64,000 nucleotides of DNA, from positions 7,398,095 through 7,462,094 of the forward strand of contig JAJEKV010000063.1 in NCBI GenBank assembly GCA_021234155.1. The letters run 5' to 3'. The DNA comes from Isoetes taiwanensis (taxonomy: Eukaryota > Streptophyta > Lycopodiopsida > Isoetales > Isoetaceae). Positions 1 through 64,000 of the stretch are shown here, one piece after another (position 1 is the stretch's first letter; each line of letters starts with the position of its first letter). The notes under the pieces are model-generated. The model did no database searches and was not told the origin of the DNA. It saw only the letters and a program-made list of their open reading frames with translations. The translations under genes and the position numbers were made by a program.

Positions 1-344
1 ATTGATGAGTATTGTGGCACCGGATGTCAAAGTGGTTGCACCTAGTGTTGGCATGAATGAAGAAGTTTCTCTACTATATTTACATGTTTGTCAAGCATGT
101 AGCAACTTTAGATATTTACCTCTTGCATCACAAGCAAATGCAACTTTTTAAGGAAAACTTGTGACAAAGTTTCATGTAATTTCAGTTGCCATTCCAAATA
201 GTATGTTTCTTCTATTGGGTTTAAATTTCGATTATTGTTAATGCTTGTTCCAGTAACATACTCCAATCAATATGCTTTTGTTGATTCCTTAATTCACATG
301 TAGCTTGTCCAAAAGTTGTATAAGGTAGAGGAAGGTCACCTCTA
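1..344. other. AT-rich sequence downstream of the LINE remnant
   Basis: No convincing coding signal, tail or repeat boundary is visible. It may hold the decayed 3' end of the LINE or older flanking DNA. Confidence 0.4.
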
Positions 345-2158
345 CTATAAAGAGAAAGTGCTCAATATGGAAAGTCGATGCTTAGAAGACCCAAATATCA
401 TTATTTTGGATTTTCTCAAGTTTACCTTCATCTTGCGAGTCTCACAAAAGGATTTCAAATTATCAAAATGTTTCTGGAGACCATTTGAATTTTCAGAGAT
501 AAGCACAACATCGCCAGCATAAAGCAACAACTGGAAAACATAGTGTTCTAAACAAGAACCTGCATGCCCTCTTACTCTCAACCATTATTCTAACTCATCA
601 ATGTAGAGTTGAAAGAGTGTTGGAGAGAGCAGACAAACTTGTCGGACTCCAATTGTGCTTGAACCTCTGCTGGTACTTGAGCTGACAGTTTTGTAATGAC
701 CTCCTCATATAATCTAGCAACTGCTCCTCTAAGAGAAAAAGGAACCCCAAAATGTTCCATGCATGCATGAAGACCTTCTCGTGGCACTGTATCAAAGGCC
801 TTCTTGGCTTCCTTGCCTGCTCTATAAGCAATCTCAAGATAAGAAAATGATCGAGGGTACTATATTTCTTCCGAAAACCAGCTTAGGCAGCAGCTCTTTT
901 AATTTAGAAAAAGTGTGTCCAACCTTGACTTATGAATCGGAATAACCCTGCATTCCTTCCAAGATTTAGGCAATCCCAACTGAACTACGGCATTTAACTG
1001 CCTGGTAACTACTTGGATGAGTTCCTTACTATTTCGTTTTATCAATTCAATAGAAATGCCATCAAGATCAAATGCTTTACCATTACTAATCTTCTTCAAT
1101 TGGCGATGCACATTTTCACAAGAAAATAAATCTTCTACAACATCTAATATAGGCAAGCAGTCTGAATTCTCAACATAATACAAAGATCTCACCAAACCAA
1201 GTAAAGCATCCAAATCAACTTTGGCCTGATCAGGCTTATGCAATAGGCTTTTCCAAAAAAGCTTAGGTTTTGTTTGAAACAGAGAACCCATCATAGCTTT
1301 TCTTCTTTCAAAGAACAAATGCTTCTTACCTCTAATTAGATTCTTGAACCACTTGGGTTTAAGACGGCAATTCTTTGGAAGGTGAGCACGGGCATCATGA
1401 CATTCTTCATCCCACCAACCATTGCATGATCGTCCAGGAATTCATTTTTTGGTGCATTCAAAAGTGGAGTGAGCTGCACAAAGCAATATGTCAGAAAGCA
1501 AAGCTGATTTCTTTTCTAGCATACTAGTCCGTTTCACGGCCTCAAGAAGCTTACTAACTTTCTTCTTGTAATTTGCATTCAAATTAAAATCTAATTTGAG
1601 TTTAGACACAAAAATATATATTTGTTTTGTTTTTTCCAAAACTAAGTTCAATTCAAAAAGTAAGCCTACATGGTCTGACTCTGTCAAGCATTTCAAATGA
1701 TTTGATGATATTAGATGTTGCTGGGGCCAAAAGGTAATCCACTGTACTCTCACCAAAATGAGAAAAGCATGTAAATCTATCCGATTTTTTGAACCTGCTT
1801 ATAGCATTCAAGATCTTTAGTCCATATGTTGTGCCAAAATCTATCAAAAAGTCACATATGGTATTACTGATCTTATCTATTGATTGCCTTCTGAATGTCT
1901 CATCATCCAAATTCTCAAAAGAGACTGATTGCAATTTTTTACTATGTGCATTAAAATTCCCAACCACAATCACCTCTCCCTTATCCTGTAAATACATCAG
2001 ATCCAAGCTCAAATCATGAAGTAGATTCTTTTTGTCAAACCCGACTTGCTCATATACTTTCATATTTGCCCTTTATTCCAAAATCTGGACCGTACATAGC
2101 GATCCTCGTTTGTGGGGTATGCATGTACAAGTTTTTGTATACTGTATATTAAATTTTA
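345..2158 (-). mobile_element. Decayed LINE (endonuclease + reverse transcriptase), cut by the CACTA
   Basis: A non-LTR retrotransposon remnant read on the minus strand. From high to low coordinates it shows part of an AP-type endonuclease (VVGNFNAHS near 1960, then STVDYLL near 1750), the RT lead-in (SNGKAFDLDGIS and RVIPIHKS, 899-1318), a middle RT piece (590-837) and the catalytic strand as LLLYAGDVVLIS (345-581). The usual YADD is therefore YAGD, a lost catalytic aspartate. Frames shift between pieces, so it cannot encode a working protein. The same residue patterns recur in the LINE at 21663-25251, so the two probably belong to related families. The endonuclease is cut at 2158, where the CACTA left end begins, and no matching LINE piece lies beyond the CACTA right end. 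No poly(A) tail or target duplication was found. Confidence 0.8.
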
Positions 2159-2176
2159 CACTACAACAGGATAGGG
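2159..2176 (+). repeat. CACTA left terminal inverted repeat
   Basis: Starts with CACTACAA, the diagnostic end of the superfamily, and is mirrored at 12845-12861. Confidence 0.93.
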
Positions 2177-3000
2177 TGTTCTTCGTCAAGTATAGCGTCC
2201 AAAAAATTGACACTAAATTTCTTTTCAAGAGCCACAAATTGACAAAAAATTGTCACTATATATGTCGTGGTTTGATGTCACACGAGCGTCACTTGTTGTG
2301 TTATTTATTGCGTCATGCCGACATGATACAAGGATGACGCAATAACAATATTAATAGCAATTTTACGTCACATTTGAGGCAAATTTACGTCCATATTATT
2401 GTATACTTGCATCTTACATTACATCACATTAGCATCGATTATAATGTTTAATTGGTGCATCTTCGTGGCATATACGTTGTCCATAAATTGACACCTTTAT
2501 GTGACTATTGTGGCACTTTCATGATACACTTCCATGCTAGTTCATTGCAACATTGCGTTAACTTTATGACCTTTTTGTGACAAAATAATGGCAATATCTA
2601 TACGTTTGTGACATGTCAATTAATATATTTACCATACATCTACATCAATATTGTGACAACCTTTTACAAAAATGAAGCAAATTGTTGTGTCAATTTTGTA
2701 ATACTTTTATGCCTAAATAGTATTGGTTTGATTTTTCTTTTATGACAGGCTTGCATTAATTTTTTTGTCATTCTATGTTTAAACATGATTTTTTCCAATG
2801 TTCTCATATGAGTTGAAGTAAAAATATTGCTTGTAACTTCAGTTAATAAAAGTCAAATTGAACAAAGATCATTGAAGGAAGTGATTGCATTAAACTTGAT
2901 AAATAGTGTTCCACTCAATAAAAATGTTAATTGCTAACGAAACAAATACTAAGTTTGCATAAGATACATGAAGTTATGCAATACTTCAAGCATTAAAGTA
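2177..3000. promoter_or_regulatory. CACTA left subterminal repeat zone
   Basis: Non-coding. Short words around TGACA, TGTCAC, ACGTCA and GACGCAA recur in both orientations, for example near 2206, 2240, 2276, 2310, 2334, 2364 and 2515. In characterised CACTA elements such arrays bind the element's own accessory protein; that role is inferred here. Confidence 0.65.
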
Positions 3001-3016
3001 AAACTAGCTTTGATTC

Positions 3017-4548
3017 ATCATTCTGCATCATCTTCATGAGGAGAGGGACTTTGTTCACGTCCAGTAGCTTCTCGATCTTCATTATCCTATTAAAAAAGTG
3101 TACATGGTCAAAACGTTGCTCAAAAACATGCACTTTCCTCAAATAATGTAATAATAGCTAACTATGAATCCTTAACCAATGGTTGGAGTTTCATTGTTTA
3201 GGACATGAAATTCAATGGAAAAATAATTTTGAACATTATGTTACTCACCCTTTCTTCGTCTTCTTCAAAGTCAAGATAAATAGGTTCTTGCTTCTTTGAA
3301 ACTTCTTCGCCTCTTTCTAACTTTTTCATCTTTTTCTTGAATACAATTCCAGGACTAACTTTTTTTACATAATCACTTGCTTTATGCTGCAAGACAATTG
3401 CATCAAAATAAAATAATACATAAAAATAAATTATCATTCTTCCTACCTTTTGTACTTCATGACCCTTTTCAAGCATTCTTTTCTTCCATGCAGCATAGCC
3501 ACCATCTTCTTTGATTTTTTGCATCAAATCATCAACGGGGAAACTACCCCAATCAGAAAACTACACAAAGATTAAAATAAAAAAGTTACAAAGAGAAATA
3601 ACAATTAAAACGAAGCAGCTTGCATAATAATATGAAACAAAAATAATACTTACAAACTTGGATCTAATAGATGCATCTCCACCAGATCCTGTACGTTGCC
3701 TCCTATTTCGTCTTGCGGCTGCATCCTTCTGACGTTGGTATACTTGACCACATTGCTCAACAAATCTTTCCCAACATTCTTTGCCTACTTTCAATGGACG
3801 ACAATCTTTTCCAGCCCGTACCTTTCTTCGTAAATTATCCCTATATTATGATCAATCAAGTATCAATTACAAAGGGTATCCATTCAAAGGGTGGAAAAAA
3901 GAAAAGAAAAAAAAAAAGAGTAGAGAGAATCACCTGTAGTGTCTCCATCTCTTTGCCAGTAATTTGTTAAGTTCTGCCTCATTTAATCCATGACCAAAAT
4001 TGTCAATTATATACCTTATTGCCCGTTCTCGATGTCGTGCCTTAACTTGACGCCAAGTTTTATCTATCTCGTGGCAATAAGCCTTCATAGCATTTGTTGC
4101 TTGCTCCACGAATTCCTTTCCTGCATCATCAAGATAGGGCATCCCTTTGTAATAATACACCTGTAAAAATACAATAACATCATTTTAGAAAAATAACACA
4201 ATTGGAATCATTTCTAATATATTTAAAGAAGATACTAGAAGAAAGGAAACACATATTAAAAAAAAGAACCATTACGTCAGATTTGGATAATTTTTTGAAC
4301 TGAACACGATAAGATAGTTCGATCTCCTCGGCAGAACGTCCTTCAAGATCATCTTTGTCATCATCAGAAGAATGCACGGAATGAGATGAGTGAATCTGCT
4401 CATCAGAGGATGAATCACTCAAAATAACACGTCCTCTGGTAATGACGTAATCTTTCTTCTTGTTTGCTTTACTGCCTTGTCTTGATGTTTCTCCTTCTCC
4501 TGAGCTACTTGACCTTCTACGCGCTTTCAATGCCTTCATAGCTTCCTT
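3017..4548 (-). CDS. CACTA-encoded accessory protein, Ptta/En-Spm transposase_24-like (5' exon not found)
   Basis: Six minus-strand exons with GT-AG borders can be followed: 4276-4548, 3934-4161, 3654-3840, about 3450-3560, 3248-3387 and 3017-3088, ending in a stop. The first visible exon is Ser/Lys/Asp-rich and low complexity. Next comes a block with HEIDKTWRQVKARHRERAIR, then WERFVEQCGQVYQRQKDAAARRNRRQ. That order (a Trp-centred repeat, then a WE...C motif and a basic Asn/Arg stretch) resembles the plant Ptta/En-Spm family often paired with TNP2; this rests on motif memory. The tail is acidic and Lys-rich. It is divergent from the TNP2 gene, whereas the two maize En/Spm products come from one strand. 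The true first exon is unknown; an acceptor at 4548 implies one further upstream. Confidence 0.7.
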
Positions 4549-4599
4549 GCTACAAAACAATATTAAATTAGTTAAGGCAAACAAATTAATAACATGACT

Positions 4600-5560
4600 A
4601 ACAAGCTTGTCCTAAAAGTTACATGGAAACAAATATCATAACCTATATCTAAGATGGAATGCTCCTGATTGCATGCAGCATTAACAAAGAAACATTAATA
4701 AAAAAGGTCAAACCTGTTTGGAGAGCATCTGGGCAATCAAAAAGCATCAATAAAAGAGGTCAAAGTGTTTGGAAAGCATATGGGCAAAAACCTTTCAAAA
4801 CAACCACATCTCTGCGTTTATTGCAGCCCAAAACAAAGGTAACTGCTTCTATCCCCCCGCATTTATTGCAGCCCAAAATAGTGCAATTGCAGCCCAAAAA
4901 AAAGGCAATTGCTCTGCTAGCATCCTTTTCTATAAGCAAGAATAAATGACAAAGCATGCAAAGAATGAGAAACAAAGACATTGTGGATCTCTTTGCTATC
5001 AACTTAGGACTGGAGAGGGCAATCTGAAGTTAAACATCATTGATCATGATAAAGACCTACAATAAAAAGTAGTCAAGAAGGATCTCCACTCCTCAACAAG
5101 CTTTAACAAAGAAGCCGCTGAAATAATGCAAGAGGCCGACTTTGAAATAAAAAGCACAGATCCAAGTTTAATAGGGAACCACAAAGAATAGAATAGCCAA
5201 AGAATATTTGATTCAAAAAGCCGCTTTTACATCAATCGGACTTAGCGTAAGAGAATCTTTTGTCCATGAACAACCATGAAGATGGCTACAAGAAAACAAC
5301 CCAATATAGGTCCGATACAATTCAAATACAGGTCTGATACAATTCAAAAATGACGATCTGAAACCGCAACTCAAAATTTCAGCAAGAAGGCCACTCTACG
5401 TGAAGATTGCAATAGGCATGGTCTAACTATGAAGATAACCCAATATAGGTCTGATACAATTCAAATACAGGTCGACACAATCCAAATATGAGGATCTTAA
5501 ATTGACAACTCAGAATTTCAGCAAGAAGGCCACTCCATGAAAAGATTGCAATAGGCATGG
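4600..5560. repeat. Local repeats inside the CACTA
   Basis: Two tandem copies of about 130 bp lie at about 5297-5425 and 5433-5563, sharing AACCCAATATAGGTC, TCAGCAAGAAGGCCACTC and GATTGCAATAGGCATGG. At 4680-4920 short direct repeats share words such as TTATTGCAGCCCAAAA. No convincing gene is visible. The block is filler between the two divergent CACTA genes. Confidence 0.65.
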
Positions 5561-5587
5561 CTATAGGCTCACAATAAAATTCAAGAT

Positions 5588-5850
5588 GCCATCATCCACA
5601 TCAAACTTAGCAATACTTATAGATAGTGAATATAATACACGAGTAGCTGATTTTGGATTGGCTAGGATGACTCCGAAGGGATGATGATCCGACAACAAGA
5701 GTACCGTGTACCCCAGTTTGCATAGTCTGTTGAATATGCTTTGTATGGACAATTAGTGAAAAAACGGATGTTTACAAGCTTTTGGCCCGACATTTTGTGA
5801 TTTGCCTATGCTAGACAACCTGATCGACCAATTGTCCGCTCGAATAGATA
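5588..5850 (+). pseudogene. Captured receptor-like kinase fragment (RKF3-like)
   Basis: Plus-strand translation gives the activation-segment signature of a plant receptor-like kinase: DSEYNTRVADFGLARMTPKG (about 5632-5690, with the DFG motif). After a frame change come EYALYGQLVKK.DVY, matching subdomain VIII-IX (usually APEYALYGQL...SDVYSFG), and then AYARQPDRPI from the end of the domain. The YALYGQL wording recalls LRR kinases of the RKF3 group, from memory. There is no start, glycine loop or catalytic HRD block, and several frame breaks, so it cannot be a kinase. It sits inside the CACTA between its two genes, the typical position for transduplicated host sequence. Confidence 0.65.
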
Positions 5851-6202
5851 TTTGGTCACGCCATCGCCCTTGTAAGCAAGCAAGTGCTGCTTTTCTTTCA
5901 ACCCTATTTGTTAAATCGAGCCCGGGAATTGAACCTTAAAAGAGCCTATTTATTACAAGATATATCACAATCTTTTTATTACAAGATATAAAGATCGTGA
6001 AAGGTTCCGGGTCTATCCCCTTGGCCTCGCTACATATGTGAAGTCGACAACAAGGTCTATATCACCGCCAAGAAAAGTTTACGAAAAGTTTGGGACCAAA
6101 GAAAGAATGTGGCTTACAATTTGCGGTAAGAAGAAGAGATTTAGGCTAAGACTTTAAGACTTGGAAGAAAAACGAATGCAATATGCAAATGATGCAGTTT
6201 TT

Positions 6203-6640
6203 TCATGCAACCCAAAGAAATTTAGTGCATTTCAAGATGGACTGACTCCGCCCATCGAAGTTAGATCTTGGTTCCAGATCTTCACTAGTTTCCTTCTCCC
6301 TTTGTTTGATTTGTAAACTCTTCGTCACTCTTTTTCTCCATTTCCACAAAGAAATCCTCATAAATTTCTCGAGGCATGTTGGCAAAAAAATTTGCCATTC
6401 TTTTCTCGCTTCGGTTGTTTGCATTATCTTCACCATGGCTATCATTCTCATCCCCGTAACCATTGCTCAGAGCGGGGGCTTTTCCTTTTTTATGTTTGTC
6501 TTGCCGACTTCCAGCCACCGCAGAACGAAAAACCAGGAGCTCAAAATGGAAAGTTTTAGGATAACTAATAATCAAACAATACAAAAAAATACTTTTCCGG
6601 GTGAGCAAAAGAGGCGCAGGATGCAATATGTGTCGAAAGG
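6203..6640 (-). CDS. Unrecognised acidic/basic ORF inside the CACTA
   Basis: A minus-strand frame runs through a Lys-rich stretch (RQDKHKKGKAPA), an Asp/Asn-rich stretch and a helical-looking C-terminus (PREIYEDFFVEMEKKSDEEF) before a stop near 6285. I do not recognise it. It could be an upstream exon of the minus-strand CACTA gene, but its in-frame stop argues against simple continuation, or a second captured fragment. No splice partner was found. Confidence 0.3.
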
Positions 6641-6739
6641 GAGAGCAGAGAAATGAGAGCAAGAGAGCAACTAAATGTGGATGTGGGATTTGTAAGGCGG
6701 GAGATTGAACAACTTTTGCGCCTGTGTTCAATTTCATCT

Positions 6740-7760
6740 TGCCTTGCATTTCGATTTGTTATTTTGGCAAAGTGTAATTTTCATGATGTATTTTGGCGTT
6801 GTAATTTTCATGATGAATTTAGTTGAAATTTTGGCATTTTTGGACCTTTTGGATTTTGGCCATCTCTCATTTTATATTCTGAACCGCTTGTTTTATCATC
6901 TCTCAATTCTAAATGCAAGCAATTTAAATATCATATTTTAAGTCTTTTTCTCAATCAAGCATTTTAGAATAAAACATGAAAGATGGAATATTTAAGTAGC
7001 CATATTTTGGCATTTTACTTGCCATTAGTTGATATTTTCTCTAGCATGAAATCCTAGTGCTTGCATTTTTACTTGCCATTAGTTGATATTTTCTCAAGCA
7101 TTCCTAGTGCTAGTGTTTTTTTACTTGCCATTAAATTCTCATGTCAATTGAATTGTAAGTACAAGGAGTCATCTATTGCATATCAACGTCTAGAACTTTG
7201 TTTGTGGAATCTGAGTGGATTTTTAATTCAAGAAAACCTTAGGCTATAGAGCGCCGATGTATTGGTAAGAGTTTGTGCGCTAGCATATTCGTGCTTATCT
7301 TTTCATTCAAAAGCTATCTTGCTAATTTGCATGATATACGTCTGTTGTTTTGATAACTTTAACCTTTACCACCTTTTTTGGTACCCTCACAATATAGAAT
7401 GGAATTTTTGCGAATGTACATAATGTTGGTGGGTTTGCTTCAATAACTTTAACCTTTTCAAATTTTAGTTGGTATTTTGGCAATTTTGATTGGAATTTTT
7501 GCATTTCGGTACATTGCGTAGATGCTCATGGTTATCTTCTCATTTTGATAGTTATATTGCATGGTAAGATTGCGTAAAATGGCTAATTTTCATGATGTTC
7601 GTTTGTTACATTTCCATAATAACTCTAACGTTTACCGCTTTTTTTTTTTTTTATCACTTTTGTTGTTATTATTGGCAATTTGGTTGGAATTTTGGCATTT
7701 GGGACACTTGTTGGTACTACTCATGGGTTATCTTCTCATTTTAACAGTTATATTATTGAG
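6740..7760. repeat. Repeat-rich leader upstream of the TNP2 gene
   Basis: Short direct repeats: TTTTACTTGCCATTAGTTGA occurs near 7013 and 7068. A longer unit containing ATAACTTTAACCTTT and TTGGAATTTTGGCATTT recurs near 7350, 7450 and 7620-7700. It directly precedes the transposase start and probably includes its promoter; no core element is certain. Confidence 0.45.
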
Positions 7761-10700
7761 ATGAACAATAGCAGTGGTAGCAACACGAGCAGTGCAAGGG
7801 ATTATTTACCAGGTCGAGCATGCTCATCTTCAACTTCATCTTCTTCGTCCCTCCGTCGAAGGCACAGGAAAAGACCTAGAAATAACCCTGTTGAAGCTTT
7901 CTACCGTCATCGCGAAAGTTGTTGGTGCAATACTTGTCGGGGAACTGCTACACGTTCTTATCATGTGCGACAGCAACACGAGGCACGATATGGTATGTGG
8001 CGAAATAGACCCCAACAAAGCGACGAGGAACACCAACTTGAAGGGGAAGCAAATGAGGTACGCTACATATATACCCCTCTAGGCATTTAAATTAATTAGT
8101 TGGCACGCATTTAATCATTTGGAATGTTTAAATACGTGCAGGTTCGTTATGTCACCAAATAAATAGTAGATGCCCATTTATTTACGCCTTGATGAACGTA
8201 AATGTAGTGTTGCAACACAATTCAATCACGCCAAACTTATTTGCAAAGTGTCGTAGAGAGCGTTAAATTGTTTTTATATACATTCTAGTACTTTATTTAT
8301 TGTATTGTTATTACAATCGTGATGTAATAGAAGTTATACAATGTGATGGATATAAAGTTGTATAATGCATTAGAAGTCATACAATTGGTTCAAAATATAT
8401 TGTATGATCCTTAAATTACCACCTAGCATAAAAGCAACTAACATTTACGTGTCCAGTCTTCGAGTGATGAATCATTGGATGGAGTTCAAACATCAAGTTC
8501 AAACAATACTTTCCTTGGTGGGGATGCGATACATGAAACAATTACAAATTATTTTCCGGCAGTTCAACATCCTGAAAATGAGAACAATGGTGACAAGGCT
8601 GAATTCCTGCACAATGAGGCAACAACCCCATTGTTTCCACATGCACGTGTATCTCGTCTTGCTGCATGTTTGCTAATTTTGAACCTCCAACATAAAGTCG
8701 GTTGGAGCAACAACAGTGTTTCTGAGCTTTTCAGGTATGTATATATGCTCTTATAGATTTTTTTTTACAATGTTGCTACTAACAATATTAAAATATGAGA
8801 CATGTACTCTAGTTTGCTAGACAAAATACTACCAGAAGGGCATTGCCTTCCGAAGTCAAGAAGAGAGGCAAGAGAATTGTTGCGAGCATTAGGGCTAGAA
8901 TACAATTGTATACATGCATGCGTGAATGATTGCATACTATTTCGCAACGATTATGCGGGGAACCAATCATGCCCGAAGTGTAATGAGCCACGGTATGAGG
9001 AAGGAAGAAGGTCAAAAGTGGCAAGGAAAACATTGCGCCATATGCCTATAATCCCCCGCTTACGTTATATGTTTCGATCTCCTTCAATTGCCTCTTTTAT
9101 GGATTACCATGCAAAAAATCGGAGCATAGATGGAAAAATGAGGATGCCCGCAGATGGAGAGTCTTGGAAGAATGTCGAAGAAAAGTGGCCACAATTTAAA
9201 ACAGAGCCTCGCAACATTAGGCTTGGGCTAGGGCTTGATGGAATATGTCCATGGGGAACTATGTCATCATCACATAGCGTATGGCCGATAGTTGTTGTAA
9301 ACTACAATATTCCACCATGGATGGCTATCAAACCTGGTCATATCATGTTGACATTGATTGTTCCAGGTATTATGTTATGGTCATATCTTGCTGTATGAAC
9401 ATGTAACAAAGTGGAAAAATGTTTCTTGCAGGAAAATACCAAGTAAAAAATATGGATGTTTACATGGAACCTTTGGTAGAGGAACTAGAAATATTGTGGA
9501 AGGGGATTCACATGTATGACATTGCAAGAGAGCCACATGATTTCACACTACATGGGATGCTATGTTTCACAATTCATGATTATCCAGGCTTTTATGTGGG
9601 ATCAGGCAAGTATATCACCACAAAATTATATAAGCTAAAAATTCTAGTTGCTTGTAAACCATGATCCTAAAATCAAGTGCTTACTTTGTGATGTAACAGG
9701 TCTACAGACAAGTGGAGCATATGGATGTCCCTCATGCGGAACTAGCCTAACATCCTACAGATCCAAACATCTCAAGAAGCAAATTTACATTGGCCACAAA
9801 AAATATCTGCCTGAAGGGCACCATGCACGTGGGCGTGAGGTGACACCCCCACCAAAGCGATGGACAACTAGGGATTGGCTCCATGCATGGAAAGATGCAA
9901 ATCCAAATTTGGATTACTTGGCTAATATTGGAGAAGGCAATAGCATACTCCCCCCTGGTATGAAACGTTTATCTATATTTTATAGATTGGAGTACTGGGT
10001 AGACTTGGAGGTCGTACACTTGCTTGATCCAATGCATATATTCAAAAATATTGCACATTCTTTATGGAAGCATTTAACTGGTGAGTGGGAGATATTAGGA
10101 GCCCGAGAAGACCTTAAAGAAAGAAAAATAAAAAGAGAATATTGGCCAATTGAGAGGGCTGGAAGACTCAAATGGAAAAAGGGTGCTTGGGTGTTAGAGA
10201 AACAACAGCTTGCTACAGTGCATAGGAGAATACAAAATATTCGCACACCGACTGGACATGGTGCTTCTCTACAAAAAGCATTTACAAAAGATGGAAAACT
10301 CAGTGGTCTCAAGACACATGACTGGCATAAGTTTCTGCAGGTATTTTATTATGAGTTTTGTTGCATGACTATTGAAAATATTTTCATGTATTAAACCATT
10401 GTTTGTTGTGGATGTAGCATGTGCTTCCTTGTGCCATTGGAAGCTATCTGACACCAGCTATAAGGAATATTATATATCGTTTAGGCAAATTTGTGAGATG
10501 GGTGTCTTTGAAGGAAATTGATATCTCTGACATTCCAAAGATGGAGGAGGAGGCCATTTTACTATTATGTGATATTGAGAAAGAGTTTCCTACGAGCTTC
10601 TTAGATCTACAAGTATTATATTGTCCTTTCCTTAAATCTTTCTCACTATGCTTCTTTTTCTTATATTATATATAGATCTGATGATATTAATGCAATGATA

Positions 10701-12223
10701 TTATTGGCATAGGTGCACCTATTAATTCATATTCCAAATGAGATCAAATTAGCGTGTCCCCGCTCCCGCACGATGGATGTTCTTTCTCGTTTATATATGA
10801 AAGTGCTCAAGGGGTTTGTCCGCCAAATGGCTAGGGCGAGGAAGGGTGTATAGCGAGGGCCATCTCATACAAGAAACACTTTATTTCCCGAATGATGTGA
10901 CGATTGCATGCAATCCGGATGGCCTTAAAATGTGGGAGGAAAAAAGAGCCCGATGAGATTATATCAGAAGTTCTACAAGGCAAAGGTGTGGAAAGGAATC
11001 TAAATGATGAGATGTTTCGTGCCATAAATACATTTGTCTTGAATAACACAACGAGTCTGCAATCTTGGCGAGACATGTATGAAATTGCAAAGGGAGAAGC
11101 ACGAAGAAATAGCTCACATAGGCATGGTTCAATAATTGAAGAATGCACCTTGCCAGACACAATGAGCAATGATTGGTTATTAGCTCGTATGGATGAAGCA
11201 AGAGATGGTGGACAAACTGTTCCAGATGATGATTATGAGCTTGCCATTGGATGCAATAGAAAGGTATGTAATTTAAATGTTTTTATACAATAAACTATAT
11301 AATTCACTAAAATGCTTTCATATTAGGCGCGATTTCATACATCCATGTGGGCATATGGGCAACACTTTCGTATTAGTAAGGTTGATAAATGGAGAATCAC
11401 ATTTGACTCTGGAATCATGGCACAATTTGAACAAAGGAGTCAAGCAAGCAGTAGGGATCGTAACCCCATTGATGGTGAATTATATTACGTTGGAACCATA
11501 TCAGATATCATTGAGTTAAACTATCGAACCTTTCGCGTAAATGTATTGAAAGCACAGTGGTTCAAGGTTGTGTATAGAGGTCGGGGAAAAACAATTAGGA
11601 CACATGCTTCTGGATTTGTGGAGATTGATTCCACAAAAGTGCTACCCGACATGGACGAGCCATTTGTTTTCCCAAATCAGGTTGAGCAAGTCTTTTTTCA
11701 TCCAAATCACGACAACAATAATTGGTGGATTGTGATACATTCCCACCCTAGGTCGCGTCGTGTGATTGGAATTTCCACATCTGCAAACAATATCGAGCCA
11801 ACATCTGATGACGATGATGGACAATCAAGTCATGTAGCAGAAGATGTCATGTCTGCAGCAGAACATGAACTTGATGTGCTAGATACTGATACTATTGAAG
11901 GTGATGTCACATTTACAGGAGATGGCGAGGAGACAGATAATGAGTTACCTCAAGCATCTTATTTCCATGAAAACATCGATGATGAAGATGCTAGCTTCAT
12001 TTTGCGATCTCCAATGATCTCCCCTCCACGAGAAGAGGTTGGAAATATTGTGCAAATAAGTCACGCTGGCATTGATGATGAGGACTATATTGAAGATGAA
12101 GAACTTTCAAGTATTGATTCACATTTTCATCCACACAGGAGTTTACATCTACATCTGGATGATGATGAGTTAGACGACATTGAGCATGACATCAATGACC
12201 AATCTAATCTTAATGCTTTGTAA
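7761..12223 (+). CDS. CACTA transposase, TNP2/TNPD-like, with DUF4216-like C-terminal region (frame broken)
   Basis: Exons by splice signals and frame: 7761-8057, 8457-8734, 8813-9366, 9432-9605, 9700-10340, 10418-10612, 10713-about 10900, about 10904-11263, 11327-12223. The N-terminus is Ser/Arg-rich with a Cys/His cluster (CWCNTCRG). The TNP2 core follows, with SLLDKILPEGHCLPKS, CIHACVNDCILF, IDGKMRMPAD, RLGLGLDGICPWG and MSSSHSVWP, then LLDPMHIFKNIAHSLWKHL. The next exon matches the family block before DUF4216 (SEGHLIQETLYFP). The last exon contains YYVGTISDIIEL and DEPFVFPNQVEQVFF, typical of DUF4216, and ends in a long acidic tail. An in-frame TAG at 10851 is bypassed by removing one G in the GGG before it, so the copy is disabled or the base is an error. 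The intron after 9605 uses a GC donor. Confidence 0.88.
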
Positions 12224-12289
12224 AAATTGGTTTTAGATATTGAATAGCTTGACATGTTTCTTTCTCTTTGTTGAAATGGATACTAGGAT

Positions 12290-12844
12290 TTTCATCGGAT
12301 AAATAAACCATATACTATGTGATATATGGCATGACACATGGCCCCTTTTGCGTCAAGATGTCTATGCATTTCTAATTCACAATGTCACTATATTGACACT
12401 TCTTTGATGCAATCATGATACGTAAGTGCCACAATATATAATAGAAAATTGATATAAAATTGCCGATGTGTCTGACACTGTAAAATGACACAAACGTTTT
12501 ACAAAAGGTGACAAGAAGCTATCATAAAATGTGACACAAAAGCATTACAAAATTGAATCAAAACTGTAGAACTAGCGATGTTATAGTGGACATAAACTTA
12601 TTGTTATTCTTGACTTAAATTATGTCACAATCCTTTCACAATACATGATGTAATCGTCATTACAAATGCTAATGAAAAATTAATAAAATTTTGACACAAA
12701 TATATGACAAAAATGACGACGTTGTTGACACAACTATACTGACACAAGTATTGACGCAATCAAATTAATTTGTGTCACTTTCAAGCTTCTGACACAAATC
12801 TGACGAACCTTAAATGGTAGTGACGCAGGGCTTGACACAAAAAG
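12290..12844. promoter_or_regulatory. CACTA right subterminal repeat zone
   Basis: Dense TGACACAA, TGTGTCA and TGACGCA words, about one every 20-40 bases from 12385 to 12840, mirror the left zone. No ORF. Confidence 0.65.
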
Positions 12845-12861
12845 CCTATCCTCTTGTAGTG
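12845..12861 (-). repeat. CACTA right terminal inverted repeat
   Basis: Minus-strand reading CACTACAAGAGGATAGG differs from the left end at one base. The next base outside (12862) is already inside a copia LTR. Confidence 0.93.
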
Positions 12862-13488
12862 TGGCAGTGAATATATTGTAGCTACAAAAACAACCTATGA
12901 GAAGCAGTGGCAGTAGGTTGTAAAGACAAGAACAGTTGAAGATGCAAACGTATACATATAAGTGCTTTATGTGCTTTTAAGTACATATAAGTGCTTTATG
13001 TGCTTTCCTAAAGCAGGTATGTGGGATAAATCGAAAGTAGCAGATTTCCTTAGCCAAGCCTGTGGGATATAGTTCAATAGACAACAGCCTCAGATTGGAA
13101 AGCATGAATGATGCGTTAACCGCCGGACAGTTCTATTATAAGGTGAAGCAGAGCCTTAAAGAATTATTCGGGTCCAAGGATGGTTTGATCCGTCTCATAT
13201 ATGATTGAATGGAGGCAGTCAACGTTGCTACAGCAGCTCAGTCAATCCCTCTGCTACAGTGATCGTTTGCAATATTTTGTATTGGGATTTTAATGATTGA
13301 AGAATTATATCCCAAGTTGACTAGTGCTTACTTGTTGTTTTTTTTAATTGATTTGAGCAAGGAATTATTGACCATAATGTGGCTTCCTTGCTGGTGTGAA
13401 GGATTTGATTGAAATGCTAATGGTGTTGTGAAGCATAAATAAGACATCTTTGCTAGGATAAGTTTGAACGTGTTGTCTAGTTCTAACA
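12862..13488 (+). repeat. Copia LTR piece (3' portion of an LTR), displaced
   Basis: This is nearly identical to the reverse complement of 57210-57809 in the copia 5' LTR: I count about five substitutions plus a 10-bp and a 17-bp indel. It ends in ...TTCTAACA, the LTR terminus, followed by CTAGG (13489-13493). The first 71 bases of the LTR are missing and are found instead at 48177-48252. It abuts the CACTA right end with no spacer. Inferred to be the displaced 3' LTR of the element at 48177-57880. Confidence 0.9.
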
Positions 13489-13493
13489 CTAGG

Positions 13494-14200
13494 CTTAATC
13501 TGAAATTGGGAGTTATGACAATAATAGGAAGTACTAGCATGTCAAGTACAAACATGTTGCTTATTTATATCACAATCAAAAGTTTAACATCTTCCAAATT
13601 GGAAATGAGAATTTATTGTTTCCCAATTTCAGTGAATGGGAGAACCATATATGAGGGTTGTGGCCTTCTGTTTTCAGAAGACTAGGAATTGCATGTATAA
13701 GATAGATCATGTGGTCCAGGGTTTCCCTTAAGAAAAATTCTTAAGTGGTTTACTTTAGAACACCTGGCGAACTTCAATTTTAAAGGTTAGTCAATAGTGG
13801 CGATTTTTTTATTTTTTTTTGGGAAGTTTTGACATAGCGTTGAAGACGAATTTTTGAACAATGACATTATAGAAAGAAATGAAAAGTACATGCACAATTA
13901 CGTTTTCAACTATTTCTTACTTCAGCTATATGCGTGCTTTGAATTGAACACATTGCATGCAAAAATAATGGCTTACAGTAATGCAATAATTTGAAAAAAA
14001 AAAAGGAATTTTTTTTTTTATATTTTATATTTCAATTAAATGATACCAATTTGTGCCAATTTTTTTTATCATTTTGTGATTGTTGCTAGAAGAGGAAGAG
14101 TTCTTTAGCATGTTTTACAATGATAACACGCAAACTAGGACTAATATGGCAGAGTTGGAAACTAATAATAACATATTTGGTAGAAAATGTTACAACATTT
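13494..14200. other. AT-rich, no feature recognised
   Basis: A 73-codon plus frame ends at 13685 but has no recognised motif and overlaps the LTR. The rest is A/T-rich with poly(T) and poly(A) runs near 13810 and 13995. Confidence 0.4.
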
Positions 14201-14224
14201 TAATTTAGAGTGCAATCTGCATTT

Positions 14225-15900
14225 CTTTGCATTTGGCATGAGTACAGCTTCAACTGCTTGTCCGATTGAAAAAACCCACTTTTCACATATATCTAACATG
14301 TAGGGCTATCTGCAAAAGAAGAGAATATAATAAATTGTGAAGAGAAAATGTGTTTCATGTAGGTGCATAATTACCAGAATGTCTTTTATTGCCAATGCCC
14401 TTCATGCATCAGTTAAAGCAAGGAGTCCAGTTGTGTCTATTGTTATCACCGCTGCATCAAATATATGCAAGAGCATAAAATATTTAAGGGCATATCAGAG
14501 CAGATTTTAATCTTAGTTCAGAAAAAAGAGCAGATTTTAAACTTTTATCTTGATTACAGAAGGGTTTATATACTAAATATAATATATCTAATCATACTTA
14601 AATTCCTCTCTCTTATATAATTATGCATTGTAGAAGATTATAGCTGCATCAACACATATTATGAGAACGTCTTTTATCCTATCTACATCCAGATATTGTA
14701 TGGTGCTCCTAAAGCAATGTTCCTGGTAACTACCCTAGTACTAAAATCTGCGGCCCAACCATGGTTGGATCATAGTTGTATTCTATCACACAAGTATATC
14801 TAAAATTGAGTATTATGTACTATTCACATCAATTTCTGGTCCAATAGGTATAGAGATGAAGAGGACTCCTAAAAATGCTCCACGAATTGGCAGGAAACCA
14901 ATTTCGTCTACTTCCCATATGATCAAAGCTTCAATTGATTCAATAAGACAATGACTACACAGAAAATGATTGTGAAAAGGATGGCATTTGGGGTGAAATG
15001 GAAGAGAGGCATAAGCTGTAGGAGAGTCATCATGATCATCATTGCTAGTAGAATGTTAGAGAATGCGGTCATGCAATCTGCACTAAAGTCAGTGCTTGGG
15101 AATAAATCAAGCACATCAATTTTAGCTCATAAGTTATGTAATTCAGACATTTTGTTACCTATAGTGGCATAGTGAGATTCATGATGCCGACACAACATCT
15201 CTTTGTTGCTATCAGCATCGTAACCATTCAGAAGGAAATGTCCGTACTGCAATCTCTTCCTACATTTACTTACCTGTCATGATAAAAAACCTTAAACGTG
15301 AGCATGAGTTTGTACACACAGACATGTAGGGATTACCATAAGAGATACCATTGTAGACACCAAACCAATCTTGATGCTTTTCAAAAAGTATTCACCAAGG
15401 AAGAATCCTTTATGTGAACATATCGGATTAATCCCTTTTTGCATATGCCCTATCCTACAGTGTAACTTTCTTAACAAAATACGAAAAGGAAGACCAGACA
15501 GGGTTTGTTCTGCTTACGCTTCCAAGACCATATTTGTTGTCCTATGTTAATCAGACAAGGCAAGAGGAGTGAAAAGGCCTCCTCATGCTCCTCTGGTAGA
15601 AACTTTGTGTGGCAATACGTTTGTGGCCCAACTGGAGCTGGAAAAAAAACATGAAAAGCTTTAGAAGAGAGAACTTATCTAAGGTTAGCACAATGCTATT
15701 ACTTCCAGAACACACCATATAACGGATCAAATTAAAAAACTCTTGAAGCAGTAAAACAATTCTGATAATATGTTCTCCCATGCAACTTGAAAAATAGACG
15801 CCTGGCATTTTTGGTGTGCAATCTCCAGTTAAGAAGAAGGGAATATTAAAAACAGGAGACACGAAAAGAAAAAATAGAAAAAGCCATACTTAAAGCAACA
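14225..15900 (-). pseudogene. Sulfate transporter (SULTR family) pseudogene
   Basis: Minus-strand pieces appear in the gene order of plant H+/sulfate symporters. KGINPI and GEYFLKSIKIGLVSTMVSL lie near 15330-15440. NGYDADSNKEML lies near 15170-15250; the family has NYQ-DGNKEM. CMTAFSNILLAMMIMMTLL and FTPNAILF lie near 14950-15100, and EVDEIGFLPIRGAFLGVLF near 14830-14940. A piece like VLG.-PGT lies near 14700, a STAS-domain piece IDTTGLLALTDA near 14390-14450, and KWVFSIGQAVEAVLMPN near 14230-14310. Spacing suggests an intron-containing gene rather than a processed copy. Frame changes and stops separate the pieces, and the STAS part contains an in-frame stop. The N-terminal half is not recognisable. 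The assignment relies on family motifs from memory. Confidence 0.75.
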
Positions 15901-16199
15901 ACTTGTCTTTTTCGAACTCTTAGGTAGCAGTGGCTACTGGTGGTAAGAGGCGAATCCGGCTTGAATATGGAGATCTATTATCGAGATTTCGGCGAATAAT
16001 TGAAATTCCATAATCATTTTCAAGGCGACCTCAACTGGGATGGGAACCTAAACCAACGAAACAAGAGCGAAAATAAAAAATTGAATTGAATATGGAACCT
16101 AGTCGAGATTCATATCCATTTTTCTTTAAACCCTTAAATAAGACCCTGATGTGGTCAGATCTACCATGTTATATGCTTCAGCATTGTGCTATAAAGCAT

Positions 16200-17350
16200 G
16201 CATTGCATTGCATCTCGTTGTGATTCTGAAGCTCCTGCTAGCATTTTGGACGAGCTTGACTTTAAGGAACTCAAACCATCAGAATCAGATGATAAAGAAG
16301 AAAGTGTAGAATCCACAAAAGAAGTAGAAAAAAAGAAGCAAGGTCAAAAATGATAAAAAGAAGGTGGCAATTAAGAAAAGATCTGCAGGAGAAACCAGCT
16401 CCAGCACTTCTTTGTTCAATGATCCACCAAGCAAAGACTTCCAGCCAGTCAAATTGGTAAAGAAAAGACTCACAAGAAGTGCTACAAAGAATAATGCTAC
16501 AAAGCCAATGAACAAAGGTGCTTATCAGTTTTTTTTTTTCAATTATTCCTTGCAGATCCAGTTGATGTAGAAAAGGTAAGTCAAATGAAGTTTTCACACT
16601 TATCTCGTGAAGGAAGGCCTCAGATAGCCATAAATCAGAAGATAATTAATTTAACATTGAGATTTAATGCACATTTGTTTACTTAAGATTTTTTTTACTG
16701 TAGACAACACTAATATTAACAAAAGTATAGTTGATGAACCTTCTCAAAGTGAAGAAGTTCTTGAACAAGAGGCTGATGTGGTTGTAGACAACATTGTCCA
16801 GTACTTTTTGCATAAGAAAATCTATCATCAAAGATGAAACGTAAGCAATATTCTAGCATAGGGTTCACTGATATGTTTATAACTTATAGCAGTTCTTTGT
16901 GTTGTGGAAAAAAAATCAAATGAATCTATTGAGGAATTAGAAAAGAGTAGCATGATAAAAAACGCTCCATTTAACAATGGAAAGTAAGTTTTGCGTATCT
17001 CTTACTACTCAAAGTTGTAACATGACAATTTGCACAAAGCCGAATGACAAAGTTAGCTTCTTTTCTATGAACACTCCACGAGAAAAAGGTAAGGAGTTTT
17101 ACAGCATATGTTTGACTTGTAGCCTATGCAGATCCTCAAGTTCCAATTGCAGTGGCTAAGCTTAATCAAATTACAACTCCCACAAGCACATATGAGTGTT
17201 AACTTGCATAAATTGCTTTCACTGGCTTGCTTGGACAGTAGTGCTTTCACCAGCACATCTACTACTTTCTCCAACATCGAGGCAAGTGCTATTGTTTTCA
17301 CAAAACCTAGATAGTCCTCTGGAGGATGATGTTACCATGGAAAAGTGGTT
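16200..17350 (+). pseudogene. Unrecognised Lys/Ser/Glu-rich multi-exon gene remnant
   Basis: Plus-strand coding-like stretches are separated by intron-like AT-rich gaps: SDSEAPASILDELDF and SDDKEESVESTKEVEKKK near 16215-16340, KKRSAGETSSSTSLFNDPPS and VKKRLTRSATKNN near 16370-16520, an acidic piece DEPSQSEEVLEQEADVVVD near 16735-16790, and a final piece EDDVTMEKWFEKKF ending near 17370. There is no domain I can name. It may be the disordered N-terminal part of the gene remnant at 17890-18860. Confidence 0.4.
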
Positions 17351-17889
17351 CGAGAAAAAGTTTAGATGATGAATGCAGCTGTAAAGAAAATGTTCAAGTG
17401 ATATTTGTTGTTGAGATGAATAAAATACTTGGTCTTGTTTAAACTATGCATGACTAAAACTGCACCATTTTTTGCTTATTATAAAATTTTATAAGCTCTC
17501 TTTTGGAAGTTTGTCTTTATAGATAGTAGATACGTCTTTCTAAATCTGCAAGTTTTAGACTTCATAGTTTGCTATTTTTCAAGTTTTCGAAGAGCTTCAT
17601 TCTTCATTTTTTGTAAGTATTCCAACTTGCAAGTATTCTTTCCAATAAGTTCTCTTTTCAAGTATGTTTTACAGTTTGCAAGTTGACCTTAGTGCACTTG
17701 AGAGCATAAAAGTCCACGTTCTCTTTATTGTTAGGCTCTGAAACTACAGACAAATTATCTTCAAACTGCAAGAATGTCAGACTTCCATTGAGGATCACCT
17801 TAAAAAACAAGGTCATCCATAACATCTCCCACATAATCAGCACCTAGCCTTAGCTCAGTGTATTGCCATGTACCTATTCTACCTTAATT

Positions 17890-18860
17890 AGGACACTTGC
17901 CATATTTGTCGAACAAATAGCTATGACAGAAACAATTGTAATCCATATGAGCTAGTTGTCTAGGATCTATAACTTGAATTGGCCTGTTAGAATGGAACTT
18001 GCTTGTCACGGGTACTTGAGCCTAAGCCTGATGGCAAGGGAGGGTACAAGATATCTAACAAACCTATTATCAAACTGGTTTACAAATGCACAACTGCTGT
18101 ATAGATTATCCATCAAGCCAAGACAGTTTTAAAAGAATTTATACTACATAATTATGAAGGAAGATGGCAGGTCAAGCAATTTAGAGAGTGTGCAACAACG
18201 ATTCCAAAGGATACAATTGTGTCTGTCATAGATTTTGCTGAGAAATATACTTTTAAATTCAGCAAAGAGATACAAAGCATATATTGAAAGAATGATCAAT
18301 GCACAATATTAGTGCATATTACATATAGACATGCTACTAAGTTAGATGACCGAAATCTTAGATAAGAATGAGAAAAGAATTGTAAATGGAACTCACTTCT
18401 ACATATCAGATGATAGGAACCGTGATATTTTTTTGTGCAGCATTGTGTTGAATACGCATCATGCATTTTTGACAAGCAACGATGTAAAGTATAGCAAACA
18501 CTTCATGTAGTCTGATGGTTGCTTCTCATCAGTTCAAAGAAGCAATGGCCTTTTCTTTCCTTGGTAGGTACTACCATAACAATGGCATTCTAATAAATTG
18601 GAACTACTTTACTGCTTATTGGCAAAGGTAACTACATTTTATATGAGTGTAGTTGTAGTTTTATTTTTTGTTTTTACTTCCTTGCTTTTCTTTCCTGACA
18701 ATTACTAGAATAGATGAGCATGATGGTGTTGAAGTTGTCATAAAACGAGCTCTTACACACATGAAATGTTGAAAAGAAGTTCAAGTGCCACTTAAAAATG
18801 CACATGATATAGTAGTTTTTATGATTAAACATTTTAGGGACAACTTCACATTCAAAAGAA
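17890..18860 (+). pseudogene. Remnant of an uncharacterised protein family (ISDD...SDG...DG..xxxKRALTH)
   Basis: Frames in plus order give KPIIKLVYKCTTA near 18060, LHNYEGRWQVKQFRECATTI near 18150, VIDFAEKYTFKFSKEIQSIY near 18225, VHITYRH near 18310, HFYISDDRNRDIF near 18395, a Ser-Asp-Gly motif near 18510, FFLGRYYHNNG near 18555, DGVEVVIKRALTHMK near 18728 and LKNAHDIVVFMIKHF near 18795. The order recalls a family of hypothetical proteins in seedless plants and animals with a conserved ISDD / SDG / HDGAGA-KRAL layout, from memory, with no assigned function; a transposase origin is possible. Stops and frame changes make it a pseudogene. Confidence 0.5.
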
Positions 18861-19019
18861 AAAAAATAGATATAGGTTTGCTGAAATACTGCTTTTTCTT
18901 TTTTTATTGGATGACATCGAAATAGTCTTTCTTAGATAGGTTTTTCTGGGAAATTAAAGTTCTTCTATCCAAATTAATTGCTTTGCATAGGCCCTTCTAT
19001 TTGTGTCAACATTAACAGA

Positions 19020-19520
19020 GTAAGCCATAGCAGCACTTCTTGCTCTTTATGCATCTATATCCTTTGCATATTTGTGAGTTGCAAATGAATCCTTCAAGTT
19101 CTCCACTATTGCGTTCATTGTCTTCATGTCTTTGGTGGTTTGAACACCAACTCCAAGAATCATTTCATTGCACCACTTAAAAAATCTTTCCATCCTTTTC
19201 ACTAGCATTCTCACAAATATCAGTAACAAGTTTGCCAATATTCTTTGACAACCTTTAGCTTCTTCATCACCTACAACCTCCCTTTCTCTCTGTCCTTTTT
19301 TCTTTTCCTTCTTTGCTCGGCTCTCCTCTTTCTAAAAAGAACACCCGTTCTAATAGATAAAGGAAACAAAATAAACAATTTCAAATTAAACATGATTTAC
19401 ATTCAATATCTGTTTTAGCATGTATCTCCTTCTGTATGACTTCACCAGGTGCCTTCTTTGCCATGAATTCAGTATATGCTTTTTTATAACAAAATTCAGC
19501 ACCAAAACCTGAAAAGATAA
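19020..19520 (-). CDS. Unrecognised minus-strand coding-like segment
   Basis: Minus frames give FCYKKAYTEFMAKKAPGEVI (about 19440-19500), a Lys/Glu/Arg-rich stretch (about 19260-19340) and ANLLLIFVRMLVKRMERFFK followed by VQTTKDMKTMNAIVENLKDS (19047-19238). The composition is helical and basic, and no domain is recognised. It may be transposon-derived or a decayed exon. Confidence 0.3.
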
Positions 19521-19616
19521 ATTAGAAACTAAGATTATAAACATCACATAAAATCTTTATCCAAACAAGCAAACAACCATTAAATAAAGTCCTCTATGAA
19601 ATAAGCATAAGTGACA

Positions 19617-20946
19617 TTAGACACTCACTTAAACTAAACTGAAGTGAAGTGGTGTTCCATTGAGCTGAATGAATGAGTACAATGATATATATGGGTACCC
19701 AATGATGAACCCAAAATGAGTAAGAAACAATAGCATCCCCGATTGGCTAGTCAAATCCGAGGGTAACACAAAATCCTTCATAGTGAGGCTAGGCTCCAGT
19801 AGAATGTCAAGACAGAAGAAAGCCTGCAGATCGCCCCCGCACCACCCAAACTGAAACTCCAAAACTACTGCCACTCGTCGAAGCTGCGCCCCAACAAGTC
19901 TTACTAAGGTCTCCACCATAATATTACACGCGCCCACCTTGGCAACCATCCAAGCTGCAATTCAAAAAATGTCTTGCTAAGGCTGCCACACCAACTCCAT
20001 GCGCCGACCTTGGCCGCTCATCTGAAAAAACAACTCCACCCGCGCTAGTGAGATCGGAGCTAAAAATTGGGCAGCTTGGCAAGATACGCTACTCTATGAG
20101 CATTAGTGAGGTCAGAGCTTCAAAAACAGCAAAAATCACGTCAATAGTCGAATGCGTAAGGGTTAGGAGCCACACATGGCCATGCCGGGAGACTATGAAA
20201 GTAGGCCAACCATACAAGAATTACCGTATCGAAAAAGAGAAATGATCCATAAGGATCTCCAGAAACCCCGGGGCTACACTGGAATCGAGAAAGACAAGAA
20301 TCACAACATGAATAATGGGAAAACAAACCATGAGGATCCTCGAAACCTATGAGGCTACGCCGAGATCGAGAATTCCAATCTCTATATACAAGCTTGACCA
20401 AGGGGAGCTTCCCCTTGGTGCCCTCCAGAAGTGACAAGTGCTACGCTGGGTAAAAATAGGGGCCTATTGGCCAACTGAGAATAAACCTGATAGTAATCAA
20501 ATAGTTATGACCAAGCACAATAGCACAATATCAAAATTTGAAAAGATGATCCATGAGGATCCTCAGAAGCCACAGGGCTACGCCGAGATAAGGAAACATA
20601 GGCTCAACCCAGGGGGGCTTTCCCTTGGTGCCCTTTAGAAGCATCATGTGCAATGCTGGGAAAAAACGCAGAAGCCCATTGGCCAACACTGAACGAAAAA
20701 GTAAAACCTATATAGCAGAACAAGAGGTGGGAGGGGGAGAACTCCGTACAACAACAAGATTCAGCTCAGAGGAAACGCCGATGAGGAATGCAGGAAGACA
20801 CAAGGCTTTTATGGGAGAAAGGGCCAAAGAAAGCCTGGGTCTGAAAGGAGAGCTGGCGCCAAAACTGGCGTCCCTTTCCCTAAAATGATGGTTCTCTTCT
20901 ATATAAGAAGAGAATAAGCTTAGACACTTACTTAAACTAAACTTGA
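19617..20946. repeat. Insert flanked by 27-bp near-identical direct repeats, with internal tandem repeats
   Basis: TTAGACACTCACTTAAACTA at 19617 recurs as TTAGACACTTACTTAAACTA at 20920, continuing for about 27 bp with one mismatch and one indel. Between them lies about 1.28 kb of GC-richer DNA. A word like CCAT.AGGATC..C.GAAACC...GGCTAC.C.GAGAT occurs three times (about 20245, 20327, 20549). A longer unit with CCCTTGGTGCCCT and TTGGCCAACA/TGA occurs twice (about 20405-20480 and 20610-20690). There is no convincing ORF. Near the right border TTCTCTTCTATATAAGAAG contains a TATA-like palindrome. It could be a solo LTR or non-autonomous element. Confidence 0.5.
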
Positions 20947-21113
20947 ATTATCTATATTCAATGTTAAAATCTAACCATTTTTGAAAGACAAGCAAAATAA
21001 TTTTATGCCTTGTGACAGAAAGTTCTCAAATTCCCACCTTTCAAATGCCAAACAAAAATTCAAAATGACAGAGTCCAATTTTTTAATCAAAAAATATAGA
21101 ACAAAGGCACATT

Positions 21114-21213
21114 TGCATTACTTGCACTACAACTCAAAAAGAGTACATAAATAGATCAACTAACGAGCACTTGAGTTATAATGCATTACTTGCACTATAA
21201 CTCAAAAAGAGTA
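21114..21213. repeat. Short direct duplication
   Basis: GCATTACTTGCACTACAACT with its continuation (21114-21145) recurs at 21182-21213 with one base change, 68 bases apart. Confidence 0.7.
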
Positions 21214-21505
21214 CTTGAAACATGTTTGCCAATCTATGGATTCAAATGGTTCATCGCATAATGAGACCATCATTGTTGTGTCATGTGTCTCTAAATTCAT
21301 ACGAGTTTTTATAACACTCTTGATACTAGCATTTTGGCGAGAAAAACCTCGCTCACAACTTGCTCTGTTTCCAGGAATGAGCATCCGACATGGCCGAAAA
21401 TTCATTAGGGTTGGAAAACTGTTCCACCAACTATCACAAGTTCCATTTTCATCTCTACAAATAGATCAAGCCACCATTATACCTTTATTCTTCATAGCCC
21501 TATAA
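21202..21505 (-). pseudogene. hAT transposase C-terminal (dimerisation) fragment
   Basis: The minus frame contains WWNSFPTL, then RMLIPGNRASCERGFSRQN, SVIKTRMNLETHDTTMMV and a terminal Trp/Phe-rich end. The block 'P.....CERGFS..N.IK...R..L....' is the hallmark of the hAT family C-terminal dimerisation region. Only about 95 residues survive; the upstream part is replaced by the (TC)n tract and LINE beginning at 21518. It is not functional alone. Confidence 0.75.
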
Positions 21506-21514
21506 ATCAACAAG

Positions 21515-26300
<4,786 letters not shown>

Positions 26301-26308
26301 AAGTGCAC

Positions 26309-27100
26309 TTAAGCTAGGATCTCCTTTGCCATGACGAGATGAATATTCCTGATATAGCAGCTATGGATGCCATTGTAATGATCTGATTCAGTTTTGTTTG
26401 TGCCTTCTAGTCTACTAGCAGATTCAAAATGGTGTTCTCTAATGATGCCCTCTTTAACACCAAATGAATAATATTTTACAATATCAATAGGCTCTAAAGA
26501 CTCAAGATGTTCTTTGAGAAATGAACCATGCCATCTAAAGAACACTAGTTAACGTGTTCCCGGTGTTGCTCGGCTAATGTCACCTGCATCATTCTCATCA
26601 TAGCTCGATCAACACTATAATAATCGATAGGTGCAGCTAGCAACCACTCTATCCTCTAGTTTACTTCGTCTACATCCTCATTTAGTATCACATATGTAAG
26701 ATTACTTCAAGTAAGCATACACAATTTGGAGTCAATTTCCTCGTGGAACACGGGGTGGAACATAGGTGGAACCTGGCAAAAATCTCTTCCCAAAACAACA
26801 ATAAGTACCCCAAATAATTTGTCACATGACATCATATCACAGAGCGTTCCATCCAGGACTTCATAAACATGTTTATGCATCATTGAGGCCTCATCCACAT
26901 ATAATCATAAGAGTCGTCTTATCAATTTTGCCAGCATGGACTGGTATCTTGAACCTTGAATGTGCATTATCAATTTTGCCAGTGTGGACTGCTTTGAAAT
27001 ATTGCAAGTTGATGTCTCATCTATGTTTATCGATATCTTGCATCGGCAAAAGATACAATAAAGAGACTATTGCAAGCCATATGTTTTGTTCCACCATCAT
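26309..27100 (-). pseudogene. Helitron helicase (PIF1-like) remnant
   Basis: Minus frames, high to low, give AHSRFKIPV.-GKIDKTT (about 26920-26970), the Walker B region DEASMMHKHVYEVLDGTLCD (about 26840-26898), then VVLGRDFCQVPP (about 26770), whose usual form is GGDFRQ.LP. Downstream, DVDEVN and IDYYSVDRA (about 26600-26680) match the later 'N.DVDE.N......G....Y.S.D' block. The Walker A part is not visible and there are several stops. No Helitron 5'-TC or 3'-CTRR hairpin end could be fixed. The motif set is specific for the RepHel-type helicase of plant Helitrons. Confidence 0.75.
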
Positions 27101-27680
27101 TTGGAGCACGATAGTTTCTAGGGAGGCAGTATTCTAGTGCCATAATCCTAAATTTGAAATATGGAAAACTATGAAAAAGGATCAAGTCTGGCAAAATCTG
27201 TCTCGAACCCCTTAAACCAATGAAGACCAAAAGATGCCACTGCTTCTAAGAGAAGCCATAAACTATAATATGCAATAGGAAAGGAAGCCTAAATAGTAAG
27301 AATCAAGTTAAAGCAAGCCAGACACACCAAATAATCAATCTGCAATGGCATTGGAATTTTTCCAGAACTCATGGCATTGAGCACCTTTGAGACAGTTGTT
27401 TAGAAGAAAGAATTTCTACTTGATCAGGCAAACGCTCACATTTTGATGCACATTTATAATGGGTTGCATTAAATCATCTAGTTGAGCTCTGAATCTTTAT
27501 CTAAGTTGTCGATGCCTTACTCAAAACTATAAGCCCAAAAGATACCAATAACTTACCAAGGAACAATCACCAACAACTTCTAGTATATATATAGAAGGCC
27601 ATCAAGTCCTCCTTAAGAAGTCATGTAAACTTTATCTTATTGAGAAAATAATCACCTCTGAGACAGTTGTTTAGAAGAAA

Positions 27681-28655
27681 GTGACCAAGATGAAGCTCAC
27701 ATTCTGATGCACATTTACACCAAGCACTCCGATAACAACACATATATAACTTGTTGTCCTCAAATTCCATGCCTGAATCCATTGTATTTCCCTCATGGTG
27801 CCTGCTGCAATCATGCACATGTGTTTACTAAAGGATAAATCGCTTACCCCATTGAATGCATAGCCTAGACTGATATGTACATTGATTCATAGCATAAATA
27901 GATGTTCACACCTACAATACCAAGTTTTGTAATACCCCCGTATAGTGTCTCCACAATAGATGAATTTGGTTAGCATGTAAAGCCAGTCCAACAACGTAAC
28001 TTTGACGCGTTTTGATACTTACTGTTTAGCTGGTAACTAATTAAGCTCTCATTCCTTTATCTTAGATGTTTCATTCTGGATGTTACCATTGACTGTTTTC
28101 TTAGCACATAGTTTCTTAGTTGTCATTTCTGTTTGATATGTTCAAACCCTGCACTTTATCTAATCCTCACTCTTGAGGGCATGAATTTTAATTGCTCCTG
28201 ACTATATAGACATAGCCAGATAGACAAGTATTCCTTGCAGTGCTATGTAAATTGTGACTACATAAATACGCATGGAACAGAAAGGAAGACCACCTTAAGG
28301 CTTACCCTGAGATTAAAGCACAAAGAAGACTTATATACCGTAGAATATAGGTTTAAGTTACCAATATCATTTGTGGAGACATTGTACAGGGGAATTACAA
28401 AGCTTGGTATTGTATGTATGAACATGTATTTATGCTACGAATCAATTTACATGTCAATCTAGGCTATAAATTCAAAGGAGTAAGCCTTAATCCTTTAGTA
28501 AATACATGTGGATGATTGCAGACAAGCAGCATGAGGGAAACGTAATGGATTCAGGCATGAAATTTGAGGACAACAGGTTATATATGTGTTTTCATTGTCG
28601 GAGTGCATGGTATAAATGTGCACATCGGAATGTGAGCTTTGTCCTGATCAAGTAC
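27681..28655. repeat. Imperfect inverted repeat with about 630-bp spacer
   Basis: Arms at about 27681-27851 and 28479-28655 are reverse complements with scattered changes; both contain ATGGATTCAGGCATG and TTTGAGGACAACA. Part of the left arm is also directly repeated at about 27386-27460. Each arm translates to MDSGM.FEDN.LYMC followed by a Cys/His-spaced stretch, so the unit may derive from a coding sequence. The spacer holds one unrecognised frame (28235-28462). Confidence 0.7.
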
Positions 28656-28839
28656 TCCTTGTAGCATTTTGTTGTTTTACTTTAAACATAGATTGCCTAT
28701 TTCAGATAGTTTAACCAGTGTGTGAGATAGATGCGGTTTTGTTGGAACATATTGCAAATTAGCTTCATAGCAATTTTTCTCTAGCAACCAATGATACATA
28801 GCCTTTAGTTAGCATGGCATGTGGCCGCAGCAGCAGATG

Positions 28840-29455
28840 TGAACTTGGGCATGGGATAAGCTACTTCATCCTAAAGTGGTAGTTCTTTGGTGGCAGATTC
28901 TTCATAGATGCCTTCGGGTTAACGTGCTTGTCCACAAGTTTAACCCTAGAATATCAGATCAGTGTCCAGTATGCAGGCGTGAATCTGGGACCATTGAGCA
29001 TTGCTTTTTTGTATGTGACCAACTCAGACAGGTATGGGATTGGTTGTTCTCTCTTTTTCAAGTTTCATTAACAAGTCAACAAGTGCTTTTGGCAATTTAC
29101 CCAAGTACTTGGATGGAGTTATAAAGCCAGGCTTTTCATCTTGTAGCAGAATGATTTCTTTGGACTATCTGGAAAAGACGAAGACTGGTAATCTTCAAAG
29201 GTTTGGATGTGGTAGATAACTGCGTTCTTCAAGAAGCTCAAGGTCACATTGCTAAGTCGTACCATTGTTCTTCACTTGTTCCTCGTAAGAGGCGATTGAT
29301 CTTTCAGGAGTATTTGGATGTGCGCTCTTATGATTAGGCAGGTTGCTTCACTTGGTGGGCCTTTGCTTACCTGCTAAGATTTTGTTCATGTCTTTGCACT
29401 TATACTTGTATTTGATTCTTTGATAAAATAGAGTCTGACGTCCTTCAACAAAAAA
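28840..29455 (+). mobile_element. 3' end of an L1-type LINE (zf-RVT tail)
   Basis: The plus frame has WWQILHRCLRVNVLVHKFNP, CPVCRRESGTIEHCFFVCDQ (zf-RVT zinc finger) and then, after a stop, FHLVAEWFLWTIWKRR, closely parallel to the GC-rich LINE at 39002-39713. It ends in an A-rich tail near 29448-29460. Strongly 5' truncated, so dead on arrival. Confidence 0.8.
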
Positions 29456-29460
29456 AGAAA

Positions 29461-31100
29461 ATCATTCATGTTGAAAATAGTGCCTTTAGAGAGTCCTGTC
29501 AAGTTTATTGTCTGATAGCATTCAACATATGCTTCTTGATTAGTAGTTATTGTTGCAGGAAAGTCACTGAAATGATAGAGGCAACTTGGCCTAAAGATCG
29601 ACATGAAACTGAATCTTTGGTAATCGTCAAGTGCAAAGCTTAATATGCTTTAGAGCAAGGTGATCTTTTTTCAAAAAGATCTGCTAGGTCATTAAAACAT
29701 CTTTAGGTAGTGCACCAGAGCTCTGCTGCCTTGTTGAACACCAGCATGCAGAATTGAATATCTACAAATTGTCTTCCCTATTGTTAGCAGGGGGCAAACA
29801 ACATCAATGGTGGATGTACATGGCTGAAACAAACCGATTTAGCAAACATGACTAGTGGATGCTCCTTTCTCGCACCAATGACAGATGTATGAGAATCTTG
29901 AACAAGCTCAAATGTCTTAAAATATTAAAAGGTTAACAATAGTTAATAAAAAGGTTGAATGAAATTAAAGGGAACAATTTTAACGTTTTTCTGTCATATA
30001 TGATGCAAGAAGTTTTAAAATTTTCAATGGAGCTCATACATAGAGAATTTCCATATGTGCCTACATGATTCTACTCTACTACATGCATTTTTGTCTTTCA
30101 GAGACATCTAGACCGAAATTGCATTTCCCTTAATTATCTACCATCCAACTCATCGAGTTGTGTTTGTAGCTAAAAAATCAACGAGTTTCATAATGAATTT
30201 TAGAAAGCACATGACTGGTGACATGTTGATTATTAATGCAGTTTGCAAAAGAAGAGCTCATTCTGAATGCCCACAATTTAAGATACCTTACTAACGTAAT
30301 TTAAAGGCCTATCAAAATAAGGGAGAATGTTGATAAACAAACCCAATGCACACACACTCATACCTACTATGAGACATAAACCCTTAGATTACAAAATTGG
30401 TTAGTACCACTTGGTGTTGCAATTTGTGAGATGTCAAGTATTTTTCAATTTATTGTTAAATAATGTTTTAAAAGTGGAGGTCCAATGTCGCATGGCAATA
30501 ACAACAACATATTTTGTCGTTTTTATCATATCATCAAAGTTCTAAAGTAGAAACTTATATTATTGGTGCTGCCAAAGTTAAATAGATCTCTATAACCACA
30601 ACAAAAGCTACTTTCGAGAAGCGCTCGAAAAAATGATTGCAAATCTTGGTTCTCAAACTTAGGAGTGTTCATGCAAGCAAATACACTATGCGAACTTTTG
30701 GTTGCATCTCTAGTTGTTGGAATAGTGCATTTATATAGTAAGTTTCTTCTGTATTTCGTAATCCCACGAAACCGCCAAGGGCTCTATGTCCATAGGAAGG
30801 CATTTGCTCCTAGTTAGAGACATCCGTAGAAAAATGTAATTTGTATCAATAATGACCTTAGGCCATCAATTATGTAACAAAAGAAGTGGTCGTTCCAAAC
30901 ATCAAGGTTAATAAGAAAAGGCATGAGATTGTTGTGCTTTGTTGCTTCTATTTATTGTACATAAGCTTTTGCCTTCCAGTTCCGTCCGCGCAAACAGTGG
31001 GTGGTCATGCGGCCACTTCATGGGGGGCATGCATGGGTCATGGGTGGGGCATGCACCATGCCTCTAGGCCAATAGATCAAAGGGGGATTGTTGGATCTTA
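29461..31100. other. No feature recognised
   Basis: AT-rich with scattered short frames lacking motifs. A local GC-rich patch of GGGCATGC/GGTCATG words lies near 31000-31070. Confidence 0.4.
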
Positions 31101-31104
31101 TGTT

Positions 31105-31735
31105 TCTAAGTGAATCTTGACAGAATGTTGGGGAATTTAAGGGAAACTTGAAGAAATCTAAGAGAATCTACATGAAACCTCAGAAAATCTTGAGGGAATT
31201 TTTTCCAATCTAAGGGAATGTAGGGAAATACTGAAGGAATCTATGAAAAGGAAAATTTTGAAAAATGAGAGAGAATTATAGAAATCATGAAAAATACGAG
31301 AAACATCTAGGAAAATGTTGAGGGAATCTAAAGGAATCTTGATGAAATCTTAGAGGGACCTAAGCAAAGCCTAAATATTTTGTCAAAATCTTAGAGAATA
31401 CTGATAGAGATCTTGAGGATGAAATTTTAAGAGAATCTAGGACACGACGTATAACCTCGACGTATATTGGCGGGACAAGGATTTTTGACCCTGCACCTTG
31501 CATCGTAGGTGTTGCTGTTATCAAAATTTAGAAGAATTTGAATGATAATAGATAGTATCCTATGGATCTCCTATAAATCTTGGAAAGTTTTGAAGGAGGC
31601 TTGAGGGATCTCAGGAAATCCTTAAGGGATGTAAAAGAATCTGTGGGAATGTTGAAGAATGTGATGAATCTAAGGGGATGTGCATGGAATCCTAGGGAAT
31701 ATAAGGGAATCTTGATGAATCTTGATGCTAAGATC
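31105..31735 (+). repeat. Degenerate purine-rich short-motif array (GGGAATCTTGA-like)
   Basis: About 630 bp in which variants of GGGAATCTTGA, AAGGAATCT and GAGAATCTAG recur every 10-20 bases without exact periodicity. There is strong strand asymmetry (A+G on plus). One non-repeat interruption (about 31440-31560) includes CGACGTATATTGGCGG. No ORF. Confidence 0.7.
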
Positions 31736-32080
31736 TTTGTATATCCTTTGACTTTGATTTCCTAAGTTGACCTTCGCGTTATATATTGACTTTCCCTCAT
31801 GGATTGGCTTTGATAGAACTATGTGATTTGACTTTCACTTTGAAGTTAGTTTTCATGGGTTGACACATGCATTCCCTACAGGCAACTTGATACAGACCCC
31901 TAATTATGAGTTTGGCATTAGATTTGATTTTAACTTCGTATTTGCTTTGATGTTTTGGAAATGATTTTGATGGGCAAGAATACATATATTCGAGTTGATG
32001 CAGTTCTACATGACTTTGACTTTATGATTAACTCTCAATTTGGAGTTGACTTTTGCCCTTGGAGTTTGTTTTCAGGGTTG
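31736..32080 (+). repeat. Degenerate TTGACTTTGA-like array
   Basis: Adjacent to the purine-rich array. Variants of TTTGACTTTGA, TTGACTTT and GAAGTTAGTTTTCA recur every 15-30 bases. No coding signal. Confidence 0.55.
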
Positions 32081-32089
32081 GAAATTAAA

Positions 32090-33660
32090 GGCTGCAGGGC
32101 TTGCAAGACCCCTTTTACCAGGCAAAATAAAGTCTTAAAAAAAAGGGCATTCAAAAGCAAGCCTACATTTCACATAGCTTTGCACAATAAAAGTCAAGAA
32201 ATAAAATAGACATGCAACAATATTGCAATCCCATATACACAAATCACCAACGTACCAGATACAAGATACAGAGAAATAAAAAATTAGAGAGAAAATTAAA
32301 GAATAATATATCATAATTTAATAAAATGGCTTAGCAATTAATATTGTCAAATTTTCCTCCAATGAACAAATCCAAAATCAGTTGTTTGAATATGAGGAAA
32401 AAGTATTTCTCTTTCCTTTCACTGTATTATCCCTTCTGTACGCGGCATCGTTCTTTCTCCTATACAGCCAATGCCGAATCACACCAGTGGGTTGGGCCAC
32501 AGGGGCCAACAGATTTTGATCAGGTAGCCGAATTAGGTGTAATGAAAGCGGTATTAATTAAAAGAACTACATCTGTATGTACTATAAATATATTGCATGT
32601 ACTGTGCATTATTACTTTTGGACTAACAATGCAAATGAAAGTTTAATTTAAATTATGCCATGCAATTTGAAAGTCCACTTTTTAAAGTGACCTCACCCTT
32701 CAATTTCCAACCTTGGTTTATCTTAATCAGTTGGCCTAGCACTCATCTATATGCATTTCCTAAACTAGATGGTCCAACACTCACCTAATACATTCCCTAG
32801 AGTAGATAGTCATTTGCAGAATGTCCAAGGAATATAAATCCAATAGTACATTATCTCAAGTTTAGCATAAGTATTTCAGACTACAACAACTTTGCACCCG
32901 CTTGAATAGACAACAGTCGGCCTCATGCAGTCCTTAAATAACAAGGGACTTGTATATATATCTCTATTAACTCTGATACCCATATAAAGCATTATAAAAT
33001 AAATGTTGGTAGGCTGGAACTCTATTAACTTTGGTACCCAATAGCATTATGAAATATATGTTGCTAGTCTGGAAAAATAGAATTGTAAAAATGTTGTCCT
33101 TTGAAATCAATAACTAATTAACTAAAACAGCCTAACAAAGACTTGAAGGTTGTGAGCTCTGTTGATCATTTATTTCTAAAAGCACCCTGAACTCTATAGC
33201 ATAAATTAAACAATCAAACCTGCTGGCAACTGGTGCCATACTTATTAACTTTTGACAGCTTCAAAAATCTTGCGCCAATTATAATACATGGAAAGAATCT
33301 TTTGTACAGGAGATGATAGCTCAGCAGTAGATGTTTCAACTCATGTTTCTGCAAGCAAGCAATACATCAAGACATGTATTGACCAGTAGGTGCATGCTGA
33401 TATATCATCAAAAATGCACTCAGAGGCTATATTCTTATATATAACTTGATATAATGCTCGTAAGTAGGCTTACCCCGATGTTACACATTAAAAAATTTAG
33501 CTGGAGAAAACATGCACGCAGATTATATTCACACAGCAGTTGCAAAACTAAGTGAACTTCGCCTCAGATTCTGGACGCAGGAAAGAAGCAACACCAAAAT
33601 CTTGCCAAAGATAGAAAGCGGAAAGCCAATATAACACCGGGCGTAAAGACAGCAAATGAC
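32090..33660. other. Region downstream of the GDAP2-like gene
   Basis: Mostly AT-rich. A short exon-like frame (GPQGPTDFDQVAELGVMKA, about 32490-32550) is not recognised. The part next to 33665 should carry the 3' UTR and poly(A) site; no single signal stands out. Confidence 0.35.
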
Positions 33661-33664
33661 TAGC

Positions 33665-36600
33665 TTAAAGTGATCCCTGCCCATTTCTGATGACGTGCCT
33701 AGGTTTGCTATCAATTCCCAATGCTTTCTCCCCATTTACTTCCAGATCATGCCTGCATAATTCAACTTTTGTGATCCAAATATTCTTTGAAATCTTAATT
33801 CCATTCATTAGTACGACAGTGGAACTCACTGGAAAACAAAATCTGGGATAGTCAGTTGTTCTCTTGGTACATATCTGAATAGGTCAAGCAATCTTTCAAC
33901 ATACACCACTTGCTTCCAGACCTGCCAAAATCATGATAAGCAATGATTAGCTTTCCATATTTTATATGATGGCTACAGAGTTAAAATACCTCTTGATCCA
34001 CTAATAACTGTAAAGCGAGTATAGTAGTTTTGAGCCCAAAAGTTGGATGCAGCACATAAATTGCCTGTGCAAAACAGTTTAATGCGCAACTAATTATAAA
34101 CCTGATAAATTAACAAAAAGGGAAATAATACCACAAAACTGTGCGGCAAGATCCAACATTTCAAACTGCTTATAATTCATGAAATAAGAAAGCTAAACCT
34201 TTATATCAAGGATTGAAAAAACCATTAGTGTGTCCTGCTTCTCTATTAGGTAAGATACTTATTTTACATATTACTATGGTCCCTCAGATGCAATATAAGC
34301 GGCTGATCTATGATGAAATCAGACATTTTATGCTGCTCCTTTTGTACCCGCCCTTTGGTCATTAGGTGCCTTGTTCCATTCAACCCAACGACTGCCACAA
34401 TATTTCTCATCCTGCTCCCAATTAACAGTTGACAATTTTCCCTCTCTATTTCTGGGCCTTTCCGCCTTTATTCATGTGCTCTTTCAATTGCAAGTAAATG
34501 ACCACCACATGCAAGATCAGGCCCCATGAATATCAATAAAACAGAGCCAAAATATACATACATGCAAATTGCGCCTATGCTTTCTTCCAAGAATCTGTTG
34601 CATTCTTTTCATCCAACCTAGATCAGGTGCACTACACATTCATAAATAGATTATAAGTACTGTTCTCTTCATTGTCAACTGTCAGCATATGCAATTTCTT
34701 ATTCCTTTTTTGCTTACATCTGAAGAGCAGCGGCAGAATGGAAGTAAACAATTGAGTATGGTCTTTGAATTATAGGTTCGAACTCCTGAACATCAGTAAT
34801 TTTCACAGTTAAAGCACTTCATCTGGAACCTTTGCTGCTTACTAGAAGGGCTCCCAAAATGGCACACCTTTACAATATATAAAACAAATCGTTCCAGATC
34901 AAGGCAGCGAAGAAGAAAATGAGCGCCTACAATTACCAATACTGGTCGACCATCAGCATCTACACCTCCTCGGTATCTGCAAAATGAATTATATTGCATC
35001 AATCTATCCAGCTCAACGTAAAATGAAAAGTAACAACACATAACAGACAACATGGGCACTTACATAATCTTCATTTCTGCAACCTCAGTAAGATTGACAA
35101 CATTTGCTCTCGCTAGGTATCTTGCATGAAGGGAGTCTTCTTCGACTGGGGACAATTGAGGTCCACCAAGCCCAGTAAATCCAATCCATTTACTGAAATT
35201 CCAACCTGCTTGGAGCTGAGATGCTTTTTCCCACTGTTCCTGCCGCCTCAGATCTGGATCCTTTGCCATTGACATGAATACTGGATCAACGAGTGCATCT
35301 AAAGAATCCTTCCTGTAGAAAGAGCAAGAGTTCAGGACAATACACATGCATGTAAGTTATTTGCTGTAGACCACTTAACCTTTTCATTAGTGCAGATTGA
35401 TGATTTATTAAAGTATCGTCAGTTATTGCCTCTGGATACTTCCCAGCTGGAAGGGCAGAGATCCTTATTTTGCGCTCTGTAAGAGTAGTTTCTCCATTCT
35501 CATCTCCAACATCAGCCGGTAATTTCATTGATGCAAGTTCTTCCTCATTTTCATCTCTTGGAAAATATAGAGGCAGCAATCTGTAAAATCCTAAGAAGAT
35601 GCTACATTTAGATTCATATCACATGGTTTAGTGCATGAAAAGAATTCGAAACATATTTCATCTTACAAAACCTTCTGTATATTTCTATATCAGTTGCTGC
35701 AGAGAGACAAAAAACAACTGCTGTAATTTTGTCCTTGTGTTTCTCCAGGAATCGTCTCACAGTCCCTAATTTATCAGGAATAATTGTAAAGACCATTGAT
35801 GTTATAATTGAAATGCACATGATCATCACATAGAAGATGGCTTCTTAGATGCTTACTGATAGTAACATGGGCAGCAGGCTCCCGCGGGTAACCTTTTACT
35901 TCCGTGTAGATGCACCCCATAGCAATGCTGCTTGCATAGAAAACGCAAAAATTTTCCATATAAATATTATCATATTGATGAGCTGTTAAAAAGATTCAGT
36001 AGAAAGTCTGGCAGACGAATACCTTTCAAGATCATTCTCAATAAGGAGCTCAAGGCATGCACGGTAACAGTGACTAAGTGCATTCTCTGCAGCAGTGTGG
36101 TATTTCAATGCATATCTAGGGCCAACAGTATGGATTACACGTCTGTAAAAGTTTATGCACGTCAGCACATTATGAACATCGAAGGAAAGTACACATTTAC
36201 ACATACCTAGCAGGCAGATCATATGCTCCAGTGATTTTAGCCAAACCAGTGCGACAACCACCCTACAATAGGTATTACACATTTAGAGCTATCTGAGATA
36301 CTGAGAAAATCTGAAACCAACACATACCAAGGTTGCACATTCTTCAGCAAGACCAGTTCCAGCTGCAGCATGCAAACCAGGACTACTGTGCATCTCATCC
36401 AGGCTCTGTTAACCAGAATCATTAGTAACAAGACAGAATATCAAGGTCCAACATGGGCAATTAAGTAGCAGTTAAGAGAATAAAGCAGTTGTGTTTTTCC
36501 ATATACCAGTCAGCATGTCAAGTACCTTAAACTACAGAGCGCGTATACATAAATGTTTAATAGTGGCCCGCCGCATTTCACAGGTCTCAATTTCTACTTC

Positions 36601-37348
36601 GGATCATAATTACCAACTAAAATGCTGTCCATGCAAACTGGGATGACAGGCAGTACATCTCGCACTTCAGGGAACAAACTCAATTGTATGATGTGGATAA
36701 CAAGCCAAGGTCTTTATACTCAACACAAACTTTTCCCTTAAGTGGAACAATGATTGACATGATAAACAAACGTTCAGGTCAACTGAGAGTGTAAATTAAT
36801 CCATGTAGATTGCAATAAGGTGTCCTCTTTTAGCACTTTAGACTATAATGAGCACACATGAGATTGTCCAGAAAAAGGTGACTTCCTTCGGATTTTGGCA
36901 TTATTACTTGGATTGGATCATTCTGCAGTACCAAACATATAATGCCTATACAAAGAAGAAAAGGATATATCTCATTTTCATGAACTGATCCTCTAGGAAC
37001 ATCAGAACCTAAGAAGCTTGAAATTGAAATATGAAGAATATTATAATAAAAACATGCCTCATTGGTGGAGTTGACAACAGCATCCACTTCGAGGTTCCAG
37101 GGAGGACCACGCCATATGTATAACTTCTGATTGACTTCATGATCAACTGAGAATTTCGATGACCTATTACTTCCTCCACCGAATGATGTAAGAGGGTCTA
37201 CAACCCTATCGTTGGAAAATACAGCTGCATCAGACCTGGATACAGAAGAAATGCGTGGATCCGCATCAATCCACCTTGGAACTTGGTCGAGTTTCACAAC
37301 CCCACCAGGGTTGTAGCTCCCACTTCTTGTGTTTACTCGGCTGTACAT
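33665..37348 (-). CDS. GDAP2-like protein: macro domain + CRAL-TRIO (Sec14) domain
   Basis: Fourteen minus-strand exons join in frame to about 553 codons: 37058-37348, 36328-36405, 36207-36262, 36023-36142, 35857-35927, 35672-35765, 35380-35580, 35064-35312, 34868-34976, 34718-34785, 34562-34631, 33990-34064, 33830-33921, 33665-33752. The layout follows the plant 'Appr-1-p processing family' protein (Arabidopsis At1g69340, about 560 aa), from memory. The start matches the family N-terminus (MYSRVNTR...VPRWIDADPRIS). The macro domain has NLEVDAVVNSTNE, HSSPGLHAAAG, RVIHTVGPRYALKYHTAAEN and EPAAHVTI. The CRAL-TRIO part has VLVIVGAHFLLRCLDLERF, YSIVYFHSA, DLGWMKRMQQILGRKH, AIYVLHPTF and VPREQLTIPDF. 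Macro domains bind or hydrolyse ADP-ribose derivatives and CRAL-TRIO binds lipids; its substrate is unknown. All phases agree and there is no stop, so it looks functional. Intron 1 starts with GC (GCATGT) rather than GT; other introns are GT-AG. Confidence 0.95.
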
Positions 37349-38555
37349 TTTATCAATAATCAAGACTTCATCTCAGCATTTACAACTTGCATCAGCAAAA
37401 ACGCCATTGCAATTCAAGCCATAAATCTGAATCCATGGAACCCATCTCAAAGGATTGTTAGAATTTTTTGCAAATCAAGTCACTCATCGCGCAAGAAGCC
37501 CAACTCGATTTACAACCTAAATGCCACAATTCCACATTGGCGAAGAAGACAAATCCGACACAGTAAATAGGGCCCAACAAAGCGTGATCTAGGAGAGCAT
37601 CAGTCCAGTATTATTCTAAATCTAAAGGCGCCGGCTAGGGCAAGGTTTTACAAGAATGAATATGTAGTGTTTGTTCTCTTGCGTGTGGTTAACTTGGTTG
37701 ATTTTGCTGCTCTGCTTCCTTCAAATGTCCTGGTCCCCACATTATGGGAATGGTAGAAATACGTGTAGGAGGAAATACGCTTTAGAAGTCAAAGGTATTT
37801 GGTATTTAAAAAATGTGTTTCATATGCACATTACTTAGGCACTCACGCCTAAAACTTGTCCACAAAACTGTCATGAAGAGTTTAAATACCCCACAATCTT
37901 CTAGGACAATAACTTATTTCACTTTGTTATTTTATTAGATGAAGTGAATTTCAAGCAAAACATGGATTTTGGAGCCATGTTGTCCTTGTACATAGATGAT
38001 GTGCAAATCATAAATGCATTTGTAGGAAAGTCATTCAATAAAAAAAAATCCATCAATTTCTACAAACAGCAATCCACTGTGTGAAAGAACTCGGTGTGCA
38101 ACCATTGTAACCAAGGCTAAAATGAACTTTATTAGTCTCCAAAACTGAAATGTAGTTAGACCATGCCAATAATCAACAATCTTGCTTTGATGGTCAAATG
38201 TCAATAATCGACGTGTATCAGTCAAATTTCGGGCTAATTACAATGTGAAGATGTCAATATTGATGTCGATTCCATGTCGGACACATATATGTAGTTTGAC
38301 TATCATACGTGGCGTTTTAACCTGGACTCTATGCCAATAGTTGACGTTCTGCTGATGTTGGTTACATACACTGGTATGGTGCTCTGGCATGAGTGTCGCA
38401 TCGTTATCAATGTTGATAATCAACGTTGACTTGGTGGAAAAGAATGTATGATCCTTTAGCTATGGTACAAACTATTTTTTTACATCCATTATGCTTTGAA
38501 TGTGCACCAATGCCCTCAGAAGGTAAGATATTTGAACACCTCTGACGTTTCTTGA
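37349..38555. other. Upstream region of the GDAP2-like gene
   Basis: Presumed 5' UTR and promoter near 37350-37700, GC-richer close to the gene. Around 38160-38420 words like CAATAATCAAC and AATGTTGATAATC recur. No gene recognised. Confidence 0.4.
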
Positions 38556-38868
38556 TAGTATATATTAGCATTAACTAAGTCTTCCGTGGTGTACTCTGGA
38601 CTACCACAGTCGTCGGATTCGTCGATCCTACGACCCAGATCGTATGTTGGGGCCTCTGGGCACCTCTCGTTTCGCTTATAGTCATTTGTGATTGGAGGCG
38701 CCTATGATTTTGAAATATGAAATACGATTTCGCCTAAGGTTTTGATGGAATATCGAATCTCTATACGGCTTTGCCTAAGATTTTAGATTATGAAATACGA
38801 GGGCTCGAACCTCTACCAAAATGACTCAATGTCCTTATAAGACTACTTTAACCAAGCTAATGTAATTA
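38556..38868 (-). mobile_element. Putative tRNA-derived SINE
   Basis: On the minus strand from about 38868 an A-box-like TAGCTTGGTTAAAG is followed 48 bases later by a B box, GGTTCGAGCCC, inside a GAGG/CCTC stem, the spacing of a tRNA-type polymerase III promoter. About 240 bp of non-tRNA body follows, ending near AGTTAATGCTAATATATAC. No tRNA acceptor stem closes, so it is not a tRNA gene. The plus-strand side sits against the LINE poly(A) region (38888). Confidence 0.55.
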
Positions 38869-38887
38869 TTTTTTATCTTGAATCTAT

Positions 38888-41800
38888 TTTTTTTTTTTTT
38901 TTTTTTTTTTTTGAAAGATCAAATTAACTAATATTAATCCAGAATAAATACAAGATGAGCGATATTAGGGTACTCCTGCCCACACCAGAGCAAGTACCCA
39001 CCTAACATATGTACCTATCTATGACTCGTGTCACAAATCTACCCAGAGCGTCTACAATGTGGAGGGTTCTTTCCCAGACTACTGCTTTGAACTGCTCTTT
39101 CCGAGGGGACGCCAGGTAAGACAGATATAATTTGTACCTCAACTGCGGGACCAAAGCCTCGGTCGCATCTCCATTCTCGAACACCTTCATACGCCGCTTC
39201 CAAATGAGCCACAACAACCGGGCTTTACACAAATGAAAGGCCGGACTCGAAAATTTGGGACCACTGTTAGGGTACACCCCAAAAGAACCTCTTGACTACT
39301 GAGCGAGGTATGGAAGAGGTTTGGACCCATCGCCATGCCTTTTGGATCTCTCGAAAGCAAAGAAACATGCAATGTTCCAGAGTCTCCACACAGGCACCAC
39401 ACATAGGACACATGTTGCTTATCCGCGGGTTGATCCTGTGTACCCACATGTTCACCCTCAGGGAAGGGTGCACGATCTGCCACAGCAGTATCCGGATCTT
39501 GGAGGGCGAGATTGGGTTCCATACCCATTTCCAGATATAGGCCCAATCATCCTCTGACACCTGAAGACTCCACCCGTCCGAGGGAGGCAGCTCATCCTGA
39601 ATCGCCAAAAGCCCATAACAGGATTTCACGAAATTTGAGGGATCTACTTCCGGGTGACACTTCCACACACGTCCCGAGGCCTGCGGAGGGTGCAACGGTA
39701 GAGCATTAGCCACCTGCGCCCAGATAGCACAGTCCCGTTCCTGAAGCTGAAATTTATGGCGAAAAAGCTGTCAGGGTGCCAGCTGCCCGTCAATATACCA
39801 TTCCGCCACCGTCAATACCTCGCACTGCATCCATCTGCGCTGAACTCGGGGGTCAACGGATGCTGCCAGAACCAAAGGTGTGCGTGGTCCGAGCGAGATC
39901 CACCAAGGCGATGCCTCCAACTGAATGCACCTAGTGGCGTCAATGGCAAACAGCGGACGGACCTGCTCCCAGGCTCGCAGGAGCCCCTTCAGAAATGGAG
40001 AGGCATGAGCATACGGCCTGATATCCACGAACAGCGCCCAGGGGAGCCGCGCAGGCACAGACGGCTTGTGGAAAACTATCGAGTGAGACAGCGACTGATG
40101 AAGCAACACCATGCCCCGGGAGTCGAGTGCATTCTCAAGAATGGCAAAGATAAACTTAGACAAAAGGACCTTGCCATGCAGCGAGAGGTCAAAGAAGCCA
40201 AGTCCACCCGCAGCTTTGGGGCGCACACACTTCCACCAGGCCACCTTCACGACCGCCCCTTCCTCATTGCCTCCCCATACGAAATTACGAACCATAGAGG
40301 AGATTTCCCGCACCTTGCTTTCTGGCGCCAGGATGATGGAGGCCATATAAATATGAGTCGAACATAGACCGGACTTCGCCCTTTGTGACCACCCGACCAT
40401 GGGCGGCTCCCCCTTCCACCAATTAAGGTGCCGCCGCAATCCCACCAGAATGTCCTCCCACGCAGCTGACGCTGAGATGTCGATGCCGAATGGGATGCCC
40501 AAAAGCCTAGAGCACGTGCCCAGCGGCTGCATTCGCCAAGGAAATTGGGACACCACCATAGGCATGGGATCCGCTGTCGGCCACAATGCTGAGCACTTCG
40601 TCCAATTCATGAGGCAGCCAGAAGCAAGGGAGAATGTATCCAGCAGCTCCTTCGCGTTTAACAGATTTCCCTCATCAGCCTGCAGGAAGAGGAACGAATC
40701 ATCCACGTACTGACTCCCAATCTGCTGCGACCCATCTGCAATTCTCAGCCCCTCCACCACACCCGCGTCCACTGCGGAAGTCAACAACAGCGAGAGGGCC
40801 TCCGCGACAATAGTGAAGAGAAAGGGCACCAAAGGGCATCCCTGGCGAACGCCACGCCCCACACTAAATATCGGAGATGACTCGCCGTGACAGGAGGGTG
40901 GCTCTGGCGGACATTAAGAGCTTCATAGCCACTGCCGTAAAGGTCTCCCCACATCCAAAAGCTAACATCATCCTTTTCAAGAACGTCCACCGAACACTAT
41001 CATAGGCCTTTGCGAAGTCCAGCTTCAAGTACACAATCTGCTGACCTGTTCTGCGCGCCCAGTGAATCCCTTCGAATGCCGCTGCTACATTGCTAAGAAT
41101 CTGCCTGCCCGGAATGAAACCAGACTGCATGGGACTAATGGTCTCTTTCAAGACAACTTGCAGTCTAAGCGAAAGTGCCTTTGCAATGATTTTGTATACT
41201 GCCGACAGAAGCGTGATTGGGCGCCAATCAGAAATGACAGCTGGCTCCTTCACCTTCGGTATCAACGAGATGCAGCCCGTGTTAAGCCTATAGTCCAACG
41301 CTTTTGCCTGCAGCAGATCTTGATAGGTCTGCAACACCGAGTCCCCCACCCAATCCCAATATTGTTGGAAGAACTCAACCGGAATGTCGTCCAGACCAGG
41401 GCACTTATGGGGGGCCAAGGCACGGCAATCCTCCTCAAGCTCCTACTTTGTGAGCGAGCGCTGCAACATCTGCCTCCCATCTACCGACGCATTGCATAAC
41501 ACTTTACTGAGCACAATCTCCTCCATCACGTCTGTGTAGGGGTATCTCTTTTCCTGAAAGAACTGAGAGAAGTGCTGAAAAGTAGCATGTTTGATGTCCA
41601 CCGGCGAATTCAGAATACGACCATCAGCCAATGCCAGTGGCATTGATGACATAGAGGCCGCGTACTTCTTCTGTCGCGCATCCCTAACGAACATTCGGGA
41701 ATTAGTGTCCCCTTCCTGCAACCAGGTGATCCCTACTTTTACCCTTGCTTGAGCAGCCCTCCTGGATTCATCTGTTGCAATGTAGCGCAAAATCTCATTC

Positions 41801-42330
41801 TCCCGCACCCCATCAGATGGCTAAGACCTAAGGGCTTCCAATTTGCGATACAATGCCTCTAACACCTCTCTCTCTCTCTTGCCGTGCTCTCCGACTTCCC
41901 CACGACTTGGCAAATGCCTTGACCTCAGCTAAGGCCTGCACCATTCCCGCCATCCCGAAATTATCCCGGAAGGTACGAAACCAGATCTGTTGGCATTCCC
42001 AAGAGAAATCAGCATCCTTCAGGTAAGCGGTATTCAACTTGAACACAGTGCGGCTCGGCCTGGCTGCAGTCGCTCCCTGGGAGATTAACTGAGGAAAATG
42101 GTCAGAGACCGCGGTAGACAAAATGTCCGCCCGCCTGAGCTGAGGCACCTGGTCCGCTGCTAGGGTATTAACATAGCATCTGTCGTGTTGAGCATACGCC
42201 CGACTGGCCCCCGTCCACTGATTACACCACGCAAATGAAGAGTCGCCCGCCGCCTCTGCCAGATGCAAGGAGTCCAGCAACATCACCCACTGCTGCCGCT
42301 CAAAACCCTGCACAATTTCCGCTGCCATTC
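38888..42330 (-). mobile_element. GC-rich L1-type LINE, 5' truncated
   Basis: Runs from within the endonuclease (about 42330) to a 3' poly(A) tail, seen as a T run at 38888-38913 on plus. The interior is far richer in G+C than its AT-rich surroundings, with sharp edges at both ends. No clear target duplication was found. Its zinc-finger tail parallels the fragment at 28840-29455, and its RT lead-in parallels 58572-58672. Confidence 0.88.
39002..42328 (-). pseudogene. L1-type LINE ORF2: endonuclease end, RT, zf-RVT
   Basis: Minus strand, high to low. The endonuclease tail (41828-42328) has LLDSLHLAEAAGD, FAWCNQW and AVSDHFPQL. A linker (41443-41808) has VGITWLQEGDTNSRMFVRDA. The RT has CPGLDDIPVEFFQQYWDWVG, LNTGCISLIPK, DWRPITLLSAVYKIIAKAL and MQSGFIPGRQILSNV (40864-41418), then VRQGCPLVPFLFTIVAEAL and the active-site motif SQYVDDSFLFL (39771-40862). 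LWQIVHPSLRVNMWVHR and CPMCGACVETLEHCMFLC (zf-RVT) complete it. The catalytic motif is YVDD. Frame breaks near 40863, 41440, 41810 and in the tail make it a pseudogene. No ORF1 because of 5' truncation. Confidence 0.88.
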
Positions 42331-43225
42331 AATTGTTTTAGGGACATATGGTTTATGGTTTCAAGAATTGTTATTTTTACATCCATATCAAATCCCCCTG
42401 GAACCCCTGTTATTTTGCTACATATTGATGGAGGAGGAGGAGAAGGAGGAGCGGGATAGATTTTCTAATATCCACGAAGATCAATTGACCATAGAACCCA
42501 TACAGTGTGCTAATACAACCATTATTGCTAGGACTAAGAAACCCTTACCGTGAACGGATTTCAAGGAAAAAAATTGTAGTAATGATGATATTAGACAGTC
42601 AGTAATTAATGAGTTTGTACAAAGAAGGTCATGGTAACTATTGATAGCTCAACAATTGAAGATGTACAGCTAGTACCTCAAGTACATATAATGTTAAGTT
42701 ATGCATAGATGGTGCTTTGAGAAGTTGTGGAAGCATATAGAATGTAATGCTAATGTCAAATAACGATTCTTGGTCATCACAAAAGCAAGAAATATCAAAA
42801 GTGTATGATTTTCATCTTCAATAACATAAAACTATCAACTTGCACATAATCTCACCTCCCATGGCAATCGTAGCAACTCTTACCTTGCTTTGTGGGACCA
42901 TGTATGAATTGATGCAATAGCTATAAGCTTTTTTCTAGACAAGGAAGCAAGCAAATAAGCTTGTGGCCCTTGTCTCAAAGTGGGGCTTATATGTACATGA
43001 TAATGACCGGTTTCAACTTGGGCCAAGGCATGTGCATCCCATAATTTTTGAAAAAATATGACCATCTAGATAGTAAGTTTAGGATCAAAACTTATATAAA
43101 CATCATGCCTCGTTTTTATTGCATAGACTAGCGAGCAAACCATGTACTATAATGCCCTTTCCGACACCTTTTCACCGCCATGGCAAGCGCTAGAAGAAGG
43201 TACATATCCTCATCCATGTTTTGCA
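42331..43225. other. No feature recognised
   Basis: AT-rich apart from a GGAGGAGGAGGAGAAGG patch near 42430. Short frames only. Confidence 0.4.
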
Positions 43226-43229
43226 TCTT

Positions 43230-43950
43230 TTATATATAGTGGATATGGCACTTCATGGCAGAATGTTTAGGAGGCCAAAACCATGTCTCTTGTAAAACAA
43301 TAGCATCTGTAGTTTCCACTCCTACGTTGTAAGTGAGAAGGGATTTTGTCACATGTTCTAAACTCTCCCAGACGTTAGCACTAATGGCAGACCCCAACAA
43401 TTCAGAACCATGTAGTAAAACGTGCTTTTCGAACCCTATACTAAAGCCCGAAACAAGTGGGCTTTTCGTGACCAATCATGAATCTGTATGTACGAAAATA
43501 ATTATGTTGATTGTATAAAGTGCTCACGCGCTTGGTGATACACTATTTCCAAAGTGTGTTCTTATGGAACTCTACACTAAGATATTTATAGCTACCTATA
43601 ATTTCAACTTCGTGGCTATCATAGTGCAAATTTAGAACAGTATGCTGAGAAGAAAGAACTACCAAGAGTTTGGACTTTTGAAGATTAACGCGCAACCTTG
43701 TGTTCTCACAAAAAGTGTGCAGGGCATGTAAATGTTGTTGCATACTAGAAACTATATGTGCCATAAGCGAAACATCATTAGCATACATAAGTTCGTTGAT
43801 GATGTAGTATGCCAAATGGGGTCCTCTGCCACCATGATTATCAATGTGCAAGTCGAAGAGTTTAGGAAATAGAGGACAACCCTAACATACTCTAATGTTG
43901 CTTGGGTACTTGATGTTGAAACCCAGTGGTGATTGAGCAAGGCCATCTTA
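43230..43950 (-). pseudogene. LINE RT and C-terminal fragment
   Basis: The minus frame at 43543-43851 gives ELMYANDVSLMAH, then MQQHLHALHTFCENTRLRVN and KSKLLVVLSS, so the catalytic YADD is changed to YAND. At 43230-43475 SAISANVWESLEHVTKSLLT matches the post-RT region of the LINE at 21663 (LSLDTWKRVEKIQKKFLM). It belongs to the same broad LINE lineage. Inactive. Confidence 0.75.
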
Positions 43951-43959
43951 AATGGAGAG

Positions 43960-45900
43960 AATTGGATGATATACCGAGCTACTTTAATTTGTTGCTTTTT
44001 ACTGAATCTTCTTCAAAGATTATTTGATTCTTTGGCTTGTGCATTCATGGACATACGTTGTTCTTATTCGGCAAGTAGTGTAGGCGTGTGGACTTGAGAC
44101 TAGTGCAAAGGCATTGAAGATTGCAGAAGAAGATTAGATCGAGCAATATCATACAAAATGGGCACAGGTTATGATGATGAGGAAGGATACAATAATGAAG
44201 ATGGTGGCTCCATTATTGATAGATTATGACTGCATGAAGTTGAAGAACCTAATGATATGCCGTCCGATGAAAGGTGAAGAGCCTAGAAAATTCGTAGCTT
44301 ACCTGTGATAGCTTAGGCATTTACCCTATACAAGGCTAACATGCTTCTGGTTCTATTGCAGGTAACTGGATTTCCTACTCCTTGTGATGTTTTCCGTATC
44401 TTATCAAGTATTTTGGTGGGCTACACGAGATTTCAAGTGAATATTAGAACTAAGAACAAGATGTTTTAAATTATTCATGTATTTTACAAATGTGGCCTAT
44501 TGTATTATTTTGGGAAGTTATTGTATAACATTGTATTAATGTAAGTAATAATATGAATAATAGGAAGAACTTTTTGCCATTTGACCATTTAGGTCTCGAC
44601 CCTTATTTTATAGTATGTTTGCCTATTGGTTGCCATCTGGCCAACCCTCTTCATCATTACATCAAGTGCGACTGGCCTCCCTTCTTCATAATCCCATTGA
44701 GAAGTATTTTCTCCTATTGCATGGTTAATCCTGTTGGATTAGCACGAAATTTGTTGAGAAGTAGACCATAGAGATGATTTTGAAGAGTTGTTTATGGTAT
44801 GTCATAGTGTATTGTCATCATTTCTGATGGATAATAATACATCATCAACAAAATCAATTGCCTTTTACAAGCCCTCCTTGGATAAGACCTCCCTCTTGAA
44901 ATATCTAACCTTGTTAGGGCTCAATTCTTCATGCAAATCTTCTTTAGAGGGTAATAGGTTTTGAAGACTTCTTCTTCTTCTTGCTGACAGAGGCAGGAAC
45001 TATATCATATAATCAGGAGCTGTTGTAGAGGCACAACATATGATCTCTTCATAATATTCACATTAGAAAGGAAAAGCAAAGACAGAGATAAGAACTGGAA
45101 GAGCATGACTGCTGGAAGGGGAGGAAGCATAATTTATAGTAGAATTTTGCTTGAATAATAATTGAATTAAAGGTTAGAAGTAGGCCATATTATCAATCTA
45201 AGAGACATGGCATTTCAGCGATCAGATGCACAAAAGCTCTACATGAGGCATGAATACAAGCAATTCGTGCAAGTTTTCAAAAAGCATGAAGGTAAATAAT
45301 TTATTTGGCTGCAAATTTGCTTTAATAATTCAACGATTTACGTTGTATTGTGTTACTTTGCACCTTTGAACATGAATATGTAGCATAATAACAGGGGGTT
45401 TTCTTTGTGTTTTTGTACGCTTTTCACAAAGGTTTTCCTAAGATTTCATGGCGTATTCGAATAGATGTACTAATGCGTACATCTAGAGTGCACCATTTCT
45501 TAGTCGTTGATTTAGCTTTTTTTTTTCAATGGTCCAACATCCAAGGGCTCACAACAAAAGCCCTCTTTTTATTTTAGTTGCCATTTTCAGAGTTTTGCAT
45601 GCAAGCATCGTGCGATCATGTTTTAGGGTTAGGAAGAAAGAAGACAATGCTGCAGGGTTTGAACATGCTTCAAGATTCAGCATTCGGCTTCAAGAAAATT
45701 TTGTTCAGATTTTGGTTCAAGAGGGCGGTTGTGATATGCTTCATCGCAGGGACCGCTTGGGTCCAGCGGATTTTTTTTGTCAGAACTGGACAGAGTTCGC
45801 TTTGCCACAACAATTGCGTTGATATCGATTGCCGGGTAATATGGGACCACTTTTTCCCGCACTCCATTTATCCGCCAATGCTGATTACATATAACATATA
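43960..45900. other. No gene recognised
   Basis: AT-rich with a few short frames (44553-44771, 45529-45822) lacking motifs. Confidence 0.4.
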
Positions 45901-45929
45901 ACAGCCTCATCAATGGCCTCTGCCGGGGC

Positions 45930-47150
45930 AAACAAAATGGAGAAGGCGCATGAGGTTTTGGCAAGAGATGTGCAAAAAGGGATACAAGCCCCGATATTTT
46001 CACGGCCACCACTTTGATTAGAGGGCTCAAGAACGCCGGGCTAAGTCAGATGAGGCACTATTTAAACCGGATGGGGCCTTGGATCTTCCGGACGAAATGG
46101 TAGAAAGAAAGATTCATCCAGATTTGGATGTGCCTTGTAATTGTGCGAATCAATCGAGATCTAGTAGATTTTTTTGACGAGGGTGCGTAAGCTTTCGACA
46201 ACACATAGATTCTAAGTTTATTGGCGGGATGAAGTCAAGCTTCTTTTGAAAGAGGATTCGGAGGCTACAAATGATCTGCGAGAGGAGATAAAACTTTGAT
46301 CATACCTGAGGAACATCCGAACCATTTCAAGACTTTATAGAATACCGGATATTTAGGCGTGGGTCTCTCTTTGATCTATTTTTGGCATGCTAAGAGGAAA
46401 AGCGTCTTTTGTCATCTTGGTAAGTACACTCAAGTCACCTTATCCATTCCCGCTATAGGCAAAATATCCATTTTAGTTGTTGCGTTTATGCTATATAACT
46501 GGACAAGGTATTCTATGGTAAAGGTTTGCATGTCTTGCAACAATGCCCACTTAAATTACAGGGTAATTATGCGTAGCCCTCAAAGATGATGAACTTGATA
46601 GCTATGTTTCGTAAACATGATGTGATGTATGATTGATTCATTTCCTACAGGATCTTTAGCTAATATCACCGATTCATGTGTTCATGGGGTGCAATAGAGA
46701 TGACTAAAGATGCAAGTCGCGATTCACCGGTATTAATTTCGCATTATAAGAGAGCAGAGGATGTTTTAGATCTTGAAGATTAGATCTTCAAGATTGTTTC
46801 ACTTAATGTGAAATGCAAGATATAGGAGATTCATCTACGAGATGGGCCTTTTGATAGATGAGAATATTCCATCTATAGAATACCTGGCCTTTGATAATGA
46901 GCCATAAGTGGCTGATGACATGTCTTGATCTGATAGACTCATTGGTAATATGTTAGATAGGATGCCTTTCAGCTCGAGAACCATGAGTGAGAATGGTCGC
47001 AAAACCGGTATTTTCACATATAATACTTTGTTAGATGGATTTTTAAGGCTGGTAGAATTGAGAAAGCACATGAGCTATCAAGGAGATGATTTAAGGTCGC
47101 ATTTCGAACATGACCGCTGCGGTCTTGCACGACAGCCATGATGGTCTTGG
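45930..47150 (+). pseudogene. PPR (pentatricopeptide repeat) gene remnant
   Basis: Several plus-strand pieces carry the 35-residue PPR signature in shifting frames: KAHEVLARDVQKG and MCKKGYKP near 45945-45995, LPDEMVERKIHPDL near 46090-46130, then GIFTYNTLLDGF near 47010 and KAGRIEKAHELSRR near 47045-47090. 'FTYNTLLDGF..AGRIEKA.EL' is canonical for organelle-targeted plant PPR proteins. Stops and frame changes are frequent and no start or targeting peptide is visible. Confidence 0.7.
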
Positions 47151-48176
47151 ATTTCATGCAAGCCTGTTTGTGGTAAAGTTTTTACTTCATAGATGTCTTT
47201 TGCTCGTTTTTAATGGCCATTGTGTTGCATTTGCCTAAATATCCTTTTTTCCTTTCAACTGGGTTGTCATATACCGGCACAGATCTTTGGACCTCATTCT
47301 CTCGTTTTCTGAATTCTCAATGTTAATCTTGAATCTTTATGACCGGTACGCAATAATGTCCAAGATGGATGCTTAGTCTATATCCATGTGCTACTTTGTT
47401 TTTAGTATCTTAGCATTGGGTCTGTTGTATGACTCAACCTGCCACAATGGATTCACAAGCTCATCTCATGCAGTGCCAACATTTAAAGAGAGGCCATCCA
47501 TATGTTGGGCAGCAGCTGCTTCCGACTTCGAAAGTGCAGACCCTAATGATGTATTATCATCTAAGAGGCCTAATAGATCCGAAAATGGGCTTTTGGCAGA
47601 GGTACAATAAATAAATCTGCAGCTATTCTTCCAGAATTTGGCTGTGCTCTGTTGGTCATTGTAACGGACTTTCCTGAATGTTATTGAAAATGCTAACAAG
47701 GCAACAGTGCCTCGGGTTCACATTTAAAATCATTTTCCAAGCGCTGGCCGTGAATGAAACTTCATTTTTTGCATACTAGAGGTGGAGTTTAATATTGAGT
47801 TTTGACTTAATATGAATCTTTGGCAGGTTAGAAAGAAAAAGAGAGAGTTGGCATCAATAATGATGAAGATAATAAATGGTTTTTTTTTGGAAAAAACATA
47901 CCGCAAATTCACGTGCCTATGTTTGCTTTATTAGGGCCCGAAGGGCCCAAAATTTTTTTTAATATAACAATCAACATACAAAATACTATAAGGTTTGAGA
48001 CAATGTACTTAATGGTGTTAATTTTGTACATGTATTGTAAATATATTTTTTGAGCTCTCGCTGCCCTACGTAACCCCCCGTGTGAATATGCACCCAAACC
48101 AAAGGGGGTTTAAGGGGGATTTTAATTTAAATGTGTTAAATGCAATGGTTTGTGTTAATAATGTTAATGGTAGTTG
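47151..48176. other. Sequence up to the copia breakpoint
   Basis: An unrecognised plus frame (47386-47610) includes SDFESADPNDVLSSKRPNRS. A short palindrome GGGCCCGAAGGGCCC lies near 47933. At 48168-48177 the minus strand begins CACAACTACC directly next to the LTR remnant. No typical transposon end could be proven. Confidence 0.35.
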
Positions 48177-48252
48177 TGCCACTGCTTCTCATGAATATAA
48201 GATGACAATTTTCTAAATTCCTTATAATATGACATGACTCACATTTTCAACA
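48177..48252 (-). repeat. Copia 3' LTR remnant (first 76 bp)
   Basis: Appears identical to 57805-57880 and follows the polypurine tract. It stops at GCAGTGGCA, where unrelated sequence begins. The rest of this LTR is at 12862-13488. Confidence 0.93.
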
Positions 48253-48275
48253 CTTCCCCTTCATGTCATATCTCC

Positions 48276-48742
48276 TTATGTCATATCTGAATCTGTATGC
48301 ATGATTTGCTTTCTGAGTTCAGTGAACCTTTTCTCTGCCAGAACCTTTGTCAAAATATCTGCTACCTGTTTATCTGTACTAATATAATTCACTTGGATCA
48401 ATCCTTTGCATACTGCATCCCTAATGAAATGCATTTCTAATTCTATATGCTTCGACCTTTCATGCATTTTTGGATTTACGGTCATGGCTATGCGGCTTTG
48501 TAATTGTCACATAGTATCTCACTAGAGTTTGGTCGCTCAATTCCAAGTTCCAAAATTAACCTCCTTTCCCATATTAGTTCTTTTTGCACATAATGTGGGT
48601 GAGGCATACTAAACCTTCCGCGATGAGACAATGCTATAGATGATTGTTTTTGCACTTCCAAGCTACAAGACCTCCTCCAAGCATCATAAGGTATCCTCGA
48701 TGTTGATTTTCTTGCATCTAAATCTCCTGCCGGTCAAGATCA
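48276..48742 (-). pseudogene. Copia RNase H, C-terminal part
   Basis: Downstream of the nested insert: GGGLVAWKCK, ELIWERRLILELGIE, EILCDNYKAA, then NPKMHERSKHIELEMHFIRD, YISTDKQVADILTKVLAEKR and a terminal basic helix. The domain is split by the insert exactly where the family reads 'LTAFCDADWAG', so its first Asp codon region is displaced. Several frame shifts. Confidence 0.85.
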
Positions 48743-48747
48743 CAAAA

Positions 48748-49813
48748 AATGTCGTCGATTCGCGTAGCTTAATCGCATTTCTTTCAAGACGAAGCATGCA
48801 TGCATTGCATCGTCGCATGCATGCATCGCATGCGTTTTGGGCCGTTCTTCCGGGTTAGGCGTTTGCTACTTATTGCGGAATTCTTCATCGACGTTTCATC
48901 GGGCTTCCTCTTCTCAGCATACCTTATTCTCTTTGAATTGTTTCGAGGCGGGGAGGGGCTTCTTCCGCCCGTTTGGCTAATTGGCGTTGCTTTCCTCGCT
49001 GTCCTTTTAGGCCTTTAGCCTTCATCCCGTGACCTTCGCCCTCGATCCTAGTTTGTTAAGGAAGTCCTTTGGTATTCGGGCTCTTTGTTGGTTTCATGCG
49101 GTGCAGTTGCAAGAATGTCGTCGATTCGGCGTAGCGGAATCGCATTCTTGCTCAAGACGAGCATGCATGCATTGCATCGCCGTGATGCATGCATCGTTTT
49201 TTGGGCCATTCTTCCGGTTACGCGTTTGCTACTTATTGCGGAATTCTTCATCGACGTTTCATCGCCTTCCTCTCTCTCTCAGTGATACCTTATTCTCTTT
49301 GAACCCACCCTCCCCCTTTCTTTGTTTATTATATTTTGTACAAGTTCTATTTTTTCATGTTTTTCCACCCGGTGGGTGATGCTTTTTTCCGCCTTGGGTG
49401 ATGCTATTCTCCTGGTATGTTTCTCGTTTATTGTGTTGGTGATGTGTGTACGGGGTTGGTTGAGCGCCATCCGTTTTGACTTCTCCATGCGGGGGTTTTT
49501 TGGAGCGATTCTATGCCTTACGTTTGTCTAAGCCCCTTGCCGAAGGCTTATCACTAGGGTTTTTCCTCGAAAACCCGAAAGGGCGGGTTTTTTAATCCCG
49601 GTGATAAGCTTTCTTCGGCGGTACATCAGCCACTCATCTATTAGCATTGTATTTGTTTTTGGGGTCCAAATGATATAATTGGATTTTCCCTTTTTTTTTC
49701 GTGGGTAGTTCGCATGTGTGCGGCTATCCACTGTCCACCATTGTAGAAATCTGCTGAGATGAATGCGAAGCCTATCTATCGGGCGCTTTGTTGGTTTCAT
49801 GCGAGTCGCAGTG
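48748..49813. mobile_element. GC-rich structured insert of unknown class in the copia RNase H
   Basis: Flanked by CAAAA on both sides (48743-48747 and 49814-49818), a 5-bp target duplication; removing one copy and the insert restores the RNase H reading order. It begins AATGTCGTCGATTCG and ends GCGAGTCGCAGTG. It is a head-to-tail partial dimer: 48748-49113 and 49114-49813 both start AATGTCGTCGATTCG, share GCATGCATGCATTGCATCG and TTGCTACTTATTGCGGAATT, and both end near GTTGGTTTCATGCG. It contains a large hairpin (49539-49619). No ORF resembles a transposition protein. G+C is much higher than in its host. Confidence 0.75.
49539..49619. other. Large nested hairpin
   Basis: GCCGAAGGCTTATCAC (49539-49554) pairs with GTGATAAGC...TTCGGC (49601-49619) with a few unpaired bases. 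The loop folds again: GGGTTTT with AAAACCC (49557-49576), or CCCGAAAGGGCGGG. It may act as a structured RNA or cruciform. Confidence 0.7.
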
Positions 49814-49818
49814 CAAAA

Positions 49819-50776
49819 TGCAGTCAATATTAAGTTTTTTGAATTGTATGCAATTCCCATATCAATAGTGCCTTTTAAATATCTCAGAACACGTTTTGCA
49901 GCAATCCAATGATCCTTCCCTGGATCATTGTTGTATCTACTGAGCATGTTTACACTATGAGCAATATCTGGCCTTGTGCAATTAGCAACATAGGCTAGGC
50001 ATCCTGTTAAAGATCTATATGAAATCTTCTCCATGATTTTCCTTTCTTCATCATTTTTAGGACACATGTCAAGAGAAAGCTTACATCCTGGTGCAGCAGG
50101 AGTTTTACTAATATTGCATTCTTTCATTTTAAATTTTTCAAGCATACCGACCTCTTTTTGAGTTAAAATGATGGTACCTTTATCTCTATTTCTTGACACC
50201 TCAATCCCTAAAAACTTTGTAAGTTCTCCAAGGTCTGACATTTCAAATCTGCTTTTCAACAACCTTTTGCATATCAATAAACATTTTTTTCCTTTTGCCA
50301 CCATAATGTTGTCATCAACATATAAAGCAATAATGCAATCGGCCGCCTTGACATTCAAATTTATACAAATTCCCATCATTCAAAAACTTAACAAATCCTT
50401 GTTCAATAAGATAAGAATCCATGCATTTGTACCATTCTCTAGGAGATTGTCTTAGCCCATAAAGCGCCCTTTTCAATTTCCAAACCTTATCTTCCCTTGC
50501 TCAAATCCCGGTGCTTGTTTCATGAAAATTTCCTCATCTAATTTTGCATTTAAGAAAGTTTTTACATCCATGTGATGCACTTCTAGATTCCATGCATTTG
50601 CCAAAGCCGGTAGCATTCGACATTTGCTCATTTTTACTAAAGGAGAAAAAGTTTCATCAAAATCCTGACCTTTTTTCTGTGAGAACCCCTGTGCAACCAG
50701 CCTGGCTTTGTATTTAGGTGATTTACCATCTGCTCCAGTTTTGATTCTGAAAATCCATTTATTGCCTACTATATTC
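49819..50776 (-). pseudogene. Copia reverse transcriptase
   Basis: Pieces in order: WIFRIKTGADG, YKARLVAQGFSQKKGQDFDE, FSPLVKMSKCRMLPALANAW, LEVHHMDVKTFLNAKLDEEI, then the catalytic IIALYVDDNIMVA (about 50310-50340), SDLGELTKFLGIEV, PAAPGCKLS, YRSLTGCLAYVANCTRPDIA and AKRVLRYLKGTIDMG. The 'F.N..L.E.I.M' and YVDD motifs are typical copia. Several frame shifts; the YVDD is intact. It runs into RNase H, where the 1.07-kb insert sits. Confidence 0.88.
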
Positions 50777-51595
50777 TTACCCTCCGAGTGTTCTTTGTTT
50801 CAAAGGTGTCATCCCGACAAAAGAATCCATTTCCTCTTTCATAGCATTTAGCCACTGCTCTTTGTCATTTGAAACTAGAACATCATCTAAGGTTTTTGGC
50901 ACTTCTGGGTTTAGATGCATCAAAATTTCAAAAATATTGTTTACCTCATGCTCCTGTTCAATTTGCAATCTCTTACTCCTTCCAGCTTCATCACGACCAT
51001 GCATCTCAGTCTCAAATTTCAAGCCTACTTGGAGTTTTTGCACTTCTGTCATTCTTTTCTTTTTTACTTGAGGTTGTTGTTGAACTACAGGTACAGATCT
51101 TTCAACCTGACTTGTATCTATTGATTCTTCTTCACCTTCCCTAAAGAGTCTTCAATTTCTTCCTGAATTTCGTTTGTGTTTCAGCCCGGCCTCAAAGATC
51201 ATCATCCTCAGATCAATCTCATTTACTTTGTTAGTAGATACAGTCTTAGCATTCTGTTGACCAACTTAACATTTTCAAAGCAGCTTTATAGGTCTAGATA
51301 ATTCTTTGTAAACTTGTCCCTCATCAAAGGAAACATCTCGACTAATAATTACCCTTCTTGCTTTAGGATCATATAACCTATAAGCCTTGGACTGATTATC
51401 ATATCCTACTAGATATGTAATTAGAGCCCGATCATCTAATTTTTTTCTGTTTTCCTTTGGTATATGAACAAATGCTAAGCATCCATACACTCTCAAATTT
51501 TCATAATTTGGTTTCCTTCCTGACCAAAGCATATCAGGAATTCCACCATGTGTACTAGCAGATGGCAACATGTTTTGAATAGTCACAGCAGTTTG
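50777..51595 (-). pseudogene. Copia integrase C-terminal part and linker
   Basis: Resumes the interrupted frame with QTAVTIQNMLPSA (51595 downward), then DMLWSGRKPNYENLRVYGC, LITYLVGYDNQSKAYRLYDP and IISRDVSFDE. The linker before RT includes PKTLDDVLVSNDKEQWLNAM and EEMDSF. Frame changes lie near 51275 and 50777. Confidence 0.85.
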
Positions 51596-51775
51596 AACTG
51601 AAGGCATTCACCATTAGACTGAGGGAATTCAAGGGCTGGATTAAAAGATGGGGCAGAGAATGGTTTAAAGAGAAGAGGAAGGAGAAATGTGAGATTTATC
51701 TCAAGATCAGTGAAATAAGAAGGAAACTTTTTCAGGATAAGAACAACAAACTGGCATAGCAAGAAGAGGAAGAGC

Positions 51776-54536
51776 TTGAGAAAAAAGGTAAAGGCAATTG
51801 AAGAGAGAGAGGCTAAATCATTGGCAGTAAGGAGTAGATGTAAATACATCAATGGTATGGATAATGGAGGCTCGGCTTTCTTTTTCAGGACAGCAAAAAG
51901 TAGAATCCTGAATAATGGCATTGTGAAGGTATATGATGACAGTGGGAAAGGCATTGAAGATCAAAAGGAAATAGAAGGTTTTTTCCATGATGAATATAGG
52001 AAGATGTTCCAGAATTACCAAGTACCTGAAAAAGTGATTGATACTTTTTTTCAGAATATTCCTAAGGCTAAGGAGGAGTTAAAAGATGATGAACTTTTAG
52101 CAGTTCCCCAAGAGAAAGAAATTTGGGACACTTTAAAATCTATGGCTGCTGGCAAAAGCCCTGGACCAGATGGATTCCAGCCCGAATTCTATGTGGAATT
52201 TTGGGAAATAATGAAAGAGGATTTGATAACCTTTTTCCAAGGCTCTTGGAAAGCCAATAGCCTCAACCCAGCCATAAATGCTGGACACATTACACTTATT
52301 CCAAAAGTGGATTGCCCAAAAGGGATTGGGGACTGGAGACCGATTTCTTTAACAAACACAAGCTACAAAGTCTTAGCCAAGATATTGGCAAACAGATTAA
52401 AAATGTTTCTGCACTCAACAATTAATCCCTGCCAATCAGCTTTTTTACCTCAGAGGAATATAATGGAAAATTATATTGGAGCTGCTGAAGGTCTGCATTG
52501 GAACAAAAGATCAGGACAAAATTGTATGTTACTCAAGTTGGATTTCAAAAGGGCATATGATACAATAAGTTGGCAGTTCTTAGAGAAAGCTATGACACAT
52601 ATTGGACTTCCAAGCAAGGTCAATCAAAAGGTTTGGAGCTTCAATGTAAATTCAGCATCAGCATTAATTATAAATGGCACACCTACCAAGCTGTTTAAGT
52701 GTCAAAGAGGGGTTAGACAGGGATGCCCATTGGCCCCTTACCTGTTCCTCATTGTGGCTGAGATGGTAACAAGGAAAGCAATACAAATGCAAATTGAGGG
52801 GGAAATAAAAAGCCTTCAGCTACCAGATAATAAAGGTCCCTTTACTATGATGCAATATGCAGACGATACTTTTGTATTTCTGGACAAAGAAGATAAGAGT
52901 TTGGAAAACTTTCTGTCAACTATGGATAAGTTTGGTGATGCTGCAGGAGTCAGACTAAACAAAAACAAGTGTGCCATAATTTATGACTCACAAGATACAA
53001 TGTTACAAGGGATCAAAGTGTTGAGCTCCAATTCTGCCACAAGTATCTTGGGAATTCCTTTGTCAATTAACAGTTCTCTGCAGGGGATATGGGAACCCAT
53101 TGTGACCAGAATAAAGAAGAAGTTGTCCATGTATACCTCCTCATTATCTCTGGCAGGAAGAATTGAAATTGCAAATTCTGTAATAAGTAGCACACATGTG
53201 TACTTTTCGTCTGCTATTGTTGGAGACAAAAACTCTTACAATAAAATAGAGGCAGCAATAAGGAAATTTATATGGCAAGGCTCTCACAAGGTGGCATGGG
53301 CAGACCTAATTAAATCTAAAAAAGATGGAGGTATGGGTTGTAAAGACATGTTCATTCAAGCTCAGGCACTAGCAGCTAAAATGATATGGAAAGCAATGTA
53401 TGTCACAAAGCCATCTCCTGCTTTACAATTGGTGAAATATTGGATTCAGGAATCCTTCCCTGTTGGAAGCCATACTCTAAAACATCAACTTCCAGACTCG
53501 GCTTTCTTCCAACTGTCCCCTTGCCCAGGTACTTCTAACATTCTCAAAAGGATGCTGCAGGCTTGGAACAATGCAGCTTTGTGCTATAGACCTCCTAATA
53601 TTGATGCTACATGTAAAGAGGTGAATTTCTTTTGGCATCCTGATTTTGCACCAGAAAATATAGGGTGTCTTGCTTTGAAACACCCACAGAAGTATATGCA
53701 GTGGTATAAGAATGGAATTAAAACATTTGAGGATCTCAGAATACAGGATAGATGGATGTCTTGGGAGGAATTTGCAGAGAGGACAAAAGCATCTGAACTA
53801 GACAAAGAAATTTTCAGGGTTGTTATGAGCAGGATAGAAGGATATGATGAGTTTAGTAACAACTCAAGTACATGGAATTTGAACAATAAGGAATGGTATT
53901 CAGTCAGAGAAATTTACAAAGCTCTGGTGCCAAATAAACCATCCAAGGCAGGTCCACTATGGCAGTGTAATGAAGACAAACTTGCAGATATATGTGCTCA
54001 AGGATGGTCAAGTTATGTAGCAAATAAAATCAAAGCTTTTAGGTGGCTGGCAGTACACCAGAGTTTGCAAACAAATCAAAAAAGAGCAAAATTTGACAGT
54101 GTCTTTTGGGGTTTATGCCCCCTCGGTGTGGTCATTTGAAACTTCAAATCATGTCTTCACATGTTCATGGTTAACTGAATTTTGGAGTTGGTCTGCCCAG
54201 ATTAATAAAGGAGCCCCTACTGATCAAAATTTGCTTAATTTCTGGGATACCAATGATAGAATGGAAAGTACCACAAGAATTTTGAGCTGCTGGGTTGTTT
54301 GGCTACACAGAAACAGGGTTGTGATTAATAATCAAACTCCTTCCATCATCTGGATTAAGAGAGCTTTTGTAGACATTATCCAAATAACTGCCATTGCTCA
54401 CAGGATGCTCAAAGGAAAGAAATATGATTCAGCTTGGAACTCTCTAGGGAAATTCTATGGCTTATATGATTTCTTTCTAACCAATCTAACAATTTCAGAT
54501 GATGTACTGCACAGATGCACAGAGGAGACTCAATAG
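51776..54536 (+). pseudogene. L1-type LINE reverse transcriptase and zinc finger
   Basis: A long frame (51776-54139) holds the RT. Motifs in order: NGGSAFFFRTAKSR, AAGKSPGPDGFQPEFYVEFW, GHITLIPKVDCPKGIGDWRP, CQSAFLPQRNIMENYIGAAE, LLKLDFKRAYDTISW, RGVRQGCPLAPYLFLIVAEM and the active site MQYADDTFVFL (about 52850). Later come SILGIPLSI, SLAGRIEIANSV and VAWADLIKSKKDGGMGCKD. The zf-RVT finger is split: the frame shifts by one base near 54126 and the rest (HVFTCSW..., LHRNRV) continues to 54536. An upstream stop (51756-51758) and a shift near 51780 lie in the linker. RT catalytic residues are intact; it resembles plant L1. Confidence 0.92.
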
Positions 54537-54547
54537 AGTTGGGAGTA

Positions 54548-54885
54548 TGGATCGAGCAATGGGAGTGGCTGAAGATTCAGAGGATGAAGATACCCAATTG
54601 TCCCAAGATGAACTGGAGGAAAGGGTGATCCAGCTCAAGCAGGCGGTTATACATGCCAAGGCCATTAAGAAAGTACTGAAACGGTCTGAAGTGTGGAGGT
54701 ATAACAGTCTTAAGCCCTATTTCACCTCTCTGTACCATAAGTGGCAGCAGAAAAGAGAGGCCAACGTGTTGCTGCTCCTTGATTTTACAAATTTCCAGAT
54801 TTGTGTACTGGACACTCTTCTTACAATCCTTGGAAACTGGAGAGTTGATGACATTACAATAGAGGATTTACTAAATGAAGACTGA
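54548..54885 (+). CDS. Small downstream ORF of the LINE, function unknown
   Basis: A 112-codon frame starts at the ATG at 54548 (MDRAMGVAEDSEDEDTQLS), 11 bases after the RT frame stops, and is uninterrupted. It has an acidic N-terminus, then long charged helices (LEERVIQLKQAVIHAKAIKK, RYNSLKPYFTSLYHKWQQKR) and a hydrophobic C-terminal stretch. I recognise no domain. It is intact although the RT carries lesions. It could be a genuine third ORF or chance. Confidence 0.45.
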
Positions 54886-55140
54886 AGTGGGAAACAGAAC
54901 CAAAGGAAACTTTCAGATGCAAGAATGCTACATTATCTTGGTTAAACAGTTTATTAGTATTGCTGTATTACTATGGTACATGGATCCTTTCTATAAGGAC
55001 CAGGTAACACATTTTGGCATCATGTATCCTTTGCATGAGGATCATGATTTTTGGCTGAATAGTATCATGCAATTATTAGGTATGTCTGTAATGATATACC
55101 TCCTGATGTATCTTAGATGAAATATAAAAACAACCTTGCC

Positions 55141-55142
<2 letters not shown>

Positions 55143-55186
<44 letters not shown>
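55143..55186 (+). repeat. Poly(A) tail of the L1 LINE, 44 A
   Basis: Uninterrupted A run at the LINE 3' end, immediately followed by the second AACTG. Confidence 0.97.
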
Positions 55187-55188
<2 letters not shown>

Positions 55189-55968
55189 GCCTCTTCCCAT
55201 AAGAAATTTGGTAATCCTGCTGATTTTAACATGCTCCTAACAGCATTTAAAATTGTTCTGTTCTTCCTTTCAGCTACACCATTCTGTTGTGGGGAATGAC
55301 TACAAGTTAGTTGCCTTTTAATGCCTTTATTCTTGCAAAACCTCTTAAATTCTCCTGATAGGAACTCACCTCCTCTGTCAGACCTCAAACATTTGATCCT
55401 TCTTCCTGTTTCAGTCTCCATCTCATTAACAAATTGTTTAAACTTTTCAAAAGCTGCATCTTTAGTTTTAATGCAATACACTTTAGTTTTTCTACTGAAA
55501 TCATCTATTAGAGTCATAAAGTATCTCTTCCCACTCAGACTAACAACATTAAGTGGTCCACACAAATCCGTATGTACCAAATCCAAAATACCCTTTGCTC
55601 TTGCACCTTTTTTCTTAAAAGGTAATTTGTTGTGTTTGCCAAGCATACATCCCATGCATACTTGTTTTTCATTGAGATGTGCTGATATTAAGGAATCCTT
55701 CCTTGTTTAATACCTCAATTGTAGCAGGATTAACATGACATAATCTTTCATGCCAATTTTTCAGAGATGGATAAGTCAGCAAATTGATACTGGACATCAA
55801 ATGTTGTCTGTTTAATCCAAATAAATTTCCAACTCTTTTTCCCACAAACATTTTTTTATTACCAAGAAAAATATTACAATGAAGTTTTTCAAACACCACT
55901 TTATAGCCAAGATCAACTAACTGGCATATTGAAATAAGATTTCTTATCAATCCTGGTATGCACAACAC
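55187..55968 (-). pseudogene. Copia integrase, first part (interrupted by LINE)
   Basis: GAG-pre-integrase zinc-binding region with WHERLCHVNPATI (55669-55968) and downstream CMGCMLGKH. The core has HTDLCGPL (first Asp), CLRSDRGGEF (second Asp) and NGVAERKNRTI (catalytic Glu), ending at LPNFLWEEAV where the LINE poly(A) begins. The DDE residues are intact. One frame break lies between the two pieces (about 55660). Confidence 0.9.
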
Positions 55969-56101
55969 ATTTTTTAGCTTTTTTACATTTTTTGCCTTCT
56001 AGGTCAAACAACTCTTAACTCCAAAGACTCTCAATTGTCTTAGTTCCCCATTTCCAAACTGTACATGTCCTCCTTCTTTTCTCTCGACATTTTTTAGCAT
56101 T

Positions 56102-57175
56102 TTACGAGCTTCCTGTCACGGATCTCTCAGCTCCTGAATCTAAGATAAGAGCATCAGTGTCAAATTTTGTATTAATCTTAGAACAAGCCTTAGACATATT
56201 TACCTCAATGTCTTCATCCTGCTCATCTTCCTCTTGGCTTGTTTCTCGAGCAATATTTAGGCTAAGCTTAGCCTTGGATCCTTTACCTTCAAATTTCTTC
56301 CCTTTCCCTCTTTTTGGACTTGAGCAGTTGGTTGCTATGTGACCTTTACCCTCACAATTATAACAAACAACTTCCTTTCCAAGTTTAGGGCAATTTATTT
56401 TGAGGTGACCATAAGCATCACAGTTAAAGCATGGGCCAATTTGTTTTTTACTAAACACCTTCTTGCCTTTTTTCTGTTTGACAAACATGTTTGGTCTGCT
56501 CAAATTCTGTCCTGATCATTCTAATTGCATGTTCTTTTGATTTAGCCACATTTCTTAACAAAGTAGCTAACTGTGCATTATGGGAGACTGCTCTAGAAAT
56601 AGCTAGAAGTTGATAGTCCTCATTTAACACAACTCCTGCTCCCTCTAAGTCAGCAATTATTGATTCAAATTTTTCCAGAAATTCAGTAATATTGTCTTTC
56701 TCATACAATTTTAATTTTTCAACCTGCTTTTTCCAATACATCTATTTGAGAGGAAGACTTTTGCTCATAATTATCTAACATAAATTTCCACATTTAGTAG
56801 GGATTTACCTCGAAGTTTTAGCTTGATAGCTGTCCCCATCTTTTGGCATATTATGGATTGAGCTTCCATTATTCTTGCCTTCTCATCCACGCTAGCCACT
56901 AAAGTGACTCTTCTTGCTGCATTAGTTCCAGAGTTAGTTCCACCTTCACCACTTGCAGCTGTTCTAGCTTCACCACCTGCAACAGAGGCTGAAGTACTTG
57001 ATTCTTCTCCTCCAGATACCACGACTGCTGTATTAACCACATTAGGATCAATCAAGTACCATAATTTTTCAAATTCTAACACCTCCTGAATGCCTTGCTT
57101 CCAGATCTGGAAACCTGTTTCCCCTTTGAAGACCTCTATGGAGTTTAAGAGATTAGCTCCAAATCGAGTAGACAT
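56102..57175 (-). pseudogene. Copia Gag and protease start
   Basis: Starts MSTRFGANLLNSIEVFKGET (57175) just inside the primer-binding site. The capsid part has WYLIDP, then EKLKLYEKDNITEFLEKFE (56451-56741). The nucleocapsid has two CCHC zinc knuckles, CFNCDAYGHLKINC and CYNCEGKGHIATNC, against the single knuckle usual in copia. The aspartic protease motif appears as LILDSGAERSVTG near 56110-56130. Frame breaks lie near 56770 and 56500. Confidence 0.88.
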
Positions 57176-57209
57176 CTTGCTTTCCTGGATTTATTGGCTC
57201 TGATACCAC

Positions 57210-57880
57210 TGTTAGAACTAGACAACACGTTCAAACTTATCCTAGCAAAGATGTCTTATTTATGCTTCACAACACCATTATTCACACCAGCAAGGAAGCC
57301 ACATTATGGTCAATAATTCCTTGCTCAAATCAATTAAAAAAAACAACAAGTAAGCACTAGTCAACTTGGGATATAATTCTTCAATCATTAAAATCCCAAT
57401 ACAAAATATTGCAAACGATCACTGTAGCAGAGGGATTGACTGAGTTGCTGTAGCAACGTTGACTGCCTCCATTCAATCATATATGAGACGGATCAAACCA
57501 TCCTTGGACCCGAATAATTCTTTAAGGCTCTGCTTCACCTTATAATAGAACTGTCCGGCGGTTAAGGCATCATTCATGCTTTCCAATCTGAGGCTGTTGT
57601 CTATTGAACTATATCCCACAGGCTTGGCTAACGAAATCTGCTACTTTCAATTTATCCCACATACCTGCTTTAGGAAAGCACATAAAGCACTTAAAAGCAC
57701 ATAAAGCACTTATATGTATACGTTTGCATCTTCAACTGTTCTTGTTTTTACAACCTACTGCCACTGCTTCTCATAGGTTGTTTTTGTAGCTACAATATAT
57801 TCACTGCCACTGCTTCTCATGAATATAAGATGACAATTTTCTAAATTCCTTATAATATGACATGACTCACATTTTCAACA
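57210..57880 (-). repeat. Copia 5' LTR, 671 bp
   Basis: Minus strand begins TGTTGAAAATG and ends TTCTAACA, the TG...CA limits of an LTR, one base from the primer-binding site. It contains GCTTTATGTGCTTT twice; the displaced copy has an extra 10 bp there. It is flanked outside by CTAGG (minus reading, 57881-57885). Confidence 0.95.
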
Positions 57881-57885
57881 CCTAG

Positions 57886-58567
57886 AAATTTCTATCTTTA
57901 GGTTCTGTGAACCTGAGTGTTAGTCTTGGACATCTGCTTGTCTAGAAAACCTTGTAGAACTTGTTCATCTCTTGCAATTCATGTATTGCCACTTCTTATT
58001 CAGGTTGAAGAGCTGCAACTCCATCCAAATCTGCCTCTTCTCCTTTATCTCTTCTTCAAGATAGTGTGCACTGATGCAATTCTCTATTCTCAATAGATCT
58101 GTCTGTTTCTACACCAATTCTTTCTTACTATCTTTCATCATAAAAGAAATTGACTTTATGTGATTCAGCAATGCAGTAGTATTTATTTTGAATGCATTTA
58201 CACGTTCTTTGTTGGCTGCGCTTGGCAAATCCTGTAAGCATCTGATGCTAGGTTCGCCCAATTTACCTTCTCATCAAGACTCTGCAAGCCCTTTGCAGTA
58301 TGTAGCCAGGCGAAAGCCCTTGCAAAAAGAGTTCTAAGTTCATTATTTGGAAGTAGTTTCTGATACACTCTCTCAACCAAATCAATAAGTATTTTCTTTA
58401 AACTAGGGCTTGATTAGCTTGATACGTACCTTATCAGCCTTGGACATTGATTTTTTCCAAACCTGCAAAAAATCACCAGTTGGAACATTTGCCCACTTAA
58501 TACTTCTTGGATTCCTTCCCTCCATAGAAAGCTCCATTTTTTTGCAAATTCAAGGGGTGTTCTTACA
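57886..58567 (-). pseudogene. Unrecognised helical coding-like segments beside the copia
   Basis: Minus frames give MVERVYQKLLPNNELRTLFA, AFAWLHTAKGLQSLDEKVNW and ASDAYRICQA (58198-58380), and a coiled-coil-like stretch with ENCISAHYLEEEIKEKRQIW (about 57990-58070). There are stops between pieces. I cannot name a family. The copia inserted at the edge of this segment. Confidence 0.35.
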
Positions 58568-58571
58568 ATAG

Positions 58572-58672
58572 TCTTGTGGCCAAGGATAAATGTCCTGGGC
58601 TGGATGGCATCCCTGTGGAGTTCTTTCAGACTTATTGGGAGTGGGCTGGCGAGTCAAAAAGGAAGTTCTTAA
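58572..58672 (+). pseudogene. Tiny L1-type LINE RT fragment
   Basis: The plus frame KCPGLDGIPVEFFQTYWEWA matches the RT lead-in of the GC-rich LINE (KCPGLDDIPVEFFQQYWDWV near 41390). Confidence 0.75.
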
Positions 58673-59025
58673 CTGTGGGAATTGGGTTTGGCCGCCATTC
58701 TTGAAGTTGTGTTAATACAGATCAAAATGCATATTTTTTTTGAACAAAAAACAACCAATATCTCCCTATTAAAGCAAGCTATGGAGAGTAATTGAGTCGA
58801 ATGACCTGGAAAATGATGAAATTCAGCCACTCGAGGATGATCGATGCAGAGAATTTTCATTGCAAAAAAATCGCATGCAAAAGGTGGCCTTTTCTGACCG
58901 TCATTACCGGCTCGTTGGCTCGTCAAATTATTGCCCATCACGATAAGTCAGTGTAAAGCAAAAAAAGGGGGCAAAAAATTGCTGAAAAACTGTTTGATAG
59001 ATGAAAAATGGCACATATTAAGCAG
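58673..59025. other. No feature recognised
   Basis: Short, AT-rich, with T and A runs. No coding signal. Confidence 0.4.
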
Positions 59026-59029
59026 AGCC

Positions 59030-59640
59030 AAGTGGTTCACTAAGATAGATTGGCATAATGGATATCATCAAATGAAGAAGATTCAGGAAGGTGATCAATC
59101 TTGAATGACATTTCAAACTCGAGTTATGAGTTTTGTTATGCCATTTGATTTCACAAATGCTCTCGTAAGTATCCTCAAAGCGCTTGGATAAGCTTGTGTA
59201 TCCAAATATGGTAGAAGTACATTTTGTTCATTTGGAGCGTATTGCATATTCTTCGCACCAAAAACTTTATGCTAAGATATCGAAGTGTGATTTTCTTAAA
59301 CAAATGATTGCTTAACTAGGATACATTCTCTCAAGAGAGGGAGTCTCACAGGATTCAACTAAGATGCAAGCAGTGCAAGATGGCTACCACTCGAAAATAT
59401 TTTGGAATTGTGTTCTGGGTTTAACTATGTACCATATAAAATTTGCGCATAAATTTTCCAAGGAAGTTAACTCTAATCATGGATTTTTTTATTTCCACTG
59501 AGACTAGAATGATATACGTGACCCAAACAACAAAGAACAACTGGCCCACTACTATAAAGAATTTAAAAATCCTGCCCTGAAGAGTTTTCGCAAGAAAAAA
59601 CTTAAACAGTAATGTGTTTGCTGATGAAGTTTACAATTTG
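59030..59640 (+). pseudogene. Ty3/gypsy RT-RNase H fragment
   Basis: Plus frames: KIDWHNGYHQMKKIQEGDQS (about 59038-59100, the 'KIDL.SGYHQI.I.EGD' block), VMPFDFTNAL, then YAKISKCDF (about 59270), LGYILSREGVS..STKMQAVQD (about 59315-59380) and LCSGFNYVPYKI. The central YLDD region is deleted. A trailing NVFADE piece fits RNase H. Heavily mutated. Confidence 0.75.
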
Positions 59641-60255
59641 AACATGTCAACATTATTTGAGCCCTCCTGTCTGTTATCTCTTAGATGCAAGAGGCTAATG
59701 TGCTCATCGAAGGTGTATTTGTAAGTCCATGTATTGGTTGGTTAGGTCTAACCAACACATCATATCATGCTTATATAGGTGAAATTGTTGGACAGTGCTG
59801 AGGGGAGTGGCTTCATCTTCGATAACTTCAACTGACAGCATTGGTAGATCTTATTTTCTCGCTCTTCCTGAGCCGACCTGCCTGTCTCGATTCTAAGGTG
59901 TTAGGATCCAGTGCGAATGGACGCATGCTTTTTAATGGGCAAATGCATTAACGAGTACCATTAGAGGTCCCTAGCAATATAGGATTGATTTGGCTTTGTA
60001 GTGGGATGTCTTTACTAACTCCACAGGCACAGTCTTACTTTGAAAACATTTGTCTAGATATCGTTTGAAGCGATTGTGGTCTTCATTCTTATGCAACTGT
60101 ATGCACCCCTATTTTTGCACATTCCATCCAGAGAATTAGGATGCTCGTTTCTCCTTTTGATATGCTTTAAGGCATTGTGGACCTATAGAAATGGTGTAGC
60201 GCGAGGTTTAGAAGGTGGAAGCCTCCCATGATTATCACTATTTGACAGTAGATGC
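59641..60255. other. No feature recognised
   Basis: Mixed sequence, possibly decayed Ty3 DNA. No motif could be read. Confidence 0.35.
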
Positions 60256-60259
60256 TGTG

Positions 60260-60480
60260 ACAGTTCAGAGCAACTCTTCATAAAAGCAAAAGGCCAGTCT
60301 CCTGTAGAAGAATATATGATATGGAACTGTGGCCTTCTATACCCATTCCAAATCTTCCCAGGTGGTAAGTGATATTACTAACTCCCATACTTCCATTCCA
60401 TACAGAAGTACCGCCTCCACCAACATCCTGAACAAGTGTGATTGATGTGAGCAGTCGTAAAACTCTGCTCTAGTGACAGT
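60260..60480 (-). pseudogene. LINE post-RT fragment
   Basis: The minus frame FRMLVEAVLLYGMEVWELVI followed by TTWEDLEWV matches the conserved region after the LINE RT ('LF..LV..VLLYG.EVWG......W..-E..QK'). Confidence 0.7.
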
Positions 60481-60949
60481 TATTTTGCATTACATTTCCA
60501 GCATGCTGTCATGAACCTATGCAAAAACAAGCAAAATACGTGGAAAATGCACAAAAAATATGCAAAGAATTTAATATATAACAAAGAATGAAGAATACAA
60601 TAGCATGAACACAAGTGGGATAACACGAGACAAATGTCTAGAAGGCGTAAGACTAGCATTGAACTAGAATGGTGCGACTAGAATGAGGCTCTTCTATATA
60701 TACCTAGAACAACAATGGCCAGAAACGCGCGACTTCAACGGATGAGATTACGCTAAGTGTCGCACATGCACATCATGAAGATGAGACAATGAAATATCTT
60801 CAACAAGTGTTGGTAACTCACTTGGCAAAGGTTCATAACTCGCAACTAGAAGATTGTGAATTTGAGCTCTGCCATGTGCAACTAACCTTTGCATACGTGT
60901 GACAATTATCTTCATATATGTGAGTATAATACCCGCATGATCGACACCA
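60481..60949. other. Possible LTR or 3' UTR of the chromovirus
   Basis: Non-coding, directly downstream (minus) of the integrase tail. No second copy or TG...CA limits could be matched. Confidence 0.3.
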
Positions 60950-61565
60950 TCTCCCTCTTATGACGGCAACGAGATGGTCAAACTGGAGCTGGAGTACTTA
61001 GACTGGGCTTGTTTGAAAAAGGTCGATAGGACTCCGCAATCTTGTGAGGAGTGATAGTTTTTCGTCAAATTCCAAGGTTTTATCACTTTGAGAATATTCG
61101 TCCCAATCAACTAAATAATAAAGACGACGCCGCAAGAACTTGGAGTCCAGAAATTTTTGAACTTTAAATTCCTCATGATCATCAATCTCGACTGATGGTG
61201 AAGGTTAGGGTGCTTAATCTGGAAAAGGGATTCACCGTATAGGGTTCCAACAAAGAGATATAGAATAATAGGTGCAGCCACCTAATAGTGGAAGTTCCAA
61301 ACAAAAAGTAGCATCACCAACTTGGTCAATGATCAAATATGGCCCCACGCATCAATATTCGAGCTTATTATAGGAATGAGTTGTTGGTAGGTCTTGGTGC
61401 AAGAGATAAACAAGGTCACCAACTACAAAAGAAAAGGAGGGAGGAAGAGTGAAGGGAAAGAGAGGGGGCATCCTACAGATGCAGATCAGCTTGATGGCAA
61501 TAACGTGCTTGGATCTCGAGAAGATGATGCTAAAGATCATTCTGGAGCGTGCGAGCTTCTTGAGC
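60950..61565 (-). pseudogene. Ty3/gypsy chromovirus integrase C-terminus with chromodomain
   Basis: Minus strand: GDLVYLLHQDLP and EYxCVGPYLIIDQVGDATF (GPY/F module, about 61290-61430), LLEPYTV, then EIDDHEEFKVQKFLDSKFLR, YYLVDWDEYSQSDKT and LEFDE (about 61020-61200), a chromodomain with the conserved 'YLVDW-GY....TWEP' block. This marks the chromovirus branch, whose chromodomain is thought to steer integration to heterochromatin. Stops and frame shifts are present; no LTR was identified. Confidence 0.8.
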
Positions 61566-62079
61566 CGGGACTCAACATGCTCATTGTGAAACCCCTGGAA
61601 AGGGAGAGGGCGAGGGGGCTATTACCATTGCTGCTTCTACAACACCTTGGGCTACTACTCCGCTACTGCTTTTGCAATCCTTTTGGATGCTGCTCCCATG
61701 CCTACTACTTCTGTAGCTTCTCAAGTATTGTTGCTGCATTGGCGCCAGTTACTTCTTTCGAATAGAGATAATACCTGCATATGGTCTCTCTTGGAACTAT
61801 AGTGGCTTTCTATGGCAGAAGGGGGACAATCTACACTCCATCGCAAGGATGTAGACTTCATTTTCTTATGAGAACATGGGAACATGTTGGTCAAAGATAG
61901 TAGATCTTTAAGATTATGAGCACTATTCATTGTTCAATGATTGCACATGCAAGTGGGGACGTGGCAGAATAGACTGCTACTATAAGAAAACATTGGCACT
62001 TTCAGTTTTCATCTATAAAGCAAATAGACATAATCGCTATTTATGGATAAGATTGCAGAGCTAGTATGACAAACCCCTT

Positions 62080-62590
62080 TTCATTGTGGCATGTTACTTT
62101 CCACATGCATATTCAAACTTTTATCATAGGGATCTGATGTTGATAGGCTGGATACATATGTCGCTCTATATGATGACATCCAACAGCACAGACAACTAGG
62201 ACACGTGATGCTTGTTGGATATTTTAACGCATGCAAAAACACGAAGCAACTAATGAAGCTCAACTCTCTAGCAAATCATATGCTGCAACTACAGACAGCA
62301 GAAGACTTTTAGTTATACGTTGACTGCGGGGATCATCCTGTCATGCAATTTGGAAGACAATTGCTTCAAATATGCAACATCTTTGAATTGCTCATTTGTA
62401 ATGGTCTCACACAATGGGCACTCTCCTCCCACTACACTTGTAGACAGAAGTGTAAAGGGGGCAGATCCAACATCGTCTATTATGTGCTCATGGCAGAGCA
62501 AGACTTACGTCTTGTTAAGCATTTGCAAATATTCTGCCAGACTACTGGGATACGTGTAAATTTAGCCAAAACCAAGGTTCTCCTGGTGTC
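62080..62590 (+). pseudogene. LINE endonuclease and RT fragment
   Basis: Plus frames: YVALYDDIQQHRQLGHVMLV then GYFNACKNTKQL (the usual GDFNAR block), LLICNGLTQWALSSHYTC, SNIVYYVLMAEQD (SVVDYLL-like), then directly RLVKHLQIFCQTTGIRVNLA and KTKVLLV from beyond the RT active site. The middle of the RT is deleted. Confidence 0.72.
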
Positions 62591-62744
62591 ATTCTCGAGG
62601 CAACAGAGACAACCTTGCTTAGTTAACGAGTTCCTACTACTACATATTGGGATACCTACATCATGCAGTGGTGATGATAGGTGTGACGACTATACGGCTA
62701 TCATACTCGTATGTACAAAGATGGTCATCACTTAGATGCAAAAG

Positions 62745-62826
62745 GTAGTTGCACAAGGCAGAACTCAAACTTGCAATCTTCTAGTTACAAGTCATGTACT
62801 CTTGCCTAGTGAGATACCAACACTCG
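62745..62826 (-). mobile_element. tRNA-like SINE head
   Basis: The minus strand carries an A-box-like TATCTCACTAGGC and, 45 bases on, a B-box-like AGTTTGAGTTC inside a GCA...TGC stem; the middle can form an anticodon-type arm. No acceptor stem, so not a functional tRNA. Length beyond the head is uncertain. Confidence 0.5.
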
Positions 62827-63172
62827 TTGAGGACGTTCCATTGCATTGTGCTCATATGCGTTGCGGTTTCCAGGAGGTTCTAGAACATTCCAAAACCTAC
62901 ATGCATGTGCACCACTTGGTCTCATTTGTTGAAGTGGTGTGATCCTGGTCATTGATCTAGGTATATATAGAGGAGCTACATTCTTAACGAACCATTGCGG
63001 TTCAATATCATAAGCCTTCTAGGCATCTATATGTATTCCTGCTTGCCTTCGAGCTATTGTATTTTTTATTCTTTGTTATTTATCAGATTCTTTGCCAATG
63101 GACCAATGAATTGCTACATTGTTTTAGATTTATTTGATTGGTAGAACCCGATGATTTTTTCATTAAACCATC

Positions 63173-63308
63173 ATACTGGTGACCTAGTGGGAAGGCCTTG
63201 AAATGTGGTGATGCCCACTAGGGTTCAAAACCCACTGACTATCATCGTGTGGGAGACGTGGATGGGTGCAAGTCCCACCAACAGCAAAAAAGAAGGGGAA
63301 AAAAAAAA
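63173..63308 (+). mobile_element. Short tRNA-derived SINE with A-rich tail
   Basis: An A-box-like TGACCTAGTGGGAAG is followed by B box GGGTTCAAAACCC (GGG/CCC stem) with tRNA-like spacing. A body of about 65 bp containing GTGGGAGACGTGGATGGG follows, then an A-rich tail (63285-63308). No clear target duplication. Confidence 0.65.
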
Positions 63309-64000
63309 CTAGCAGTAGGTCAAGCTTGGGGCAAAGGGTGTTTGCAGTTCATTTTATGTATGTTGTTCATTATATGCAATTCTCCTTTTAGGCAGTCAAT
63401 TGTCTAATGAAATAAATTTCTACAGTTGGCCAACAATATTAACTTCTCAAGAAATCTTCCTACTAACCATCGGTTATTATGAAATAAATCAATATAGCTC
63501 TATGGGTAAACATACATCAGTTTTCATTGTGCCAGGATGAGTAGCCTTTCAAGCCTATTATATGCCATATTTACTAGTAGTGCTTCTTGTTGTAAACCTT
63601 TATGTGCTTTTAAAGCCAGGCATTTAAATCTTTCTCCTCACTCAAATTGCCTACCATCAGGCATCATATTTTCAACTTAGGCATCATTGCGTTTGGATTA
63701 TACCTGTGTAATTACTGCATTGCCTTCCCATGAATTATAATATCCCATGGAACCATGTTAATAGTTTTCTAGAAGTCATCAGAATAGAACTTCATAAGCA
63801 TCATAAAATATACACCTTAACATACGTGTTGATAAGGGTGTTCCAAAGAAAGTAAGGAGCTTCAGCTTTCCTTCCAAAAGAGGCAGGCATGGACCAATTT
63901 CTCCTTCTCTAGGGACTATATTTTTGCACAAATTTTAGAGAAGACGACAAGTATTAAAGAAGGAACCAACAGTTTATGAAGGCCTTGCATTCAAATACGT
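63309..64000. other. No feature recognised
   Basis: AT-rich sequence to the window edge without coding or repeat signal. Confidence 0.4.

Follow-up and report, generated by a model that had tools for sequence, protein, structure and literature searches.

How the 3′ LTR of a single copia retrotransposon came to be divided between two sites 35 kb apart, in opposite orientation, is the question raised by this locus of Isoetes taiwanensis (contig JAJEKV010000063.1), which we analyzed as a window of 64,000 nucleotides containing no N. Inversions often cannot be tied to a mechanism. At this locus nested repeats act as rulers that place the old junctions to the base, which lets us follow an inversion carrying a gene back to a single transposon end. 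From the sequence, the pattern is best explained as a real rearrangement of the 35-kb gene-carrying segment, with the inversion probably made by an element's own cut-and-paste enzyme rather than by assembly error. We ascribe the flip to a transposon's enzyme because one break lies exactly at an element's tip and is accompanied by a 3-base scar. That this break is the exact 3′ terminus of a CACTA DNA transposon had been missed in the initial annotation of the locus. The features are collected in Table 1.

Table 1. Features of the rearranged locus, in window coordinates.
Feature	Position	Strand	Remarks
P, left half of older interspersed repeat E	2061..2158	+	ends TTA (2156-2158); 97% to L052 1208-1307
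CACTA (En/Spm) DNA transposon	2159..12861	+	10,703 bp; terminal repeats CACTACAACAGGATAGG / rc CACTACAAGAGGATAGG
J1: TGG, one copy of 3-bp duplication at LTR break	12862..12864	+	
Displaced copia 3′ LTR part	12862..13488	+	LTR positions 72-671; LTR alignment and tree
Flipped block	12862..47976	-	35,115 bp; repeat-copy comparisons
CTAGG, copia target duplication, 3′ side	13489..13493	+	
Copia right flank, older interspersed repeat	13494..13716	+	sequence matches
GDAP2-like gene in flipped block	34793..37372	-	limits approximate
R, follows Q in other copies	46189..47976	-	here inverted relative to P and Q; L052 1501-3304 matches 47981-46189, 94%
J3: Q start TA, remainder of TTA duplication	47977	+	
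Q, right half of repeat E, moved	47977..48178	+	202 bp; orientation original; 100% to L052 1304-1505
Copia 3′ LTR stub	48177..48252	-	LTR positions 1-76; 48177-48178 may equally be Q's end
J2: TGG, second copy of 3-bp duplication	48179..48181	-	
Copia internal region	48253..57209	-	RVT_2 in ORF 49528-50379; rve in ORF 55113-55706
LINE nested in copia internal region	51719..54536	+	
Copia 5′ LTR, complete	57210..57880	-	671 bp
CTAGG, copia target duplication, 5′ side	57881..57885	-	minus reading 57885-57881
Copia left flank, other half of same older repeat as right flank	57886..58880	-	

The copia has two LTRs bounded by TG...CA (the 3′ LTR being in two pieces), an integrase that precedes the reverse transcriptase, and a 5-bp duplication. 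The initial annotation had found 76 bp of the 3′ LTR in the stub and the rest at the displaced site, and alignment to the 5′ LTR (57210-57880, minus) agrees: the stub is 100% identical to LTR positions 1-76, while 12861-13488 aligns to positions 71-671 with 5 mismatches, a second comparison also counting 5 mismatches, in 600 aligned sites. Two gaps, of 10 and 17 bp, sum to the 27 bp by which the lengths had been noted to differ, and the CTAGG at both outer ends fits the earlier reading of one copia with one duplication. We read the 17-bp gap as a loss in the window's 5′ LTR because the bases are present in all six other aligned copies. In a tree of 28 LTR rows (the displaced piece, the window 5′ LTR and 26 other LTR copies from the genome), the displaced piece groups with the 5′ LTR as its sister (support 95/87), and the two have in common two substitutions whose carrying strings occur in 0/26 of the other LTRs. 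Given this placement and the shared substitutions, the aligned letters assign both pieces to one copia element. A second element (C1044) is nearer to the displaced piece by search score and was considered as its source, but that score came from gaps, and the tree rejects it.

The outer flanks of the copia lie side by side in 11 of 13 copies of their host repeat elsewhere in the same genome, while in the window they are now 44 kb apart. The order thus changed after the copia inserted, and a chance origin of the split-LTR pattern is very unlikely. The expectation that sequence right of 57885 should continue into sequence right of 13493 is borne out by these 11 copies, which are paralogs. A search with the 1000 bases immediately right of the displaced LTR gave a 100% match at this one place only, and no other arrangement of the flank was seen in the assembly.

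The displaced LTR piece abuts a CACTA transposon whose terminal inverted repeats begin with CACTA at 2159 and 12861 and agree at 17 of their first 20 bases. Transposase_21 (tnp2; PF02992) is found in ORFs 8799-9398 (E 4.3e-31) and 9648-10394 (E 2.1e-7), and DUF4216 in ORF 11327-12223. Position 12861 is the end of the family, with TAGTG in 18 of 19 relatives, AAGTG in the remaining one (L108), and unlike sequence beyond. In a small control of 12 fetched relatives, the left end was found in three, one of them distant (69% over 195 bp), and all three have equal 3-bp flanks (AAA, AAA and CTA), the 3-bp target duplication of CACTA. The window copy, however, is flanked by TTA and TGG, and TGG stands at the broken end of each LTR piece. 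Later insertion of the CACTA at a ready-made junction is ruled out, since the flanking triplets differ.

Where the left-hand TTA came from is explained by an older repeat, E. Its two halves, P and Q, directly adjoin each other in 38 of the 39 records retrieved (35 of 36 when counted as distinct places). The sole miss, L089, fails only the cut-off on the extent of the P alignment; the CACTA insertion had separated the two halves, with TTA as its target triplet. P, Q and R follow one another in three copies (L052, L053 and L055), and in most retrieved copies the Q/R boundary falls within the repeat. Compared with these copies, the rearrangement is not a simple inversion, as 12862-47976 is flipped while Q is unflipped and now lies beyond the flipped block. 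The large inverted segment with its GDAP2-like gene (Macro, PF01661, at 35986-36282, E 9.7e-9; a weak CRAL_TRIO_2 at 34793-35059, E 0.051) is thus upheld, but its right limit, first put at 48177, is to be corrected, since 47977-48178 is unturned and was moved across the flipped block. A simple inversion through a 6-bp microhomology exchange was dropped for the same reason. The 5-bp overlap of the LTR pieces reported earlier, TGGCA, is present from 12862 (six bases, GTGGCA, counting 12861), but we prefer to see in it a target duplication of 3 bp, TGG, followed by two bases that match by chance.

Three breaks, a gain of 3 bases and a loss of 1 suffice to explain all junctions. If the paralogs give the local ancestral order, the plus strand would have read P - TTA - CACTA - TTA - Q - R ... 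copia right flank - complete 3′ LTR - copia. One cut would have fallen at the CACTA 3′ terminus (TAGTG|TTA-Q), another between Q and R (GTTGTG|TGTTG), and a third, staggered by 3 bp, at TGG in the LTR. The 3′ end of the CACTA would then have joined one side of the LTR cut and the right end of Q the other, each receiving one TGG, in the manner of two transposon ends entering a target, while the donor ends, (T)TA-Q and R, would have been joined together with one base lost. We consider it fairly likely that the 35-kb rearrangement was an aberrant ('alternative') transposition, in one event, started at the CACTA 3′ end by CACTA transposase. It is possible, and proposed here tentatively, that the transposase paired the true 3′ end of the CACTA with a cryptic CAC end lying 200 bp from it at the Q/R boundary and facing the same way. 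Insertion of both at a single distant target would give a balanced inversion of 35 kb, in which 202 bp are carried across and one base is lost. If true, such pairing would be a geometry unlike the reversed-ends and sister-chromatid kinds of alternative transposition, as these are described in the sources available in part to us.

Two features of alternative transposition are seen here: a break exactly at a transposon terminus (12861), and a new target duplication of superfamily length at both breaks (TGG, 12862-12864 and 48181-48179), although the LTR duplication allows readings of 3 to 6 bases, the value being 3 only if Q lost nothing. At the other break, no second genuine transposon end is found: CACAACTACC is not CACTA-like beyond CAC, and matches the CACTA terminal repeat no better than 33% of CAC sites (6.6% of all sites) in the window. 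Subterminal words of the CACTA are not enriched near CACAACTACC either, with 300 of 1340 windows scoring as high. The event thus works like alternative transposition, and because this second end is lacking, we do not claim full membership. A cruciform break was also considered, as the LTR break lies in the loop of one of two same-loop hairpins; it was dropped because 19 of 200 shuffled sequences fold equally well (z = -1.54), and the position of the break is better accounted for by the CACTA terminus.

A two-step history, which we regard as unlikely, would produce the same exchanged triplets, TTA and TGG, on the surviving CACTA. Here, an inversion with a CACTA at each break would have arisen either by hybrid element insertion, using ends of sister copies, or by recombination of two CACTA copies in inverted orientation (in repeat E with TTA, and in the LTR with TGG). 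The copy at J2 would later have been excised and the adjacent 202-bp Q turned in repair. Both routes are described in PMC2775673, but the scheme requires one more excision, and Q would have had to flip at exactly the breakpoint already used, to the base. Allowing ≤3 mismatches in 17, no second CACTA terminus is present in the window, and the last 2 kb of the CACTA has no further strong match there. The window copy also gives no sign of being a chimera, since one relative, C1021, matches both of its ends at 100% (600 and 500 bp), although near-identical copies could hide one. A variant of the favored transposition, with the CACTA first in the LTR and its 5′ end moving into repeat E, would yield nearly the same product, but is less simple, as TGTTG would have to act as the second end and the TTA duplication would be imperfect.

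Three double-strand breaks healed by ordinary end joining, with no strand transfer by transposase, would dispense with a second transposon end altogether, and the Q/R break has no credible one. The CACTA end would then come from a failed excision and the TGG from a filled-in 3-base LTR overhang. A 2-bp microhomology (CA) does allow such a reading of J2, and end joining commonly leaves short turned fragments at breakpoints. The intact CACTA end, to its last base, and an LTR duplication readable as exactly the three-base length of CACTA duplications would however be two coincidences, and we find this account improbable, more so than the two-step history. As for an assembly misjoin, the genome is rich in copies of this LTR and of repeat E, which could invite one. 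Misassembly is nonetheless unlikely judging from the joins, because the window has no N, the joins share at most 6 bp, far under an assembler's overlap, and every junction rebuilds an ancestral sequence seen in paralogs; the junctions moreover carry marks of transposition, and the flank of the displaced LTR has its 100% match at this place only. We give a misjoin very little credence, and return to transposition from the CACTA 3′ end as the preferred reading.

Related systems are compared here as they appear in the available portions of the cited reports. In maize, reversed-ends alternative transposition of Ac/fAc elements gives inversions (PMC8225341; PMC3744419), which likewise are large, have one break coinciding exactly with a transposon end, and carry at both breaks a target duplication of superfamily length. 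Those elements are hAT, with 8-bp duplications, bona fide ends at both breaks and loss of the inter-element segment, whereas here the element is a CACTA, the duplication is read as 3 bp, one end is recognizable, and the segment between the cuts (Q) is kept. The inversion of the chromosome 4 knob in Arabidopsis resulted when VANDAL5, a DNA transposon (MULE), inserted one of its ends at a distant gene while the other stayed in place (Fransz et al., 2016, as described in PMC12312487); this resembles our case, but involves another superfamily and two neighboring elements. Hybrid element insertion and ectopic recombination have been weighed for Drosophila P and Galileo (PMC2775673), where transposons at inversion breaks also show exchanged target duplications, but with a copy at each break, while only one CACTA is left here.

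CACTA elements near inversion breaks are already published: a 7-Mb sex and colour inversion of cichlids is flanked by CACTA transposons, which the authors propose catalysed the rearrangement or acted as recombination templates (PMC12530302), and CACTA is found at rice inversion breakpoints (Zhou et al., 2023, as cited in PMC12530302). The cichlid inversion has tandem CACTA copies at both ends, and target duplications go unmentioned in the accessible text of that report, whereas here a single CACTA end coincides with a break at base resolution, and both the old and the new junctions are reconstructed. A search of the open-licence literature, in part accessible and no proof of absence, returned no CACTA inversion with both an exact-terminus break and a duplicated target triplet. 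This combination is the contribution of the present case, and it would make CACTA an active maker of the inversion, not a bystander or recombination template. Unequal flanking triplets on CACTA copies could reveal more such cases.

The 3′ LTR of the copia retrotransposon lies in two pieces in the window (G000:C1071:7398095-7462094, in a genome of 1.66 Gb and 1110 contigs), a stretch with 0 N bases. As the initial annotation claimed, each piece aligns to the 5′ LTR and CTAGG stands at both outer ends. A tree was built from 28 LTR rows, 26 of them other copies drawn from the list of genome matches; in it the displaced piece groups as sister to the 5′ LTR (95/87), adjoined by a pair from contig C1044. 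These two also have two substitutions in common; strings carrying them are absent from all 26 other LTRs, and the unchanged strings occur in 18 and 16 of the 26, the remainder differing elsewhere in the string. This sisterhood and the common substitutions indicate that the two pieces come from one element. With 5 differences over 600 sites, divergence between the two is K = 0.0084, which corresponds to an age between roughly 0.3 and 0.6 million years if substitution rates of 1.3e-8 and 7e-9 are applied. The copia LTR also contains two potential hairpins with different stems and the same 16-base loop (TGAGAAGCAGTGGCAG), as read from the sequence, and the LTR break falls within the loop of the first.

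Coordinates of features in the window
Feature	Position	Strand	Basis
CACTA element	2159-12861	+	terminal repeats CACTACAACAGGATAGG and CACTACAAGAGGATAGG, Transposase_21, DUF4216
Displaced LTR piece	12861-13488	+	LTR 71-671; 5 mismatches plus 10- and 17-bp gaps
LTR stub	48177-48252	-	LTR 1-76, 100%
Copia 5′ LTR	57210-57880	-	alignment reference
LTR hairpins	57750-57835
P (left half of repeat E)	2061-2160	+	L052
Q (right half of repeat E)	47977-48178	+	L052
R (sequence after Q)	47981-46189	-	L052
LINE-type element with flanking arrays	21518-25493		Exo_endo_phos (ORF 21858-22376), RVT_1 (ORF 23234-24232)
(CT)73	21518-21663		perfect array
(TC)121	25252-25493		perfect array
Second LINE	51719-54536	+	806-aa open frame, RVT_1

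Sequence to the right of 13488 is part of an older interspersed repeat. Among the matches listed, 13 places hold the first part of this repeat (up to query position 228), and all were inspected (L018 and twelve more). When the two copia flanks are brought together with one CTAGG between them, 11 of the 13 align straight across the junction, and L021 has the same CTAGG letters; in L022 and L023 only the right part matches. The copia thus inserted into the older repeat, its two sides being separated and turned later. For the right flank of the displaced LTR, the matches listed hold one place at 100% and no other above 88%, so the assembly shows no second arrangement of this flank among them.

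The left break lies exactly at the 3′ end of a CACTA transposon, whose terminal 500 bp are matched, in all or most of their length, at no fewer than 40 places, the window included (40 of 256 candidates scored). Nineteen relatives were retained as loci; at the point corresponding to 12861, 18 of them read TAGTG and L108 reads AAGTG, and the sequence beyond varies between copies. Twelve expected left ends were fetched; the three relatives with a left end recovered, one of them a distant copy, all have equal flanking triplets (AAA, AAA, CTA). The window CACTA has unequal flanks, with TTA to its left but TGG to its right; this TGG comes from the LTR (LTR 72-74), whose other piece likewise ends in TGG. 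Given these flanks, the 5-bp overlap first described between the pieces is best read as TGG plus a CA that is just as much part of the adjoining sequence. A 10,602-bp relative with an AAA target duplication (G000:C1021:262105-272706), 101 bp shorter than the window CACTA, is identical to it at both ends, where 600 and 500 bp were compared, and 98.8% identical over the last 2 kb. Its identical ends and target duplication suggest that the family probably moved recently.

At the right break, a genome search with the 500 bp running down from 48178 on the minus reading recovered a high-copy repeat, E. In other copies Q is preceded by P, which here lies left of the CACTA (2061-2158). P and Q are wholly or partly contiguous in 38 of 39 fetched records, or 35 of 36 distinct places (L060, L062 and L057 repeat L052, L053 and L054), a subset of the E places listed; in the sole miss, L089, P aligns to position 88 against a cut-off of 90, and the spacing by coordinates is the same. 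As the last bases of P are TTA and the first of Q are TA, the CACTA entered E at TTA, the right copy having since lost one base. Locus L052 has P, Q and R in unbroken order (1208-3304), and comparison with the window strands shows that R was turned and Q was not, unlike in the inversion initially drawn up to 48177. Repeat E itself (relatives L052-L090) is palindromic, with CACAACTACC ends 434 bp apart in the copies inspected and 126-bp arms, often plus another, inverted arm outside these; several copies terminate at variable points just beyond CACAACTACC.

The old order would have been P, TTA, CACTA, TTA, Q, R ... right flank, 3′ LTR, copia; the present order is P, TTA, CACTA, TGG, LTR part, right flank ... 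turned R, TA, Q, CCA, LTR stub, copia, where CCA is TGG on the other strand. The old order turns into the present one through three cuts and as many joins, at a gain of 3 bases and a loss of one. A transposase would produce this outcome if it placed two ends, the 3′ terminus of the CACTA and the right edge of Q, at the TGG of the LTR, and the two donor ends were sealed together, leaving a footprint. Some involvement of the CACTA is highly probable, and a single transposase-initiated event is moderately so. The second end, at Q, is the weak point of the transposase explanation, because, although it begins with CAC, one CAC site in three resembles the CACTA terminus at least as well, it lacks CACTA subterminal words, and most of the E copies fetched have this point in the interior of the repeat. 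Two routes would account for it: use of a cryptic end, or reversal of Q during end joining that followed a one-ended attack.

The events could possibly have run in mirror order, with the CACTA in the LTR first and its 5′ end then moving into E. Inversion via two CACTA copies, one lost later, is also possible and is a route discussed for Galileo (PMC2775673), but no chimera is seen here, the C1021 relative matching both ends alike. An assembly misjoin would need chance alone to have rebuilt all three ancestral junctions as well as a duplication like that of a CACTA. Maize Ac inversions bear the same marks as those described here, but with 8-bp duplications (PMC8225341, PMC3744419). CACTA elements at inversion breaks are already known from a report on a 7-Mb cichlid inversion flanked by them, whose authors suggest a possible catalytic role for the elements in its origin (PMC12530302); the passages on CACTA in a cowpea paper treat it only as a share of repeats.

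In the gene inside the flipped block, a Macro domain (E 9.7e-9) is accompanied by a weak match to CRAL_TRIO_2 (E 0.051), the combination present in GDAP2, and we take the gene to be GDAP2-like. Perfect dinucleotide arrays, (CT)73 and (TC)121, bracket the LINE-type element, as if it targeted TC repeats. The second LINE, with its long open frame, lies inside the internal region of the copia and runs in the opposite orientation to it.
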